A DNA stretch of 64,000 bases from Paludibacteraceae bacterium (lineage in GTDB: Bacteria > Bacteroidota > Bacteroidia > Bacteroidales > Paludibacteraceae): positions 26,947 through 90,946 of the forward strand of contig JAFSMP010000015.1 of assembly GCA_017447875.1 (NCBI GenBank). Direction: 5' to 3'. Positions 1 to 64,000 of this stretch are shown in pieces. Numbering within the stretch: position 1 is the stretch's first letter; each line of letters starts with the position of its first letter. The notes beneath the pieces are model-generated. The model ran no database searches. It worked only from the letters and a program-made list of their open reading frames with translations, and was not told the DNA's origin. A program made the position numbers and the translations under genes.

Positions 1-2
1 CA

Positions 3-710
3 GCTGTCGGTCTTTACACCATGCTTGAATCGGCGTCGGGTAGGGTAGATTTAACCCTTCCTCCTGATGTCTTCCGGCTTACCAAAGAGGGACTCGAATT
101 TATTGATTGCGAGACGAATGCGGCTAACCGAGCCAAATCGCTCTCCTTCTCACGCGAACTAGCCAAACACGGATTTACTTTCCCTGTACAACTAATCTGG
201 GGAAACGGCACCACCCGCAAAGATTATGATAACGGTTTCCTGCTCACCGACGCCAACAACCGCCTCTTCCAACTCAAAATGGTCAAGGGCACGCCTTGGG
301 TTAGAGAAATTAAAAATGAAGAATTTAAAATTATGAATTATATTCAAGTGTTCACTCTTGAGCCGGCGAATAGGCAACTCATCGGATTGGTGGTGGACGA
401 TGCTTACCAACTCTATGCGGTACGTTCGAACGGAGAGTTGGCACATATCGGTATCGGTGCTTACGACCCGCAGGAAATGCAGATTACGATCACCGGTGAT
501 CTTTTTCATTGGACTATCACCGAATATACGGCAACGGACTCGCGCTATTATGCGGTCGATGCCAATACTTTCGAACAAGTGGCATGTGCTATTATCCCGG
601 ATCCGGAGAGACCTCTGACGCAAAAAATCGAGCGGATCATGCTCCCCGTTCGACTTCGTTTCACGTCTTGGCGCACACAACTCATATACCCCAATATTAA
701 CGATGATTAA
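3..710 (+). CDS. C-terminal part of a DUF4857-like protein (start outside window)
   Basis: The frame is already open at the window edge (reading AVGLYTMLESASG before and through the first Met at 21), so the true start lies upstream and only the last 236 or so codons are seen. The visible part is soluble-looking, mixed beta, with no membrane segment or signal sequence. It resembles the Bacteroidota-specific DUF4857 proteins, which have no known activity; this match is from memory of the family and is tentative. Codons around 305-342 encode EIKNEEFKIMNY from an A/T-rich degenerate repeat like those found before start codons elsewhere here, so the gene appears to carry an in-frame repeat insertion. 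A TonB receptor gene follows after 15 bp, which suggests co-transcription. Confidence 0.55.
   Translation, partial: AVGLYTMLESASGRVDLTLPPDVFRLTKEGLEFIDCETNAANRAKSLSFSRELAKHGFTFPVQLIWGNGTTRKDYDNGFLLTDANNRLFQLKMVKGTPWVREIKNEEFKIMNYIQVFTLEPANRQLIGLVVDDAYQLYAVRSNGELAHIGIGAYDPQEMQITITGDLFHWTITEYTATDSRYYAVDANTFEQVACAIIPDPERPLTQKIERIMLPVRLRFTSWRTQLIYPNINDD
305..342 (+). repeat. In-frame A/T-rich short-repeat tract inside the first gene
   Basis: Imperfect repeats of an AATTTAAAA / AATGAAGAA type sit inside coding sequence and keep the frame. Composition differs from the flanking codons and matches tracts found between genes in this window. Confidence 0.45.
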
Positions 711-725
711 AAAATGGGTATTCCG

Positions 726-2738
726 ATGAAACGTTGGTTGCAGATAGTCTTCTCATTGGCGATAGCGACATCCATTTGGGCGCAGGAGGCGAGTGACTTC
801 CAGATAGAGGAAGTGACCGTTGTGCAGCGCAAGAAAGGGAAAGTGAAAAGCCGTGTGGAAGCGTTTGATACGGAGAAAATCAACAGTGAGGAACTATGCC
901 GTGCGGCGTGTTGTAACCTCAGTGAAGCGTTTGAGACCAACGCTTCGGTGGATGTGGCGTACTCAGATGCGGCGACCGGTGCCAAGCAGATACGTCTGTT
1001 GGGGCTGAGCGGCACGTACGTGCAGCTGCTGCAAGAGAACACGCCCGGTGTACGCGGTCTGGCGCAGAATTTCGGACTCGAGTATATACCCGGTCCGTGG
1101 ATGCAATCGATCCAGGTGAGCAAAGGTACCTCGTCGGTCATCAACGGCTACGAGGCAACGTCCGGACAGATCAATGTGGAACTGCTTAAGCCCCAAACGC
1201 AAAATCCGCTGAGTCTCAATCTCATGGTTAACTCCGAAGCGATGGCAGAGGCAAATATCATGGGAGGATGGCAACTCAAAGACCACCTCTATACCGGCAT
1301 TCTGGCCCATTATGGCGGTGGGTTCATGGCGATGGACGGTAACCACGACTCGTTCGCGGACATGCCGAAGACCCAGAATGCCAACCTCGCTAACCGTTGG
1401 TTCTACAAGCAAGGCAACTATACCTTCCAGGCTTTCGTGCGGGGGCTCTATGATCGTCGCCGAGGTGGACAGATAGGGCATATGGCGGACACGATTACCA
1501 ATCCGTATTTAATTAATTTAAATACGTGGCGTGTGGAGGGATTCATGAAGAACGGCTATGTGTTTGACGAGGAGAGCGGTTCATCTGTAGCTGTCATTAC
1601 CGCGGTCAGTTACCATGATCTTAACAACAGTTATGGTCTGCGAAATTGGAAAGCCAACCAACTCAATGCCTACCTCAATGCGCTCTGTCAACTCAATTTT
1701 GAAGGCAGCGGAGAGGTGGACAACGACCATCGTTTGACGACCGGTCTATCTGTCAATTTCGATCGCTACGAAGAAAATCTCAACTTTCAACCTTCAACCT
1801 TCAACTTGAATCGTTACGAAGTAATTCCCGGCATCTTCGCGGAGTACAACCTCAAATACGACGAGATGTTGAGTCTGGTAGCCGGTGTACGGGCGGATTA
1901 CAGTACGCGGCACGGGTTCTTTGTCACTCCGCGAATGAACATCCGTTATACGCCGTTCGAGTGGTGGACGCTCCGTGGAAGTGTAGGAATGGGTTACCGC
2001 AGCCCGAATGCCATCGCGGATAATGCGTTCTTCCTGCCGTCGAGTAGGGTACTGCACCTGGCGGACGAGATCAAACAGGAGCGTGCGGTCAATACCGGTC
2101 TCTCAACCACCTTCTATATCCCGCTGGGCAGCAAGGAGTTACAATTGTCGATGGAGTATTACTACACGCATTCCCTCAACTCGCTCATCGTCGATATGGA
2201 CCAAGACAAACATGCCGTCTATATCTACAACCAGACCGACCTCGCAGCTGCCAAATCGTTTGCCCACAGCGCGCAGGTTGAACTGTCGATGGAGGTGTTG
2301 CGCGGATGGACATGGACGGCTGCTTTCCGTTATACCGATGTAGAGCAGACCACGATTAATTCCGATGGTATCGCGCGCTTAAGGCCAAAGGCCTTGACGA
2401 ACCGTTTCAAAGGTGTCGTAACAACCTCTTACCAGACGCCGCTCAAGAAATGGCAGTTCGATGTAACGGCCCAGTTCAACGGCGTGAGTAGGGTACCGGA
2501 CGGTTTTGAACAACCTTTCACCTGGTATCCGCAACTCATGGCGCAGATCACCAAGTATTTCCGTACCTGCAGCATCTACTTGGGCGCGGAGAACATGACG
2601 AACTTCCGCCAAGACCCTTCCATCGTGGACAGTTACCACCCCTGGGGCCCGGATTTCGATGCCTCGATGGTCTGCGGTCCTACTACCGGATGGAAAGTGT
2701 ACCTTGGTTTCCGATATGATTTAGAAAAACCCGAATGA
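726..2738 (+). CDS. TonB-dependent outer-membrane receptor, probably metal-related
   Basis: A 670-residue outer-membrane receptor. The start is placed at 726 (MKRWLQ) because it gives a clean signal peptide ending near SIWAQ; an in-frame ATG at 714 would only add MGIP. A plug domain follows at about residues 40-140 with the receptor-type stretch QIRLLGLSGTYVQLL and the SVINGYEATSGQINVEL segment. The rest is beta-barrel, ending in the aromatic terminal strand YLGFRYDL. It lacks the N-terminal carboxypeptidase-like domain of SusC proteins, so it is not a SusC. The next gene begins 1 bp later and encodes a heavy-metal-associated domain protein, a pairing that suggests metal (perhaps copper) uptake or sensing; that is inference. 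In-frame heptamer repeats occur at 1780-1810. Confidence 0.85.
   Translation: MKRWLQIVFSLAIATSIWAQEASDFQIEEVTVVQRKKGKVKSRVEAFDTEKINSEELCRAACCNLSEAFETNASVDVAYSDAATGAKQIRLLGLSGTYVQLLQENTPGVRGLAQNFGLEYIPGPWMQSIQVSKGTSSVINGYEATSGQINVELLKPQTQNPLSLNLMVNSEAMAEANIMGGWQLKDHLYTGILAHYGGGFMAMDGNHDSFADMPKTQNANLANRWFYKQGNYTFQAFVRGLYDRRRGGQIGHMADTITNPYLINLNTWRVEGFMKNGYVFDEESGSSVAVITAVSYHDLNNSYGLRNWKANQLNAYLNALCQLNFEGSGEVDNDHRLTTGLSVNFDRYEENLNFQPSTFNLNRYEVIPGIFAEYNLKYDEMLSLVAGVRADYSTRHGFFVTPRMNIRYTPFEWWTLRGSVGMGYRSPNAIADNAFFLPSSRVLHLADEIKQERAVNTGLSTTFYIPLGSKELQLSMEYYYTHSLNSLIVDMDQDKHAVYIYNQTDLAAAKSFAHSAQVELSMEVLRGWTWTAAFRYTDVEQTTINSDGIARLRPKALTNRFKGVVTTSYQTPLKKWQFDVTAQFNGVSRVPDGFEQPFTWYPQLMAQITKYFRTCSIYLGAENMTNFRQDPSIVDSYHPWGPDFDASMVCGPTTGWKVYLGFRYDLEKPE
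1780..1810 (+). repeat. In-frame heptamer tract (CAACCTT type)
   Basis: About four degenerate 7-bp units (CAACTTT, CAACCTT, CAACCTT, CAACTTG) lie in the TonB receptor reading frame and encode NFQPSTFNLN in a probable barrel loop. Confidence 0.55.
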
Positions 2739-2739
2739 T

Positions 2740-3060
2740 ATGAAAAAGATAGTATTGTTTCTCGCCCTTTGTGTGATGCCGCTCTGTTATGCGGTAGATA
2801 ATAACCAACCTGCTGAACCGCAGGCAAAAACCACCAAACAGTCCTATAAAAAGACGGTGGTGCTATCGTGCGACCTGCATTGCCAGGGTTGTTGCGACAA
2901 GATTATGAAGAATATCGCCTTCGAGAAAGGAGTCAAAGATCTTGTCTGCGACCTCAAGACCAAGACCGTCACGATGACCTACGACACGCGTAAGACCGAC
3001 CTGGAGACCTTGCTCAAGGCGTTCGAGAAGATCGGCAAACCTGCTACAGTTATAGAATAA
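2740..3060 (+). CDS. Secreted heavy-metal-associated (HMA) domain protein
   Basis: A 106-residue protein with a signal peptide (MKKIVLFLALCVMPLCYA) and one ferredoxin-like HMA domain from about residue 38 to the end. The metal site reads CDLHCQGCC, which holds the CxxC expected for soft-metal binding (HCQGCC) plus two further cysteines, more than the usual MxCxxC. This family normally binds Cu(I) or related ions and passes them to a partner. The gene starts 1 bp after the TonB receptor stop, so the two are almost certainly translated from one message; a periplasmic metal carrier working with that receptor is the natural reading, but the metal is unknown. Confidence 0.85.
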   Translation: MKKIVLFLALCVMPLCYAVDNNQPAEPQAKTTKQSYKKTVVLSCDLHCQGCCDKIMKNIAFEKGVKDLVCDLKTKTVTMTYDTRKTDLETLLKAFEKIGKPATVIE

Positions 3061-3078
3061 TCAAAAAAATTTAATACT

Positions 3079-4524
3079 ATGAGTTGGATCATGATTCTTC
3101 AGCTCCTCATTGTGTTGGGAGCCTTGTGGGTCGGTTCACGGTACGGTAGTCTGGCGCTCGGCGCTATCTCCGGTATCGGTCTGGCGATCCTCGTCTTTGG
3201 CTTCGGCATGAAGCCCGGTACTCCTCCGACAGACGTCATCTACATCATCATCGCTGCCGTCACCTGCGCCGGTATCATGCAGGCTTCGGGCGGTATGGAT
3301 TGGTTGATTCAGTTGGCGGAGAAGATGTTGCGTAAGCACCCGGATCGTATCACGTTCCTTGCGCCGCTGACTACTTTCTTTCTGACGGTTTTGGTAGGTA
3401 CAGGTCATGTGGTTTACACGCTGATGCCAATCATCTGCGATATTGCGCTCAAGAAAGGAATCCGTCCGGAACGTCCGTGCGGCGTAGCCTCTATCGCTTC
3501 GCAGGTAGGTATCACTTGTTCGCCGATTGCAGCAGCGGTGGTGGCATTTGTGAGTATTTCCAATGCGAACGGTTTTGATATCACGATTCCGCAAGTGCTG
3601 ATGATCACGATTCCGGCATGTATCTGCGGTCTGATGGCAGCGGCGGCAGCGTCCTACAAACGCGGTTTGGACCTCGACAAAGACCCGGTCTTCCAAGCGA
3701 AGATAGCCGATCCCGAGCAACGCGCGTATATATATGGTAATACGGCGACGACCCTCGATCGCGAGATTCCGCAATCAGCCAAGAACAGTGTGTTTATCTT
3801 CCTCGGCGCACTGGCTGTCATCGTTATGTTCGCTATTTTCCCACAACTCCTGCCGAGTTTTGAGGTAGTCAAAGCAGTCAAAGGAGCCGGAGATATCACG
3901 CTGGCGAGTGGTGTAACCATTACCGCCAAAGAACTGGCAAAAGCCGGTGTCGTAGCGGAGAACTTTACGGAGATGGGCATGGTGACGCTCAAGATGAACC
4001 TCGTCATTCAGATTATCATGATTACCGCGGCGGCGCTGATGATCATCTTCTGCAAGGCAAGCCCGAAAAAAGCGGTAGCAGGCCCTGTATGGCAAAGCGG
4101 TATGGTGGCAGTCGTAGCGATCTACGGTATCGCGTGGATGGCAGACACCTATTTCGGCAACTACATGCCGCAGATACAAGATATGTTAGACGAGGTCGTG
4201 ACTAAGTATCCGTGGTCGATTGCCTTAGTGTTCTTTGCAGTGTCAGTACTGATCAACTCGCAAGGTGCGGTAGTGGTAGCGATGCTGCCGCTGGCATATA
4301 AACTCGGAATCTCGGGTGTCGTATTGCTTGGTGTACTGCCGTCGGTGTATGGGTATTTCTTTATCCCGAACTATCCGTCGGATATTGCGACCGTTAACTT
4401 CGACCGCTCGGGTACAACCGTCATCGGTAAGTACCTACTCAACCACTCGTTCATGATGCCGGGCCTCATCTGCGTGACGGTATCCACGATTGTCGCCTAC
4501 CTCCTGACCCTGCTGATCTTCTAA
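3079..4524 (+). CDS. Anaerobic C4-dicarboxylate transporter, DcuA/DcuB family
   Basis: A 481-residue inner-membrane protein with about 11-12 hydrophobic segments. Family stretches are easy to see: GTGHVVYTLMPIICDIA, RPERPCGVASIASQVG and GVLPSVYGYFFIPNYPSD. Dcu carriers exchange fumarate, malate or aspartate for succinate in anaerobic bacteria. It is slightly longer than Escherichia coli DcuB (about 446 residues), with a polar middle loop near residues 200-290. It lies 18 bp after the HMA gene on the same strand. Succinate export fits the methylmalonyl-CoA mutase and Nqr genes later in the window. Which of DcuA or DcuB it matches best cannot be told by eye. Confidence 0.92.
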   Translation: MSWIMILQLLIVLGALWVGSRYGSLALGAISGIGLAILVFGFGMKPGTPPTDVIYIIIAAVTCAGIMQASGGMDWLIQLAEKMLRKHPDRITFLAPLTTFFLTVLVGTGHVVYTLMPIICDIALKKGIRPERPCGVASIASQVGITCSPIAAAVVAFVSISNANGFDITIPQVLMITIPACICGLMAAAAASYKRGLDLDKDPVFQAKIADPEQRAYIYGNTATTLDREIPQSAKNSVFIFLGALAVIVMFAIFPQLLPSFEVVKAVKGAGDITLASGVTITAKELAKAGVVAENFTEMGMVTLKMNLVIQIIMITAAALMIIFCKASPKKAVAGPVWQSGMVAVVAIYGIAWMADTYFGNYMPQIQDMLDEVVTKYPWSIALVFFAVSVLINSQGAVVVAMLPLAYKLGISGVVLLGVLPSVYGYFFIPNYPSDIATVNFDRSGTTVIGKYLLNHSFMMPGLICVTVSTIVAYLLTLLIF

Positions 4525-4529
4525 GGAGT

Positions 4530-4558
4530 AAATGAGAAAATGTGAAAATGAGAAAATA
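4530..4558 (+). repeat. Leader octamer tract (AAATGAGA type)
   Basis: Three to four 8-bp units (AAATGAGA, AAATGTGA, AAATGAGA) fill the gap between the Dcu stop and the cytidylate-kinase-like start. It belongs to the class of short tandem leader repeats seen throughout the window. Confidence 0.6.
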
Positions 4559-4571
4559 ATTAAATGTCTTT

Positions 4572-5198
4572 ATGAATATCAATAATAAATTCATCATCAC
4601 GATCAATCGTGAATTGGGAAGCGGCGGCCGCACGGTCGGTCGTAAGTTAGCCGAGAAATTAGGTGTCGAGTACTTCGACAAAGCCGTCATCAACGCCCTG
4701 CAGGAGCGGTATAATCTTTCTGTCGAGCAGATCGAGCAGCTCAAAGGTCAGGAAACCGGTTGGTGGGAGCAGTTCAAGCGCAAGATGACCTTCTCGGAAT
4801 CGGAGTACGAGCTCAACCAAATGAACATCGAGACCGAGGATGTGTTCCGCGCAGAGACTCAGGTGCTCAAGGCCCTTGCCAAAGATCAGTCCTGCGTCAT
4901 TGCCGGCCGTACGGCGTGCTACGTCTTCCGTGAGCACCCGAACCATCTGAGTATCTTCATTCAGTCTTCGATGCCTTGCCGCATGGCGCGTGTGGCGCGT
5001 GAGCAGAACATGAGCAAAGAGGAAGCGCGTCTCACCATCGAAAAGGTCGATAAAATGCGTGAGAACTACGTGCAGGAGTTCACCGGCACGTCCCGTTACG
5101 ACACACGTAATTACCACCTCGTCATCAACATGGACGAAATAAACGAGGACGCGGCGGTGGAGCTGATACTTGCTTATATTAAGAGCATGGCTGCTTGA
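4572..5198 (+). CDS. Cytidylate kinase-like family protein
   Basis: A 208-residue cytoplasmic protein starting NKFIITINRELGSGGRTVGR. The ELGSGGRTVG segment stands where a P-loop is found in nucleotide kinases, and CVIAGRTACYVFREHPNHLSIFI fits the NMP-kinase core. It matches the Cytidylate_kin2 family, which is distinct from the essential CMP kinase Cmk; substrates are generally not established. The ATG follows an AT-rich octamer leader. Its TGA stop (5196-5198) directly abuts the stop codon of the convergent gene at 5199, leaving no intergenic base and no room for a separate terminator. Confidence 0.85.
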   Translation: MNINNKFIITINRELGSGGRTVGRKLAEKLGVEYFDKAVINALQERYNLSVEQIEQLKGQETGWWEQFKRKMTFSESEYELNQMNIETEDVFRAETQVLKALAKDQSCVIAGRTACYVFREHPNHLSIFIQSSMPCRMARVAREQNMSKEEARLTIEKVDKMRENYVQEFTGTSRYDTRNYHLVINMDEINEDAAVELILAYIKSMAA

Positions 5199-7817
5199 TT
5201 AGCGTTCAAACAGACGTAACAGACGCATTTTCGTTTCACCGGCTTTACCGGTATAAGGATGTTCGCGCAACGAGAGATTGAAGCGCGAACTTCCTTTTAG
5301 TACGGTCTGCGGGTGTGTGAACTCGCGGAAACCCCATTCGCCGTGGTACGCGCCCATGCCCGAATGACCGGTACCGTTGAATGGAACACCCTTCACCATC
5401 ATATGTACACACACTTCGTTGATGCAACCGCCGCCAAACTGCTGGGTCTGCATGACGCGTTTGGCCCATTTCATGTTTTTCGTGAACACATACATCGCTA
5501 AGGGGTGCTCACGGTCGGCTATCACGTCCATGAGGCTGTCCACTTCGGCATCTTTGAACGGCACAATCGGCAACAGCGGACAGAAGAGTTCGTGTTGCAC
5601 GATCGGTTCGTTGCTATCGACGGGATAGATGATGGTCGGAGCGTATCTGCGTGCAGTCTTGTCCCCTGTTCCGCCAAAGACGATACGCTCGCGATGAGCC
5701 TCCGCTAACTTAGCGCACTTGTCGTACGCCGTGTCTGTAATCAGTTTCGGGTACTCCTCGTTTTGCTCCGCATGTTCGCCGATCTGCGCCACAAAAGCCG
5801 CTTTCAGTTCCTCTATGAACGCCTCTGCCACCTCTTCAGCCACGGCTATCTGGTTGATGTTGATGCAAATCTGCCCTGCGTTGAGGAGCTTGAAGAACGC
5901 TATCTTGCGTGCCGCGTCTTTGAGGTCTGCGTCTGCCCGTACCACACACCAGTTACCTGTCTCGCCGCCTAACTCCAGCGCTACCGGTGTGAGGTTCTTC
6001 GCTGCTTCGGCGAGTACGTGTTTGCCTACCGACGGACTACCGGTATAGAAAATCTTATCAAAGCGTTGCGCAAGACACATATCCGCCACGTCGTGACCGC
6101 CGTCGATAAGCGTGATATATTCCGGCGGGAACACTTCCGCAAAGAACTTCTTGAGCGCTGCCGTGCTGGCAGCGGACTTCGAACTGGACTTGATCACCAC
6201 CGTGTTACCGCCGCACATGGCTGCAGCTACGACGCCTATCGTCAGCAGAATCGGGAAGTTAAACGGACTAATCACCAGCGTCACGCCGTACGGCATTTTA
6301 TAGACCTTCGTGAAGATACTCGGCCAACACATGAGTCCGCTGAAATGGATCTCCGGCCTCGACCATCTGCGCAGACCCGCAATCATCTCATTCACTTCGG
6401 TGATAATCGGCCCTATATCGCACAGATACGCCTCCATCTCACTTCTACCAAGGTCCTCGCATAACGCGCCGATTAACTCGCCTTGATGAGCTACCACGGC
6501 TTCTTTGAGGCGCTTGAGTTGTTTGATACGCCATTTAATCGGCAATGTCTCGCCGGTCCGGAAGAACTTTCTCTGCGTTGCCACGATGTCACGAATCTGC
6601 GATTCGTTATTTGTGATTGGTGATTGGTCATTGGTGATTTGGTCAAGTATCGCCTTGATATCCGCATTGTTGAGTGTCACCGGCGCCGAATAGTTGATCG
6701 AATCGGCGGCAATCATCGGAATCAGTTGTTCGTGATCGCAAGCGCGTACCGGCGAGACGATTTGGTCCATTCCGCATGTTGCCATCAGTTCGCGTATCGC
6801 TTGCAGGAAATCAGGCACGTTGCAGTATTTCGCCAAGGCCTCATAGTGCGCCTTGCAAGCTTCTTTCTGAAACTCCAGCACCGGCATCAGCATCAGCGAG
6901 ATAGCTTGCCCGTGCGAGAGATGGTACATAGCCCCTATACTGTGTGCGAATGCGTGCACATATCCAGCCAGTTGCGTGTTGATGGCGTTACCACCATACA
7001 TCGCCGCCTTCGCCATATTCAACCGTGCTTGCTCTGCTCCTTCACTCGTTAATTCTTTCACTCCTTCACTCGTTAATAACGGTAGATTCTCCAGAATCAA
7101 CTTCACGCCTTCCATGGACATGCGCATATCTTCTTCATCGACCTCCGTATCACTCACCGCCCCTTCGATACAATGACTCAGCGCGTCGATACCGCACGCC
7201 GCAATCACAGGCTTCGGTGCATGTTCGGTCAACTCGCTATCATGTACGACATGCGTCACCTTCAGGCCGATCAGCACGGTCGAGCCTTTAGCGCCGTGGT
7301 CGTTCGTTACCACGGCGCCGACGGTTACTTCCGCACCTGTTCCGGCAGTCGAAGGCACCATGATTAGCGGCAGCGAGTTGCCGGGAACCGGCAGGAACTT
7401 CAGCAGCAGCGCTTTCACCGGCACATGGGGCATCTTGCAACCCGCGGCTATCATCTTACAACTATCCATCACCGACCCGCCGCCTAACGCTATGATCGCT
7501 TCCGCTTTGGTCTCCAATGCCTGCTGACGCCCTGCTTCAATAATGGCGATCGTCGGCTCGGAGTGAATGTCGCAGAAGAGCGAAGCGTTCACTCCCGCCT
7601 CATTCAAAGACTCTAATATCGCCTCGTCATAGCCCAAACGATGCAAGGTCTCGTCGGTTACTACCAGCACTTGCTTGTAACCTGCCTTCTTGCACATTGC
7701 GCCGATCTCACGACGCGCGCCTTGACCTGCTGTCACCTCCGGTTCCGGCAGTGGGATGGCGTGTATCACCTTCCCTGGCAATCGGTGAATCTGTTTCCTG
7801 AATCGATATGTATCCAT
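5199..7817 (-). CDS. Iron-type alcohol dehydrogenase fused to aldehyde dehydrogenase
   Basis: An 872-residue bifunctional enzyme. Residues 1 to about 390 are an iron-dependent alcohol dehydrogenase: ALGGGSVMDSCK is the nucleotide-binding GGGS, and metal ligands are expected in CGIDALSHCIEG and GYVHAFAHSIGAMYHLSHG. Residues about 410-872 are an aldehyde dehydrogenase of the fatty-aldehyde type, with VISPFNFPI, FYTGSPSVGK, the general base in LELGGE and the catalytic cysteine in NAGQIC. The domain order is the reverse of AdhE, whose aldehyde dehydrogenase comes first and differs in type. The linker QITNDQSPITNNES is encoded by a heptamer repeat tract (6611-6642), suggesting two former genes joined through a repeat. 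It probably interconverts alcohols and carboxylic acids via the aldehyde; the substrate is unknown. Bacteroidota promoter at 7839-7870. Confidence 0.88.
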   Translation of the reverse strand: MDTYRFRKQIHRLPGKVIHAIPLPEPEVTAGQGARREIGAMCKKAGYKQVLVVTDETLHRLGYDEAILESLNEAGVNASLFCDIHSEPTIAIIEAGRQQALETKAEAIIALGGGSVMDSCKMIAAGCKMPHVPVKALLLKFLPVPGNSLPLIMVPSTAGTGAEVTVGAVVTNDHGAKGSTVLIGLKVTHVVHDSELTEHAPKPVIAACGIDALSHCIEGAVSDTEVDEEDMRMSMEGVKLILENLPLLTSEGVKELTSEGAEQARLNMAKAAMYGGNAINTQLAGYVHAFAHSIGAMYHLSHGQAISLMLMPVLEFQKEACKAHYEALAKYCNVPDFLQAIRELMATCGMDQIVSPVRACDHEQLIPMIAADSINYSAPVTLNNADIKAILDQITNDQSPITNNESQIRDIVATQRKFFRTGETLPIKWRIKQLKRLKEAVVAHQGELIGALCEDLGRSEMEAYLCDIGPIITEVNEMIAGLRRWSRPEIHFSGLMCWPSIFTKVYKMPYGVTLVISPFNFPILLTIGVVAAAMCGGNTVVIKSSSKSAASTAALKKFFAEVFPPEYITLIDGGHDVADMCLAQRFDKIFYTGSPSVGKHVLAEAAKNLTPVALELGGETGNWCVVRADADLKDAARKIAFFKLLNAGQICININQIAVAEEVAEAFIEELKAAFVAQIGEHAEQNEEYPKLITDTAYDKCAKLAEAHRERIVFGGTGDKTARRYAPTIIYPVDSNEPIVQHELFCPLLPIVPFKDAEVDSLMDVIADREHPLAMYVFTKNMKWAKRVMQTQQFGGGCINEVCVHMMVKGVPFNGTGHSGMGAYHGEWGFREFTHPQTVLKGSSRFNLSLREHPYTGKAGETKMRLLRLFER
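6611..6642 (-). repeat. Heptamer repeat forming the ADH-ALDH linker
   Basis: Four 7-bp units of GTGATTG / GTCATTG / GTGATTT on the plus strand encode the interdomain linker of the fusion enzyme. The same kind of repeat is used between separate genes in this window. Confidence 0.6.
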
Positions 7818-7838
7818 AGTTTATCCCATTTTGCGTTG

Positions 7839-7870
7839 CAAAATTACAAAAAATAAATGACATATGCAAA
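7839..7870 (-). promoter_or_regulatory. Bacteroidota promoter for the ADH-ALDH fusion
   Basis: Read on the minus strand: TTTG at 7870-7867, 20 nt, then TAATTTTG at 7846-7839, an exact fit to TTTG-N20-TAnnTTTG. It ends about 22 bp before the start codon. Confidence 0.75.
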
Positions 7871-7993
7871 TGTTTTACTTCTTATGTAAAAAAATCAGAA
7901 GATTTTTCTTGTGTAATTCGAGAAAAACTTTCATCATCGGTGTCGTCCAAGATTCTGTAGAAACGGCGCTTAACAGTAGCGGCGATGTGTTTT

Positions 7994-9106
7994 TTACGAT
8001 TTGTCTACGATTATGTACTCCATATAATAAAGCGAATAATTCTTCCTGTCGAAACCGTTGATTTCACAACTTACTCCAGATACCTTTACTTCTCTTATCT
8101 TTATATCAACACGCAAAGTATTAGCCTTATAATCATTATGGCTTTCTAAATAATTTTGTACAAAACTTGTCAGCTCTGGTGCGATATTTTCTATTGGTAA
8201 AGAAAATACTATAGATATTCTATTCAAGTCTAGATTCTTTTCATTTAATTCCGGTACCGAAACAATCCATTTGTTAGCCTTCTTGTCGAATTTGGTCTTT
8301 ACATTTATATATTTACCCTTCTCTTTTAAGCAAGAACCAAGATTAGCTTTATTTATTTTAATGGTGTGTTTCGTAACAACAGGTAAACTTTTATTAATTG
8401 CCTTGTATTCTCTCCTCAAAGGTACTATTTTAGTGAAAGAAATTAACTCAAATAGCCTTGCACTTTCTATATTGTTCCCCTCGTCTAAATTAACACGTCC
8501 TGTTGTGTCAATTTTGCAATAAATAGTATATTCATTTTCCTTGCTTTCTTTCATATATTGGAAAAGAGCACCTATATCCACAAAAAGTTGAGAAGCATTT
8601 CCTACTTCCGTTAAGCCCGATATACTATCTGATTTGTATTGTTTTATTTCCTTGAGATTTTTCTTCAGTATTTTGTATGAACTAACCTCATAAGCATTCA
8701 ATAAACTTACAGAAAAGCCGTCCCCTCTTAGATAAAAATCGGTATATTCTTCACCACTCTTATGCGCTTCTAACGTTGCTTCGTTTGTGAATCGTACTCC
8801 ATCGTACATCATACCAAAATATGTATCTAACGTATCGGTACGAACTATGTGCACATTTTGAGCGAAGAAAATAGGAATATTATCAAACCCTTTACCCTTC
8901 AAAATAAATGCCAATCCTGCGGATCCTCCTAATACACATGGAGAAAAAGAAACTTTACAAACAACCGAATCTGATTCTATCGAATGTTCTTTCATTCGGG
9001 GTTCATAAGCGCCTTTATACATTTCTAATGTCTTAAAAACATAATATTCTTCTGCACTCAAAGAAAGTGCGAGGATGGAAAAAATGAACAGGATAATCTT
9101 TTTCAT
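7994..9106 (-). CDS. Unknown secreted protein, 370 residues
   Basis: Not recognised. A signal peptide (MKKIILFIFSILALSLSA) is followed by a mostly beta, lysine- and glutamate-rich body without obvious catalytic motifs or membrane segments. Base composition is clearly more AT-rich than the metabolic genes on either side, which together with the neighbouring unknown gene suggests an accessory, possibly transferred, segment. It starts 9 bp after the stop of the 91-residue gene upstream, so the two probably form an operon. No C-terminal sorting tail of the kind seen in other secreted proteins here is present. Confidence 0.7.
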   Translation of the reverse strand: MKKIILFIFSILALSLSAEEYYVFKTLEMYKGAYEPRMKEHSIESDSVVCKVSFSPCVLGGSAGLAFILKGKGFDNIPIFFAQNVHIVRTDTLDTYFGMMYDGVRFTNEATLEAHKSGEEYTDFYLRGDGFSVSLLNAYEVSSYKILKKNLKEIKQYKSDSISGLTEVGNASQLFVDIGALFQYMKESKENEYTIYCKIDTTGRVNLDEGNNIESARLFELISFTKIVPLRREYKAINKSLPVVTKHTIKINKANLGSCLKEKGKYINVKTKFDKKANKWIVSVPELNEKNLDLNRISIVFSLPIENIAPELTSFVQNYLESHNDYKANTLRVDIKIREVKVSGVSCEINGFDRKNYSLYYMEYIIVDKS

Positions 9107-9115
9107 AACTAAATA

Positions 9116-9391
9116 TTATTTTACTTTAGTCCATTTTGTGCATTCGCTTTTATAACCTTTGATGTTCATGGAAATTGTCTTAACTCCTTTTGAGAGAGAA
9201 AGCCTTGTGCTCCATAAAGAAACTCGTTTCGCGATTTGCCCATCTGCTATGCGAGCATCACCATTATACTCCCATAAGATATTGAGATACGAAAGGGTAT
9301 AAGCACAAGCATAAACCAAAATGAAATCGTGAGAATCAAATTCATCTTTCATCATAGAAACAATTTGTCGAGCTTCATCTATAGTAATCAT
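9116..9391 (-). CDS. Unknown small protein, 91 residues
   Basis: Not recognised. The product is hydrophilic, starts MITIDEARQIVSMMKDEF and has no signal peptide or membrane segment. The N-terminal half looks helical, the C-terminal half mixed. It precedes the 370-residue secreted protein by 9 bp on the same strand and shares its AT-rich composition. Coding potential is supported only by position and plausible codon use, so this call is moderate. Confidence 0.5.
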   Translation of the reverse strand: MITIDEARQIVSMMKDEFDSHDFILVYACAYTLSYLNILWEYNGDARIADGQIAKRVSLWSTRLSLSKGVKTISMNIKGYKSECTKWTKVK

Positions 9392-9492
9392 AGGTAGATT
9401 TTTTAATTCATGGTTATTAATTTTCGTTATACTAGAAGCGTTTATAATTTCACGTGTGATACCAAATTAGTATCATAGAACTAATTTTGCTG

Positions 9493-9534
9493 CGCAACGC
9501 TTTGCGCTTGGTTGATCGGTCAAGTTTGACCGAT
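9493..9534. other. Two adjacent inverted repeats downstream of tRNA-Ala
   Basis: GCGCAA/TTGCGC at 9493-9508 and ATCGGTCA/TGACCGAT at 9515-9534 form two hairpins just after the tRNA 3' end (minus strand). A T-rich run lies on the plus-strand side. They may end tRNA transcription. The first hairpin sequence recurs, inverted, near 55970. Confidence 0.45.
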
Positions 9535-9546
9535 AGATTGTTTTTG

Positions 9547-9620
9547 TGGAGTATAGCGGACTCGAACCGCTCACCTCAACACTGCCAGTGTTGCGCTCTA
9601 GCCAGATGAGCTAATACCCC
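9547..9620 (-). tRNA. tRNA-Ala, anticodon GGC
   Basis: Folding of the minus strand by eye gives a full cloverleaf of 74 nt: acceptor GGGGTAT with ATACTCC (one G-T pair), D stem GCTC/GAGC, anticodon stem CAACA/TGTTG with loop CTGGCAG (anticodon GGC, reading GCC and GCU alanine codons), T stem AGCGG/CCGCT with loop TTCGAGT, and discriminator A. No CCA is encoded. The 5' end lies 2 bp from the stop codon of the kinase-like gene upstream, so the tRNA may be processed from a shared transcript. Confidence 0.93.
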
Positions 9621-9622
9621 GA

Positions 9623-10630
9623 TTATTTCTTAATAAACTTAACGATACAATCGATACAAATTGGTTTGCCGGATTGCGGGTCGATGAAGACGTTCGCAGG
9701 GTGCATGTCTTCAAGGTGCAGGCGTTCGCTGATATAGTTTACTCCGTTACCGTCACCATTGTCATGGAAGCCCTTCGAGCCTACCATCTCGTCTATCTCT
9801 ACTTTAGTAGCGAGTCGTTGGCAGTCAATATAAGGCTGTGTGAGGATGATTCTGAACAATCCGTCTGAATCACGAGTGAAGCCAATAGTAGTCATCTGCG
9901 TTTCCGGGAACAAGGCATTGTGGAGCACGATAGCTTCCAATGCTTTGTCCAACGTGGAGTAGATAGACGTGCGCTCTTTGATGACAGACGTATCTCCTGC
10001 CTTGTAATACACTTTGGCTTCCGCTCCTTTGGCAATCATAGGTCCATAGACGGACGTGAAAACCTTCTCGGGATTCGAGAACCATATACCTTTAGCACGA
10101 GCCCATTGTTCAACAGCCTCCTCTTGTTTGGCGTCTATTTCCCAATTTGCTGGGCTGCCTGTTTTGCTTTTAAGAGAAAAGCGACCTGGTTCAAAGCTTG
10201 TTCGCGCGTAGCCACATACGGTGTACGCCCCAATGAGCGGCGAATCTGCAAGGCAGAGGCCTGCATGCTCTTGTTGATTAAATCGATCAAGATTTGTTCT
10301 TCCATTGAGTATATCGTTTATATAGTTATCAATCAATTGGAGCGTGTGCTCCGAAAAACCGTTGTAGGTGATAGAGGTGTTGATTTGTTCTTGGCGCGTA
10401 GGCCACATGTCATCACTCATTTCTATTCGATCGGTTGAGTTCCATTCGGCTTCCCCGAAGAGCACTTCATTAACAACCTCAATTATCTCCTCGTCTGTCC
10501 ATCCAAGACCTGAACGTCTAAACTCCTCCAATAACTGCGGAGCCCAGCGCGGATCAATCAGCTCTGTCCAGCCTCTGTCTTCCAGATAATTGTCGGCTAC
10601 GCATATCGCTGTCGGATATTGTTCGTTCAT
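9623..10630 (-). CDS. Polyvalent-protein-type kinase domain protein
   Basis: A 335-residue cytoplasmic protein. The start is set at 10630 (MNEQYPTA); a longer frame beginning at 10681 would place its start upstream of the promoter -7 box at 10651-10658. The C-terminal half reads as a kinase fold: glycine-poor loop AKGAEAKVYY, lysine in SVIKERT, a hinge-like ILTQPYIDC, and a catalytic-loop-like HLEDMHPANVFID followed by KPICID in place of DFG. This matches the Kinase-PolyVal family, found mostly in polyvalent proteins of phages and conjugative elements. The N-terminal 190 residues are not recognised. It sits next to a tRNA gene, a common integration site, so it may be a remnant of a mobile element; no integrase is visible. 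Confidence 0.6.
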   Translation of the reverse strand: MNEQYPTAICVADNYLEDRGWTELIDPRWAPQLLEEFRRSGLGWTDEEIIEVVNEVLFGEAEWNSTDRIEMSDDMWPTRQEQINTSITYNGFSEHTLQLIDNYINDILNGRTNLDRFNQQEHAGLCLADSPLIGAYTVCGYARTSFEPGRFSLKSKTGSPANWEIDAKQEEAVEQWARAKGIWFSNPEKVFTSVYGPMIAKGAEAKVYYKAGDTSVIKERTSIYSTLDKALEAIVLHNALFPETQMTTIGFTRDSDGLFRIILTQPYIDCQRLATKVEIDEMVGSKGFHDNGDGNGVNYISERLHLEDMHPANVFIDPQSGKPICIDCIVKFIKK

Positions 10631-10650
10631 GTCTTTGCAACTTTTGGCTG

Positions 10651-10681
10651 CAAAGGTACTAAAAAAAAATGATATATGCAA
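10651..10681 (-). promoter_or_regulatory. Promoter of the kinase-like gene
   Basis: Minus strand: TTG at 10681-10679, A/T-rich spacer of 20 nt, then TACCTTTG at 10658-10651 (TAnnTTTG). This decides the start at 10630. A CTTTGCA/TGCAAAG inverted repeat spans the presumed transcription start. Confidence 0.7.
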
Positions 10682-10729
10682 GAAAAAAACGAGGAAATAT
10701 CATTTTTATCACAAAACGGAGGGCAGAAA

Positions 10730-10761
10730 TTTGCATATGTTAAAATTTTGTTGTATATTTG
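10730..10761 (+). promoter_or_regulatory. Promoter of the 118-residue gene
   Basis: TTTG at 10730-10733, 20 nt, TATATTTG at 10754-10761, an exact match to the Bacteroidota consensus, 40 bp before the ATG. It is divergent from the kinase promoter. Confidence 0.75.
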
Positions 10762-10801
10762 CACAGAATTTGAAAAGTGAAATAAAAACCGATAGAGAAC
10801 T

Positions 10802-11158
10802 ATGAAAGTACAATGGACGAGTTTGGCAGATGAGGTGCGGGGACATGTGGATCAAAGACATTACGCACGGAGGATTCCCGGAAATGGGGAATGGGCAGCT
10901 GTGTGTGAAAAGCCGGAGCTGAGCAAGAAAACCAAGAAAAAGAAAGCAAGTCTGCCGCATGTAAAGGAGTTTGGCGCGCTGATTGCGACATGCAAGGAGA
11001 TTCTCCATGACCCGGAGCGCAGGGCGGCATGGCAAGCCAAATATGATGAGGCAAAGCGGAAAGCACGCAAATATAACAAGCCGATTCAAGGGCGACTGTG
11101 CGATTATGTGCGGCACGAGGTGAGCGTAGCACTCAAAAAGGGTGAGGAAATCGCTTAA
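10802..11158 (+). CDS. Unknown basic protein, 118 residues
   Basis: Not recognised. A basic, helix-rich soluble protein with a lysine cluster (SKKTKKKKA, about residues 40-48) and a helical stretch HDPERRAAWQAKYDEAKRKA that recalls the end of a J-like or DNA-binding helix, without an HPD motif. It has its own consensus promoter and is expressed divergently from the kinase-like gene. The charge pattern suggests nucleic-acid binding, but this is inference only. Confidence 0.6.
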   Translation: MKVQWTSLADEVRGHVDQRHYARRIPGNGEWAAVCEKPELSKKTKKKKASLPHVKEFGALIATCKEILHDPERRAAWQAKYDEAKRKARKYNKPIQGRLCDYVRHEVSVALKKGEEIA

Positions 11159-11225
11159 TTCTCAGGTTATTCTTACCTATACTATATACATTTAACGAAC
11201 GCGCGTACATACGCGCTTGTCATCA

Positions 11226-11295
11226 TTTCCACCTTATTTCCACCTTGTCACAATATATGCTCAATATATGCTCAATATATGCCGAATATATGCTT
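11226..11295. repeat. Period-11 tandem repeats
   Basis: Two copies of an 11-mer TTTCCACCTTR (11226-11247) are followed shortly by four copies of AATATATGCYB (11252-11295). Both have the helical-turn-like period of 11, as does a separate array at 29378-29421. Confidence 0.7.
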
Positions 11296-11344
11296 TACCC
11301 GACATCACCATAACCAAACTACAAGAATGACATAGGGTCAATAA

Positions 11345-11376
11345 AAACAGAAACGCTCGAATGAGCGCCCCTGTTT
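11345..11376. terminator. Hairpin next to the nqrF relic
   Basis: AAACAG/CTGTTT outer and CGCTC/GAGCG inner stems. Its layout resembles the hairpin downstream of the intact nqrF (49931-49965), which also begins ACAGAAAC and ends GTTTCT. Confidence 0.45.
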
Positions 11377-11391
11377 CTATTTAGATGCGGA

Positions 11392-11483
11392 TTAACCCCC
11401 GAAGTTATCGAAACGGATGTCTGCATCATCGACGCCCAGCGAGTGGAGTAGGTCGAGGACGGTCTTGGCCATCATAGAAGGAC
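11392..11483 (-). pseudogene. Relic: last 31 codons of an nqrF homologue
   Basis: The minus strand encodes MMAKTVLDLLHSLGVDDADI then RFDNFGG and a stop, identical in protein to the end of the intact NqrF at 50005. Over 85 aligned bases I count four differences, three synonymous and one Pro-to-Ser at the broken edge, plus changed codons for the last two glycines. Upstream homology stops abruptly at about 11484 and an in-frame stop lies a few codons further. The mainly synonymous changes indicate that the source gene evolved under selection before being cut, rather than this being a fresh copy that decayed here. Confidence 0.8.
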
Positions 11484-11645
11484 GCTCCGGGTTTTACTTG
11501 TGCCATTGTATTTTGCCATAAAATCACTTGATATTTAATCGTTATTTATAATAAGCTGCATGATATGCTGCATTATAAACATATACAGCAACAATATTTG
11601 GCGGTGCGCGGGGAACAGATGATAATTTAGGAAAAGACAAGACAC

Positions 11646-11674
11646 AAAAAAAGCCCACGCAATGAGCGTGAGCT
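11646..11674 (-). terminator. Terminator of the PL11-GH28-GH105/GH106 operon
   Basis: On the minus strand AGCTCACGC, a short loop and GCGTGGGCT form a GC-rich stem followed by seven T residues, about 30 bp after the stop codon at 11703. A classic intrinsic terminator. Confidence 0.85.
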
Positions 11675-11702
11675 TGTATCAGCCAACTATGATAAATGGG
11701 TT

Positions 11703-14700
11703 TTAGCGGTTTGGTTGGATCAGACGCAAGGTTACGGAATCAAGTCCGCAGGGCATGACATCCCAATTGCCGTAATAGGAGACTTTGCCTCCCTTGAGGT
11801 TGGCGATATTGGCATCTTTGAAATTGCGCCAGACGATGCCGCGGCGGTCCATCTCGGCGAGGTAGTTGGCCGCCAGCGAGGAGACCTCGATACGAAGGGA
11901 GTTCTTGCCGGGACGGAGGTACGGAGTAATGTCCAGCAGGAAGGGGGCACAGAAGAGCGTACCGGCATCGTGGCCATTGACATATACATGCGCCGACTCG
12001 CGGACTCCGGACAAGTCAAGTAATTGACGATTTGACGATTTACGATTTACGATTTTCTTGCTTAGGCGGAAGGTAGTCTCATAGGCAAACGTACCGACGG
12101 CATCGGGATAGAGTGAACTCCAATATTGAGGATCTTTGATTGATGATTTAGGATTTACGTTTTGGAAAGAACGCACGTCAACAGGGGTCACGGTCCAATT
12201 ATTTACCGTTTGGACATTTACCATATGGTCATTTAGCATAGGTGCATGCGGGAGCGGATATGTGATTTGGCAGCCATCGGGTGAGACGGTGAGGAAGCAG
12301 GATTCGCCGCTATGAAGGGAGAGGCGAACGCTGTCGTTAGTGACCGAAGGATGAATAAACGTATCCACCGCTACGGGTTGCAGGTTCGTGATAAAATAGA
12401 GCCAACCGTTATCCGTTCGGCGGCGGATAGTCTTGACACCGAGGTTTTTCATCGTCTCGGGCCGGATGGATGTGCGCGCAAGGGCGGCTTGGTAATCGCC
12501 GTCGGAGACACGTATGATTTTGGCGCCTTGTGCCTCCAACGCGGCAATACGTGCCGCAGTAGAGGGCGGCAGACGCTTGACCTCGGGCAAGACGAGTGCC
12601 GCATAGGTAACGCCCGAAGGAGCGATGAGTCTGCCCTCTGCATCGACACCGCGGATGGAGTCAATCATCCGGTCGGACACATAGTCGGGGTCATAGCCGG
12701 CGTTGTATATCTCATTGACCGCCCGGATGAAACGCGGGGCGACCTTGTCCATCTTATGGATATCAAAAAGCAGCAGCCGTCCGGGATACTCCGCCCAGAT
12801 GTCATAGACGGGCAGATAGAGCAACAGATCATTGTCGGGTGTGCCGGACTGCATCGCTTCCTGCACACGCTGCATGTACGAGAGGAACGCCGGTGCGTCG
12901 CGCCAGATGGTGTTCTGCGGGTTCATCTCCATAGCGGCGTAGAACAGATAGCCGGGCCATGCAGCGGACTGGGGCGAATAAGCCGTACCGTGGAAATAGC
13001 AACGGTTGACACCCGCCACCATCATCAGGTCGAAATCCGGCTTACATTGGCTGAACGAAGTACGGAAATGCTCGGTGAGCCAAGTGAACGTCTCCGCCGT
13101 GACAAGCGGTTTGCCATAGAAATGCGCGACGGACGCGGGGTATTTGAGCATGGAGAGATCGGAGTAGTTGGGCCGTGTGAGGGTGTCGGTACGGAGACCC
13201 TTGATCCCGAAATCCGAGAGTCCGAAGCCCTCTATCTCGGGAATATCGACTGCGGCATACATATCCAGCAGGTTCGCCGGCGAGCCATGGGACTGGTTGC
13301 GCACCTGCACGCCGTGGCTATGGCACCAGTTGACCCAGACCTCGGCAAAGTTCTCCATGAGCAGTTCGGCAAGGGTCTGCCGGTAATCCATCTTGACCTG
13401 CTCCTGCTCGTCCAGCAGTTCGGCATAATGATCTTGCAGCCGGTATCCACGCCGCCGCTCGAACTCCACCAGAAGACTGTCTGTCCAGTCGGCGCCATAG
13501 ACCTCGTAGGAGTCGTTGAAGAAGGTATGGGGGAACGGTACGCCGGAGCGGGCAAAAGCGGTATCGAACTTGGAGAGGTAAAACTCCACCGCTTCGCGTG
13601 AGAAATGATCAAGCACGAAACCCTCGCCGCCGGGTGCAGCCCGTTTGACTTTCTGGCGAGTAGGCACAATCTCAAGGCGGATAGAGTCTCCCTCACGGTG
13701 GAAGACCGCTTTCTTGGCGGCATACCGGGCGGAGATCTCCGGTCCTCCGAAAGGCCAGCCGGTGCCGTTGTTCATATCTATCTGCACGCCGAGCCGTGCA
13801 CCCTCGGTCTCGCACCAGCCGAGCATATTCATCCACCGCGGCGAGAGATAAGGGATGTCGTTCTGTTCGTTACCCTTGACGCCATAGATAGGGGTAATCT
13901 CCACCGCGCCTATACCGGCTTTGCGGAGGGTCTCCAACTGGTAAGTGATACCGGCTGAATCAACTGCCGAACCGAGCCACCACCAGCAGGTACCGGGGAG
14001 CGTTCTGTTATGGGCTGATTCGATAGACGTCTGGAGTTTCTGCACCTCCGTAGCACAGAGAAGGAAACATCCTACTCCATAGTCCTCGAAATCGGGCAAG
14101 CGGTCATAGGTGACAGGTTGTGAGTCTTTGGGCTCCTTGCCGGTACCCTGCTGGTAGCCTAACATACCATCGGGGTGGACACAGTCCCGCACCATCGCCT
14201 CCCAGGTAGCAAGGATCATCGGTTCGTATTCCGCACGCGGTAGCAGCCCGCGGTTGACACACCATGCATAGCCATAGATAAAGAGCGAGGTGCCGGTCAC
14301 TTCTTTACCTCCGAAATCGGTAGAGTCCGCGAGAGAGCAGTTCCAGAAATAATCCTGCCGCTGCAATGGACGCAGTCCTTCGAGCAGGGAGAGGAGATCG
14401 GAAACATATTCGTTGTAGTGCGGATCGGAAGGTTGCATCTCGTCGAGCACGCGGCATAACGCCGCCACTACCCATCCGTCGCCACGGGACCAGTAACAGT
14501 CTTTTCCGCCCGGAGTCTGGTATGGCGGATTGAAATCACGGTCCCGCCACCAGAGTCCGTTAGCAGGGTTTCGCAGGCCTCCGTCCTGCCTGTTACGGGT
14601 ATATTCGTACATGCGCCACGCTTTGTCGGCATAGCGGGTGTCGCCCGTTGTGCGCGATAGTTTATAGAGAGCAGGCATACCCATCTGGATTGCATCAATC

Positions 14701-15134
14701 CACCACCAGTCATCGTCCGTCGTGTCCGCCAAGAGGAGATTCGCGTGTTCGATGACATGGTCAAGCGTACCATAGCCGAGGCGGTACATGTCGATATAAG
14801 TCTGACAGCAGCAGTAGTCATCGGCATCGCGGGTGGTGATACCGTTTCGCGGCGTCCAATGATGTGCATTTGCCCATGTGAGCGTATAGTCCCTGTACTC
14901 AGGACGCGGATCGAGCTCGTAGAGCGCCATGAGTCCTTCGTAATAGACCGCGCGCGTCCAGAGGGAAGAAGGGCGTTTCTTATTGCGCACGAAAGTGACT
15001 GCCGCCGGATCGGGACAGTAGTTCATGAACCACGCGTTGACACGCGTAGCCACATCAAGTCCTTCTTCCGCCTTTACACACAAAGGCAGGATACTACTTA
15101 GAAGCAGGAAGAACAGTAAGCATGTTTTTCTCAT
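11703..15134 (-). CDS. GH105-GH106 fusion: unsaturated rhamnogalacturonyl hydrolase plus alpha-L-rhamnosidase
   Basis: An 1143-residue secreted or periplasmic enzyme with a signal peptide (to about residue 22). Residues about 25-368 are GH105: WWWIDAIQMGMP carries the expected catalytic Asp147 and WSRGDGW (215-221) is the family active-site loop. This domain removes the unsaturated galacturonyl left by PL11 or PL9 lyases. Residues about 380-1143 are GH106 alpha-L-rhamnosidase-like, with LRKAGIGAVEITPIYG, IDMNNGTGWPFGGP and FNDSYEVYG containing a probable acid residue. The two activities act in sequence on a rhamnogalacturonan end, so the fusion is logical but not one I recall as usual. The C-terminal third carries three in-frame short-repeat tracts. 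It overlaps the GH28 gene by 41 bp. Confidence 0.85.
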   Translation of the reverse strand: MRKTCLLFFLLLSSILPLCVKAEEGLDVATRVNAWFMNYCPDPAAVTFVRNKKRPSSLWTRAVYYEGLMALYELDPRPEYRDYTLTWANAHHWTPRNGITTRDADDYCCCQTYIDMYRLGYGTLDHVIEHANLLLADTTDDDWWWIDAIQMGMPALYKLSRTTGDTRYADKAWRMYEYTRNRQDGGLRNPANGLWWRDRDFNPPYQTPGGKDCYWSRGDGWVVAALCRVLDEMQPSDPHYNEYVSDLLSLLEGLRPLQRQDYFWNCSLADSTDFGGKEVTGTSLFIYGYAWCVNRGLLPRAEYEPMILATWEAMVRDCVHPDGMLGYQQGTGKEPKDSQPVTYDRLPDFEDYGVGCFLLCATEVQKLQTSIESAHNRTLPGTCWWWLGSAVDSAGITYQLETLRKAGIGAVEITPIYGVKGNEQNDIPYLSPRWMNMLGWCETEGARLGVQIDMNNGTGWPFGGPEISARYAAKKAVFHREGDSIRLEIVPTRQKVKRAAPGGEGFVLDHFSREAVEFYLSKFDTAFARSGVPFPHTFFNDSYEVYGADWTDSLLVEFERRRGYRLQDHYAELLDEQEQVKMDYRQTLAELLMENFAEVWVNWCHSHGVQVRNQSHGSPANLLDMYAAVDIPEIEGFGLSDFGIKGLRTDTLTRPNYSDLSMLKYPASVAHFYGKPLVTAETFTWLTEHFRTSFSQCKPDFDLMMVAGVNRCYFHGTAYSPQSAAWPGYLFYAAMEMNPQNTIWRDAPAFLSYMQRVQEAMQSGTPDNDLLLYLPVYDIWAEYPGRLLLFDIHKMDKVAPRFIRAVNEIYNAGYDPDYVSDRMIDSIRGVDAEGRLIAPSGVTYAALVLPEVKRLPPSTAARIAALEAQGAKIIRVSDGDYQAALARTSIRPETMKNLGVKTIRRRTDNGWLYFITNLQPVAVDTFIHPSVTNDSVRLSLHSGESCFLTVSPDGCQITYPLPHAPMLNDHMVNVQTVNNWTVTPVDVRSFQNVNPKSSIKDPQYWSSLYPDAVGTFAYETTFRLSKKIVNRKSSNRQLLDLSGVRESAHVYVNGHDAGTLFCAPFLLDITPYLRPGKNSLRIEVSSLAANYLAEMDRRGIVWRNFKDANIANLKGGKVSYYGNWDVMPCGLDSVTLRLIQPNR
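12021..12057 (-). repeat. In-frame heptamer tract in the GH106 domain (1)
   Basis: Plus-strand units ACGATTT / ACGATTT / ACGATTT / GACGATT at period 7. They encode KKIVNRKSSNRQ in the rhamnosidase domain. Confidence 0.6.
12131..12159 (-). repeat. In-frame repeat tract in the GH106 domain (2)
   Basis: Degenerate GATTTAG / GATTGAT units, encoding NVNPKSSIKD on the minus strand. Confidence 0.45.
12198..12239 (-). repeat. In-frame repeat tract in the GH106 domain (3)
   Basis: Degenerate units of the ATTTACC / TTTGGAC / CATTTAG kind with period 7, encoding MVNVQTVNNW. Confidence 0.45.
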
Positions 15135-16380
15135 ATACGAAATTGGTAAGGAGGTATTGGTCGGGTTGCTCGATGATATCGAAGTCCTTGCGCGAACAGG
15201 TCATGGTGCAGCGGCGCATGGTGATATGGTCAGCATAGGACATAGGTATGTCCTTGCGGTCTTTGAGGTCGTAGAACTGGGTCCAGGGATGGATGAAGAG
15301 GAAGTAAGCCACTTCTCCGGTAATGTCTTCGACGGTGATGTACTCATATCGTTGCGGTGTGTCGGGACGCATTTTGAGCCAAAGGAGCCGAGCGGCTTTA
15401 TTGACCTGAATACGGCGCATGAGGAGGTTGCGGTTATGCACGGATTCGGATCCGCAGGTGAGGCAGCCGTGGCAGAAACCATAGACGCAGTCCTCGATGA
15501 GGACCCTTTCGTTGGAGCCGTTGCCTTCGGATTTGGAAGGATTGTCCGCCCAAGGTCCTTTGCCACCTTTCATGGCGATTGCATCATCGTTGACTTCCAT
15601 ATAGCAGCGGCGGATGAGGATATCGTGCACCACATCCAGGTCGATAGCATCGGTGGAAGGTCCTTTGTGGGTCTTCGGTTCGGCAAGGGAGAAGATGCTG
15701 ACGCCTTGCAGACGGACGTGATGGCTGTTGTAGATATGGGTGGTCCAGAAAGCAGCGTTCTGCAGACGCACGTTCTCTATCCGGACGTTTTGGCAGTTGC
15801 TGATATAGAGAAGCCGCGGGCGTTGCTCGTCCTTGTTGGTGCATTTGGGGTTCCACTGTCTGCGAAGCCAGAAAGCACGGTGGTATCGGAGTCCGTTGCC
15901 ATCAATCGTACCGGGGCCGAGGATCGTGAAGCCGTCCAGTCCATCGGCGTTGATGAGTGCGCCGAAATAGGTGCAGGTCTCCCCTTCGATACGGGTCTTT
16001 CCTATCGGGTAATCGGCAATGTTATCCGAGCCGAGCAAGGTAGCTCCCTGCATCAAGCAGAGGTGTACACCCTGCCGGAAGTGTATGCCGCCGGTAACGA
16101 AGGTACCAGCCGGAACGACCAGCACTCCGCCGCCTTCGGCAGCAATGCGGTCGATAAGGGACTGGATGGCTTCGGTATGCAAAGTACCATCCGGAAAAAT
16201 ACCATAATCCGTCAGCCGATATTGGCGTCCGAGCGCAGAGAGCGAGACAGCTGTCGTATCCGCGAACCACGCATCCATCGGCGTTGCGTCCGGCCACAGT
16301 TCGGGTGAAGGTTGGCGTTTCTTGGCAAAGCCCGGAGCAAGAAGACTCAGGGCAAGGGTGAAGAGAAGGAATCGTTTCAT
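15094..16380 (-). CDS. GH28 polygalacturonase / rhamnogalacturonan hydrolase
   Basis: A 428-residue protein with a signal peptide (MKRFLLFTLALSLLAPGFA) and a right-handed parallel beta-helix. GH28 active-site motifs are all present: STDAID (242-247), NDD (264-266), the CHG histidine at 304 standing for the usual GHG, and a WLK near 334 in the place of RIK. The family hydrolyses internal or terminal alpha-galacturonosyl links in homogalacturonan or rhamnogalacturonan. It is translationally coupled to PL11 upstream by an ATGA overlap (16377-16380) and overlaps the GH105-GH106 gene downstream. In this operon a rhamnogalacturonan substrate is the more likely one. Confidence 0.92.
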   Translation of the reverse strand: MKRFLLFTLALSLLAPGFAKKRQPSPELWPDATPMDAWFADTTAVSLSALGRQYRLTDYGIFPDGTLHTEAIQSLIDRIAAEGGGVLVVPAGTFVTGGIHFRQGVHLCLMQGATLLGSDNIADYPIGKTRIEGETCTYFGALINADGLDGFTILGPGTIDGNGLRYHRAFWLRRQWNPKCTNKDEQRPRLLYISNCQNVRIENVRLQNAAFWTTHIYNSHHVRLQGVSIFSLAEPKTHKGPSTDAIDLDVVHDILIRRCYMEVNDDAIAMKGGKGPWADNPSKSEGNGSNERVLIEDCVYGFCHGCLTCGSESVHNRNLLMRRIQVNKAARLLWLKMRPDTPQRYEYITVEDITGEVAYFLFIHPWTQFYDLKDRKDIPMSYADHITMRRCTMTCSRKDFDIIEQPDQYLLTNFVYEKNMLTVLPASK

Positions 16381-18173
16381 TTTTTCCAGGGTATTTTATC
16401 CGCTCCTGCCCCGAGCCAGAAGCTCAAGTGCGGCGGTTGGTTATAACTCACGTTCTGCCATACGACAGACATTCGGTACTGGTGGTCCTCCATAAGGGAG
16501 AAGATGCGGTAGTCGGTGGGATACGGCGTGGCATAGAGATGCAAGACCGACGGGTCGGATTTATCGAATAGCAGCACTTCTTCGCGCCAGTCGCCCATGA
16601 TATCCGCCATGAGACAGGGGGTATATTTGCTCCAGTTGCACGTGCTGTCCGACTCAAAATGCGCAATGGTGTTGAGTTTGCCGGCTCCTTTCCATTTATA
16701 GATTTTATTATGGTCGAGCAGTTCGTCCTGCAAATCCCCGTCCCAATAAATCCGGAAATTGGTTTTGGGTCTGGAGTCGGCTATCTTCTCGCCATTACAA
16801 TCAAAAGTCTCCCTTGCCGCCCATGACCACATCTCATGTCCGGGGTATGTAGCATCTATATCGGCAGCAAGTCCGCGTCCGTTATCTATAGGAGACGGCA
16901 TATACCATATTATCTCACCCGTCCGTGCATCATGCACCTCCGCGCCATAAGTAGCATAAACCTTGGGGTTCTCATGCACATCGAAGACCTGCAACCCTTT
17001 GCGGGAAGGGATGAGTTTGCCTACATGGATGGCATCGCCGTGTCCGAGTCCCGTATCGTAAAGGAGACTGCCGTCATCGTCAAAAGCGCAAGAACCATAG
17101 ATGATCTCATCGCGTCCGTCTCCGTCCACATCTGCCACCGAGAGGTTGTGGTTACCTGCACCGTAACCGGGCTGAGAAGGATCGTCGTAGCGGCGGAGCC
17201 AGCGCAGGGTGAGGGTCGTTCCGTCGAAGTCATAAGCCGCCAGATGCTGCTTGGTATAATAACCACGGCACATGACGATACTGGTAGTGCGTCCGTCCAA
17301 CGAAGCAGCGCACGCGAGGAAACGGTCGCAGCGGTTTCCATACGAGTCTCCCCATGAGGCGACTTCTCCACGTTGCGGTTCGAAGGGTACGGTAGCTATA
17401 TTCGCCCCGTCGCGTCCGCGAAAAACGGTAAGGTATTCGGGGGTGGTAAGAATATACCCGTATGAGCGGCTGAGGGTGTCCGTAATACGGTAGTCATCCG
17501 TCACCTTGTCCTCGCCCAGAAAGACGGGTTTGCCCGTTCCGTCAATACATCCGGGAGCGGTACGCACCGCCACCTCGGCACAGCCGTCCGCATCGAAGTC
17601 ATAGACCAAGAACTGGGTGTAATGAGCACCCGCCCGGATGTTTTGCCCCAACCGGATCCTCCATAACTGCTCTCCGTCAAGGCGGTAGGCATCGAGTATC
17701 ACCTCGCCTGTCAGTCCGCGGTGGGAGTTATCATGCGCATTGCGCGGATCCCACTTGAGCACTATATCGGGTTCGCCGTCTCCATCAAGGTCGCCCACCG
17801 AGCAGTCGCCCGGATAGTAGGCATACTCACCCTCTCCTTCCGGACGTGAAGTTTGGATAGTGAGCCGCCCGTCCTGCCAGGCTCTGACCACACGGGAGGA
17901 ATCCACATTAGCGCCCTTCATCCTGCGGCACACCCGGTATTCGGTATCCGGCTTTCCCTCCGCATCTACAAGACAAGAAGCATGGTCGGAGCCCACCATA
18001 CGCCAAAGCCGGTTATCCCGATAGACGGCAAACTCGGCATTCTTCTCCGACTTGAGCAACCGCCACGAGACTACATTCCCCCGCGGGGAGGGAATCACCA
18101 CCAGCCCTCTATACTCCGCCCACAAGGGAAGCACCGAAAGGCATATAAGCACTATTGAGGCAAGACGTTTCAT
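16377..18173 (-). CDS. PL11 rhamnogalacturonan lyase
   Basis: A 598-residue secreted lyase. The start at 18173 (MKRLASIVL) is preferred because it yields a signal peptide and lies downstream of the promoter -7 box at 18197-18204; a longer frame starts upstream of that box. The body shows the PL11 beta-propeller with many calcium-binding Asp loops: GDLDGDGEPDIVLKWDP, YDFDADGCAEVAVRTAPG, VADVDGDGRDEIIYG and DIDATYPGHEMW. PL11 cuts the galacturonate-rhamnose backbone of rhamnogalacturonan I by beta-elimination, leaving the unsaturated ends used by GH105. First gene of the minus operon PL11-GH28-GH105/GH106, preceded by a putative HTCS operator. Confidence 0.93.
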   Translation of the reverse strand: MKRLASIVLICLSVLPLWAEYRGLVVIPSPRGNVVSWRLLKSEKNAEFAVYRDNRLWRMVGSDHASCLVDAEGKPDTEYRVCRRMKGANVDSSRVVRAWQDGRLTIQTSRPEGEGEYAYYPGDCSVGDLDGDGEPDIVLKWDPRNAHDNSHRGLTGEVILDAYRLDGEQLWRIRLGQNIRAGAHYTQFLVYDFDADGCAEVAVRTAPGCIDGTGKPVFLGEDKVTDDYRITDTLSRSYGYILTTPEYLTVFRGRDGANIATVPFEPQRGEVASWGDSYGNRCDRFLACAASLDGRTTSIVMCRGYYTKQHLAAYDFDGTTLTLRWLRRYDDPSQPGYGAGNHNLSVADVDGDGRDEIIYGSCAFDDDGSLLYDTGLGHGDAIHVGKLIPSRKGLQVFDVHENPKVYATYGAEVHDARTGEIIWYMPSPIDNGRGLAADIDATYPGHEMWSWAARETFDCNGEKIADSRPKTNFRIYWDGDLQDELLDHNKIYKWKGAGKLNTIAHFESDSTCNWSKYTPCLMADIMGDWREEVLLFDKSDPSVLHLYATPYPTDYRIFSLMEDHQYRMSVVWQNVSYNQPPHLSFWLGAGADKIPWKK

Positions 18174-18196
18174 TATAGCAAACTTCAAAAACTGCG

Positions 18197-18260
18197 CAAA
18201 GATACAAAAAATATCGTACATTCATATGTAATTTTGTACAAAACTTTGTTTTTTTATTCA
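18197..18260 (-). promoter_or_regulatory. Promoter and putative HTCS operator for the PL11 operon
   Basis: Minus strand order: TGAATA (18260-18255), 14 nt, TGTACA (18240-18235), 30 nt, TATCTTTG (18204-18197). The arrangement matches four other promoters of this locus. The 15-mer ATGTAATTTTGTACA at 18226-18240 recurs exactly at 30707-30721. Confidence 0.7.
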
Positions 18261-18309
18261 AAATTGCCCCTAATAAGTGGTATAATTTTCTACTTTCATT
18301 TTTTTTTCG

Positions 18310-18317
18310 TATCTTTG
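18310..18317 (+). promoter_or_regulatory. -7 box of the HTCS gene
   Basis: TATCTTTG fits TAnnTTTG, 19 bp before the HTCS start. No clear TTTG at -33 and no TGTACA pair at the usual spacing, so the regulator does not look self-activated by this motif. Confidence 0.6.
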
Positions 18318-18336
18318 CAGGCAAATCATGTGAGTC

Positions 18337-21300
18337 ATGAAAAAGAAGTTTTTTTTGTTTCTCTCTGCGCTTTTCGTTTTCATACAAACGACAAGCGGTC
18401 AGCAGTTGGTTATTCAGCGTCATCTGACTACGGCGGATGGTCTTCCCTCCAACACGGTACGCCATATCATGCAGGACAGCTACGGCTATCTGTGGTTTTC
18501 TACAACAAACGGTCTGAGCCGATATGATGGTTATTCCATCCGTAATTACCGCCGTGCAGAGGGTTTGCAGGACGTTCGCATCAGTTACACCCGCGAGCAG
18601 GCGGATCACAGTATCGCCATCGTGACCACCCGGGGTGAGGTGTATCGTCTGGCGCAAGGAGCAGATACGGTTGTCTGGCTGATGAACGACCTACATGAGT
18701 TGCGTCCCGAGGACTCCGCCGCGCTACGGGATTCGGTTATTGCGGTCTATTCGGCATTGGGCGGAGACCACGCAACGATGGTAAACGCAATACGATATGT
18801 GATACGTGACCGCAGCGGATCGGTGTGGGTAGGAACGGAACAGTTCGGTTGTGAGCAGTTGGTGGACTACCAGCAGCAATGGGCTACTGTGCTTCACCCG
18901 ATGGGAAAGAAAGCGAATGATCCGCATAGCGATGATGACAACTGGCGGTACTTGAGCCGCGTCGGGGACCGGATAGAGACGGGCAACCACCATGCCGATA
19001 TTGTGGTGTATGACAGCACAATGACGAAAGTTGTGCAACACAAAAAGATGAGCGGCAATGTGTATTGCTCCGCACAGGACCACCGCGGAAAGACGGTCTA
19101 TGGTATCCGTAATGAGAACGACATCTATGATTTTCTAACCGACCGTAAGGGGCGTTTATGGACAGCCACGTTAGGGAAAGGACTGAGTGCTTACAGCCCT
19201 AACGGCGAGCTAATCGGCACGTATCTGACAGAACGGTACAGTCTGTCGCGTGTCCGATCCCTACAGGAAGACAAGCACGGCTATCTATGGGCAGGCACCA
19301 GTGAAGGTCTGGTCATCCTTCACCCGGACAGTATTCTGCGGAATCCCTCCGCCTACCGGCAATACACGACCCGAAGCGGTGCGCTCCGATCGGACGAGAT
19401 CCGATGCGTATATATCTCCACAGACGGAGAGGTTTATCTATCCGAGGCCGGCGAGGGTTTCTCCCGTACACGGGTGCCCGAAAAAGCCGAATATACGGAT
19501 CTGGTATTCGAGCACTATAACCAGACGCAGGGGCTTGCCAATAACATGGTACAGAGTTTTCTCTCCGACAAAGAGGGCAATATATGGATGAGTACGGAAT
19601 ACGGACTGAGCCGGTTTGACAAGCAGAGCAAAGCCATCGAGAGTTACATGCCGATGAGGCAGATGAGCAATATGGTGTTCTCGGAGCAGAGTGCGCTTCG
19701 TCTGCCGGACGGGAAACTGGTCTTTGGTAGCAGCAACGGATTAATGATGATTGATCCGGCGCAGATTCCTCCCGTGAAAGCCGCGGTTGTGCCCCGTATA
19801 GTGGATTACAAAGTAACGGAGGACGGCACACTGACAGCCTCTTTCTCTACATTCCATTACGCCGCCCATATACGCGACCAGTATGCCTTCCGTCTGGCTC
19901 CCATAGAAACTACTTTCTCACCTGCTTCGAGTCAAAACAGCGTTGTTTATCCCCAGTTAGAGCCGGGAGAGTACCAGCTCTATGCAAAAGCATTGAATGA
20001 AGACGGGCAATGGAGCGAAGCCGTCGTAATGAAGATTGTAGTACCTGCTATGTGGTGGGAAAGCCGGTTGGCTATCACCCTTTACTGGGTAGGCGGATTG
20101 ATTGTACTGGCGTTGCTTATTTACCTGACATGGTCGCGAGTGCGACTGCACGACAGGATGAAGATGGACGAGAAGATCACCGAAGCGAAGTTGGTATTCT
20201 TCACCAATATCAGCCATGAGTTCCGCACACCGCTTACGCTCATTCACGGCGCTATCGAACACCTACAGAAAGCGGATGGAATACCGGCAGACGAGCAATC
20301 TCAACTGAAGGTGCTCAAACGCAATTCCGACCGTCTGATGCGGCTGATAGACCAGTTGTTAGAGTTCCGCAGAATGCAGAATAAGGTGATGGCCGTACGC
20401 GTTGAGCCCATAGAGGTAATCGGATTGCTCCGGGAGTTAGGCGAGAGTTTCAGGCAGACTGCGGAGAGCAAGAATCTGCAATACCGCTTTGTATGCAGTC
20501 AGGATGCCCAGCAGGCGTGGGTAGATAGGAGTAATCTGGACAAGGTGTTCTATAACCTGCTGAGCAATGCCATCAAATACACGCCGGCTGGAGGAGAAGT
20601 CAGCATGGAGTGCATCATCTTCCGCAACGATGAGGGCAACCGGTGGCTGCGCGTAGCGGTGAAAGATACGGGTGTGGGTGTAGATAAGGCCAAGCGCGAC
20701 CATATCTTCGACCAGCGATTTGTACAGAGTATGCAGTTGAGGAGGAGTATGGGTATAGGTCTCAATCTATGCGCCGCGTTGGTGGATGTACACCATGGTA
20801 CTATCCGTCTGGAGCCCAATTCGCCTCAGGGAAGTGTCTTCATCGTAGAGATCCCGATAGAGCGGAGTGCGTACAGCGAGTCGGAGATCATGCAACACAC
20901 TACAAACGAGCGTTTGATAGAGGAAACGGAGAATGCCGTTGTAGAGAAGCCGCTCAACACCCAGCGTATTCTGCTGATAGAGGACGATGACGACATGCGC
21001 GAGTTTGTCAGGCAGGAGTTGAGCACCTATTTCGAAGTGCAGACTGCTCCCGACGGCGAAAGCGGATTGAAGGCACTGGAGAAAGAGCACTATGACTTGG
21101 TAGTGACCGATCTGATGATGCCGGGTATCTCGGGAATGGAGGTTATCCGCGCTATCCGAGACAATATCGCAATCTCCCATCTGCCGATAGTGCTGCTGAC
21201 CGCCAAGGACAGCGTAGACAGCAAGATAGAAGGTATGCAGAGCGGCGCTGACGCCTATATTACCAAACCTTTCTCTACGCGTCTGTTGGTAGCGACAATT

Positions 21301-21720
21301 GTCAACCTGATCAACCAGCGGGCACAACTGAGAGAAAAGTTCTCTAATGACCTGAGTATGTTGCATCCCGTGGTAACTACCAGCAATGCAGATAAGGCAT
21401 TCTTCGAACAATTGGATGCTTTAGTGGATGAGAATTTGGACAATAGCGAGATCTCCGCCGATGTCTTTGCCCGGAAGATGCTATTAGGGCGAACGGTGTT
21501 CTTCCGAAAAGTAAAGGAAGTTACCGGTTACAGTCCGAAAGAGTATCTGCGGGTACGAAGGTTGAAGCGAGCCGCCGAACTGCTACAGGAGGGTAAGCTG
21601 AGTGTGAGCGAGATAGCTTACACCGTGGGAATGAGCGATCCGTTCTATTTCTCCAAGTGCTTCAAACAGCAATTTGGCATGGCTCCTTCCGCTTATCAGA
21701 AAGAATGTACAAAAAACTAA
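18337..21720 (+). CDS. Hybrid two-component system sensor/regulator (HTCS)
   Basis: A single 1127-residue protein joining sensor, kinase, receiver and DNA-binding parts. In order: signal peptide; periplasmic beta-propeller repeats (GLPSNTVRHIMQDSYGYLWFST and later copies) and a Y_Y_Y-type domain to about 570; one membrane helix near 576-597; HisKA with phospho-acceptor His627 in ISHEFRTPL; HATPase (NLLSNAIKYTPAGG, DTGVGV); receiver with Asp925 in VTDLMMP; AraC-type helix-turn-helix at about 1040-1127. Such proteins sense a polysaccharide fragment in the periplasm and activate the matching locus. The sensor half is about 550 residues, shorter than the roughly 750 usual for this class. Likely ligand: a rhamnogalacturonan or pectin oligosaccharide. 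Confidence 0.95.
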   Translation: MKKKFFLFLSALFVFIQTTSGQQLVIQRHLTTADGLPSNTVRHIMQDSYGYLWFSTTNGLSRYDGYSIRNYRRAEGLQDVRISYTREQADHSIAIVTTRGEVYRLAQGADTVVWLMNDLHELRPEDSAALRDSVIAVYSALGGDHATMVNAIRYVIRDRSGSVWVGTEQFGCEQLVDYQQQWATVLHPMGKKANDPHSDDDNWRYLSRVGDRIETGNHHADIVVYDSTMTKVVQHKKMSGNVYCSAQDHRGKTVYGIRNENDIYDFLTDRKGRLWTATLGKGLSAYSPNGELIGTYLTERYSLSRVRSLQEDKHGYLWAGTSEGLVILHPDSILRNPSAYRQYTTRSGALRSDEIRCVYISTDGEVYLSEAGEGFSRTRVPEKAEYTDLVFEHYNQTQGLANNMVQSFLSDKEGNIWMSTEYGLSRFDKQSKAIESYMPMRQMSNMVFSEQSALRLPDGKLVFGSSNGLMMIDPAQIPPVKAAVVPRIVDYKVTEDGTLTASFSTFHYAAHIRDQYAFRLAPIETTFSPASSQNSVVYPQLEPGEYQLYAKALNEDGQWSEAVVMKIVVPAMWWESRLAITLYWVGGLIVLALLIYLTWSRVRLHDRMKMDEKITEAKLVFFTNISHEFRTPLTLIHGAIEHLQKADGIPADEQSQLKVLKRNSDRLMRLIDQLLEFRRMQNKVMAVRVEPIEVIGLLRELGESFRQTAESKNLQYRFVCSQDAQQAWVDRSNLDKVFYNLLSNAIKYTPAGGEVSMECIIFRNDEGNRWLRVAVKDTGVGVDKAKRDHIFDQRFVQSMQLRRSMGIGLNLCAALVDVHHGTIRLEPNSPQGSVFIVEIPIERSAYSESEIMQHTTNERLIEETENAVVEKPLNTQRILLIEDDDDMREFVRQELSTYFEVQTAPDGESGLKALEKEHYDLVVTDLMMPGISGMEVIRAIRDNIAISHLPIVLLTAKDSVDSKIEGMQSGADAYITKPFSTRLLVATIVNLINQRAQLREKFSNDLSMLHPVVTTSNADKAFFEQLDALVDENLDNSEISADVFARKMLLGRTVFFRKVKEVTGYSPKEYLRVRRLKRAAELLQEGKLSVSEIAYTVGMSDPFYFSKCFKQQFGMAPSAYQKECTKN

Positions 21721-21771
21721 ATCATTTGAACAATCATACGGGGTGCAAACCAAGATAAAGTTATACTTTTG
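21706..21771 (+). promoter_or_regulatory. Promoter and putative HTCS operator for the PL9 operon
   Basis: TGTACA (21706-21711), 15 nt, TGAACA (21727-21732), 31 nt, TACTTTTG (21764-21771). The first half-site overlaps the end of the HTCS coding region. Confidence 0.7.
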
Positions 21772-21782
21772 CACCGTGAATT

Positions 21783-21812
21783 AGTTGATAGTTGACAATT
21801 GATATTAAAAGT
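21783..21812 (+). repeat. Leader heptamer tract before the first fimbrillin-like gene
   Basis: Degenerate TTGATAG / TTGACAA / TTGATAT units end immediately before the ATG at 21814. Confidence 0.6.
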
Positions 21813-21813
21813 T

Positions 21814-23337
21814 ATGATAAAACGTATTTTTCAATCCATTATTATTTGTACCGCCGTACTGAGCCTTGTTGCTTGCGAAGGCAAGAAACAGGAAGAGGTA
21901 GCCAGTGAGGCATTAGGTGTCAAAGCCCGTATAATGGGTTTTGAGAGCAACAGCGAGTCATGGAGTGCCGGAGACACGATAGGTGTCAGTATTCCGGCGG
22001 TGAACAACAATTTCAATGTGCCTTACCGGACGGATGGTGACGGCGCTTTCAGCGCGGTGGGTTCGCCGGTGTATATCGTCGGTACGCAGGAGCATGAGGT
22101 GGCTGCCTATTATCCGTATTGTGCAGTTGCGACTCAGAGTGCGCCGGAGGTTGCATTTGAAGAGCCGGTAGATTGGCTTTTCGCCAAGACGACTGCGGAC
22201 AGGGGACATACCGCTTTGCAGTTAGAGTTCCACCACGTTATGTCGCGTCTGACGATACAGTTTTCCGAAGAGGTAAACTATCAGATATTCGGTATCGTGC
22301 AGTCCGGTAAGATTAATACGGCTACCGGAGCGGTTACTGTTACCGGTTCGCCGCAGGAGATTACAGGTAGCGGCAAACAAGTGGATATACTGGTACCGGG
22401 GCAGACTATAAACGGCTCGGCGAATGTTGTATGGGGTGAGCGCACGTTCATCGTCAGTCTCAACATGACATTAGAAGCCGGCAAACGGTATTCGTACCGT
22501 GCCACGTTAGACGAGGAGACAGAGTCTATCGCTTTGGAAGGTATCAGCGGCAGTATCGTGCCGTGGGAAGAAGTGGACGGAGGCGAACTGGTAGTGACCG
22601 AGAAAGAGCCGGATCTGAGTGTAGGCGACTATTACTTGGCGGACGGTACTACGGTGAGTCACCTGCGTACGCTGAGCGCAGCGCAGAAAGCACAAGTAAT
22701 CGGTGTAGTATGCGAGTTAGGGGTTAATTCCGACGACTCCACCCGCTTGGCGGATTTTCCCGCATGCACCACCGGTAAAGTCATTGCATTGTACGACGCT
22801 ACGGCTCGCGCATGGAACACCGAGAGTGTATCCACCACCATGTGCGCATGGATGATCAATCAGGGACTGGAGAACCAGTACCTCTGGCCGGCAAGATACA
22901 AGAAAGATGCGAGTGCCGAGGGTATGATCTCGTCTTCCGCAAGCGCCAACCGCGACAAGGTATGCCAAGGTTATAATAACACCAAGTTATGGAAACAACA
23001 TGTAGGTTCAACTACCACGTACGCCGCTCTGTCGGCTCTCGGCAGTATGAGTGCACCGGACGGTACAACCGGATGGTATATAGCCTCGGTAGGCGACCTG
23101 AGTGCGTTGCTGGTGGATGCGTCTATTGATCCCACCGTGCAGGCTTCACTCAATGAGTTAGGGGCGGCATTGCCTTACGGTCAATCTATATGGAGCAGTA
23201 CTGAGTCATGTCTCAATAACGGCAGCCAGGCTTCCATGACCGTTAACTTCAAGAACGGCGAGGGAAATGCTACTATTGGTCTGGGCAAAGCAATCCACAC
23301 CAAAACTTATCCGGTGGTGATGATGCTGAACTTTTGA
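21814..23337 (+). CDS. Fimbrillin-like lipoprotein with a lectin-like C-terminal domain
   Basis: A 507-residue lipoprotein; the ATG at 21814 is chosen over an upstream TTG because it gives a clean signal with lipobox LVAC (Cys21). Residues about 35-260 resemble the Mfa-like fimbrillin fold: the segment WSAGDTIGVSIP, an AAYYPYCA stretch and LEFHHVMSRLTIQF are typical. The C-terminal part (about 270-507) has ATTYAALSALG, GWYIASVGDLSALL and QSIWSSTE, resembling DUF1566 or formylglycine-enzyme-like C-type lectin folds. Inside a polysaccharide locus such lipoproteins are more likely surface glycan-binding proteins than pilus subunits; this is inference. First gene of the operon that ends with PL9. 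Confidence 0.75.
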   Translation: MIKRIFQSIIICTAVLSLVACEGKKQEEVASEALGVKARIMGFESNSESWSAGDTIGVSIPAVNNNFNVPYRTDGDGAFSAVGSPVYIVGTQEHEVAAYYPYCAVATQSAPEVAFEEPVDWLFAKTTADRGHTALQLEFHHVMSRLTIQFSEEVNYQIFGIVQSGKINTATGAVTVTGSPQEITGSGKQVDILVPGQTINGSANVVWGERTFIVSLNMTLEAGKRYSYRATLDEETESIALEGISGSIVPWEEVDGGELVVTEKEPDLSVGDYYLADGTTVSHLRTLSAAQKAQVIGVVCELGVNSDDSTRLADFPACTTGKVIALYDATARAWNTESVSTTMCAWMINQGLENQYLWPARYKKDASAEGMISSSASANRDKVCQGYNNTKLWKQHVGSTTTYAALSALGSMSAPDGTTGWYIASVGDLSALLVDASIDPTVQASLNELGAALPYGQSIWSSTESCLNNGSQASMTVNFKNGEGNATIGLGKAIHTKTYPVVMMLNF

Positions 23338-23369
23338 TAATTGATAATTGACAATTGATAATTGAGAAT
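23335..23369 (+). repeat. Leader heptamer tract (ATTGATA type)
   Basis: Units ATTGATA, ATTGACA, ATTGATA, ATTGAGA at period 7 fill the whole gap between a stop codon and the ATG at 23373. Confidence 0.75.
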
Positions 23370-23372
23370 ACT

Positions 23373-24146
23373 ATGAAAAAGATGATTATGGCTGCCATGC
23401 TGATGGCAAGTAGCGTGCTGAATGCACAAGTGGTTAAACAGGATCTGCTGAACGGTTACGCAGATGGTGACGTATTGGAGAAAGGCGCATATACGAGCAA
23501 GGAAGACGCTCCTAAAGAGGGTGTCTGGATGGGTGCTTTTACCAGCAAGGAAGAGAGTGCCGCTCTGCCTTCTCCTACTATCACCGCCGGTGTTGAATAT
23601 ACCGGTTATCCAGAGAAAGGCGTTGCTATCCAATTAGGTTTCAGTAATGGAGAGAAAGGCAGTCGCCACTCGTGCTGTGCCTTAGGTGACAACAAGAAAA
23701 AGGGTGTATATTACCTTAGTGCGGTAGTCCGCATGGACAAGGTGGGTAATACAGGAGACAGTGAACTGTTCGGTCTTACTCCCTCTCGCACCGGCGGAGC
23801 CGGCAAAGTGCGTGCGATGATCGTTCGCGACGAGGAGAACAAGAAAGTGATGCATTGGGGCGCTTCGCTGGGTAAGAATGTGGTGATGAGTCCGAAGGCG
23901 TTTGCTGTTGGCGAGACGGTGTTGGTTGTGCTCAAGGTGGATTACACAAAGAACAGCGTCAGTCTGTTTGTCAACCCGGATCTGAGTGCTGCTGAACCGG
24001 AAGCGTTAGTAAGCGTCAATTCCGATGAGGAGAACATGTTGAGCAAATGGCCTATTCGTACGCTGACCTTGCGCAACCGCAATGCGTATCAGGGAGCAGT
24101 CGGCAGTTTCCGTCTGACCAACTCGTGGGAACAATTGGCTAATTGA
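23373..24146 (+). CDS. Unknown secreted protein, jelly-roll-like, 257 residues
   Basis: Not recognised by name. ATG 23373 gives the signal peptide MKKMIMAAMLMASSVLNA. The mature part reads as a beta-sandwich of about 235 residues: GVYYLSAVVRMDKV, ETVLVVLKVDYTKNSVSLFVNPD and RTLTLRNRNAYQGAVGSFRL alternate strands in the way of LamG or concanavalin-like domains. It has no enzyme motif. Its place between two fimbrillin-like lipoproteins in the PL9 operon suggests binding of pectic glycan. Preceded by a heptamer leader. Confidence 0.6.
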   Translation: MKKMIMAAMLMASSVLNAQVVKQDLLNGYADGDVLEKGAYTSKEDAPKEGVWMGAFTSKEESAALPSPTITAGVEYTGYPEKGVAIQLGFSNGEKGSRHSCCALGDNKKKGVYYLSAVVRMDKVGNTGDSELFGLTPSRTGGAGKVRAMIVRDEENKKVMHWGASLGKNVVMSPKAFAVGETVLVVLKVDYTKNSVSLFVNPDLSAAEPEALVSVNSDEENMLSKWPIRTLTLRNRNAYQGAVGSFRLTNSWEQLAN

Positions 24147-24167
24147 AAATTGTGAATTGTGAATTAC
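24141..24167 (+). repeat. Leader heptamer tract (AATTGTG type)
   Basis: AATTGAA, AATTGTG, AATTGTG, AATTAC units run from the previous stop to the ATG at 24168. Confidence 0.7.
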
Positions 24168-24977
24168 ATGCGTAGTAAATTCATTCTATATGGTTTGGCA
24201 GTAGCGGCGTTGTGTGCATGCACGAATAATAAGGACGTGGGAGCGCGCATCAGCACGCGCATGAGTGCGCAGGCTTCGGCTCCGACGGATTTCCACGACG
24301 GCGACCGGATAGGCGTCAGTGCACGGGAGTTCAATGTTCCCGTTTGCACGAATCAGGCATGGCAGTACAGCAACGGCGTGTTTACGAGTGCAGACAGTAT
24401 CCTTGTGGAAGCGGGGAGCGAGTTGCGTCTGAGTGCTTATTTTCCCTATGAGGCGGCTTTGGATGAAGCGGCTCCGACAATCACTATCGACACGCGTACT
24501 GATGGCTATACCGATTACCTGTGGGCTGCGGACACGCTGACGATGAGCAGCAGCGGAATGCAGGCCGAGTTAAGGTTCCGCCACGTGTTGGCGCGTATCG
24601 AGTGCGTCTTCCGTCCATCCGCCGAGTATCCGCAGGACGGGACGCTGTCGTTCGTCTTGAGCGGTATGCAGACGAAGGTGGAGAAGAACGTACTGAACGG
24701 CGCAGAGACGCTGTCGGGCGAAGCTGTTATCACCCGAAGCACACAGCCCGGGCAACCGATTCTGATAGAGATACCGGCACAGAGTGCGCGTCCCGTTATC
24801 TCCTACGAATACGCAGGAAACAGCTATAGCGTAACGCCCGTCACGGATCAGCAGTACGAAGCGGGACGCAGTTACCGCTATGAAATAGCATTTGGTCCTG
24901 AGAGCGATCCTACTATCTCGCTCATGCAGGTCAGCGAACAGAGTACTAACTTTCAATTACTTCCTCCCCGCCGATGA
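24168..24977 (+). CDS. Fimbrillin-like lipoprotein
   Basis: A 269-residue lipoprotein with lipobox ALCAC (Cys18). The mature part matches the N-terminal fimbrillin-like region of the protein encoded at 21814: FHDGDRIGVSAREFNVP, LRLSAYFPYEAA and ELRFRHVLARIECVF correspond segment by segment, so the two look like paralogues. It lacks the lectin-like C-terminal domain. ATG 24168 is chosen over an upstream GTG within the repeat leader. It overlaps the PL9 gene by ATGA (24974-24977), so lyase translation is probably coupled to it. A surface glycan-binding role is inferred. Confidence 0.75.
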   Translation: MRSKFILYGLAVAALCACTNNKDVGARISTRMSAQASAPTDFHDGDRIGVSAREFNVPVCTNQAWQYSNGVFTSADSILVEAGSELRLSAYFPYEAALDEAAPTITIDTRTDGYTDYLWAADTLTMSSSGMQAELRFRHVLARIECVFRPSAEYPQDGTLSFVLSGMQTKVEKNVLNGAETLSGEAVITRSTQPGQPILIEIPAQSARPVISYEYAGNSYSVTPVTDQQYEAGRSYRYEIAFGPESDPTISLMQVSEQSTNFQLLPPRR

Positions 24978-26905
24978 GAACTTTCATTACTTTGGCATTG
25001 GCTTTGGCGTTGGCGTTCACGACCTCGTCACAGGCTGCATGTTATTATATCGCACCTACGGGCAGCGACAGTAACCCGGGAACCGAGTCCGCTCCGCGAG
25101 CCACACTGGGCGGAGGCCAGCAGTTGCTCTCTGCGGGCGATACGCTGTATATGCGCGGGGGAACGTATCAGGTAGCTATGAGCGAGATTATGTCGCTTTC
25201 TGACAAAGGTGCCAGCGCATTCTCATACGTCTATCAGCTCAACAAAACCGGTATCAACGAAACGCGCAGGACGTGCTATTTCGGTTATCCGGGCGAGAGA
25301 CCTGTGTTTGATTTCAGTCATGTGCTGCCCAACTCTCGTGTGAGTGCTTTCAGTCTTGTGGGGGACTATCTGCATCTGAGAAATTTTGAGATAGTGGGTG
25401 TCAAAGTACCGGTAACGGGTCACGCGCAGAGCGAGTGTATCTCTGCGCGCAAAGGCAGTTACTGCATCGTGGAGAACATTGCGATGCACGACGGCATGGC
25501 GATCGGTTACTATCAGACTTCGGGTCATAATAACTTAGTGCTCAACTGCGATGCATACTGCAATATCGACACCGTGTCTGCCAAGGGCGTGAGCGGAGAG
25601 ACCTTGGGAGGCAACGTGGACGGTTTCGGTTGTCATGTCACCAACGAGGCAAAAGATACGGCGAATGTGTTCCGCGGTTGCCGCGCATGGTGGAATTCCG
25701 ATGACGGTTTTGACCTCATCAACTGCAAGTGCAAAGTGGTGATTGACTCCTGCTGGTCGTTCTACAACGGCTATATCCCCAACGGCAACAAGGCGATTGC
25801 GGACGGTAACGGCTTCAAGGCAGGAGGGTATGGAATGTCTTCGCCCATAAGCGGCAATCCCGCAGTTATTCCTATGCACGAGGTGAAGAACTGCGTAGCG
25901 TTCTACAACCGCGCCAACGGTTTTTACGCCAACCACCATTTAGGCGGTCTGCTGATAGCCAACAACACGGCGATGTACAACTCCAACAACTTCAGTATGA
26001 CCAACCGCAAGACGGCTAATACAGACAGTACTCCGGCGGAGAATGTAAGCGGCTACGGACATATACTGATCAATAACGTGTCGTACAATCCCAATAAGGG
26101 GTTAGACTACGGGTCTATCGACAGCGCGAAGTGTGAACTAAGGAACAACCACGTAGTGAGCGATGAACACGTGTTCATCAATGCCACACGTCTCAGTCCG
26201 AGCAATATGTACAAGATCAGCCTGACTGCAGCGCGAGAGGCGGACGGACGGTTGCCCGAACAGACATTCCTGGTAGCACCTTTAGGAGGCGTACTGGAAC
26301 AAGCAGGTGCCGGCTATGCCTATACGCCATGGGCGTATGATCTGAGTATTGGCGAGACTACATGGGCATCGCTGTACTTGGAGCACCCGGTGCGTCTGCC
26401 TCAAGCGATAGAGGCGTACTATGTGATTAAGATGGACAGCGTAGCGACGATGCGCCGCTTGCCGGCAGGGTGTATTCTGAACCGAGAGACACCTGTCTTC
26501 TTGCATAGCGAAGAGGCTGCAGGGCTGACACTCCCTTATGCCGTCGCTACGGCATATAAGGCAGATACGGCAGTTGTACAAGGCAATCTGTTGTCCGGAA
26601 CATTGGCAGACAGTATCGTAGCAGGCGGTAGGACGTATGTGCTCAGTTCGTCCTCGCCCACCAACAGCGAGGATGTAGGGCTATACCTCTACGGCACGTT
26701 AGGCAGTACGGTCACGCTTCGTAACCATAGTGCTTTTCTGAATGTTCCTTCGCCGTCCGCTGCTCCTGCGCTGTTGCGTATGAGGACAGAAGAAACCGAA
26801 GTTCCGAATGAGAACTCCGGTAATAGTGCAGCACGCAAAGTGCTGAAGAACGGTCGGTTGTACATTGAATACAACGGCAGATGGTACGATCTACTCGGCA
26901 GATAA
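24974..26905 (+). CDS. PL9 pectate lyase / polysaccharide lyase with C-terminal tail
   Basis: A 643-residue secreted parallel beta-helix protein. After a signal peptide it begins YYIAPTGSDSNPGTESAPRA, a hallmark of PL9-type lyases, and continues with WWNSDDGFDLI (metal-binding Asp residues) and DGNGFKAGGYG (catalytic-lysine region) near residues 235-280. PL9 enzymes cut polygalacturonate or rhamnogalacturonan by beta-elimination. From about 420 onward lies a beta-rich region, and the extreme end KVLKNGRLYIEYNGRWYDLLGR is the shared C-terminal tail found on six secreted proteins here. Last gene of the four-gene plus operon. Confidence 0.9.
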   Translation: MRTFITLALALALAFTTSSQAACYYIAPTGSDSNPGTESAPRATLGGGQQLLSAGDTLYMRGGTYQVAMSEIMSLSDKGASAFSYVYQLNKTGINETRRTCYFGYPGERPVFDFSHVLPNSRVSAFSLVGDYLHLRNFEIVGVKVPVTGHAQSECISARKGSYCIVENIAMHDGMAIGYYQTSGHNNLVLNCDAYCNIDTVSAKGVSGETLGGNVDGFGCHVTNEAKDTANVFRGCRAWWNSDDGFDLINCKCKVVIDSCWSFYNGYIPNGNKAIADGNGFKAGGYGMSSPISGNPAVIPMHEVKNCVAFYNRANGFYANHHLGGLLIANNTAMYNSNNFSMTNRKTANTDSTPAENVSGYGHILINNVSYNPNKGLDYGSIDSAKCELRNNHVVSDEHVFINATRLSPSNMYKISLTAAREADGRLPEQTFLVAPLGGVLEQAGAGYAYTPWAYDLSIGETTWASLYLEHPVRLPQAIEAYYVIKMDSVATMRRLPAGCILNRETPVFLHSEEAAGLTLPYAVATAYKADTAVVQGNLLSGTLADSIVAGGRTYVLSSSSPTNSEDVGLYLYGTLGSTVTLRNHSAFLNVPSPSAAPALLRMRTEETEVPNENSGNSAARKVLKNGRLYIEYNGRWYDLLGR

Positions 26906-27055
26906 AACCCAGCGGTGGCGAGATTGCCGGCGTTCGGAAGAGCGCAGTTCGGGTCCCCATTCGCATTCTATGGTCATGTCGGGGAGTACGCAATTAGCGC
27001 GCTCAGCAAGAGCAAAAGCGCGATATTAAGAAGACATTTCATAGTTTATTTACAG

Positions 27056-27082
27056 AAAGCCGGCATGTACGTGCCGGCTTTC
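27056..27082. terminator. Bidirectional terminator between convergent operons
   Basis: AAAGCCGGCA and TGCCGGCTTT form a perfect long stem around GTACG-type loop bases, with A and T flanks on both sides. It can serve both the PL9 operon and the minus operon that ends with the 53-codon gene. Confidence 0.75.
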
Positions 27083-27145
27083 CTTACCAATCTTTTTCGT
27101 TTTAACTTTAATATCAACCTTTTTATGAAGTTGCAGTGAGGGAGT

Positions 27146-27307
27146 TTATTTGAATAAACTCTCATCGGGGTTGTAATCATTCACCGGCGTTCCTATCTGC
27201 AGGGTTTTGGTGCCGGAGGCAGCGCAGATAGTAGCAGAGGGAGTGACGGAAAGGATCTCCGTACGAGGAGATGTGTAAGCGTTCTTATGATTGATTGTTG
27301 TTTTCAT
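27146..27307 (-). CDS. Small 53-residue protein, unknown
   Basis: Minus-strand ATG at 27307 is preceded by a strong AGGAGG eight to nine bases away, rare in this phylum. The product starts MKTTINHKNAYTSPRTEIL and continues through VTPSATICAASG to an end NPDESLFK. It resembles the many short proteins of Bacteroidales that start with a basic head, have a Pro-x-x-x-hydrophobic core and an Ala-Ser-Gly turn; their role is unknown. It lies 19 bp after the 659-residue secreted protein, as the last gene of that operon. Confidence 0.6.
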   Translation of the reverse strand: MKTTINHKNAYTSPRTEILSVTPSATICAASGTKTLQIGTPVNDYNPDESLFK

Positions 27308-27326
27308 CGTTGTGTCCTCCTATTCA

Positions 27327-29306
27327 TTATTTAACAATCTGTCCTTGTACGTTATACTTCACGCCGTCGCGGATGATGATGAGTTGTCCGTTCTCGAAGC
27401 GTTTGTTTGTTTGCGCGGTGGAAGTTTGCACTTCGTCAATCGCCGTTGGAGTATTGTATGGTCCTACATGCACGCGCATTCTCGGAGCCGCAGCTCCTCC
27501 TCCGCCGTAGTTGAGGTATGCCTTGTTCGCCGGTATGTATGCACCGGTGTAGCGAATGAGGCACACGGTGCCGTTGTCATCATAGAGGCTATAGGTAGTG
27601 CCTGATTCGGTATCAGTGCTCGGGTTCGCAGTACGGGCTACGGTACCTGTGAAGAGGTTTTTCGCGATAGCGGGTGCACCGAGCGTATATGGGAGTTGAT
27701 AATCACCATCTGTTTCGGAATAGAGGAATACGCCGGTGTTCGCAGGTATAGCGGAGTTCTCCACCTTGTTGATATAGAGTACATCTTCGTCTCCCTCTTC
27801 ATCGCGAACGATGTCCGCTACGTAGGCATACACGCCGGATGGCAGTTCTACATCCTGCGGAGCGCAGAAGGAAGCCCAGTTGTTAGAGATGGTAACGGGG
27901 TAATAATCATTTACGTAGCCGAAGAGCGTAATGATAAGGTACATTGTGCCGGAAGTGCTTACTTCCAGATGATTAGACGGTGTAGCCAGTTCCCACTCAT
28001 AATATGGTGATTCCGTATTCGCAACTGCCGGGCCATAATTTTTACCATTAGCACCGTTCACTTTGATAGTACGGGTTCCAGAGCTTGCTCCAGTAGCAGC
28101 ACGGATACCGATTTTCTCAATGACATAATTACTTGGTGCAGCGATTGTAATTGTAGAAGCATCTTGTACACGGAGAGCTTTTGTTCCTGTGGCATCACTT
28201 TCGCTTGTATATAGAAGGATGTTATTTGCAGTAGAAAAGCCTTGTTTACCTGCTTCCTGCGAAACTGTGACCGTAGAGAGTGCGATATTGCCGCTATAGA
28301 TAATTACAGCATTTTTGTCGAAAGATAGCGATTCACCACTCATGGCAGGAGCAATAGGTTCCAAATCTTTCTCTACAATGAAAGCAAGCGGATAGACAGC
28401 TCCACCAACACCTTTAATAGAAATGATATTTACCACGCCATCCACCATCGTCAGTTCTTTCTCTACGTTTGCTTCACTTCCTGTTGAGTTTGTTACGTTC
28501 TCTGCGGCTGCTCCATTGAGCGAAACAGCAAAGCCACGTTCACTCGCTGCACGACCGACAAAAGTCACTTTCTTTGCATTCTTTACACGGAAAGTAAGGT
28601 TAGTGTTTGTGCCCAATTGCCATGGTTGAACATTGTTATAGGCAGTGCCGTCAATTGTGTAGTTTTTTGCTTCGCGGCGCGTAGTGCAAGTTGTTTCTAC
28701 GCCCGTGATATCATCCTTGAAGAGGGTTACTACTGCTTTCGTTGTTGTAGCTGCATATACGGATTTTGGTGTTACTTCAATGCTGCGAACATATCCTGTA
28801 CCGGCACTCATGTTGATGACTACATTGCCATCAGTGAGAACCATAGAAGTATATGTCTGATTGTTTCCATCCAAAGCAAGCGAAGAAGTTAAGGCGTTAG
28901 ACACCGCCATCGTAGCCGCATTTTCTCCGTCGCGCTTTACTGTGATGGCGAGATCCGATCCGGCTTTGCAGTTCGGAATAACGATTGAAGGGTTCACACC
29001 TGATGCTTGAGAAATCAGACGAATACCTGAACCATTAAAGAAGACACGGAACGTGTTGCCACGAGTCAAGAACTTGAGTCCTTCCGTTGGAGCAAACTTT
29101 TGTCCGTCGGCTACGTAGAGTTCTTCCGCCGTGTCCTGACTTTTGTAATAATAAGATGAGCTTTTGAGGGTCCAATAATCTGTGTTCACTTCTGTAGCTC
29201 CTTCGGGATAGAAGTCCGTTTGTGCAATGGACGTGAAAGTCCATGATGCAGCATTCAACGCAAGGGAGAGAAGTGCTGCTGTTACGATTAATATTGTTTT
29301 TTTCAT
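27327..29306 (-). CDS. Secreted multi-domain beta-rich protein with C-terminal tail
   Basis: A 659-residue secreted protein (signal MKKTILIVTAALLSLALNA). No catalytic motif is recognised. It reads as successive beta-sandwich modules: residues about 20-180 (SWTFTSIAQ to YVRSIEVTP), about 185-320 (VTLFKDDITGVET to YPLAFIVEK) and about 330-470. Similar modules appear in the proteins encoded at 29467 and 31324. A further region (480-620) has an NWASFCAPQDVELP start. The end TNKRFENGQLIIIRDGVKY belongs to the shared tail. A carbohydrate-binding role for pectic glycan is inferred from the location. Confidence 0.7.
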   Translation of the reverse strand: MKKTILIVTAALLSLALNAASWTFTSIAQTDFYPEGATEVNTDYWTLKSSSYYYKSQDTAEELYVADGQKFAPTEGLKFLTRGNTFRVFFNGSGIRLISQASGVNPSIVIPNCKAGSDLAITVKRDGENAATMAVSNALTSSLALDGNNQTYTSMVLTDGNVVINMSAGTGYVRSIEVTPKSVYAATTTKAVVTLFKDDITGVETTCTTRREAKNYTIDGTAYNNVQPWQLGTNTNLTFRVKNAKKVTFVGRAASERGFAVSLNGAAAENVTNSTGSEANVEKELTMVDGVVNIISIKGVGGAVYPLAFIVEKDLEPIAPAMSGESLSFDKNAVIIYSGNIALSTVTVSQEAGKQGFSTANNILLYTSESDATGTKALRVQDASTITIAAPSNYVIEKIGIRAATGASSGTRTIKVNGANGKNYGPAVANTESPYYEWELATPSNHLEVSTSGTMYLIITLFGYVNDYYPVTISNNWASFCAPQDVELPSGVYAYVADIVRDEEGDEDVLYINKVENSAIPANTGVFLYSETDGDYQLPYTLGAPAIAKNLFTGTVARTANPSTDTESGTTYSLYDDNGTVCLIRYTGAYIPANKAYLNYGGGGAAAPRMRVHVGPYNTPTAIDEVQTSTAQTNKRFENGQLIIIRDGVKYNVQGQIVK

Positions 29307-29377
29307 TGTATTAAGTTGTTTTTATTATTCCATGTTATCCGATTGCCGTTCCTTTTTCGTGCCGGAGTCGTTCCGGC

Positions 29378-29421
29378 AATCCTGTGTTAATGCTGTGTTA
29401 ATCCTGTGTTAATCCTGTGTT
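29378..29421. repeat. Period-11 tandem repeat, four copies
   Basis: AATCCTGTGTT repeated four times, with one C-to-G change in the second copy. It lies in the 160-bp gap between two secreted-protein genes of the same operon, after a GCCGGA/TCCGGC hairpin. Confidence 0.85.
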
Positions 29422-29466
29422 GAAGACAGCAGTTTGGATTAGGGTTCGAGGCATGCACGGGTTATG

Positions 29467-30588
29467 TTAGAGTTTAGCGCCAGTGAGGGAATAGCGGATG
29501 CCGTCACGGATGATGACGAGTTGTCCGTTCTCGATGGCTTTAACGGCTTTGTGTGTTGCCGGTGTATTGTCGATAGCGGTCGGTATTACCGGGTCATCAC
29601 CGGGTTCTTCGGTGGCTTTCTTGACGACACTGAAGCCGAAGAGGTACATACCTCCGTCCACGCTGAAATAGAGCGTTGCAGCCTGTGCACAGTCGTAGGT
29701 GCCTACTTGTATTACCTGCGAGTCCGCAGTGCCATCGGTAGTATGGGTAATGACAGCCGTCTTGTCGCTCAGCGAGCCTTCGGAGAGATAGAGACTGCGG
29801 GTAACGTCAGCATTCTTGGTAGAAGACATCGCATAGACTGTAACGGTAGCAGGGTACTGTACATCGACCGTAGCGATGCGTCCGTTGCTCTTGGGTGAAC
29901 CCGCGAAATAGAGTGCTTTGGTGAAAGAGAGCGACTCGTAGCTGCGTTTTACGGAATGAATCCTCATGAGGTTCTTGGAATCCGTTTCTTCTGCCGAGTA
30001 AACATGTACGCCGTTGGAGAAGAGGGAGTCGGTCCAAACGGTGTCAACGGAGTACGCCTCGAAGCTATAGAAGATGCTGTCCGAAACGACAGGAGCTGTC
30101 TCTCCGTTAGAGGTGAATACCACTTTGTAGAGATAGATGCCGCCGTTGCTTTTAAGCTCGGTTGTACCATACTTGATGTCGAAAGAAATCACATTGTAGA
30201 AATCGCGATTGTTTACATCATCGTGTTCTTTTTTGGTATCTTTGGTAACATCGCCAACCGTAATATGACGTTCAGCATCTGATCCACTGCAAACGTATAG
30301 TTCCAGTGTTCCGGAATAAGTAGAAGTAAATGTACATGTACGAGATTCCGAGCCAATTGATCCCGAACCGGAAGCAATCATACCTACAGACTTTTTATTG
30401 TCCTCAGCGGTTCCGAAATAGCGTCCGGAAGTAGCACTGTGCGAACCATCCCATCCAGCCACTGTCATTGTGAAGTCTCCTTCACCATAGGTTTGATTAC
30501 CCGTAGAACCCTCACCGAACGTGAGTGTTTGTGCATTCATGCTGCCTGCCATGAGTGCGGCAGCAAAAAAAGTAAAAATCTTCTTCAT
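29467..30588 (-). CDS. Secreted two-module beta-rich protein with C-terminal tail
   Basis: A 373-residue secreted protein (signal MKKIFTFFAAALMAGSMNA). Two beta-sandwich modules of roughly 150 residues are visible, the first ending GGIYLYKVVFTSNG and the second, from DSIFYSFEAY, ending GGMYLFGFSVVK. The parallel endings mark them as repeats of one module type, shared with the CE12 protein and the 659-residue protein. The end KAIENGQLVIIRDGIRYSL is the shared tail. No enzyme motif is seen; an unclassified carbohydrate-binding function is the best guess. First gene of its minus operon, under a putative HTCS operator. Confidence 0.7.
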   Translation of the reverse strand: MKKIFTFFAAALMAGSMNAQTLTFGEGSTGNQTYGEGDFTMTVAGWDGSHSATSGRYFGTAEDNKKSVGMIASGSGSIGSESRTCTFTSTYSGTLELYVCSGSDAERHITVGDVTKDTKKEHDDVNNRDFYNVISFDIKYGTTELKSNGGIYLYKVVFTSNGETAPVVSDSIFYSFEAYSVDTVWTDSLFSNGVHVYSAEETDSKNLMRIHSVKRSYESLSFTKALYFAGSPKSNGRIATVDVQYPATVTVYAMSSTKNADVTRSLYLSEGSLSDKTAVITHTTDGTADSQVIQVGTYDCAQAATLYFSVDGGMYLFGFSVVKKATEEPGDDPVIPTAIDNTPATHKAVKAIENGQLVIIRDGIRYSLTGAKL

Positions 30589-30655
30589 GATATAAAATTG
30601 TTATTTTTTATTAGTTGCAGATTAAACAGATTAAGCAAATTTCCAAAGTGCGATG

Positions 30656-30721
30656 CAAAGGTAGTGCTTTTTGTGAATATTCATAGTATATGCTCGTTCA
30701 AAAGGCATGTAATTTTGTACA
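30656..30721 (-). promoter_or_regulatory. Promoter and putative HTCS operator of the beta-rich protein operon
   Basis: Minus strand order: TGTACA (30721-30716), 15 nt, TGAACG (30700-30695), 31 nt, TACCTTTG (30663-30656). Confidence 0.7.
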
Positions 30722-30728
30722 GATGTCC

Positions 30729-31379
30729 TTATTTCAGTACTAATTTACCTTCTTTCTCGTACTGTTTGATGAGGATGAGGCAATCTCGGAAGATGTCCAG
30801 GGGGGATTGTTGCGTGAGGGTGTCCGTGCGGAACGCATCATAGCCGATTGTGATGCCGTGGGTCATGGTAGTGATGTCACCGCCCCGGCTGACCTGTTTG
30901 TCGAGCCATGTACGGAACGCCTGTACGGAAGGCACGTTCTTTCCTCCGAACGAGAACTGTTTGAGCCGTGGGGAGAGTCCGAGCGAGTCGCAGAGAGCGA
31001 GCAGAGAGTCGGACTTATGGTTGTAGGGCAAAGCGAGTGCCGTAGGATGGACTCCGAGACGGGCAAAGACAGCGCTGTCTCCTTTCCGTATTTCCTGCGC
31101 GGCTTCGGCGAGGGACATTTTGGTGAGATCCCGATGGGAGAAAGTGTGGTTGCCGATCGTGTGTCCGTGCCGGTACAACAAGGCAGCCTGTTCCCATGTA
31201 CAAGCAGCCGCTCCGCGTATCTCTTTGCGGCGGTCAATATTCCGTGGAATCAGATAGAACGTCCCTTTCATTTCCAGCGAGTCGAGCAAAGGCATGACAA
31301 CCGTAGCGTGCTCCGCCAAGCCGTCATCGAAGGAGAGCGTCAGTTGCAACACGGATGCCAGTAAGAGTATAGATTTCAT
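30729..31379 (-). CDS. Polysaccharide deacetylase (NodB-like) family protein
   Basis: A 216-residue NodB-homology protein. Metal-binding motifs are SFDDG (residues 16-20) and HTIGNHTFSH, and a late segment TTMTHGITIGYD fits the final histidine motif. The ATG at 31379 (MKSILLLASVLQLTLSFDDG) makes a signal-like stretch that runs straight into the first catalytic motif, so if cleaved it would lose the DD pair; it may be cytoplasmic or membrane-anchored, or the true start may be upstream (frame open to 31439). It overlaps the CE12/SASA esterase gene by 56 bp. Removal of N- or O-acetyl groups from a glycan is the family activity; the substrate is unknown. Confidence 0.75.
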   Translation of the reverse strand: MKSILLLASVLQLTLSFDDGLAEHATVVMPLLDSLEMKGTFYLIPRNIDRRKEIRGAAACTWEQAALLYRHGHTIGNHTFSHRDLTKMSLAEAAQEIRKGDSAVFARLGVHPTALALPYNHKSDSLLALCDSLGLSPRLKQFSFGGKNVPSVQAFRTWLDKQVSRGGDITTMTHGITIGYDAFRTDTLTQQSPLDIFRDCLILIKQYEKEGKLVLK

Positions 31380-34300
31380 GATTGCGGATGATGAATATTT
31401 GTCCGTTACGCAGCACTTTGGTTGTCTGCGGAGTATCAACGGCTGCGTTGATGTCTGTTGTTACTCCGCCTCCTTCCCCCGGCAGTTCATCGTCTCCTCC
31501 GTCGGGTATGGGTTTAGGCAAGTATTGCAGGGAATGGAGATAGTAGGCATTGTCGGAAGTGAGATAGACGACACCGGCTACAGCCGTTGTGAAACGCAAG
31601 GTAGTGCGGTGGGACTCGCTCTCTGCAGCTATCTCTCCGAGGGTCTTGGAAGCCACGGTGTCTCCGTTCATCCATAGGGTCATACGCCGGGCGGTGTTGC
31701 TGACATTGGAGGGTTGCACCTCCGCGATGATGGTACCCGGATAGGCTATATTGAGGGCATAGCAGCGGTCGTTCGCCGAGCTGACAACCATGCCTGCCGT
31801 GCTCGTAGGAGAGACAAAACCGGCAGGACTGGAGTTGGTATAAGCAGCGCCGGATTTCTTGACGATAGCGTGCGAACCCGTATAACCGCGGAGGTAGAGA
31901 CCGTTCAAACAGACGAGCGATTTTGCAATCGTATCGCCGTTGGCGTAGGCAGAGAAAGTCCAAGTGGTGGTATCGGTCACCACCTGTTCGTCGCCGAAAT
32001 CAATACCCAGTTGTGCTTCGGGTACTCCGGGAAGGGTGTCCTCGACGGTGATGCCGTAATCGCTCAGGAGTCCGAGCTCGCAGAGACGGTTGTAAGCGCG
32101 GTGACCATAGAGTTCCTGCGAGGGTGCGTCAAAATGCTTGAGGTCGGACAGCATCGTACCGTCCTGCATATCGATGACATAGACATTCGTCATAGTCCGG
32201 GCAAGGCTGTATTGCGCCCGCTCGATAGTAGCGTTATAAAGCGAACTACGCTTACTGACCGTTCCCATGATGAAAGGGAGCGTGGCGTAGTCGGTGTTGC
32301 CGGTGATAGCGACCAGCGAGTCGCGGATATAGGTGATGAGGTCGCGGAGGTTCTGTTCATACTGCGCAGCGGCGGACGAAGGCGAGCGGTCACTCTCGCC
32401 CTGATGCCAAAGGACACAACGGATGTCTGCGTCCAGGTCTTGGTTCGCCAGTGTGGCGAGACACGCACGCGCGTTTGCAAGAAGCGCAGGTGCAAGTGCT
32501 TTGCCGTCCAGTCCGGAGGATGTAGGTTGTAGCCCCACTATACCCGCTGTGTCCAGATAGGAAGGCTCAACCGACCAATGACGGTTGCCTGAAGAAGCAC
32601 ACGCCGGCGAGATAGACGAGCCTCCGGCTGACTCCTTAATAATATACACGTTATGCGCAGGCGCGAGGTGTTGCGCCAGTTCGTAATAGACAATCGCATC
32701 ATACGCCCATCGTCCGAGCGTTGTTCCATTACTGCCCTCGGCTGCGGGGATGAAAGGGGCGAAAGCGCCCAGCCCTCCGGTGTAGTCCCACCCGGCGCTG
32801 TTGCCATAACTCCAGAAGACACACTCCATACCTGTCTCACCCACAGCAGCCGTCAGATAAGCCGGCTGCGTCTCCAGTTTGCCTCGCCCGTCCGTATTGC
32901 TCTGTCCGGCCGTAATGATCACGGGAACACGAGTCTTGGCGGGCGTCTCTCCTCCTTCATGCAAGCGATCCTCCGAGTCATCAGCGTCCGGCACGTATTT
33001 GACGGCATAGACGCGATAGGCTACCGTGGCTCCGAAGAAGAAAGTACCTCCGGTAGAAGCGTGTACCTGATACGTTGCCGGGGTGGAGGCGGAGGAGAGA
33101 GTGTTGGTCTCGATGCTCACGGAGTCTGCGCCGTTGAAAAGGATCTTGAGGAAACGTCCGGCGGTGGTGATGTTTTCCGGCGCCATAGAGACGAAGAGCG
33201 TACCCTGTCCTGCGGTGTTGAGTGCAAAAAGCGGCGTGGTCGTGTTAGAGGCTGCTATCCCTGCCGTAGCGTCGGCGTCGATGCCGGAGAAATTACCGGC
33301 AGCCACACGGGCGTACATGGTTGTTTGCTCGTTGAGGAAATCCACCGTGGATTTGCCGCTGCGGACGGAGATAGAGCGGTTATAACTGCCGTTGCTGCTG
33401 CGGGTGTTATGTCCGCGCAGGTAGAGCCCGTCGAGAAGCACGACAGAGGTGGCGATAGTGTCTTTGTCGGCATAGCCGCGATTGTCAAAACGCCAGACGA
33501 TTGAATCCGTCACCACGGCTTCCTGGCTCGCAAAATCACTTTTCTGCGGGATAGTGATGTTCGGTTTCATCGCATCAATAAGCGGCTGGTAGTCGGCGAT
33601 AGCAGCTCCGTTGATGGACGCGGCAGTCCATGAGGCAATGTCGTTATTCACCCACGCACACACGGCACGCGCACCGGCTTCGCTGGTATGGGTGGTACCA
33701 CCGGCAGGGAAGAAGACCGCGCCCGTGATACTCTTGCCGCAGGACTCCCAGATGGTTTGGCTACCGAGGTTCATATCGAGACAGGGGATCTGCAAGGACG
33801 CTGCTAACTGACGCGCTTGCAGCGGGTAGTTGAGCTCGTTGTTACCGGGTTCGCCTGCTGCATCTCCGGCGTCTATACGCCCGAGTGCGGTCAGTGTATT
33901 ACCACTCCAGAGACTACGGCAGATGCTGGTACCGAGAATCGGGTACGCGCCGGCTGCTTTCACCTCATTGACCATGCGCGTGAGATAGGTCAGGTATTCG
34001 GATTCCGTGACGGTCTTATAGCCGTTGTGTACTGAAGAAGGACCGCCTTTCTGGTCGTTGTGACCAAAGGTGATGATGACATAATCGCCAGCCTCCACAG
34101 CGGTGAACCCCGCTACGTAAGGACGCTCCAGCAGGTAGGTCTGATAGCCAGAAGAGTTATAATCGGTGATGCCCATAACCGCTTTCCAGTAGTTGGCGGA
34201 GGAATAGAAACCCTTTGCCGTTGTGCCGGTGTGCGCCCAGTCCTGAACGGTCATGCCGTTGATGTACTCCCCGAAGAACTGCCCCCAACCGCGCATTCCG

Positions 34301-34446
34301 TCCGTGTAGTCTTTGTTCGCGGACGCCTGATTAGACTGATCGCCGTAGATACTGGACATGGAGTCGCCGATGATGTGCACCTTGGCGGCGGAGAGTTGTC
34401 CCACTGCGAGGGAAAGCAAAATTGCTAAAAAGAAATGTTTTTTCAT
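31324..34446 (-). CDS. Double pectin esterase: CE12 plus SASA (CE6/CE20-like), with beta modules and tail
   Basis: A 1040-residue secreted esterase. ATG 34446 gives the signal MKKHFFLAILLSLAVGQLSA. Domain 1 (about 22-275) is a CE12 rhamnogalacturonan acetylesterase: GDSMS with nucleophile Ser29, FGHNDQ, and a late THTSEAG with the catalytic His. Then a beta-sandwich module (about 310-480). Domain 2 (about 505-770) is a SASA-type acetylesterase: ITAGQSNTDGRG with Ser516, and VLWHQGESD. A second beta module (about 800-970) and the tail KVLRNGQIFIIRNHEIYTL follow. Two unrelated esterases in one chain suggest acetyl groups at different positions of rhamnogalacturonan. The start is corrected from a longer open frame that would cross its own promoter. 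Confidence 0.88.
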   Translation of the reverse strand: MKKHFFLAILLSLAVGQLSAAKVHIIGDSMSSIYGDQSNQASANKDYTDGMRGWGQFFGEYINGMTVQDWAHTGTTAKGFYSSANYWKAVMGITDYNSSGYQTYLLERPYVAGFTAVEAGDYVIITFGHNDQKGGPSSVHNGYKTVTESEYLTYLTRMVNEVKAAGAYPILGTSICRSLWSGNTLTALGRIDAGDAAGEPGNNELNYPLQARQLAASLQIPCLDMNLGSQTIWESCGKSITGAVFFPAGGTTHTSEAGARAVCAWVNNDIASWTAASINGAAIADYQPLIDAMKPNITIPQKSDFASQEAVVTDSIVWRFDNRGYADKDTIATSVVLLDGLYLRGHNTRSSNGSYNRSISVRSGKSTVDFLNEQTTMYARVAAGNFSGIDADATAGIAASNTTTPLFALNTAGQGTLFVSMAPENITTAGRFLKILFNGADSVSIETNTLSSASTPATYQVHASTGGTFFFGATVAYRVYAVKYVPDADDSEDRLHEGGETPAKTRVPVIITAGQSNTDGRGKLETQPAYLTAAVGETGMECVFWSYGNSAGWDYTGGLGAFAPFIPAAEGSNGTTLGRWAYDAIVYYELAQHLAPAHNVYIIKESAGGSSISPACASSGNRHWSVEPSYLDTAGIVGLQPTSSGLDGKALAPALLANARACLATLANQDLDADIRCVLWHQGESDRSPSSAAAQYEQNLRDLITYIRDSLVAITGNTDYATLPFIMGTVSKRSSLYNATIERAQYSLARTMTNVYVIDMQDGTMLSDLKHFDAPSQELYGHRAYNRLCELGLLSDYGITVEDTLPGVPEAQLGIDFGDEQVVTDTTTWTFSAYANGDTIAKSLVCLNGLYLRGYTGSHAIVKKSGAAYTNSSPAGFVSPTSTAGMVVSSANDRCYALNIAYPGTIIAEVQPSNVSNTARRMTLWMNGDTVASKTLGEIAAESESHRTTLRFTTAVAGVVYLTSDNAYYLHSLQYLPKPIPDGGDDELPGEGGGVTTDINAAVDTPQTTKVLRNGQIFIIRNHEIYTLTGIRVATDALLR

Positions 34447-34465
34447 GATTCGTTGAATTTTGGCG

Positions 34466-34569
34466 CAAAGGTACTGCTTTATGCGCGTATAAGCATAGAA
34501 AAATGTACATTTTAGCCTAAAATATGTACAAAAGTATATTGTAGCATTCAAAAAAAAGCAGTATCTTTG
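34466..34569. promoter_or_regulatory. Divergent promoters sharing one putative HTCS operator
   Basis: Minus -7 box TACCTTTG (34473-34466) and plus -7 box TATCTTTG (34562-34569) flank two TGTACA half-sites (34504-34509 and 34525-34530), 15 nt apart. The nearer half-site is 30 nt from the minus box and 31 nt from the plus box, so one site can serve both the esterase operon and the SusC operon. The sequence between is also a near palindrome (TTTTAG-CC-TAAAA). Confidence 0.75.
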
Positions 34570-34594
34570 CACCGTCAAATGAAAATTAACGACC

Positions 34595-37500
34595 ATGAAA
34601 AGAGTTTTTCTTATATTGATTTCGTTTTTAGCGGCTCTTTGGAGTCTGCCGGCAATGTCTGCCGACCGTGTTGTCAGCGGTCGTGTGTTGGATGATACAG
34701 GAGAAGGCGCGATTGCCGCATCCGTGCAGATACCCGGAACATCGGTCGGAACAGTGACGGACTTGGACGGCGGTTTCGAACTCACTGTGCCGGATAAGAC
34801 ACAGCAGTTACAGATCAGTTATGTCGGCTACCAAACCGAAATGGTCACGCTGGACAAGCGGAGGGAGTATATCGTTCACCTCAAGCCGGATGTGATCGCG
34901 CTGGACGAGACCGTGGTAGTGGGTTACGGAACTGCCAAGAAATCCAGTATATCGGGTTCGCTGTCTCGCGTTAAGGCCGATGATTTGGAGGATCGGGTCA
35001 GCGCAGCCAATGACATTACCCAAGTGCTGCAAGGTGCGCTTGCCGGTGTGCAAGTAGTCGGCGCTGACGGAGCTCCGGGTAGCACGATGCAGATTGTCGT
35101 CCGCGGTACAGCCAGTATCAACGCCGACGCTACGCCGTTATATGTCGTGGATGGTGTACCCGTCGAGGATCTGAGCGGTTTGAACCCCAGCGATGTAGAG
35201 CGGATTGATGTGCTCAAGGACGCTTCCAGCAGCGCTATCTACGGTTCGCGAGGTGCTAACGGCGTCGTACTGATCTCCACCAAGACCGCTACCAAAGGTG
35301 AGAAACTGAAGGTACAACTGACGACCAACTGGGGTTTGCAGCAAGTAGAACGGAAAGTGGATGTGATGAACGCGGAAGAATGGATTGCTTACCGCACGCG
35401 CTACAACGACGCGCAGTACATCGCCAAATATGGCGCTTTGGGCGCACAGGTGACGGATGATTACACCACGCGGCTCCAATATACCGGCAAACATAACAAC
35501 AAGATGATGAACGATCCTCGTTGGGCGAATGGCGGTAAGGGATTAGATGTCTATGACTTGGAGGGAAACGTCCTGCCGCAGTTCCAGCAGGATCTGATGT
35601 ATATCGACTGGCAGGAGGAGATGTTCCGCCTGGCGCCGATGCAGAACTACCAGCTCTCGGTGTCGGGTAATAGCGAGAACACGACTTATCGTATCTCCGC
35701 CGGTTATATGGGGCAAGAGGGTATTGTGATCAATACCGGTTACCGCAAGTTGACTGCGCGCGCGAACGTGGAGACGCGTTTCCTCAAACACCTCGTTTTC
35801 TCACTCAACGTAGCTCCGACTTATAGCCATTACCGTGGCAGTAACTCCACAAGCGGTTCTTCCGGTCAGACCAACGCCGCCTTGCAGCGAGTGCCGGTGG
35901 TGGAAGCCGAAGCGGGTGTCAACAGCGGCGCAGAGCCTTATGATCATTACGAATGGGCGACCACCAGTATCAGTCCTGTTGCCTATATGAACCAAGTGAA
36001 ATATGATAAAGAGGATTATGGTTCGAACAACAGCGCAGGCCTGACGTTTGATTTCTCACCGTGGGTGGAAGGTCTGACATTAGAAGGATTAGGCGCGTTC
36101 AATTTCGGTTTCACCGGTTACAACCGTTTTATTCCCAGTTCGGTCACCAAATACTGGACGAGCGGCGAAGGGTACTACTCTACTGCTACAACGAGCAAAA
36201 CTTACAAAATGTCATGGCTGGCGCAAGCGCTGGTTCGCTACAAACGTTCGTTTGACAACGGTCACGACGTACAAGCCCTTGCCGGTTTCTCAGCGGAAGA
36301 GAACCGCTCCGGCTACACCAATGCCTCCGCTACCCATTTCCCGGACAACAGTATCTGGAATTCCTTTAACATGCAGGACGAGACGCTATCCGCATTCTCG
36401 ACGGGTGTTGGTACCAAGACGCGGCTGCTCTCGGGCTTCGCGCGCGTACAATATAATTATAATAACCGCTATATGCTGACAGCTTCGATCCGTGCGGACG
36501 GTTCGAGCCGGTTAGGTAGGAACAACCGCTGGGGTTGGTTCCCGGCTGTCAGTGCAGCATGGAATATCGCCGAGGAGAAGTTCTGGCCCTCCCATAGGGT
36601 AGTCAACCAGATGAAAATCCGCGGATCATGGGGTATGAACGGTAACCAACGAATTGATGCCACTGCCGCCATGGCGATCTTGGGCAGCGCTAACTACTCG
36701 CAGGACGGTTCGCTGGTCAACGGTTTTGCTCCTACCTCCCTGGAAAATGCCCAGTTAGGTTGGGAAAAGACCAGCAGTTGGGATGTGGGTATAGACATGG
36801 CTTTCCTCAATAACCGTATTGTACTCGGTGTGGACTACTACGATAAACTGACTACGAGTCTGCTTTACCAAGTGTCTATTCCCGGTGCCTCGGGTATGAG
36901 CAAGATATGGGATAACGTAGGTAACATCCGCAACCGCGGTGTGGAAATCGAGTTAAACGCCACACCGGTAGATACCAAGCTATTCCGATGGACGACCTCG
37001 TTCAATGCCGCATACAACCATAACAAGATAGAGAGCTTGGGCGACGACAACACCACGCTCTACGGGTATTGGAACAACATGATTATCTACGGCAACGCCG
37101 TGGGACAAGCGCTGACATCCTACTATATGTACGATGCCGTAGGTGTCTATCAGACCTCGGAGGATCTTAAACGCTATGCCACAATGCAGGACAGCAAAGT
37201 GGGCGATGTGCGGTATCGCGACGTGAACGGCGACGGTGTGATCAACGATGACGACCGCACGTATCTGGGTCATGCGCATCCCGACTGGACTTTCGGCTGG
37301 CGCAACCAGTTCAAGATATGGAACTTCGACCTCTCTGTGCTTTTCACCGCCCAGACGGGAGGAATGATCTACTCGACCTTGGGCAACGTGATCGATAAAC
37401 CGGCTAACGTAAGTTATAACATGCTCAGTAAGTGGTCACACTGCTGGGTGAGCGAAGAAGATCCGGGCGACGGACATACTCCGTCTATCGACTCGCAGGC

Positions 37501-37759
37501 AACATATTTGGACAGCCGATGGCTCTATAGCACAGATTTCTTCAAGATCAAGAACATCACCTTGGGATATAAGTTCAAACTGCCCAAACAGTGTCCGCTG
37601 CGCGGTTGCCGTCTGACGTTAGCGGTAGAGAATGTCTATGTAGTGGATCGCTATACCGGCGGTTTCTCGGCAGAGGCTACACAAGGCGCAGTAGATGGCG
37701 GCAGTTATCCTCATCCGCGTACATTCACCTTAGGCGCACAATTCACCTTCTATAATTGA
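34595..37759 (+). CDS. SusC-family TonB-dependent outer-membrane transporter
   Basis: A 1054-residue SusC protein. A signal peptide is followed by a carboxypeptidase-like domain (about 27-105, GRVLDDTGEGAIAASVQIPG), the ALDETVVVGYGTAKKSS stretch, the plug domain with GTASINADATPLYVVDGVPV and ASSSAIYGSRGANGVVLIST, and a barrel ending GAQFTFYN. It would import rhamnogalacturonan oligosaccharides with the SusD partner whose ATG starts 6 bp after its stop. First gene of an operon of about 15 kb reaching RhaD at 49488. Confidence 0.95.
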   Translation: MKRVFLILISFLAALWSLPAMSADRVVSGRVLDDTGEGAIAASVQIPGTSVGTVTDLDGGFELTVPDKTQQLQISYVGYQTEMVTLDKRREYIVHLKPDVIALDETVVVGYGTAKKSSISGSLSRVKADDLEDRVSAANDITQVLQGALAGVQVVGADGAPGSTMQIVVRGTASINADATPLYVVDGVPVEDLSGLNPSDVERIDVLKDASSSAIYGSRGANGVVLISTKTATKGEKLKVQLTTNWGLQQVERKVDVMNAEEWIAYRTRYNDAQYIAKYGALGAQVTDDYTTRLQYTGKHNNKMMNDPRWANGGKGLDVYDLEGNVLPQFQQDLMYIDWQEEMFRLAPMQNYQLSVSGNSENTTYRISAGYMGQEGIVINTGYRKLTARANVETRFLKHLVFSLNVAPTYSHYRGSNSTSGSSGQTNAALQRVPVVEAEAGVNSGAEPYDHYEWATTSISPVAYMNQVKYDKEDYGSNNSAGLTFDFSPWVEGLTLEGLGAFNFGFTGYNRFIPSSVTKYWTSGEGYYSTATTSKTYKMSWLAQALVRYKRSFDNGHDVQALAGFSAEENRSGYTNASATHFPDNSIWNSFNMQDETLSAFSTGVGTKTRLLSGFARVQYNYNNRYMLTASIRADGSSRLGRNNRWGWFPAVSAAWNIAEEKFWPSHRVVNQMKIRGSWGMNGNQRIDATAAMAILGSANYSQDGSLVNGFAPTSLENAQLGWEKTSSWDVGIDMAFLNNRIVLGVDYYDKLTTSLLYQVSIPGASGMSKIWDNVGNIRNRGVEIELNATPVDTKLFRWTTSFNAAYNHNKIESLGDDNTTLYGYWNNMIIYGNAVGQALTSYYMYDAVGVYQTSEDLKRYATMQDSKVGDVRYRDVNGDGVINDDDRTYLGHAHPDWTFGWRNQFKIWNFDLSVLFTAQTGGMIYSTLGNVIDKPANVSYNMLSKWSHCWVSEEDPGDGHTPSIDSQATYLDSRWLYSTDFFKIKNITLGYKFKLPKQCPLRGCRLTLAVENVYVVDRYTGGFSAEATQGAVDGGSYPHPRTFTLGAQFTFYN

Positions 37760-37764
37760 CCGAT

Positions 37765-39351
37765 ATGAAAAAGCATCTATTTTTCTTAGCAATACTGAGT
37801 GTCTCCATTCTCTTCACCGGCTGCAAGGATTGGCTTAACGTGGCTCCCGAGGACACCCGTGTGACGGAGAACTTCTATCAAACGCCTTACCAAGCGCAAC
37901 AAGCGCTGTACGGTATATACAATGGTCTGTTGCCCTTGCCGGGTTACTATGCGCTCTTCGGCGACCTGCGTTCGGATGATGTCTATGCCACGCCGAATGA
38001 CGAGAAGGTGATCAATTATATCACAATCGCTTCGTATCACTCCTCGACGCTCACGTTGGCAAATGTGAATGCGTTCTGGCTCGATCTATACGAGATCAGC
38101 AACCGCGCCAACATCTTCTTGGAGAAGATAGACGCGGTAGAGTTCGGAGACTACAAAGGCGGAATGGATGCGAAGTCGGTATTCAAGGGAGAAGCGCATT
38201 TTCTGCGTGCGTACGCCTATTTGGATCTGGTTCGTTATTTCGGCAATGTGCCGGTGGTGAACCACTCCGTGACTGCCGAAGAAGCGTTGACCATCAAGCA
38301 ATCCACGCCGCAACAAGTGTACGACAGTCTGATCATCCCCGACCTCAAAGAAGCCATCCGCTTGCTGCGCGACACGGTCTGCGACTACCAGGGCAAAGCA
38401 ACCGCTTCGGGTCGCGCTACGCGTATGGCAGCTAAGGCTCTGTTAGCCCGCGCCTATCTGACGATGGAAGGTTTTCCTCTTCATAACAGCGAACATCATA
38501 CGGAGGCAATACAGTTGTGCAAAGACGTGATTGCGTCTGCAGAGGCAGCGGGAAGATGGGCGGACAATTCGATGGATAAAGACGGACAGATCTGGCCGCA
38601 TATATGGTTCAGCGAGAACGATAACAAGTACCATATTTTCGAGGTTCAGTTCGCTTGCGCGTCCGGCATGGGCAATACGGCTATCGCCAACCAGCTGCCG
38701 CTGAGCAAGGATGTCGCGCTGACCAATGTAACACTGGCTACCACGAACGCCTTTGCCGCGTACGGGCTGATGACAGACCTGCAGAGCGAGGGCGCAGATG
38801 TGCGTCTGGACGCCACGGTCAATAACGACGCGCTCTACACGCCTCTTGGCGCGCAGGCGCACGGACGCTACATCACCAAGTTCTTCGAGCACAAACTCAA
38901 ACGTGCGCGCTACGGCTATAGCGACATAGACGGGCAGATTGTTGATCGCACGTATTTTCCGCTTAACTACCCGCTCATCCGTCTGGAAGATGTGATGCTG
39001 ATGCTTTGCGAATTAGAAGGCGAGACGGGTGAGACGCGTGCGCTCATCAACAAGATCCGCCATCGCGCAGGACTGAGCGATATTGAGAACATGGGAGGGT
39101 ATGTATGGAACGACCTGGTACACAAAGAGCGCCGCTGTGAACTGGCGGGAGAGGGAATACGTTTCCACGATATTGTCCGTTGGGGCGAGTGGCAGCAGCG
39201 CGTAGTGGACAAGTTTACGTATCACGGACAATCGAACCCTTCGTTCCTCAACTATATTCCTTCCGTGCTGCCGGGCAAATATTATCTGCCTATTCCCGAC
39301 ACCCAGATGAAAGTGAAGGCAGGATTGTATCAGCAGAACAGGGACTGGTAA
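37765..39351 (+). CDS. SusD-family glycan-binding lipoprotein
   Basis: A 528-residue surface lipoprotein. ATG 37765 gives lipobox LFTGC (Cys20) directly followed by KDWLNVAPEDTRV, the typical SusD start; a TTG at 37756 overlapping the SusC stop is less likely. Helical SusD/RagB features include FYQTPYQAQQALYGIYNG, a GEAHFLRAYAYLDLVRYFG motif, and the C-terminal NKIRHRAGL and ERRCELAGEGIRFHDIVRWG. It captures the oligosaccharide that SusC transports. Confidence 0.95.
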   Translation: MKKHLFFLAILSVSILFTGCKDWLNVAPEDTRVTENFYQTPYQAQQALYGIYNGLLPLPGYYALFGDLRSDDVYATPNDEKVINYITIASYHSSTLTLANVNAFWLDLYEISNRANIFLEKIDAVEFGDYKGGMDAKSVFKGEAHFLRAYAYLDLVRYFGNVPVVNHSVTAEEALTIKQSTPQQVYDSLIIPDLKEAIRLLRDTVCDYQGKATASGRATRMAAKALLARAYLTMEGFPLHNSEHHTEAIQLCKDVIASAEAAGRWADNSMDKDGQIWPHIWFSENDNKYHIFEVQFACASGMGNTAIANQLPLSKDVALTNVTLATTNAFAAYGLMTDLQSEGADVRLDATVNNDALYTPLGAQAHGRYITKFFEHKLKRARYGYSDIDGQIVDRTYFPLNYPLIRLEDVMLMLCELEGETGETRALINKIRHRAGLSDIENMGGYVWNDLVHKERRCELAGEGIRFHDIVRWGEWQQRVVDKFTYHGQSNPSFLNYIPSVLPGKYYLPIPDTQMKVKAGLYQQNRDW

Positions 39352-39388
39352 TTGAGAGTTGAAAGTTGAGAGTTGAAAGTTGATAGTT
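39351..39388 (+). repeat. Leader heptamer tract (GAAAGTT type)
   Basis: GAGAGTT, GAAAGTT, GAGAGTT, GAAAGTT, GATAGTT: five period-7 units abutting the ATG of the GH2 gene at 39389. Confidence 0.8.
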
Positions 39389-42300
39389 ATGAAAAAGATA
39401 TTCTTTGTATTGTGCATTTTGCATTGTGTAGTCAGCGGTATTCAGGCTGAGCGTTATAATTTCAATGCCGATTGGCGTTTCGCGCTGGGCAAGGAGATGA
39501 AAGGTTCGTCCTCCAAGACCGACGACTCGTCCTGGGAGGTTGTTACGCTGCCGCACGCATTTAACGCCACAGAAGCTTTCTCTCGCAACTGCGCGGAGTT
39601 GAGCGACACCGTCATGTGGTACCGCAAACACTTCGTGCTGCCGGCTTCTGCGCGTGGTAAGAAGATTTTGGTAGAGTTTGAGGGAGTCCGTTTCGGTGCA
39701 CGTGTGTTTCTCAACGGAAAGGAGTTAGGATGGCACGAGAACGGCGTTATGGCTTTCGGCATGGACCTGACACCCTATATCAAGTATAACAGCGAGAACG
39801 TCCTGTCGCTGCGAGTGGACAACGACTGGAAATACAAGGAGCATCTGAAGTTTCCGCGTGCCAAGGACGGCAAGGAAGTGCGTTCCGGCTACCAGTGGAA
39901 CGACAAGAATTTCTACTGCAACTACGGCGGTATCAATAAGAATGTGTGGCTGCACATACTGAATCCTGTGTATCAGACTCTGCCGCTGTACAGCAACCTC
40001 GGGACAACCGGAGTCTATGTCTATGCGTCAGATATGGATGTTCCTTCCGCAACGGCTACTATCCATGCGGAGGCGCAAGTGATCAACTCCTCTGCCACCG
40101 CGCAGAATATATCGTACCGCGTGCGGCTGCTGGACAATGACGACAAAGAAGTCACCTCTTTTGATGGCGAGAGCCGCAACATAGCTGCCGGCGACACGGT
40201 TATTCTGGCTGCGGAGAAACGCTTGTCGGGTCTGCATTTCTGGTCATGGGGCTACGGCTATCTCTATACGGTCGTGAGCGAACTGGTCAGCAACGGCAAG
40301 GTGATTGACTCGCAGCGTATAGAGACAGGTTTCCGTAAAACCGCTTTCCACGACGGTATTGTCTATCTCAACGACCGCGCTATCCAGATGAAAGGTTTCG
40401 CCCAACGTAGCACGAATGAGTGGCCGGCGGTCGGTATCTCTCTTCCGGCATGGATGTCGGATTACAGCAATCGGCTTATCTTAGGCTGCAACGGCAATTT
40501 CGTACGCTGGATGCACGTCACTCCGAGCAAGCAGGACATCCGTTCGTTCGACCGCTTGGGTCTGATGATGGCGATGCCTGCCGGCGATGCGGAGAAAGAT
40601 GTGGATGACCGCCGGTGGGAGCACCGTGTGATGCTGATGCGCGATGCCATCATCTACAATCGCAACAACCCTTCGATCATCTTCTACGAAGGCGGTAATA
40701 ACCAGATTAGCGAGGAACACATGGCGGAACTGAAAGCCGTGCGTGACCTGTATGACCCTCACGGCGGACGAGCCATCGGCAGCCGCAATATGTTAGACAG
40801 CAAGGTAGCCGAATACGGCGGCGAAATGCTCTATATCAACCGCTCTGCTACCAAGCCGATGTTCATGATGGAATATAACCGTGACGAGGGTATCCGCCGG
40901 TATTGGGACGAGTGGTCCTATCCGTATCACAAGGAAGGAGAAGGTCCGCTTTACCGCGGTGCGCACACTGCTGCCTATAACCATAACCAGGACGGCCTGG
41001 CGATAGAGAATATAGTGCGTTGGAACGAGTATTTCTTAGCTCGTCCAGGCACCGGCAACCGCGTCAATTCAGGCGGTGCGAAAATCATCTTCTCGGATAG
41101 CAACACTCACGCACGCGGCGAGAAATCGTACCGCACATCGGGGGATGTAGACGCCATGCGTATTGCCAAAGACTCGTGGTTCTGTCATCGGGTGATGTGG
41201 AATGGATGGGTGGATATAGAGACTGATGATACGTATATTATCGGACATTGGAACTACGAAGCAGGCGATGCAGAGGGGCATCCTGTCGTCAAACCGGTCT
41301 ATGTGTGCTCCACCGGTGACGATGTGGAACTGTTCCTCAACGGCAAGTCGCTCGGTCATGGTGAACGCAGTCACACCTTCCTCTTCACGTTCCCCTCAGT
41401 GGCATGGAAAGCCGGCACTCTCCGCGCCGTTTCCTATCGTGAAGGCAAAGAGATTTCTTCCTACCAAATAGAGACAGCAGGCAAACCGGTAGCGCTGCGT
41501 ATGCATTGGATCGAAGCCCCGGAGTTGCGTGCCGATGGCGCCGACATACGTATTGCGGAGATTGAAGCGGTGGACAAGCAAGGCCGTCGCTGCCCCTTGG
41601 CGCACGACATGCTGCGTTTCACCCTCCATGGTGAAGCCACATGGCTTGGCGGCGTGAGCGGTATTGTGAGTGAGGAGGAAAAAGCTCTGAACGCAGCAGC
41701 CCAGCCGGAAGGGGAAGAAGGCATCATCGCCGAGGGAGGGCACTCGCACAGCACTAACGGAATTCTATCCGACACGCTGATGCTGGAAGCCGGTGTCATC
41801 CGTGTCATGGTTCGTGCTACCACCAAACCCGGTAAGATCACTCTCACGGCTACCACACGAGCCTACAAACCTGTTTCGATTTCCATTGAGTCGAAGGCTT
41901 GCCCCGTGCAAAACGGATTTTACACAGACGGTAAAGGCATGCCTGTCGAAGCTGATTTGGCTGCCGTGCTGCCTCACTATCTGGAGCACGGTGCTACACC
42001 TGCTACGCCTTCCTATACAGACCATTACACCACCGTGCCGGTACGTGACATCATCGTGGCAGTCAACGACAGCCTCAAATGGCGAATGGTGGACGACAAT
42101 GAGTATAACGGCAAGTCTGAACCCTCCAAATGGCGTTCGGATGGACATTTGGAGACGGCTTGGGTCAAGGTTGTGCTTGATCATCCCGCGGCGATCCGCC
42201 AGCTCGTACTGCGGCTGGATAACTTCCGCTCCACCTCCTATCCTGTTCAGGTTCATGCGAACGGCGAACTGGTTTGGGAAGGCTATACCGACAAGAACTT

Positions 42301-42487
42301 AGGTTACTGCTATCTCAACTTCACGAAGATCGTAGTGACCGACCGGTATGAGATCCGCATGGTGGGTCCGGCAACCGTCAAAGAGGCTTTCGGCTCGATG
42401 ACCGAACTCGCAGCCAAGACGAATGTCTCCACCAAAGCCGGCAAATCCAACACGCTCTCTATTATTGAGATGATGTGGAACGAGTAA
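39389..42487 (+). CDS. GH2-family glycoside hydrolase with atypical acid/base site
   Basis: A 1032-residue secreted or periplasmic protein (signal MKKIFFVLCILHCVVSGIQA). It has the GH2 layout: jelly-roll (WYRKHFVLPA, GVRFGARVFLNGKELGWHENG), immunoglobulin-like domain, TIM barrel from about 330, then further beta domains and a discoidin-like module near the end (DNFRSTSYPVQVHANGELVW). The nucleophile is probably Glu495 in MMEYN. Where GH2 enzymes usually have NE, this one reads FYEGGNN, so the standard acid/base position is Asn438, with Glu434 four residues earlier. It could be a beta-galactosidase acting on side chains of rhamnogalacturonan I, another GH2 activity, or an altered enzyme. Confidence 0.85.
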   Translation: MKKIFFVLCILHCVVSGIQAERYNFNADWRFALGKEMKGSSSKTDDSSWEVVTLPHAFNATEAFSRNCAELSDTVMWYRKHFVLPASARGKKILVEFEGVRFGARVFLNGKELGWHENGVMAFGMDLTPYIKYNSENVLSLRVDNDWKYKEHLKFPRAKDGKEVRSGYQWNDKNFYCNYGGINKNVWLHILNPVYQTLPLYSNLGTTGVYVYASDMDVPSATATIHAEAQVINSSATAQNISYRVRLLDNDDKEVTSFDGESRNIAAGDTVILAAEKRLSGLHFWSWGYGYLYTVVSELVSNGKVIDSQRIETGFRKTAFHDGIVYLNDRAIQMKGFAQRSTNEWPAVGISLPAWMSDYSNRLILGCNGNFVRWMHVTPSKQDIRSFDRLGLMMAMPAGDAEKDVDDRRWEHRVMLMRDAIIYNRNNPSIIFYEGGNNQISEEHMAELKAVRDLYDPHGGRAIGSRNMLDSKVAEYGGEMLYINRSATKPMFMMEYNRDEGIRRYWDEWSYPYHKEGEGPLYRGAHTAAYNHNQDGLAIENIVRWNEYFLARPGTGNRVNSGGAKIIFSDSNTHARGEKSYRTSGDVDAMRIAKDSWFCHRVMWNGWVDIETDDTYIIGHWNYEAGDAEGHPVVKPVYVCSTGDDVELFLNGKSLGHGERSHTFLFTFPSVAWKAGTLRAVSYREGKEISSYQIETAGKPVALRMHWIEAPELRADGADIRIAEIEAVDKQGRRCPLAHDMLRFTLHGEATWLGGVSGIVSEEEKALNAAAQPEGEEGIIAEGGHSHSTNGILSDTLMLEAGVIRVMVRATTKPGKITLTATTRAYKPVSISIESKACPVQNGFYTDGKGMPVEADLAAVLPHYLEHGATPATPSYTDHYTTVPVRDIIVAVNDSLKWRMVDDNEYNGKSEPSKWRSDGHLETAWVKVVLDHPAAIRQLVLRLDNFRSTSYPVQVHANGELVWEGYTDKNLGYCYLNFTKIVVTDRYEIRMVGPATVKEAFGSMTELAAKTNVSTKAGKSNTLSIIEMMWNE

Positions 42488-42530
42488 TTGGTAATTTGAT
42501 ATTTGACATTTATAATTGAAATTTTATAAT
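42486..42530 (+). repeat. Leader short-repeat tract (ATTTGAT / ATTTGAC type)
   Basis: Degenerate TAATTTG, ATATTTG, ACATTTA, TAATTGA, AATTTTA units fill the gap before the ATG at 42533. Confidence 0.6.
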
Positions 42531-42532
42531 TT

Positions 42533-43342
42533 ATGAAAAATCTTTTTGACATCAAAGGTAAGGTAGTTGTCCTTACCGGTGGTTGCGGCGTACTGGGTCA
42601 GTGCATCGCCCGTTATCTCGCCGAACAAGGCGCTCACATGGTCATCCTCGATATGAACGAGGAGGCGGGTAAGAAATTCGAGGCTGAGCTCTCCGCTATT
42701 ACTCCGGCTTTGTTCCTGAAGACGAACGTATTGGAGGCTGAGGTATTAGAGCAGAACAAGAAGGATATCTTAGCCCGTTTCGGTACGATCGACGTACTGC
42801 TCAATGCCGCAGGTGGCAACATGGCGGCTGCCAATATCGCGCCGGATCAGACGTATCTGGACGCTTCGGACGATGCTATCCGCAAGGTGGTAGAACTCAA
42901 CCTTTTCGGTACTATCCTGCCCACCAAAGTCTTCGGCTCTGTACTGTGCGAGAAGAAAGAAGGTGCTATCGTCAATTTCTGCTCAGAGTCTGCGCTGCGT
43001 CCGTTGACCCGCGTGTTCGGCTATGGTTGCGCCAAGTCCGCTATCGCCAGCTACACCAAGTATATGGCTACCGAGATGGCGCAGAAATTCAGTCCGAAGA
43101 TCCGCGTCAATGCCATCGTTCCTGGCTTCCTGATTACCAACCAGAACCGCGCGCTGCTCACCAACCCGGACGGCAGTCTCACCGCTCGTGGCGAGGATGT
43201 GATCCGTCATACGCCAGCAGGTCGTTTCGCCGAGCCGGAAGAGCTCTGCGGTACGATCCATTATTTGATTTCCGAGGCATCGAGTTTCGTTACCGGTGCC
43301 CTGAGCGTGGTTGATGGAGGATTTGACATTTTCAGTATCTAA
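42533..43342 (+). CDS. SDR-family oxidoreductase, probable fructuronate/mannonate reductase
   Basis: A 269-residue cytoplasmic short-chain dehydrogenase. It has the nucleotide-binding TGGCGVLGQ, an NAAGG segment, catalytic Ser in FCSES and the YxxxK pair in YGCAKSA. The C-terminal VTGALSVVDGGFDIFSI is typical. The next gene, 4 bp downstream, is mannonate dehydratase, so interconversion of D-fructuronate and D-mannonate is the most economical role, done by an SDR in place of the long-chain UxuB. Its activity could also be on 2-keto-3-deoxy sugars (KduD-like). Part of the long SusC operon. Confidence 0.8.
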   Translation: MKNLFDIKGKVVVLTGGCGVLGQCIARYLAEQGAHMVILDMNEEAGKKFEAELSAITPALFLKTNVLEAEVLEQNKKDILARFGTIDVLLNAAGGNMAAANIAPDQTYLDASDDAIRKVVELNLFGTILPTKVFGSVLCEKKEGAIVNFCSESALRPLTRVFGYGCAKSAIASYTKYMATEMAQKFSPKIRVNAIVPGFLITNQNRALLTNPDGSLTARGEDVIRHTPAGRFAEPEELCGTIHYLISEASSFVTGALSVVDGGFDIFSI

Positions 43343-43345
43343 GTT

Positions 43346-44518
43346 ATGTATCTCTGTAAACAAACAATGCGCTGGTATGGTCCCAAGGATCCTGTCAGCT
43401 TGGCGGATATCCGCATGGCGGGTGCTTCCGGTGTTATAACGGCGCTTCACCACATCCCTAACGGCGAAGTATGGAGCGTGGAGGAGATCATGAAACGCAA
43501 GCACGAAGTGGAAGCAGCCGGTCTGGAATGGACAGGCGTGGAGTCTGTGCCTGTGCATGAGCATATCAAGACCCAAGAGGGTGAGTATCTGACTTATATC
43601 GCCAACTACAAACAGACCCTGCGCAACCTCGGGGCGTGCGGAATCAAGATGGTGACATACAACTTCATGCCCGTTTTGGACTGGACGCGTACCAATCTTG
43701 ACTACGTGTTCCCCGATGGCAGTCATGGTCTGATGTTCGAAAAAGCGGCATATATCGCTTTCGACCTCTTTATTCTCTGCCGCGAGGGTGCAGAAAAGGA
43801 CTACACGGAGGAAGAGGTTGCACGTGCCAAGGCGCGTTTTGCGCAGATGACGGACGAGGACAAACAGCGTCTGACCCGCGTCATGATCATGGGTCTGCCG
43901 GGCGCAGAAGAGTCGTTCACCTTGGAGCAGTTCAAGGAGCAACTCGCGCGCTACAAAGGAATCACGCGCGAGAGACTGCAGCAGAACCTCATCTATTTCC
44001 TCTCCGAGATCTGTCCGGTGGCGGACGAAGCTGGAGTGGATATGGTGATTCATCCAGATGATCCGCCTATGCCGATTATGGGTCTTCCCCGCGTACTTTC
44101 TTCGGCGGAGGATTTTCAGGCACTCATTGACGCCGTGCCCTGCAAGAGCAACGGTCTATGTCTCTGTACCGGCTCTTTCGGTGGTGCAGGCAAGCATGAC
44201 TTAGTAGCGATGATGCGCCGTTTCGGAGACCGCATCAACTTCGTCCATCTGCGTGCCGTAGAGCAGACTGCCGAGGGCGATTTCTATGAGAAATGGACCT
44301 TTGAGGGTGATTTGGATACATACGAGTTCCTCCGCGCCATGCTGGAGGTAGAGCAACAACGCGGATGTAGCATTGCACTCCGTCCGGATCATGGACACCA
44401 AATCTGCGATGACCTCAACGGAAAGAAGACCAACCCGGGCTATACTCTCTTAGGAAGAATGCGCGAATTAGCCGAGATCCGGGGCATGGAGCTTGCCATC
44501 GCCCGTCAAATGGAATGA
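43346..44518 (+). CDS. uxuA: Mannonate dehydratase
   Basis: A 390-residue cytoplasmic enzyme of the xylose-isomerase-like TIM-barrel type. The start [29 protein letters not shown] and the metal-binding [21 protein letters not shown] and LRPDHGH segments match UxuA. It dehydrates D-mannonate to 2-keto-3-deoxygluconate in hexuronate breakdown. Overlaps the rhamnulokinase start by ATGA (44515-44518). Its presence means glucuronate or an epimerised uronate from the imported glycan can be used. Confidence 0.93.
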
Positions 44519-45852
44519 AACACTATATAGCTATAGACTGGGGCGCTACGTCGGGTCGTGTGATGGTGGCGCATGTAGATAATATCAATGAGAAGAATAT
44601 GTACCAGGAAGAGGTACATCGTTTCAAACATGCTATCCGCGAGTCAGAAGACGGACACTGGTATTGGGATTTCACAGGGCTGCTGCGTGAGACGACGGAG
44701 GGTTTGAAGAAAGCCGCTGCGCTGGGCTATCACTATGAAAGTATCGGAGTGGACACATGGGGTGTGGATGTGGTCTTTTATGACGGGGAAGGCAGGATGA
44801 TTGCCGAGCCGCTCTCGTATAGAGATCCTTTTACGGCAGATGTCACCGGGCATTTCTTTGAACAATATATCTCCGCCGAGAAACTCTACCACAAGACAGG
44901 CATCCAGTTCATGGATTTCAATACGGTGTTCAAACTCTTCGCCTGCCGGCGGGAGAACTATCGTCCTTACGCAGAGGCGAAACATATTCTCTTTCTGCCC
45001 GACGCGGTCAGTTATTACCTGACGGGACGCATGGTATGCGAGTACACGGCACTCTCGACCTCGGCAATGATGGATCCGCGTACTAAGGAGTTCGACGTGG
45101 AGATATTGGCGGCTTGCGGTCTGAACCGTGAGCAGTTCCCCGAAGTGGTCATGCCGGGGCATGATTTGGGCACACTCAAAGAGGATATTCTGGCAGCGAC
45201 AGGACTGAACTCCGACTGCCGCGTAGTGGCAGTGGCAGGTCACGATACCGGTTCTGCCGTAGCCGCGTGTCCGCGTGTGATAGGCGGCAAAAGAGCCGCG
45301 TACCTCAGTTGCGGCACATGGAGTCTGATGGGCATTGTGACCGACAAGCCTGTGATTACCGAGGAGAGTTGCGTCCTCAATTTTACCAACGAAGGCGGAG
45401 TGGATGGTACAACGCGGTTGCTGAAAAACATCACCGGCATGTGGGTGTTAGAGCAATGTCGCAAGGAATGGGCGGCGGAAGGCAAGGAGTACTCCTATCC
45501 CGAGTTGGTGGCGATGGCACAGTCAGCAAAGGGTAAAGAGGTGTTTATCTTTAATCCCGACGAGCCTCGGTTTGCCAATCCTGCCTCTATGCTCAACGAG
45601 ATACAAAACGGGCGCGTCATGACCGACCAAGAGATCATCTGGGCTATCTACAACAGCATGGCGCATCGCTACGGCGAGGTGTTCCGCATGTTACAGCGCC
45701 TGGCGCCGTGGCCTATCGAAGTGCTGTACGTCATTGGCGGCGGAGTGAGGAATACCTACCTGCTGCAACTGACCGAGCAGGCTATCGGCGTGCCGGTGGT
45801 AGTGGGTCCATCCGAGGCTACCGCCATAGGCAACGTTATGGTGCAAATTTAA
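44515..45852 (+). CDS. rhaB: Rhamnulokinase (C-terminally short)
   Basis: A 445-residue sugar kinase of the FGGY family. Motifs: [11 protein letters not shown] (phosphate 1), [37 protein letters not shown] and [18 protein letters not shown]. It phosphorylates L-rhamnulose at C1. Most RhaB proteins run about 30-40 residues past the AIGN motif; here the frame stops five residues after AIGN, exactly where an A/T-rich short repeat begins (45849), so the end may have been cut by that repeat. Whether the enzyme stays active is not clear from sequence. Confidence 0.9.
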
Positions 45853-45870
45853 AATTAAGAATTAAACATT
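45849..45870 (+). repeat. Leader short-repeat tract that ends rhaB
   Basis: A/T-rich AAATTTA / AAATTAA / GAATTAA units supply the rhaB stop codon (45850-45852) and the spacer before the isomerase ATG at 45876. Confidence 0.55.
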
Positions 45871-45875
45871 ATATC

Positions 45876-47303
45876 ATGAACAAGCCATTAGTAGAGACGA
45901 AAGCCCGCGTGGGAGTGTTCTCCATCGCTCTGGGCGCTTATCTGCCTCAGTTTCCGACCTTAGTGCCGGAGTTTGAGGCGCAGTATGAAGCCTTCAAAAA
46001 GAGCCTGCCGAAGAGCGTTGAGCTCATTGACGGCGGCATCGTGACGACCAAAGAACTCGCCATGACAGCGGGAGACAAGTTCCGCACCGCAGATGTAGAT
46101 TTAGTGATTTTGCAGTTGCTGACTTATGCCACCTCGTACAACATGCTGCCGGCTGTGCGCGATCTGGATGTGCCTGTAGTGCTGGTGAACCTGCAGAAAC
46201 TGCCGGCTCCGGACTACAAGCACACAGAAACCGCTACATGGCTGGGCGAGTTGTATGCCTGCGGTGCCGTAGGCGAGATGGTAGCCGACTTGGAGCGTGC
46301 CGGCAAACGGCATGCCGTCATCACCGGTCTGCAAGGTAATGACCCCGAGGTGCAGCATGAGATAGAAGACTGGTGCCGTGCGGCACAGGTGCGCCGCCGT
46401 TTCCGCGACACGAACATTGCGCAGATCGGCCGTCCGTATCCGGGTATGATGGATCTGTATATCGACGAGACCAACCTCTATCACCGGATGTGGCTCTATA
46501 CCAAGCAGTTCGACTGGGAGAAGATGTGGGCGATAGCGGACCATGTGACCGACGAGGCTGCTATCCGCGCGAAGGCGGAGGATATTCTGGATACCTTCGA
46601 GATAGAAGGCGGCGCGACCGTAGATACCGTTTGGGATATGGCGAAATACGTGGTGGCGTTCGAGCAGTGGGTGAAGGACGAGCAGTTGGGTCTGATTGCT
46701 TCGCACTATGACGGTTTTGCACAGGGCGTAGCCGGCAAACTGGACTCGATGCTCATTCCGGCGTTCTCGATGCTCATCAAACAGCACACCGCCTGCGCCG
46801 TGGAAGGCGATATCAAAGTAGCGATGGCGATGAGTATCTTGAAGACCATCAGCGGCACCGGTCAACTGAGCGAGATGTACTCCATTGATTTCCCTGCAGA
46901 CATCTGTATCATTGGTCACTCGGGCAGCGGCGATGCGGCAATCTCGCAGGCACACAAGCCGACGATGAAGATCGTGCCGGTGTTCCATGGTAAGACAGGA
47001 GGCGGCTACCTGACGCAGTTCTATCCGCCAATAGGTGCTGTGACCTATTTAGGTATCACCCAGGACAAGAACGGCGTGTTTAAGTTCGTGGTGGCAGAAG
47101 GCGAGAACGAGGCAGGCGAGATATTCATGTTCGGTGACACCAACATGCGCACGCGGTTCTCTATCGGCGCGCGTGAGTTCTGCAACCGCTGGTCAGAAGC
47201 CGGGCCGACTCATCACATGGCTGCCGCGGTCGGAAGGCATATCGACACCATCCTCAAGGTGGCGAAGATATTCAATGTACAGGTAGATATTGTGTGCCGT
47301 TAA
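45876..47303 (+). CDS. L-fucose/L-arabinose isomerase-fold protein in a rhamnose operon
   Basis: A 475-residue cytoplasmic protein starting MNKPLVETKARVGVFSIALG. The fold is that of the AraA/FucI group: VDLVILQLLTYATSYNMLP, VVLVNLQKLPAPDY, VITGLQGND and a C-terminal metal-binding THHMAAAVGRH. The catalytic glutamate is probably in one of the middle segments such as CAVEGDIKVAMAM. It sits between rhamnulokinase and the MFS carrier with rhamnulose-1-phosphate aldolase beyond, exactly the place of L-rhamnose isomerase, yet it does not look like RhaA or RhaI. The likeliest role is conversion of L-rhamnose to L-rhamnulose by an unrelated isomerase; a second substrate such as L-fucose or L-arabinose is possible. 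ATG 45876 is chosen over a longer frame overlapping rhaB. Confidence 0.8.
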   Translation: MNKPLVETKARVGVFSIALGAYLPQFPTLVPEFEAQYEAFKKSLPKSVELIDGGIVTTKELAMTAGDKFRTADVDLVILQLLTYATSYNMLPAVRDLDVPVVLVNLQKLPAPDYKHTETATWLGELYACGAVGEMVADLERAGKRHAVITGLQGNDPEVQHEIEDWCRAAQVRRRFRDTNIAQIGRPYPGMMDLYIDETNLYHRMWLYTKQFDWEKMWAIADHVTDEAAIRAKAEDILDTFEIEGGATVDTVWDMAKYVVAFEQWVKDEQLGLIASHYDGFAQGVAGKLDSMLIPAFSMLIKQHTACAVEGDIKVAMAMSILKTISGTGQLSEMYSIDFPADICIIGHSGSGDAAISQAHKPTMKIVPVFHGKTGGGYLTQFYPPIGAVTYLGITQDKNGVFKFVVAEGENEAGEIFMFGDTNMRTRFSIGAREFCNRWSEAGPTHHMAAAVGRHIDTILKVAKIFNVQVDIVCR

Positions 47304-47333
47304 ACTGTTAAATTGTTAAACTGTTAAATTGTT
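47301..47333 (+). repeat. Leader octamer tract (AAATTGTT type)
   Basis: AAACTGTT, AAATTGTT, AAACTGTT, AAATTGTT: four period-8 units ending at the ATG of the MFS gene at 47334. Confidence 0.8.
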
Positions 47334-48689
47334 ATGGCAAAGAGCAGTAGTCTGAAGAGCACGCTGGCAGTGTCGCTCAATAATTATCTGGATGCCGGAG
47401 CGATTGTAGCCGGAGCCAGCGGTCTGACGCTTTGGCAAAACTACCTCGGTCTGAGCGAAGTGAGTCTGGGTTGGCTCAATTTCATCAGCGCCAACTGTCT
47501 TGGCGCCGCTATCGGTGCTATCATCGGTGGCTTTCTGGCGGACAAGTACGGACGCAAATTCATCTTCACCTACAACCTGCTGGTGTATATGGCAGGTGTG
47601 CTGATGGTGATGTGCGCCGTCAATTTCCCGATGCTGCTGGCGGGATTCCTGTTCACGGGTATCTCCGTAGGCGTGGGTGTACCGGCATCGTGGACGTATA
47701 TATCCGAGAGTTCCGAGGTCAATAACCGCGGGCGAAACATCGCTATCTCGCAGATGTCATGGGGTATTGGTCCGATGTGTATCCTGCTGCTTGGTATGCT
47801 GTTTGCGCCGGGTAACCCGGGTGAGGCGGATGGTGTGCTGTTCGGCTGGGTGCAAGGTCTGGCAGCGTTTTTCTACGGCGCTGACGCACCGATAGGAGCC
47901 GTGCATGTGTTCAGTTCGAGGATCGTGTTCTTCTCGCTGTTCATTGTAGCTTTCATTGCGTGGAACCTGCAGCGGCAGTTGCAGGAGAGTGCGGAGTTTG
48001 AGGCGCAGAAAGCGGCAGGCAAGCAAGCCGGACTGATTGAGAATATCAAAGTGCTGTTCACCAACCGCGTGGCGGTCAAAACCGTTTGTTTTCTCGCGGT
48101 CATCTATCTGTCGTGGAACCTGGTAGCTTCCGTCATGGGATTCTTCCAGCCGCATATCTATGAGTCGGCAGGCGGTATGAGCAACAAAGACGCCAATATG
48201 CTCAGTTGTGTGAGTTGGGCGGTGGTGGTACTGACCACGTTCATCGTATCGCATTTCGTGGACAAGGTGGCGCACCGCGTGTTCTATATCTTCGGCCTGC
48301 TCTGCGCACTGACGGCTTGGTTTATCATCATCGGCATCGGCGTAAACAATATCGTGTGGTTGTGGGTGTTCACTATCCTCTGGGGTATCAATAACGGCTG
48401 CTCGGTGCAGTTGTTCTACGCCCTGTGGGGCACCGAGCTCTTCCCCGCCAAGTTCCGCGCAGGGGCACAGGGACTGATGTTCTTCCTTGTCCGCGGTCTA
48501 TCGGCTATTTGGGGACTTGTGTTCACCTATATTTACGGCGAGAACGGCGAGGGCTTCACTATGGCGGCATGGTGTATGGTGGCACTGCTGCTGACCTCGC
48601 TCATCGTGGGTGTCATCGGAGCGCCCAAGACACGCGGCAAATCACTGGATCAAATCACTAAAGAACGTTATGGAAATACTATCGACTAA
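47334..48689 (+). CDS. MFS sugar transporter, probably for L-rhamnose
   Basis: A 451-residue inner-membrane protein with 12 predicted helices. Sugar-porter motifs are present: GGFLADKYGRK after helix 2 and a GLTLWQNYLG start region. The position between the isomerase and the aldolase of a rhamnose pathway argues for L-rhamnose uptake across the inner membrane after outer-membrane digestion. It overlaps the aldolase start by 20 bp. Confidence 0.88.
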   Translation: MAKSSSLKSTLAVSLNNYLDAGAIVAGASGLTLWQNYLGLSEVSLGWLNFISANCLGAAIGAIIGGFLADKYGRKFIFTYNLLVYMAGVLMVMCAVNFPMLLAGFLFTGISVGVGVPASWTYISESSEVNNRGRNIAISQMSWGIGPMCILLLGMLFAPGNPGEADGVLFGWVQGLAAFFYGADAPIGAVHVFSSRIVFFSLFIVAFIAWNLQRQLQESAEFEAQKAAGKQAGLIENIKVLFTNRVAVKTVCFLAVIYLSWNLVASVMGFFQPHIYESAGGMSNKDANMLSCVSWAVVVLTTFIVSHFVDKVAHRVFYIFGLLCALTAWFIIIGIGVNNIVWLWVFTILWGINNGCSVQLFYALWGTELFPAKFRAGAQGLMFFLVRGLSAIWGLVFTYIYGENGEGFTMAAWCMVALLLTSLIVGVIGAPKTRGKSLDQITKERYGNTID

Positions 48690-49488
48690 TGCGGCTCTGA
48701 AAGCCGTAATCATGGATGTGGCGGAGGTTGCCGGCCATATCTGGGTAAAAGGTTGGGGCGAGCGCAACGGCGGTAACATCACCGTGCGTCTCACCGAGTT
48801 TGCCACGCCCGAATGGGCATCTATGCCGGCGCTGAGCGACCCTATTGCTATCGGCTGCGAGCTGCCGCATCTGAAGGGACATTATTTCTACGCCAAGGGT
48901 ACGCAGAAAAGGATGCGCGACCTCGCGCGTGACCCGATGGCGAACGGTTCGGTTATCCGTATCTGCGACGACTGCGCGCACTATGAGATCATCGCCGACA
49001 GTGCTGTCATGCCAACCTCCGAACTGCCGTCGCATCTGATGGTGCAGAACTACCTGTTGGAGTCCGGCTCGCGCTATAAAGCCACGCTGCATACTCATCC
49101 GATCCAACTGGTCGCAATGAGCCACCTGCCGCATTTCAAGGACAGCGAAACGATGACCCATACCCTGTGGTCGATGATTCCCGAGACGCTGGCATTCGCT
49201 CCGCTCGGCATCGGATGGGTGCCGTACGAAGTGCCCGGCTCACTGGAGTTGGCAAAAGCTACGCTGGCGAAGATACATGACTACGATGTAGCCATGTGGG
49301 AGAAGCACGGTGTGTTTGCAGTCGGGCAGGATATCATGGACGCGTTTGACCAAGTGGACGTGCTCAACAAGGCGGCGGACATCTACATGTGCGCCCGCAA
49401 TATGGATGGCGAACCGGAGGGTCTGACCGACAAGGACATGAAGGATGTGCAGGATATTTTCCACCTGCCGACCTCCCGTCCTTGCTAA
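48670..49488 (+). CDS. rhaD: Rhamnulose-1-phosphate aldolase
   Basis: A 272-residue class II aldolase. ATG 48670 (MEILSTNAALKAVIMDVAEVA) is chosen; the frame is open further upstream only inside the MFS gene. Motifs: GERNGGNITVRL for phosphate binding, ATLHTHPIQ with two zinc histidines and AMWEKHGVF with the third. It splits L-rhamnulose 1-phosphate to dihydroxyacetone phosphate and L-lactaldehyde. Last gene of the long operon; a strong terminator follows at 49513. No lactaldehyde reductase is seen in the operon, though the ADH-ALDH fusion at 5199 could handle such an aldehyde (speculative). Confidence 0.94.
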   Translation: MEILSTNAALKAVIMDVAEVAGHIWVKGWGERNGGNITVRLTEFATPEWASMPALSDPIAIGCELPHLKGHYFYAKGTQKRMRDLARDPMANGSVIRICDDCAHYEIIADSAVMPTSELPSHLMVQNYLLESGSRYKATLHTHPIQLVAMSHLPHFKDSETMTHTLWSMIPETLAFAPLGIGWVPYEVPGSLELAKATLAKIHDYDVAMWEKHGVFAVGQDIMDAFDQVDVLNKAADIYMCARNMDGEPEGLTDKDMKDVQDIFHLPTSRPC

Positions 49489-49512
49489 GTAAAGAAATTA
49501 TACTGTTACATT

Positions 49513-49552
49513 AAAAGAGAGTGCTCCAAATTGACCGGCGCACTCTCTTTTT
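49513..49552 (+). terminator. Terminator of the SusC-to-rhaD operon
   Basis: AAAAGAGAGTGC and GCACTCTCTTTTT form a 12-bp stem with a T run, 25 bp after the rhaD stop. Confidence 0.9.
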
Positions 49553-49658
49553 GAATGTATTATAATACTTAGGATATAGCAAGGGTATAGCAGCCCTATA
49601 CGATTAGCGCGAGGTATATTAGGCTTCGTCGGAATATAATTGAACACCCGCATTTAGC

Positions 49659-49863
49659 GTGTGTCGGGCAGACCTTCGACGTTTGAGTCCTTGTGCAAAA
49701 CATGACACAAAGACGAAGGGCGACACGCGCAAACAAACGTCCTCACGTGGAGAGAGGACGGCGCTGCGGTAATCTGCCTATACCGCAAGCCCAAAAACAA
49801 AATAACCCGCATACCATGCGGGACAAAGAACGAAAGAAGGGAAACGCGCTAACGGAGATAGCG
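49659..49863. ncRNA. Candidate structured RNA region
   Basis: A series of inverted repeats in about 200 nt: a long compound hairpin at 49659-49732 (10-bp outer stem GCGTGTGTCG/CGACACGCGC, inner CCTTCG/CGAAGG and a stem around CTTGTG/CACAAAG), then GTCCTC/GAGGAC, TGCGGTA/TACCGCA, CCCGCAT/ATGCGGG and CGCTA/TAGCG. No known RNA family was recognised and the strand is not clear. Could also be DNA-level structure or relics of terminators. Confidence 0.3.
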
Positions 49864-49930
49864 TGCACAAAACACAGAGGAATGAAACGGAGCAAGAAAA
49901 AAAGCTTGTCATAACAAAGAGAGCGGATAC

Positions 49931-49965
49931 AGAAACACGGCAGGTTAGATGCCTACCGTGTTTCT
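49931..49965 (-). terminator. Hairpin downstream of nqrF
   Basis: AGAAACACGG..GG pairs with CC..CCGTGTTTCT over 14 bp with one mismatch, 40 bp after the nqrF stop. No clear T run, so it may protect the 3' end rather than terminate. Confidence 0.6.
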
Positions 49966-50004
49966 CACAATCACGCGCATATACGCGCAATCCTTATAGT
50001 ATTA

Positions 50005-51288
50005 TTATCCACCGAAGTTATCGAAGCGGATGTCTGCGTCATCGACGCCCAGCGAGTGGAGTAGGTCGAGGACGGTCTTTGCCATCATAGGAGGACCGCA
50101 GAGGTAGTACTCGACATCCTCGGGAGCGTCATGCTGCTTGAGGTAGGTGTCGCCCATAACAGGAGCGATGAAGCCCGGGGTGTACTTGATACCCAGTTGG
50201 TCTGCCTTCGGGTCCGGACGATCCAGCGCCAAGTGGAAATGGAAGTTCGGGAACTCCTTTTCCAAAGCGAGGAAATCGTCGAGGAAGAAGACTTCGTCGA
50301 TAGCGCGTGCGCCGTAGAAATAGTGCATCTCACGGTCACGGCAGTTGCGGGTCTTCAACATGTGCATGATCTGCGCACGGAGCGGTGCCATACCGGCTCC
50401 ACCACCGACCCAGATCATCTCCTTCTTGCTGTCATAAACAGGACGGAACTCGCCGTAAGGACCGCTCATGCGCACCTTGTCACCCGGTTTGAGCGAGAAG
50501 ATATACGTGGAAGCGATACCGCAGGGTACGTCCATGAACTCCGGTCCGTTGGGGCACTGCTCTTTCGGTTTGAAAGGCGGGGTAGCGATACGGACGGTGA
50601 GGGTGATGATGTCGCCCTCGTCGGGGTAGTTAGCCATCGAATAAGCACGAACGGTAGCCTGGGTGTTCTTCTGTTTGAGTTTGAAGAGCCCGAACTTCTG
50701 CCAAGCCGGCAGATAGAGGTCGCCGATGAGGGACTTATCCATGTCGCGGTCGTAGTCGATGTCGTACTCCGGGATGATAATCTGTGCGTACGAACCCGGC
50801 TCGAAGTGCATGTGCTCGCCCGGAGGCAGCTGCACCTTGAACTCTTTGATAAAGGTAGCGACGTTCTTATTGGAGATGACTTCACATTCCCATTCCTTGA
50901 CACCCAGAACGGCTTCATCGACCTTCATGGTGATGTCTTCTTTGACTTTGACCTGGCAACCCAGACGCCATCCTTCTTTCTGCTGTTTGCGCGAGAAATG
51001 GACGGTCTCGGTAGGCAGGATCTCGCCGCCGCCACTGAGGACTTGGCACTTACACTGGCCGCAGGAACCCTTACCGCCGCAGGCAGAAGGCAGGTGAACG
51101 CCGGCTTCGCCGAGTTGGTTCAGCAGCGAACCTCCGGCTGCCACGTCATAGACCTTGTCGCCGTTGATGGTGACTTTGACGTTACCGGAAGAAACTAAGT
51201 ATTTTTTAGCCACCAAAAGGATAGCCACGAGCAGGAGGATCACAATGAGGAACACTCCTACAGCATATAAAATTGCAGTCATATTCAT
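50005..51288 (-). CDS. nqrF: Na+-translocating NADH:quinone reductase subunit F
   Basis: A 427-residue membrane-anchored flavoprotein. One N-terminal helix (about 5-27), a 2Fe-2S domain with Cys70, Cys76, Cys79 and Cys111, an FAD-binding region (RAYSMANYP, GIASTYIF) and an NADH-binding domain (VGGGAGMAPLRAQIMHML, YYLCGPPMM). It takes electrons from NADH and passes them to the rest of the complex. A strong AGGAGG precedes the start. Its last 31 codons also exist as a relic at 11392-11483. Confidence 0.97.
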   Translation of the reverse strand: MNMTAILYAVGVFLIVILLLVAILLVAKKYLVSSGNVKVTINGDKVYDVAAGGSLLNQLGEAGVHLPSACGGKGSCGQCKCQVLSGGGEILPTETVHFSRKQQKEGWRLGCQVKVKEDITMKVDEAVLGVKEWECEVISNKNVATFIKEFKVQLPPGEHMHFEPGSYAQIIIPEYDIDYDRDMDKSLIGDLYLPAWQKFGLFKLKQKNTQATVRAYSMANYPDEGDIITLTVRIATPPFKPKEQCPNGPEFMDVPCGIASTYIFSLKPGDKVRMSGPYGEFRPVYDSKKEMIWVGGGAGMAPLRAQIMHMLKTRNCRDREMHYFYGARAIDEVFFLDDFLALEKEFPNFHFHLALDRPDPKADQLGIKYTPGFIAPVMGDTYLKQHDAPEDVEYYLCGPPMMAKTVLDLLHSLGVDDADIRFDNFGG

Positions 51289-51303
51289 AGTGTTGTCCTC
51301 CTA

Positions 51304-51912
51304 TTAGATCTCCAGGCCGCTGAAGCACATGAACGCCATGGCCATGAGGCCGACGGTGATGAATGTGATTCCAAGGCCCTGCAGCGGCTTCGGTACGTCG
51401 TTATACTCCATTTTCTCACGAATACCTGCGAGGCAGACGATAGCGAGGAACCATCCCAGACCCGAACCGAGCGCGTACATGAACGCGTCGAGCAGGCTGG
51501 TGATAGCCTTGGCATCCACTGCGGGCAGGCCGATACGCTGCTGCATGAAGAGCGAACCACCCATGATGGCGCAGTTCACGGCAATCAGCGGTAAGAAGAT
51601 ACCCAGACTCGCGTAGAGCGACGGGCTGTATTTCTCCACAACCATCTCCACCAGTTGCACGATAGCGGCAATGACGGCGATGAAGAGGATGAAACTGAGG
51701 TACTCCAGATGCAGCGGCTCAAGCACGAGCGTCTGCAAGAGGTAGTTGACCGGCAGGGTAACGACGAGCACGAAAGTAACGGCTACGCCCAGACCGGCTG
51801 AGGTCTTCACATTCTTCGATACTGCCAGGTATGAACACATACCGAGGAAGTAAGCGAAAATCATGTTATCCGCAAAGATCGAGCGGACAAATAAACTCAA
51901 AGCGTGTTCCAT
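51304..51912 (-). CDS. nqrE: Na+-translocating NADH:quinone reductase subunit E
   Basis: A 202-residue integral membrane protein with six helices, starting [30 protein letters not shown], with the conserved Cys of this stretch that helps hold the intramembrane iron site shared with Nqr[11 protein letters not shown] holds the second. The start overlaps the nqrD stop by one base (TAATG), and an AGGAGG lies in the end of nqrD. Confidence 0.97.
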
Positions 51913-52532
51913 TACTTAGCCTCCTTATCATTAATTGAACGATGTACCCAGATGACACAGCCGACGAGGATGAGGGCCATGGCAGGCATGAGCATCATAC
52001 CGCAGTTTTCGTAACCGGCGTCGTAGAACGATTGCGGGATGATCTGGAAGCCCAGCAGTTGACCCGAACCGAACAACTCGCGCACGAAAGCTACGATGAC
52101 CAGAATGATGGCATAGCCCAGACCGTTGCCCAGACCGTCGAGGAGCGAATCCCACGCGTTGTTGGTCATGGCGAACGCCTCGAGGCGACCCATCAGGATA
52201 CAGTTGGTGATGATCAAACCGAGATAGACGGATAGCTGCATCGCCACGTCGTATGCAAAGGCTTTGAGCACTTCGCTGACCAGCGTCACGAGCGCCGCTA
52301 CCACCACGAGTTGCACGATGATACGTACACGCATCGGGATGGTGTTACGAATGAGCGAGACGATGACGTTGGACATAGCCACGATGATCGTCACTGCGAT
52401 ACCCATCACCAGCGCAGGCTTGAGTTGCACCGTTACGGCGAGCGCCGAACAGATACCCAGGATCTGCACTACGACAGGGTTATTGGCGTTAAGAGGACCT
52501 AACAATGTGTCCTTAGTCTTCTGACTCAACAT
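51912..52532 (-). CDS. nqrD: Na+-translocating NADH:quinone reductase subunit D
   Basis: A 206-residue six-helix membrane protein with [18 protein letters not shown] and [17 protein letters not shown], the two Cys-bearing half-helices that mirror NqrE and bind the intramembrane iron centre. The start lies inside the last 20 bp of nqrC, after an AGGAGG. Confidence 0.97.
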
Positions 52533-53163
52533 GGTCTTCCTCCTTTTCGTTTAAGAATTCAACATAGTTATTCACGAGTTCCTCGTTGAGCATCGTGCTG
52601 ACGCCGGTCGAGGTGATCGTAGCACCGGAGATGGCATCTACCTGCTCCTGACCTTCAGCACGTGTACCGGCCTTGAGGACCGCCACGGAAACGACCTGAC
52701 CTTCGGCGTTGCGGATATGCTTGCCCTCAAACTGAGCGCGGAACGGCATGTCCACGATCTTAGCGCCCAGACCCGGTGTCTCGGACTCGTGGTTGAAGTT
52801 AACACCATAAATGGTGTTCTTGTCCTCGTCGAGTGCCAGATAACCACCGATACCGCCCCAGAGACCTTTACCGCTCAGCGGCAAAACGTACTTGACAGCA
52901 CCGTTGAGGTTGGCTACATAGACCTCGGCTTCGCCGTATTTGAGCGTGTCCTGCACGAGGGTGTAGTAGACCTCTGCGGGATCAGCCTGGCTGAAATCCA
53001 CCTTGAGTGCACCGAGGATCTGTTTCTGCTTGTCGAGCAGGATGTTAGCGTCCTGACGCGGCTTGAGCGCCTGGTTAGCGAGCGCCAACAGGACCGCTAC
53101 GATAATCACCACAATCGTCATATAGACGAAGGTGTACACATTCGAATTCGTATTCAGTTTCAT
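52513..53163 (-). CDS. nqrC: Na+-translocating NADH:quinone reductase subunit C
   Basis: A 216-residue protein with one N-terminal helix (about 12-30) and a periplasmic domain. SGATITSTGV near the end carries the threonine (Thr182) that receives FMN in a phosphoester bond, put there by ApbE in known systems; no apbE is visible in this window. An AGGAGGT precedes the start, 11 bp after nqrB. Confidence 0.96.
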   Translation of the reverse strand: MKLNTNSNVYTFVYMTIVVIIVAVLLALANQALKPRQDANILLDKQKQILGALKVDFSQADPAEVYYTLVQDTLKYGEAEVYVANLNGAVKYVLPLSGKGLWGGIGGYLALDEDKNTIYGVNFNHESETPGLGAKIVDMPFRAQFEGKHIRNAEGQVVSVAVLKAGTRAEGQEQVDAISGATITSTGVSTMLNEELVNNYVEFLNEKEEDHVESED

Positions 53164-53174
53164 AGCGGACCTCC

Positions 53175-54368
53175 TTACTTAATGACGCGTTTTGCGCGAC
53201 GGTTAATATTTGCTTGCACGACACACCAGTCAATGAGCGGAGCGAAGGCGTTCATGAGCAGGATAGCCAGCATCATTCCCTCCGGATAACCCGGGTTGAG
53301 AACGCGCACGAGCACTGCTACGAGACCGATGAGGAAGCCGTAGATCCACTTACCGCACTCGGTACGAGCGGAGGTTACAGGGTCGGTAGCCATGAAGACT
53401 GCACCGAAAGCGAAACCGCCCGATACGAGGTGCATGTACCACGGATACTGCGCTGCGAGGTTAGCCTCGTTGCCGCCGATGTTAAAGAGCCAAGCGGTCA
53501 TACCACCGCCGACGAAGATCGCCAGCATCGTCTTCCAGCTCGCTACGCCCGTAGCGATCAGCAGGATAGCGCCAAGCGCGATAGCCCAGATACAGGTCTC
53601 ACCTACCGATCCCGGTACAAGGCCGTTGACCATGTCCCAGAACGATTCGGTCACAGGAGTGCCGGTAGCCATCTGCGTGAGCGGCGTAGCACCCGAGAAA
53701 CCGTCAACCAGCGCGTGACCGCCATCCCAGCCCCACGTGCCTTCCGTGCGGATGAACGGCTTGTCACCGGTCATCGAACTCGGGTACGCAAAGAACAAGA
53801 ACGCACGCGTGATAAGCGCTACGTTGAAGATGTTATAACCCGTGCCGCCGAACACTTCTTTCGCGAAGACAACCGCGAAAGCCACGGCGATAGCTACTTG
53901 CCACAGCGGCGTGTTGATCGGCACGATCAGCGGAATGATGAATCCCGTTACGAGGAAGCCTTCCGCCACCTCTTCGTGCTTGATCTGCGCTACGACGAAC
54001 TCAATACCCAGACCTACTGCGTACGCTACGATGATATACGGCAGTACAGCCAGCAGACCGAAGCCAAAGGCTTTCCACCAGAGGGCGCAGGTCATACCTG
54101 CTGCCAACTGACCGGTAGCCAACAGGTGCTGGTAGCCGACGTTGAACATACCAAACAGCATCGCCGGAACAAGCGCCATGACCACAAGGATCATCGTACG
54201 TTTGCTGTCGCTGCCGTCGTGGATATGCGTACCGTTGCGTTTAGCGGTCGTCTGCGGCGTAAACAGGAAGGTGTCAAAAGCGTCATAGAACGAGCTCAAC
54301 CAACTCAGCTTACCGCCTTCTTCGAAGTTCTTTCCGAACTTCTTCCATATCTGATAAAGCTTTTCCAT
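53175..54368 (-). CDS. nqrB: Na+-translocating NADH:quinone reductase subunit B
   Basis: A 397-residue membrane protein of about ten helices. GFSGATPLTQ holds the FMN-binding threonine (Thr228). The family segment SSFYDAFDTFLFTPQTTAKRN is near the start. NqrB is the main route for Na+ and quinone reduction. Its start overlaps the nqrA stop by one base. Confidence 0.97.
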   Translation of the reverse strand: MEKLYQIWKKFGKNFEEGGKLSWLSSFYDAFDTFLFTPQTTAKRNGTHIHDGSDSKRTMILVVMALVPAMLFGMFNVGYQHLLATGQLAAGMTCALWWKAFGFGLLAVLPYIIVAYAVGLGIEFVVAQIKHEEVAEGFLVTGFIIPLIVPINTPLWQVAIAVAFAVVFAKEVFGGTGYNIFNVALITRAFLFFAYPSSMTGDKPFIRTEGTWGWDGGHALVDGFSGATPLTQMATGTPVTESFWDMVNGLVPGSVGETCIWAIALGAILLIATGVASWKTMLAIFVGGGMTAWLFNIGGNEANLAAQYPWYMHLVSGGFAFGAVFMATDPVTSARTECGKWIYGFLIGLVAVLVRVLNPGYPEGMMLAILLMNAFAPLIDWCVVQANINRRAKRVIK

Positions 54369-55720
54369 TACTCAATCTCCTTCTTTAAATTGTCCAACGC
54401 CTCGCGTACGATGGCCTGCAGCGGCATTTTCGACGTGCAGACATACTCGCACAGCGCAAAATCTTCGGGTGCCACCTCGTACGCGCCGAGTGCCTCCATG
54501 CGGTCGATATTTCCCGCGATCATAGCCTTGATCAGGTACTCGGGGTAGATATCCATCGGGAAGACGCGGTCGTACTCGTTGCTGACGATGATCGCACGGC
54601 GACCACCTTTCAGGCGGGCATCCCACTGGTACTTCTTCGGTCCGAACAACCAACGCGTGAAGCAGTTGTCAAGCATCTTCGCGGGGTCTGTGCAACCTGC
54701 GTTGAAGGCTTTGAACCGCGGCAACAGCCAGCCCATGAACTCATGGTTCTCGCTGCCCTCGTCGAGCACGGTCAGTTGGTTGTCGTAAATCGAAATCATG
54801 TCATCGAGCGTGATCTGACGGCCACTCAGCACGTTACCTGCGATGTAACGGCAGGGCACTTCCGTGTGTACGTTGCTCGTCAGCACAGCGCTCACCGGCA
54901 TTCCCGGCAGGACGTTGTAATACTGCTTGCCGTACGCCAACGGACCGGTCAGCGCCACCTTCTTCTGCATATCGACGATGCCCTTTTGGAAGAGCCGGCC
55001 GATAAGCGCGAGGTCCTGGATGTTGAGCGTGAAGACCGTCTCACCTTTCGCCAGCGGCGCGAGGTTGTTCAGCTGCACACCGACGTTGCCGGCAGGGTGC
55101 GGACCAAACACCTCATACAAGGTGCAATCCTTCAACTCACGGAACTCCGTTGCACGTGCGCCACCCTGGATACCGATGAAGACCGGAGCCAACTTACCGA
55201 GAGCCGTTACGGCTGCCTGCAAAGTGGGCAACTGACCCTTCAGCACGAACTCGTAGTTCGGGGCACAAGGCGCACTGTCAAAACTCGAAATAAAAATAGC
55301 GCGTGGTTGCTTGTTCGGCATCGCGATGCAATCGTACGGACGTTGCTTCATCAATGCCCAGAGGCCGCTTTTCAGCAGCAGCTCCTTCACGTCACCTGCG
55401 GTGTCAAATTTCTCGTAAGCTATCACGGGGTCAGCCGCGATATCGATGGAGAGGATCTTACGACGGTCTCCACGTACGATCTCTTTGACTTCACCGCTTA
55501 CCGGCGAGGTAAAGAACAAGCTCTCAAACGCCTTGTCGTGAAACAGCGGGCTACCCGCTTTCACGCGATCGCCGACTTTGACATCCAGCTTGGGTGTGAT
55601 GCCGGCGAACTGGTCGGGCACTACGTGAAAGACCTCCGGCCTCCGTACGCTACCCAGCGTCTCAGCCGCCTGTCCCTCAAATGGAATGTCCAATCCACGT
55701 TTCAGTTTGATTGTTTGCAT
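54368..55720 (-). CDS. nqrA: Na+-translocating NADH:quinone reductase subunit A
   Basis: A 450-residue peripheral cytoplasmic subunit starting MQTIKLKRGLDIPFEG, a conserved opening, followed by HVVPDQFAGITPKLDVKVGDRVKAG with its barrel-sandwich fold. First gene of the nqrABCDEF operon. The 112-nt leader contains a GC-rich hairpin right at the transcription start and an octamer repeat tract next to the start codon. Confidence 0.97.
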   Translation of the reverse strand: MQTIKLKRGLDIPFEGQAAETLGSVRRPEVFHVVPDQFAGITPKLDVKVGDRVKAGSPLFHDKAFESLFFTSPVSGEVKEIVRGDRRKILSIDIAADPVIAYEKFDTAGDVKELLLKSGLWALMKQRPYDCIAMPNKQPRAIFISSFDSAPCAPNYEFVLKGQLPTLQAAVTALGKLAPVFIGIQGGARATEFRELKDCTLYEVFGPHPAGNVGVQLNNLAPLAKGETVFTLNIQDLALIGRLFQKGIVDMQKKVALTGPLAYGKQYYNVLPGMPVSAVLTSNVHTEVPCRYIAGNVLSGRQITLDDMISIYDNQLTVLDEGSENHEFMGWLLPRFKAFNAGCTDPAKMLDNCFTRWLFGPKKYQWDARLKGGRRAIIVSNEYDRVFPMDIYPEYLIKAMIAGNIDRMEALGAYEVAPEDFALCEYVCTSKMPLQAIVREALDNLKKEIE

Positions 55721-55749
55721 GTTTGTTAATATTTTTTGTTTTTTGTTGT

Positions 55750-55797
55750 TTTCGAGGTTTCGAGATCACGTGGTCTCGAGGTCACGAGACTTTCGAG
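55750..55797 (-). repeat. Leader octamer tract (ATCACGAG family) before nqrA
   Basis: Units such as TTTCGAGA, TCACGTGG, TCTCGAGG, TCACGAGA and a final TTTCGAGG sit 30 bp before the nqrA start. Related tracts precede 57581 and mutA. Confidence 0.65.
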
Positions 55798-55831
55798 GGG
55801 CTTTTTTTAGAGCCCGCTTCAAAAGCGGGCG

Positions 55832-55862
55832 CAAAGTTACTACTTTTTTTTGACATACGCAA
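55832..55862 (-). promoter_or_regulatory. Promoter of the nqr operon
   Basis: Minus strand: TTG (55862-55860), 20 nt with an A tract, TAACTTTG (55839-55832). A GCCCGCTT/AAGCGGGC hairpin begins right after it (55811-55830). Confidence 0.75.
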
Positions 55863-55910
55863 GCGTGCGCGTACATTTTTAATAAAAAATGCAATTTTTA
55901 GCCTCAATTA

Positions 55911-55942
55911 TTTGCGTAATTGAAAAAAAAGCAGTAATTTTG
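55911..55942 (+). promoter_or_regulatory. Promoter upstream of the BspA-like gene
   Basis: TTTG (55911-55914), 20 nt ending AAAAAAAAGCAG, TAATTTTG (55935-55942). It lies about 235 bp from the proposed start codon. Confidence 0.65.
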
Positions 55943-56178
55943 CACTCGCAAAAGATTTTTGCATACAAGCGCAAAGCGTTGCGCTAAACATACACGTTTG
56001 CTTTATTTAGGAGCCGTTCGATCATCCACAAATTGCAATGTACTTCCAAAATATAGCGAATGTTCACACCGTGAGTGTGGACTTTCTGCCTATATTGGAG
56101 TACATGGGAGTGGATGCCCGAACGACACGATATAAACGAAAGTTCGCACTTTTTGTATACTCTAAATATCAATCTATT

Positions 56179-56952
56179 ATGAAAAGAAAATTAATACTTT
56201 TAGCTTCAATGCTATTATGCGTTATTACAATTAACGCAGAAACAATTAGCGGAACCTGTGGTGCTGATGGCAGTTATGTTAATTGGTCGTTAGATTTAAC
56301 ATCAGGTTTATTTACTGTCCGTGGTACTGGTGCGATGAGAGATTATACATTTCATACTGAATGTCCATGGCATCAGTATCGTAGGAATATCGAAGTATTA
56401 AATATTGTGCCTGGGATTACAGAAATAGGACGTTTAAATTTTGCAAGTTGTAATAACCTTGAAAATGTGGTGATTCAGGAAGGAGTTACCCTGATTCGTG
56501 GGGAAGCCTTCGCAAATTGTACTTCTTTAAATTTTATATCTTTTCCCAATACTCTTACAAGAATTGCACCATCTGCCTTTGCGCAATGTACATCTCTTAG
56601 TTCACTACATCTTCCTAGTAGTTTGACTAATATAACTACAGACGCTTTTGCTAATTGCTCGGCATTGACATATATTATATGTGAAGCGATAACTCCTCCA
56701 ACTTTGAGTAGTGGTGTTTTTACAGAGGTCAATAAGTCTATACCATTGTATGTTCCTATTGAAAGTGTAAACCTTTATAAAAATGCTTATGGGTGGAAAG
56801 ATTTTTACAATATACATTCTCTTCAGGAGATTCCAACGGCAATATCAACTGTCGCCAAAGAAGAAACATATAAAAAAATATTTCACAATGGTCAAGTTTT
56901 CGTCCTCAGCAACGAAAGAACATATAACATGCAAGGTCAGCAAGTAAAGTAA
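56179..56952 (+). CDS. BspA-type leucine-rich repeat surface protein with C-terminal tail
   Basis: A 257-residue secreted protein. ATG 56179 (MKRKLILLASMLLCVITINA) gives a signal peptide; the open frame reaching 56038 would put 47 odd residues in front of it. Residues about 30-190 hold LRR_5 repeats of the BspA kind: GRLNFASCNNLENVVIQEGV, GEAFANCTSLNFISFPNTL, PSAFAQCTSLSSLHLPSSL and TDAFANCSALTYIICEA. Such proteins often bind host or matrix ligands. The end YKKIFHNGQVFVLSNERTY is the shared tail. Composition is more AT-rich than neighbours. Confidence 0.85.
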   Translation: MKRKLILLASMLLCVITINAETISGTCGADGSYVNWSLDLTSGLFTVRGTGAMRDYTFHTECPWHQYRRNIEVLNIVPGITEIGRLNFASCNNLENVVIQEGVTLIRGEAFANCTSLNFISFPNTLTRIAPSAFAQCTSLSSLHLPSSLTNITTDAFANCSALTYIICEAITPPTLSSGVFTEVNKSIPLYVPIESVNLYKNAYGWKDFYNIHSLQEIPTAISTVAKEETYKKIFHNGQVFVLSNERTYNMQGQQVK

Positions 56953-56974
56953 TCTTTATACAACTTTACGATGA

Positions 56975-57001
56975 GCAGGCAACCGAAAGGTTGCTTGCTT
57001 T
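56975..57001 (+). terminator. Terminator of the BspA-like gene
   Basis: GCAGGCAACC and GGTTGCTTGC pair over 10 bp (one G-T) around a GAAA tetraloop, followed by a short T run. Confidence 0.85.
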
Positions 57002-57014
57002 CATTATTAGCATT

Positions 57015-57247
57015 CTTAACAATCATACACCTTTCAAGGTCGGTCCAACATCGTTCCAAACAGCATATTTCGCGCTGACCTTGCGCAGAGGTTAGACTGA
57101 TGTTGGTAGATTGTCCATATCTTAATAATCTTATACTTTTCGGGGCAAAAAACCGGCTTTTTTAGCTCGCTTCTCTCTCGGTTGTGTCCCGTTTCTGTCC
57201 CGTATGTGAGTCGAACGGAACAAAATCTTAATAATCGTACACTTTTA
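57015..57247. repeat. 21-bp motif, three copies at exactly 106-bp spacing
   Basis: CTTAAYAATCnTAYACYTTT begins at 57015, 57121 and 57227. The two 85-bp spacers show no obvious similarity to each other. Confidence 0.7.
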
Positions 57248-57414
57248 CTACGCAAAATATCCCCACAACGGATATGCGGAGCGAGAAAAAGGTCCAAAAG
57301 CATCGATGACGAGTTCGTGCAGCGACTTTTTTGCTGCAAAAAGCGCATAAAACCCCTCCCAATACCGCCAAAACGGCAAAAAAGATAAATTTCTCGCACT
57401 TTTTAGCCAAAATA

Positions 57415-57446
57415 TTTGCAAGTGTCAGAAAAAAGCAGTAACTTTG
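57415..57446 (+). promoter_or_regulatory. Promoter for the four-helix-bundle gene and probably mutA
   Basis: TTTG (57415-57418), 20 nt ending AAAAAAGCAG, TAACTTTG (57439-57446): an exact consensus match. Confidence 0.75.
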
Positions 57447-57464
57447 TGCGGTTTTAAGGAAAAG

Positions 57465-57549
57465 ACCACGAGATCTCGAGATCACGAGACCACGTCGTCA
57501 CGAAAGAAATCCTCTAGATCACGTCGTCACGAGATCACGAGACCACGAA
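57465..57549 (+). repeat. Leader octamer tract (ATCACGAG family)
   Basis: About ten 8-bp units such as ACCACGAG, ATCACGAG, ACCACGTC, GTCACGAA, ATCACGTC, with some slippage, lie in the 5' leader of the next gene. Confidence 0.8.
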
Positions 57550-57580
57550 AAAAATAACAACATCAAAAAACAATATTATC

Positions 57581-58327
57581 ATGAAAATCGGCACGCTGTC
57601 TTATTATTGGCTTGACACGTGGGTGTTTGCGAACATCATTCAGCTTGCGACGCAGGATTTCTGCAAGCGATTCCTGAATCTGAAGAACGACCCGTGCGGA
57701 CGCCAGTTTGACCAGATGACGCAAGCTGCCCGTTCCGGCACCGCCAACATAGCCGAAGGTGCCTCGCGCCATTACACGAGCCGCGAGACAGAGATGAAAC
57801 TGACCGACGTGGCACGTGCCAGCCTCGCCGAACTTGCCAACGATTACACCAACTGGATCCTGCAACACGAGCAGACACCGTGGTCTATCCACGCGCCGGA
57901 ATTGCAGCAGATACAAGCTATCCAACTCGATAAAATACCGTACAATGACGATGTGCTCTACCAAAGCAGCCTGCATATACTTGCGCAGAAACACAAGTTT
58001 GACACGTGGCTTACGTCCGAGGATTCATTAACCGTAGCGCGTTGTATGTTAGTGCTTTGCGACCGACTCATCCTTATGCTCAAAAAGCAGATTGAAGCCA
58101 GCCTGCAATCATTCAAAGAGCAAGGCGGTTTTACCGAAGCATTGACCGCAGAACGACTCAAACAGCGGACGGAAGAAAGCCTCACCGAGGACGCGCCGCT
58201 ATGCCCCAAATGCGGTAAACCGATGCTCAAACGGATGGCGAAGAAAGGTGTCAACTCCGGCAAACCGTTCTGGAGTTGCAGCGACTATCCCGATTGTAAC
58301 GGGACGAGGAAATTCGAAGGCTCGTGA
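57581..58327 (+). CDS. Four-helix-bundle suffix-type protein with C4 zinc finger
   Basis: A 248-residue cytoplasmic protein. Residues about 15-130 match the four helix bundle / S23-like family (RQFDQMTQAARSGTANIAEG, a motif of that group). The C-terminal 45 residues hold a topoisomerase-type C4 zinc finger: CPKCGKPM, then WSCSDYPDC. The combination corresponds to the Bacteroidota four-helix-bundle suffix-domain proteins, whose function is unknown; the finger suggests nucleic-acid contact. It lies between two octamer repeat tracts and 152 bp before mutA. Confidence 0.85.
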   Translation: MKIGTLSYYWLDTWVFANIIQLATQDFCKRFLNLKNDPCGRQFDQMTQAARSGTANIAEGASRHYTSRETEMKLTDVARASLAELANDYTNWILQHEQTPWSIHAPELQQIQAIQLDKIPYNDDVLYQSSLHILAQKHKFDTWLTSEDSLTVARCMLVLCDRLILMLKKQIEASLQSFKEQGGFTEALTAERLKQRTEESLTEDAPLCPKCGKPMLKRMAKKGVNSGKPFWSCSDYPDCNGTRKFEGS

Positions 58328-58438
58328 CCAGAAAAATCGAAATCACGAGACCACGAGATCACGTCGTCACGAAAAAAACCTCGAGATTCACGTCGTCACG
58401 AAAGAAATCCTCGAGATCACGTCATGACGAGATCACGA
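58327..58438 (+). repeat. Leader octamer tract (ATCACGAG family) before mutA
   Basis: A long run of ATCACGAG, ACCACGAG, ATCACGTC, GTCACGAA-like units occupies most of the gap before mutA. It is open in the mutA frame, so an upstream start would give a spurious 52-residue basic extension. Confidence 0.8.
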
Positions 58439-58479
58439 AAAGAAAAATCAAATCAAAAACAACAATAACAATTATTATC

Positions 58480-60408
58480 ATGGCAGACAACAAAGTAAAC
58501 ATGTTAGCGGATTTTGCTCCGGTCTCCACACAAGTGTGGAAGGACAAGATCATCGCTGACCTGAAAGGTGCCGACTTCGACAAGAAGTTGGTATGGCGCA
58601 CGCCGGAAGGATTCAGCGTGCAGCCGTTCTACCGCCGTGAGGACCTCAAAGGCCTGAAGACGACCGTCTCTGCGCCCGGTCAGTTCCCTTACGTCCGCGG
58701 TACGCGTACAAACAACGAATGGGCAATCCGCCAGAACATCTGCGCTTGCAAGAACGCTCGCAAGGCGAATGCGAAAGCGCTGGAGGTGCTCAACAAAGGT
58801 ATCACGTCGCTCGGTTTCTGTCTCGACAAAGACAAACTGACGTACAACTTCATCAAGACGCTGCTGAACGGCGTTTATGCACCGGCAGTAGCTATCAACT
58901 TCTCCATCTGCGCCTGCGCAGCGCCGAAGCTGGCGAACATCCTCGTGCGTTACTACGGCCGTATGGGTTATGACACCAAAGGCCTCATCGGTTCTATCAA
59001 CGTGGACCCGATCAAGAACATGCTCCTCAAGGGCAAAGCCCTGACCCGTGAGCAGGTATCTCAGAAGATCGCCGAGACCGTCAAGGCCGCCAAGTCGCTT
59101 CCGGGTTACCGCGTAGTAGGCGTCAACAGCGTCATCCTTAATAACTCCGGCGCTTATGCAGCTCAGGAGTTGGCGTACGCCCTCGCTTGGGGAGCCGAGT
59201 ACATGACGATGATGACCGAGGCAGGCATCCCGAACTACCGCGCAGCCAATGCTATCCGTTTCAACATGGGTATCGGCGGTAACTACTTCATGGAGATTGC
59301 TAAGTTCCGCGCAGGCCGTCTGCTGTGGGCAAAGATCGTTGAGGCATACAAAGACCCGATCTTCACCACCGCTCTCCGCAACGCCGCTAAGATGAACGTC
59401 TCCGCCGAGACCAGCCGTTTCAACATGACCATCTTCGACGCGTATGTGAACCTCCTTCGCACGCAGACCGAGACGATGTCTGCTGCTCTTGCAGGCGTGG
59501 ATGAGATCACCGTTACGCCGTTCGACATCACCTATGAGCGTCCGACGGATTTCTCCGAGCGTATCGCCCGCAACCAGCAGCTCTTGCTCAAGGAAGAGGC
59601 ACATTTCGATAAGGTCGTTGACCCTGCAGCGGGTTCGTACTACCTCGAGAACCTGACGGCTTCCATCGCTGCCGAGGCATGGAAGCAGTTCCTCGATATC
59701 CAGGAGCGCGGCGGTATGTACCAGCTCGTTGCTGAAGGCAAGGTACAAGAGCACATGGCGGCTAACCTCAAAGCACGTCTCGCTGACGTCGCTAAACGCA
59801 AAGAGGTGCTCCTTGGTTCGAACCAGTTCCCGAACTTCACCGAGAAAGCCGGCAAGAAGATAAAAGCCGACGCCGGTGCTTGCAGCAGTATTTGCACCTG
59901 CAAGACGGATAAGAAGCAGGCTGCTTGCGGCTGCGGTAGTTCTTGCGAGAACGCGCTGCCGACGCTGCCAGTCGCAAGAGCGGCAGAGGAGTTCGAACAG
60001 CTCCGTTTGGAGACCGAGGGCGCCAAGAAACAACCTGTTGCTTTCATGCTCACCATCGGCAACCTCGCCATGCGTATCGCGCGTGCGCAGTTCAGTTGTA
60101 ACTTCCTCGCCTGCGCAGGATACAAGGTCATCGACAACAACGGTTTTGCCACCATCGCCGAAGGTATCAAGGCAGCTCGCAAGGCGAAAGCGGACATCAT
60201 CGTCCTCTGTTCGTCCGACGACGAGTACGCAACCCTCGCGCCGAAGGCATGGAAAAAACTGCAGGGCAAGAAGGAGCTCTTCATCGTCGCCGGTGCGCCG
60301 GCCTGCATGGAGGACCTCCAGAAGCTCGGCATCCAGAACTTCATCCACGTCCGCTGCAACGTCCTCGAAACGCTCAAGGCCTTTAATGCACAGCTACTGA
60401 AAAAGTAA
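58480..60408 (+). CDS. mutA: Methylmalonyl-CoA mutase small subunit, with a Cys-rich insert
   Basis: A 642-residue subunit of the adenosylcobalamin-dependent mutase that interconverts succinyl-CoA and methylmalonyl-CoA. ATG 58480 (MADNKVNMLADFAPVSTQVW) is chosen; the upstream extension is repeat-encoded. The TIM-barrel part shows RTNNEWAIRQNICAC and GIGGNYFMEIAKFRAGRLLW. The C-terminal domain lacks the cobalamin-ligand DxHxxG, as expected for the non-catalytic subunit. Between the two domains is an unusual stretch with six cysteines (468, 472, 474, 483, 485, 489). mutB follows after a gap that carries another gene. Confidence 0.95.
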   Translation: MADNKVNMLADFAPVSTQVWKDKIIADLKGADFDKKLVWRTPEGFSVQPFYRREDLKGLKTTVSAPGQFPYVRGTRTNNEWAIRQNICACKNARKANAKALEVLNKGITSLGFCLDKDKLTYNFIKTLLNGVYAPAVAINFSICACAAPKLANILVRYYGRMGYDTKGLIGSINVDPIKNMLLKGKALTREQVSQKIAETVKAAKSLPGYRVVGVNSVILNNSGAYAAQELAYALAWGAEYMTMMTEAGIPNYRAANAIRFNMGIGGNYFMEIAKFRAGRLLWAKIVEAYKDPIFTTALRNAAKMNVSAETSRFNMTIFDAYVNLLRTQTETMSAALAGVDEITVTPFDITYERPTDFSERIARNQQLLLKEEAHFDKVVDPAAGSYYLENLTASIAAEAWKQFLDIQERGGMYQLVAEGKVQEHMAANLKARLADVAKRKEVLLGSNQFPNFTEKAGKKIKADAGACSSICTCKTDKKQAACGCGSSCENALPTLPVARAAEEFEQLRLETEGAKKQPVAFMLTIGNLAMRIARAQFSCNFLACAGYKVIDNNGFATIAEGIKAARKAKADIIVLCSSDDEYATLAPKAWKKLQGKKELFIVAGAPACMEDLQKLGIQNFIHVRCNVLETLKAFNAQLLKK

Positions 60409-60590
60409 TTGGTTTTAAGAAAAAAACATTAAAAACCCCTTCGTACATCTGTAGCGCTTGGCAGCGCCCATGAGTGCCCGCTCCGCCAACCTACTGGTAA
60501 ATACATTTCCCGTAGCTCGTCAGAGCGAACCCTCACCGCCAAAGGCGGTAACAGCTGTCCGAAGGACATAAACATAAAAAACAATTTCGT

Positions 60591-61517
60591 ATGAAAAAGA
60601 TATTAACTTTAGTTGTGGCAGCCCTCTGTTGCGCACCAATGTTCGCCACCCAAGGTGCGCTTAACGGTCGATTTACCATTAACGAAGATGGCGACCAGAT
60701 CGTCTTCTCGCAGGGCAACCTGCAGTATGTCGGCACATGGCAGTTTGCGCCACATCAATGGAGTATTATCGGACCAAGCCAAATCAATAACTACCGTGAT
60801 TTGTTCGGATGGGGAACAGGCAATAATCCTAATAAGGTTAGCATTGATTTTACTTCATATTCTACATTCACCGACTGGGGAGCCAATGCCATCAGTAACG
60901 GCGGTGATGAAGCCGGCGTTTGGCGTACGTTAACAACAGAAGAATGGATGTATCTGTTTCGGAGTAGAACCAGTGCAACAACTCTATTCGGCTTTGGTAG
61001 TGTCAATGGAGTGAATGGCCTGATTATCTTGCCTGATAATTGGGAGACTCCGGCAGGTGCTTCTTTCAATGCGGGCACGTCGCAAGGATTAGTGTGGACG
61101 GATGATAATTACTATTATGAAGAAAATAGCGACCACTATGCTGATAATACCTACACTGTTGATGAGTGGGAAATTCTGGAAGCGAGAGGTGCTGTCTTTT
61201 TGCCTGCCGGTGGCGAACGTAATGGTGCAGACCCGCACGATGTAGGAACACATGGCTTCTATTGGTCCGCTTCTTCCGGAGGAACGAACTACGCCTATTG
61301 TGTGTCTTTCCTTTCAAGTAAATTTTATCCTTATGTCAAGTATTATCGTGACTACGGTATGTCCGTCCGTCTGGTTCAGACTGCGCCAAGCGGTACCACG
61401 GCTTTGGATGACGTAACATCTGACACCAAAGCTGTTAAGCGCATCGTTGACGGCCAACTCCTCATCGAGAAGAACGGCAAGACCTACAACGCAACTGGTT
61501 CGCAAGTGAAACAATAA
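60591..61517 (+). CDS. Secreted C-type-lectin-fold-like protein with C-terminal tail
   Basis: A 308-residue secreted protein (signal MKKILTLVVAALCCAPMFA). The body has the pattern of Bacteroidales proteins with a formylglycine-enzyme-like or DUF1566-like C-type lectin fold: DQIVFSQGNLQYVGTWQFA, RTLTTEEWMYLFRSR, AVFLPAGGERNG, GFYWSASS and a final GMSVRLV. This fold is used for ligand binding and in some bacteria is the target of diversity-generating retroelements; none is visible here. The end AVKRIVDGQLLIEKNGKTY is the shared tail. It interrupts mutA-mutB. The leader (60409-60590) has hairpins CCGCC/GGCGG and TGTCC/GGACA. Confidence 0.75.
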   Translation: MKKILTLVVAALCCAPMFATQGALNGRFTINEDGDQIVFSQGNLQYVGTWQFAPHQWSIIGPSQINNYRDLFGWGTGNNPNKVSIDFTSYSTFTDWGANAISNGGDEAGVWRTLTTEEWMYLFRSRTSATTLFGFGSVNGVNGLIILPDNWETPAGASFNAGTSQGLVWTDDNYYYEENSDHYADNTYTVDEWEILEARGAVFLPAGGERNGADPHDVGTHGFYWSASSGGTNYAYCVSFLSSKFYPYVKYYRDYGMSVRLVQTAPSGTTALDDVTSDTKAVKRIVDGQLLIEKNGKTYNATGSQVKQ

Positions 61518-61526
61518 TTGTTTTTT

Positions 61527-61658
61527 ATGTTTATGTCCGAAGTTATTGATAGTTGGGATTTGAAAGCAGCTTTCGCTGCTGCGGAACAGGATAGTAGGTC
61601 GCGTGTTGAGCTTGCTCAAAAACGCGAGATAGTAGACGGTTACGCTCAGGCCGCGTAG
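61527..61658 (+). CDS. Possible small ORF, 43 residues
   Basis: ATG 61527 (or 61533) opens a frame reading MFMSEVIDSWDLKAAFAAAE and ending VDGYAQAA. It is Ala- and Glu-rich and helical. Parts of its sequence also form inverted repeats (TTGGGATTT with AAATCCCAA downstream), so it could equally be a structured leader of mutB. Not recognised. Confidence 0.3.
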   Translation: MFMSEVIDSWDLKAAFAAAEQDSRSRVELAQKREIVDGYAQAA

Positions 61659-61750
61659 GCCAAAATCCCAAGTAGCAACAACTGAGGTGTCAATTTAGGT
61701 TTTTTTCTTAAAACACTCGAAAATAATTAACCATCAAAATCAGTACAACA

Positions 61751-63892
61751 ATGAAACCTGATTTTTCAAAGATTAATATCCATCAAGTCTCGGCATCGAA
61801 GGTCCTCGGACCTAACACCGCCGACTGGCAGACGCCGGAGCTCATCGACGTCAAGCCGATCTACACCAAAGAGGACCTCAAAGGCATGGAGCACCTCGAC
61901 TACGTGTCCGGTATCCCGCCCTTCCTCCGTGGCCCGTACAGCGCCATGTATCCGCTGCGTCCTTGGACCATCCGTCAGTACGCAGGATTCTCCACCGCCG
62001 AGGAGTCTAACGCTTTCTACCGCCGTAACCTCGCGTCCGGTCAGAAAGGTCTGTCCGTGGCCTTCGACCTCCCGACCCACCGCGGCTACAACGCCGATAA
62101 CATGCGTGTCGTAGGTGACGTCGGAAAAGCAGGTGTAAGTATCTGCTCGCTCGAGGATATGAAAGTCCTCTTCGCCGGCATTCCGTTGAACAAGATGTCC
62201 GTCTCCATGACCATGAACGGCGCCGTGCTGCCTATCCTCGCGTTCTATATCAACGCCGGACTCGAGCAGGGTGCCAAACTCGAGGAGATGGCAGGAACCA
62301 TCCAGAACGATATCCTCAAGGAGTTTATGGTGCGCAACACCTATATCTACCCGCCTAAGTTCTCCATGAAGATCATTGCCGATATCTTCGAATATACGTC
62401 CCAGAACATGCCTAAGTTCAACTCCATCTCCATCTCCGGTTACCACATGCAGGAAGCCGGAGCAACCGCAGATATCGAGTTGGCTTACACGCTTGCCGAC
62501 GGTATGGAGTACCTCCGCGCAGGTGTCAATGCCGGCATGGATGTCGATACGTTCGCGCCCCGTCTGTCCTTCTTCTGGGCGATCGGTATGAACCATTTCA
62601 TGGAGATCGCTAAGATGCGCGCAGGACGTATGTTGTGGGCTAAGATCGTCAAGTCTTTCGGCGCCAAGAACCCCAAATCGATGGCACTCCGTACGCACAG
62701 CCAGACCTCCGGTTGGTCGCTCACCGAGCAGGACCCGTTCAACAACGTCGGTCGTACCTGTATCGAAGCTATGGGAGCAGCCCTCGGTCACACCCAGTCG
62801 CTCCACACCAACGCACTCGACGAGGCGATCGCACTCCCGACGGACTTCTCCGCTCGTATCGCGCGTAACACCCAGATCTACATCCAGGAAGAGACCAAGG
62901 TCTGCAAGGAGATCGACCCGTGGGGCGGTTCCTACTACGTAGAGACCCTCACGCAGGAACTCATGGAGAAAGCGTGGGCGCATATCCAGGAGATTGAGAA
63001 ACTCGGCGGTATGGCAGCAGCTATCGAGACCGGTATTCCTAAGATGCGTATCGAGGAAGCCGCCGCTCGTACACAGGCGCGTATCGACTCCGGCAAACAG
63101 AAGATCATCGGTATCAACGAGTATCGTCTGGAGCACGAAGACCCCATCGACATCCTCGAGATTGATAACACCGCCGTTCGTGAGCAGCAGGTAGCACGCC
63201 TCGCTGAACTCCGTGCTAACCGCGACGAGAAAGCCGTACAGGCTGCCCTCGCTGAGATCACCGAGTCCGTACAGAAATGGGCTGACGGCGGTAAGGGTGA
63301 GAACCTCTTGGCTCTTGCCGTTAAGGCCGCCGGCCTCCGCGCTTCGCTCGGCGAGATCTCCGATGCCTGCGAGAAAGTCGTAGGACGTTATAAAGCAACC
63401 ATCAGAACTATTTCAGGCGTGTACGCTTCAGGTACTAAGAACGACGATAACTTCCAGGAAGCTTGTCGTCTCACGGCAGAGTTTGCCAAGAAAGAAGGTC
63501 GTCAACCCCGTATCATGATTGCCAAGATGGGTCAGGACGGCCACGATCGTGGCGCCAAAGTGGTAGCCACCGGTTATGCCGATTGCGGCTTTGATGTCGA
63601 TATGGGACCGTTGTTCCAGACTCCGGCTGAGGCAGCTAAACAGGCGGTGGAGAACGACGTCCATGTACTGGGTGTCTCTTCGCTTGCGGCAGGTCACAAG
63701 ACCCTCATCCCGCAGGTCATCGAGGAGCTCAAGAAACTCGGCCGTCCGGATATCATGGTTACTGCGGGTGGTGTCATCCCCGCGCAGGACTACGACTTCC
63801 TCTACAAAGCCGGCGTTGCCGCCATCTTCGGTCCCGGCACCCCGGTTGCCTACTCCGCTAAGGTGGTAATGCAATTATTGATGCAAGAGTAA
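61751..63892 (+). CDS. mutB: Methylmalonyl-CoA mutase large subunit
   Basis: A 713-residue catalytic subunit. The barrel shows [31 protein letters not shown], a [10 protein letters not shown] segment and [19 protein letters not shown]. The C-terminal cobalamin domain has GQDGHDRG with the cobalt ligand His598, followed by [10 protein letters not shown] and [12 protein letters not shown]. Together with MutA it makes propionate formation from succinate possible. It starts about 230 bp after the lectin-like gene and ends with a good terminator. Codon use and composition are like mutA. Confidence 0.97.
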
Positions 63893-63917
63893 TTCTTCTT
63901 GTTTTTGCAAGCAATGG

Positions 63918-63952
63918 AAGAGACGGTCTCATATTGATTCCGTCTCTTTTTT
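63918..63952 (+). terminator. Terminator of mutB
   Basis: AAGAGACGG and CCGTCTCTT form a 9-bp stem followed by a T run, 25 bp after the mutB stop. Nothing else is seen to the window end. Confidence 0.88.
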
Positions 63953-64000
63953 GTGCGACTACTGCCACGCTCAAATGAGTATCCCCAAAGAGAGTTTCTA

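Follow-up and report, generated by a model that had tools for sequence, protein, structure and literature searches.

A pectin locus of a Paludibacteraceae bacterium, lying in the 64,000-nucleotide stretch of DNA that was analysed as a whole and is called the window here, raises the question of what its five enzyme and transport promoters (P1–P5) have in common and which regulator reads it. The likely candidate is the HTCS encoded in the locus, in which sensor, kinase, receiver and AraC-type HTH are all joined in one chain. Its AraC-type domain matches 12aw_A, named as a hybrid two-component system protein (E 5e-28). The genes concerned are the following.

11703..15134, minus strand: Glyco_hydro_88 and GH106 domains in a single frame, P1 gene group
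15094..16380, minus strand: GH28, P1 gene group
16377..18173, minus strand: rhamnogalacturonan lyase RGL11, first gene after P1
18337..21720, plus strand: HTCS, 1127 aa, with Reg_prop, Y_Y_Y, HisKA, HATPase_c, Response_reg and AraC-type HTH_18
21814..23337, plus strand: fimbrillin-like protein (Mfa_like_1), first gene after P2
24974..26905, plus strand: Pel9A-like beta-helix protein, downstream of P2
27327..29306: gene without a Pfam family, probably also served by the minus-strand promoter P3
29467..30588, minus strand: 373-aa protein without a Pfam family, first gene after P3
31324..34446, minus strand: GDSL and SASA carbohydrate esterase, after P4
34595..37759, plus strand: SusC-like transporter, first gene after P5
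37756..39351, plus strand: SusD-like protein, P5 gene group
39380..42487, plus strand: GH2 family glycosidase, P5 gene group

An earlier, sequence-only reading had proposed that each promoter is preceded by two TGTACA-like half-sites 14–15 nt apart, the nearer one 30 or 31 nt before TAnnTTTG, and the letters bear this out at all five.

P1, 18197..18260, minus strand: TGAATA 18260, N14, TGTACA 18240, N14, TGTACG 18220, N10, TATCTTTG 18204-18197
P2, 21706..21771, plus strand: TGTACA 21706, N15, TGAACA 21727, N31, TACTTTTG 21764-21771
P3, 30656..30721, minus strand: TGTACA 30721, N15, TGAACG 30700, N31, TACCTTTG 30663-30656
P4, 34466..34530, minus strand: TGTACA 34530, N15, TGTACA 34509, N30, TACCTTTG 34473-34466
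P5, 34504..34569, plus strand: TGTACA 34504, N15, TGTACA 34525, N31, TATCTTTG 34562-34569

Two conserved boxes about 21 bp apart, as found before PUL operons, are present at 5 of 5 promoters with a period of 20–21. The pair first named at P1 is TGAATA 18260 and TGTACA 18240, with N30 to the minus-strand TATCTTTG; P1 is in fact a triple repeat, whose third half-site (TGTACG 18220) lies at N10 from the -7 box. Its 18240/18220 pair is the stronger one, and P1 fits the 30–31 distance rule poorly. At P2, the distal half-site is contained in the final codons of the HTCS gene. As a motif, the half-site spans about 17 bp and comprises TGTACR and a CATG-like second box. The proposal of a shared 20–21 bp direct-repeat operator, with the five promoters as its targets, is thereby kept in a modified form that includes this second box and the P1 triple. 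For the divergent P4 and P5, one palindromic pair had been proposed to act in both directions; both hexamers are indeed common to the two promoters, but the palindrome is imperfect, its inner arms being 2 nt out of register. Because TGTACA is its own reverse complement, the direction of the repeat is ambiguous at this hexamer. Judged by flank columns taken from other genomes, the seven half-sites of P1–P3 favour the transcription strand in four cases and the opposite strand in two, with one tie, and P4 and P5 are uninformative since they share their hexamers. In the genus of G579 (see below) the second box shows the direction of the repeat plainly.

The architecture is specific to the locus within the DNA scanned. 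The window holds five full matches to the pattern, against a mean of 0.0025 and a maximum of 1 after 400 rounds of dinucleotide shuffling within 500-bp blocks. The sequence-only reading had suggested a genome-wide scan as a check; a sample of 58 other stretches (981,685 bp with 694 TAnnTTTG), amounting to 44% of a 77%-complete MAG besides the window, gave 0 full matches. With up to two mismatches to the TGTACA pair, 5/32 TAnnTTTG carry it in the window and 2/694 elsewhere in the genome; a two-mismatch pair (N15/N30) lies before an LRR gene (L138 17242), and one of the two off-locus pairs follows an AraC-type gene. The remaining 27 TAnnTTTG of the window all have at least four mismatches, including the promoter of the HTCS itself (TATCTTTG 18310), which is without a TGTACA pair, just as had been claimed. 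The further description of P1–P5 as the complete regulon is unproven.

Since the pattern had been defined on these same five promoters, an open search was run with no preset pattern, over all hexamers, gaps of 8–69 and spacers of 0–44. In the window, TGTACA (N14–15, N30–31) came out joint top with 5. Sixteen other 32-site sets gave 3–8 when unfiltered, with A/T-rich or core-promoter hexamers, and 2–4 when at least two G/C and a gap of at least 25 were required; under the same filter, among 40 random AT-rich sets a count of 5 was seen once and a count of 4 nine times. Taken alone, the open search is moderately strong evidence for the pattern. When the gap was left free between 8 and 60, TGTACA-like pairs stood at N30–31 in 5/13 cases in the window vs 5/80 in the rest of its genome. 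Chance as the source of the shared sites is rejected on the shuffles, the genome sample, the open search and these free-gap counts. A matrix was also built from 26 half-sites of other genomes, hand-chosen among sites that passed the TGTACA rule, and this selection ties its first six columns to the finding itself. It omitted L148-9906, L204-17045 (the same site as L068+16149), L104-1652 and L109-8695 (three mismatches, no target gene identified), and L211-11950 and L212+12029 (four mismatches). With each half-site score capped at 8, it ranked P1 (18240/18220) first over about 1.05 Mb, P5 second, P2 fourth, P3 ninth and P4 eleventh. The free-gap counts and the matrix ranks are partly independent support for the operators.

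The TGTACA-like paired site is also found in pectin clusters of other bacteria, where up to three mismatches to the TGTACA pair at N14–15 and N30–31 were allowed. A rhamnogalacturonan (RG) locus of another species of the same genus, G009 C23, was found via its SusC (45%); three of its 15 TAnnTTTG carry the site, in two cases ahead of PL4 lyase genes, with susC following on from one of these; the HTCS promoter of the locus lacks the site and shows a canonical -33. In G580 C6 (Prevotella MAG RGIG3765) the site is present at 4/42 TAnnTTTG, one of them before a PL4 gene. In G579 (a Phocaeicola MAG), G594 and G592, which belong to one genus, the sites are 20-bp direct repeats, with one to three per contig, of which some precede a 340-aa AraC gene or a gene-less stretch. 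G503 has 1/88, 21 kb from its HTCS. Shifted control geometries gave on average 0.08–0.27 hits (window, G009, G580, G579 C2), and with the free gap of 8–60 the pairs stood at N30–31 in 3/3 cases in G009 (all N31), 4/8 in G580, 1/1 in G594, 3/9 in G579 C2 and 1/10 in G592.

At the same mismatch limit, no sites were found in the contigs of G388, G569 and G573 (0/49, 0/8, 0/28), of G141, G149 and G187 (0/24, 0/19, 0/21), of G197 (0/16, though its HTCS has the Lys discussed below), or in G591, G581, G582 and G579-C17; the G288 contig gave 1/53, a single three-mismatch TGTAT pair. With HTCS of other clades, seven same-genus stretches gave 0/116. In the g114 genomes (G388, G288, G569, G573), an alternative half-site in the same geometry yielded only weak, mostly A/T-rich hits, and a CCATGG pair gave 0 at up to two mismatches in the window, G580, G009 and G503. 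Among 393 genomes of the order, a search for SusC relatives (E 1e-280) returned only that of the window. The reading of an array in L068/L205 as directed towards the GDSL gene (TGTTCG, N29) was given up, since its four copies run the other way once the second box is included.

The residue of HTH1 that aligns with the recognition-helix Arg of SoxS bears on which protein reads these sites. It is Arg in the window, G579-C2, G594, G592, G009 and G503 and Lys in G580, all of which have TGTAC or CGTAC sites; it is Gln in G579-C17, Asn in G591, G582 and G009-C27, and Ser in G581, all without such sites. In G579-C17 and G591, whose HTH1 is altered, box 1 is different and box 2 persists, at 20 bp. This joint change of box 1 and HTH1 in two related HTCS is suggestive of the HTCS as the reader. 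The sequence-only reading had assigned the sites to the HTCS of the locus, and the assignment holds in part: RG loci of other genomes that have a related HTCS show the site at an equal distance, and box 1 differs with HTH1 twice, but the four most similar DNA-binding domains (60–63%, in G388, G288, G569 and G573) have the same Arg, yet no TGTAC pair accompanies them in the contigs examined. On balance, this HTCS is most likely the reader of the five candidate operators.

It could be argued instead that the sites are read by another AraC-family protein, a one-component regulator with its gene elsewhere. Near the RG locus of G579 and of G592, the 340-aa AraC gene (61% identical mutually) is preceded by a strong site, which is compatible with autoregulation; the window's genome has 19 HTH_18 hits, and one of its off-locus pairs follows an AraC-type gene. 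Against this, full-length relatives of the 340-aa protein were found only in G592 and, at 45%, in G591, the loci searched including the 19 HTH_18 loci of G000; G000 and G009 gave only hits of 25–37%, mostly confined to the DNA-binding domain, and the stretches of G580 C6 and G594 gave none, although such sites are present there. This protein is considered unlikely as the shared reader. Moreover, the HTCS has the only HTH_18 domain of the window's 91-kb contig, and in two cases box 1 and the HTH1 of an HTCS differ together. A separate regulator is thus unlikely.

The core promoters suggest how the HTCS might act. P1–P5 have the -7 box TAnnTTTG of sigma-ABfr promoters and fall short of its -33 element, with scores of -3.0 (P1), -10.9 (P2), -4.4 (P3), 5.2 (P4, partial) and -4.2 (P5), where six canonical promoters of the window reach 9.7–19.3. 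Low -33 scores are not confined to the operator sites, since the HTCS promoter is also low (-1.3) and 46% of 277 AT-rich TAnnTTTG elsewhere, non-promoters included, score 3 or less.

A variant of the HTCS reading holds that the distance to TAnnTTTG has no function and that some sites, such as P1, serve repression or autoregulation. The strongest P1 pair, only 10 nt from the -7 box, would suit it, as would the pairs at other distances in G580, G579 C2 and G592, and extracts of PMC3404733 describe the HTCS BT0366 as bound at activated and repressed loci alike. The 30/31 spacing at all five promoters and the free-gap counts of G009 and G580, set against the rest of the window's genome, make this variant very improbable. 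That the elements merely belong to the general promoter of the genome (TTGCATATnTCA at -23 to -12 with GTAnnTTTGC, from 277 AT-rich sites) is rejected as equally improbable, for although the AAAGCA(G/C)-TAnnTTTGC context of P3–P5 and TTTTAGCC recur at promoters outside the locus (e.g. 55935, 57439), the TGTACA pair is not part of that promoter, as the genome sample indicates.

The five elements are thus, with good confidence, putative operators of the HTCS at 18337-21720. The proposed model is that its periplasmic sensor would bind a rhamnogalacturonan-derived oligosaccharide as ligand, and that phosphorylation of the fused receiver domain would release the C-terminal AraC-type domain. Two HTCS monomers may then bind in head-to-tail order, one per half-site, along the same face of the helix (20–21 bp, two turns); within each half-site, TGTACR would be read by HTH1 and the weaker CATG-like box, some 10 bp onward, by HTH2. 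The two bound monomers would lie immediately upstream of where a -33 element belongs, and the poor -33 of four of the five promoters (partial in P4) suggests that the activator probably brings the housekeeping RNA polymerase to TAnnTTTG. The single pair at 34504-34530 would serve both the esterase and the susCD promoters. More tentatively, and with somewhat less than even probability, one HTCS clade may follow a modular code, in which HTH1 reads box 1 (TGTACR if Arg or Lys, another box if Gln, Asn or Ser), HTH2 reads the conserved CATG box, and the nearer half-site, 30–31 nt from TAnnTTTG, replaces the -33 element.

The AraC-family activators AraC (araI) and MarA/SoxS, which act beside the core promoter, read a bipartite half-site with a two-HTH domain, and the spacing of their direct repeats is two turns; here, the regulator is a hybrid membrane kinase and the promoter is of the -33/-7 type of Bacteroidota instead of -35/-10. 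HTCS operators built as direct repeats of about 21 bp have been known since 2013, and P1–P5 are a further case of that kind. Extracts of Ravcheev et al. 2013 (PMC3878776) give a mean distance of 21 bp, and sites of 12 bp with a 9-bp spacer for HTCS_Rgu-1 (BT4111/BT4124) and of 14 bp with a spacer of 6 for HTCS_Rgu-2 (BT4178/BT4182). Like the putative direct repeats of P1–P5, these Bacteroides thetaiotaomicron operators have two conserved boxes before rhamnogalacturonan operons adjoining HTCS genes, the likeness being one of repeat geometry; unlike here, those extracts do not report a fixed -7 distance, a weak -33 or covariation of helix and box. Direct binding of PUL promoters by the regulatory domains of BT0366 (arabinan) and BT4124/BT4663 is described in extracts of PMC3404733, PMC5061871 and PMC11253607 (ChIP-seq, EMSA), from experiments in B. 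theta, whereas the present case is one of sequence evidence from another genome and PUL.

A Bacteroidota genome can encode dozens of HTCS, and in B. theta 16 of 36 have a predicted DNA motif according to the PMC3878776 extracts, so that the targets of most HTCS are guessed from neighbouring genes. A half-site present in several genomes, together with a constant promoter geometry and a plausible rule linking residue to box, makes the prediction of such regulons testable in uncultured species. If the modular code is true, operators, targets and the partners of orphan HTCS would become predictable from sequence across the rhamnogalacturonan loci of Bacteroidales.

Two TGTACA-like half-sites 14-15 nt apart, the nearer one 30-31 nt upstream of the -7 box TAnnTTTG, had been proposed in front of all five promoters (P1-P5) of the pectin/rhamnogalacturonan (RG) locus, and base-by-base reading bears out every position, spacer and distance:

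P1, 18260-18197 (minus): spacer N14, distance N30
P2, 21706-21771 (plus): spacer N15, distance N31
P3, 30721-30656 (minus): spacer N15, distance N31
P4, 34509-34466 (minus): spacer N15, distance N30
P5, 34525-34569 (plus): spacer N15, distance N31

The first start codon lies 19-67 nt downstream of these -7 boxes, and the genes match an RG-I/pectin locus (RGL11, GH28, Glyco_hydro_88+GH106, Pel9A-like, GDSL/SASA, SusC, SusD, GH2 and one hybrid two-component system gene, HTCS). The elements are real and non-random, and they are very probably the operators of this HTCS in its RG locus. The distal half-site of P2 (21706-21720) sits within the final codons of the HTCS gene, and therefore the operator may constrain the C-terminus of its own regulator.

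The window contains five copies of the full pattern; 400 local dinucleotide shuffles yielded 0.0025 on average and never more than 1. A proposed scan of the whole genome (a 2.25-Mb MAG, 77% complete) was carried out on a sample, and none of the 694 TAnnTTTG in 58 other stretches (982 kb) carries a full match. Two carry a pair with two mismatches, one of them with a normal -33 element, the other on contig C55 and followed by an LRR gene:

L138:17185-17249 (plus), own genome, about 62185: TGTACG-N15-TGTACC-N30-TAATTTTG, before a BspA-like LRR-type gene, directly 3' of a 369-aa AraC-type gene

The claim that the five sites form the complete regulon is unproven, because less than half of the assembly was sampled beyond the window and about a quarter of the genome, going by estimated completeness, lies outside the MAG. 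As the rule had been drawn from the same five sites, an open search was made over hexamers, gaps of 8-69 and spacers of 0-44, in which TGTACA at this geometry shared first place in the window with 5 of 32 TAnnTTTG. Without a filter, the best counts in other sets of 32 were 3-8, from A/T-rich or core hexamers; when at least two G/C and gaps of at least 25 were required, the best was 2-4 in 16 other sets and 5 in one of 40 random AT-rich sets. By itself this search is only moderately strong, and the argument rests on other genomes.

Paired sites per TAnnTTTG in genomes (G) and contigs (C) compared, with at most 3 mismatches over both half-sites, N14-15 and N30-31 (N29-32 where marked)
Window: 5/32
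Rest of own genome, first 38 stretches: 4/518
G009 C23: 3/15
Other G009 contigs: 0/14
G580 C6: 4/42
G579 C2: 3/87
G579 C17: 0/48
G388: 0/49
G288: 1/53
G569: 0/8
G573: 0/28
G503: 1/88
G197: 0/16
G141: 0/24
G149: 0/19
G187: 0/21
Same-genus stretches bearing other HTCS: 0/116
Other related loci retrieved: 2/866
G594: 1/31 (N29-32)
G592: 1/56 (N29-32)
G591: 0/22 (N29-32)
G581: 0/42 (N29-32)
G582: 0/35 (N29-32)

Under 51 shifted control geometries, mean matches were 0.27 in the window (maximum 3), 0.08 in G009 C23 (1), 0.16 in G580 (2) and 1.29 in the rest of the own genome (7). When any gap from 8 to 60 nt was allowed, the pairs with at most 3 mismatches fell at N30-31 in 3/3 cases in G009 C23, 4/8 in G580, 1/1 in G594, 3/9 in G579 C2, 1/10 in G592, 5/13 in the window and 5/80 in the 58 control stretches of the own genome. 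Two G009 sites precede PL4 lyase genes, and an LRR gene and susC come after the second of these genes; the region downstream of the third site extends past the contig end. In G580 (locus L069, Prevotella sp. RGIG3765) one site precedes a PL4 gene and three precede genes without Pfam match, one of which starts 163 nt from the -7 box.

The repeat unit is longer than TGTACA in the genus of G579, at about 17 bp (in G592, TGTACAAAATTCCATGT / TGTACGATTTTCCATGG with a 20-bp period), and G579 has four copies; TGTACAAAATTACAT is present in P1 and P3, and TGTACATTTTTCTATGC in P4. A matrix with capped scores, built from 26 half-sites of other genomes and none from the window, was used to rank every position, on either strand, of the window and the 982 kb sampled. 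It places P1 (18240/18220) first, P5 second, P2 fourth, P3 ninth and P4 eleventh, the remaining six of the top 11 pairs lying elsewhere in the own genome. The P1 pair originally proposed (18260/18240) has the spacing claimed but is not the strongest, ranking 20th. P1 is therefore better described as a triple repeat with a 20-bp period; its strongest pair is 10 nt from the -7 box, an arrangement that may tune or repress. In three genomes of one genus, a 20-bp direct-repeat site also precedes a 340-aa AraC-family gene close to the RG locus:

L206:12188-12265 (minus), direct-repeat site before the 340-aa AraC gene
L224:18562-18648 (plus), direct-repeat site before the 340-aa AraC gene
L229:10252-10340 (plus), direct-repeat site before the 340-aa AraC gene

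Across 277 AT-rich TAnnTTTG regions of the own genome, the -33 element is TTGCATATnTCA, placed at -23 to -12 before TAnnTTTG, which is the sigma-ABfr promoter type described for B. theta (PMC7366714). The nearer half-site is located immediately upstream of the -33 position. Scores for this element are -3.0, -10.9, -4.4, 5.2 and -4.2 in P1 to P5, and 9.7 to 19.3 in six canonical window promoters; in G009 they are -4.5 and -2.9 at the PL4 promoters and 18.1 at the HTCS promoter. The poor -33 of the operator promoters is compatible with an activator but no proof of one, since the window's HTCS promoter itself has -1.3 and values of 3 or less are found in 46% of the 277 regions. Off-locus promoters at 7846, 10658, 10754, 55839, 55935 and 57439 have the strong, extended, genome-typical -33.

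The AraC-type domain has two helix-turn-helix units, and the R of FFRKVK in the first (HTH1) aligns with the DNA-contacting Arg of the SoxS recognition helix. TGTAC or CGTAC boxes are present in the contigs of the window, G579-C2, G594, G592, G009 and G503, where this residue is Arg, and of G580, where it is Lys; the contigs of G579-C17 (Gln), G591, G582 and G009-C27 (Asn) and G581 (Ser) have none. In G579-C17 and upstream of the G591 AraC-family gene (-7 box TACTTTCG), the CATG-like box 2 is retained at the 20-bp period and the TGTACR-like box 1 is changed; at the G591 site box 1 differs, as does HTH1 of the HTCS there. This covariation comprises few cases, spotted post hoc. Evidence against it is that the contigs compared from G388, G288, G569 and G573 contain no TGTAC pair, although their HTCS retain the Arg and have the DNA-binding domains most similar to the window's, and that no site was found in the contig compared from G197, which has Lys. 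The main rival to the HTCS as reader is a separate AraC regulator, for which the 340-aa protein is the sole candidate seen adjoining such sites in other genomes, but its full-length relatives occur, among the loci compared, only in G592 and (45%) G591.

An HTCS-type operator with a -7 box, directed antisense to GH28, lies between the GDSL and GH28 genes in two genomes:

L205:5238-5350 (plus), operator and -7 box, G579
L222:6374-6490 (plus), operator and -7 box, G594

From the -7 box onward 51 of 56 nt are identical, and the stretch includes a short hairpin and seven T. An HTCS-controlled small RNA antisense to GH28 is a possible but weak reading of these sequences, as the putative transcript folds no better than shuffles (z -0.76 and -1.02).

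Among 120 other genomes of the genus no close relative of the HTCS was found (37% identity at best among the matches listed); relatives occur in G388/G288/G569/G573 (46-48%), G503 (41%), G197 (40%), G579 (40-46%) and others. In G579 the RG locus is L068 (uncultured Phocaeicola sp.), which has RGL11, GH28 and GDSL genes, and the SusC of the G009 RG locus is 45% identical to the window's. The window's SusC, on contig C33 of the own genome, has a match at E 1e-150 in just 1 of 177 other genomes of the genus. Given this SusC distribution and an HTCS without close relatives in the genus, the RG locus may have been horizontally acquired.

A literature search linking TGTACA to 'hybrid two-component system' returned nothing, and one on HTCS motifs and promoters in relation to rhamnogalacturonan yielded PMC3878776 and PMC10766802. 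In the literature covered, supplements apart, no description was found of the half-site common to these loci, of its distance rule or of the covariation between helix and box. HTCS operators were predicted in 2013 as direct repeats with a mean distance of 21 bp, two rhamnogalacturonan regulons included (PMC3878776), and ChIP-seq (PMC3404733) and EMSA (PMC5061871, PMC11253607) have shown HTCS to bind at PUL promoters. The direct-repeat HTCS operator is thus an already known type, to which P1-P5 add another case.
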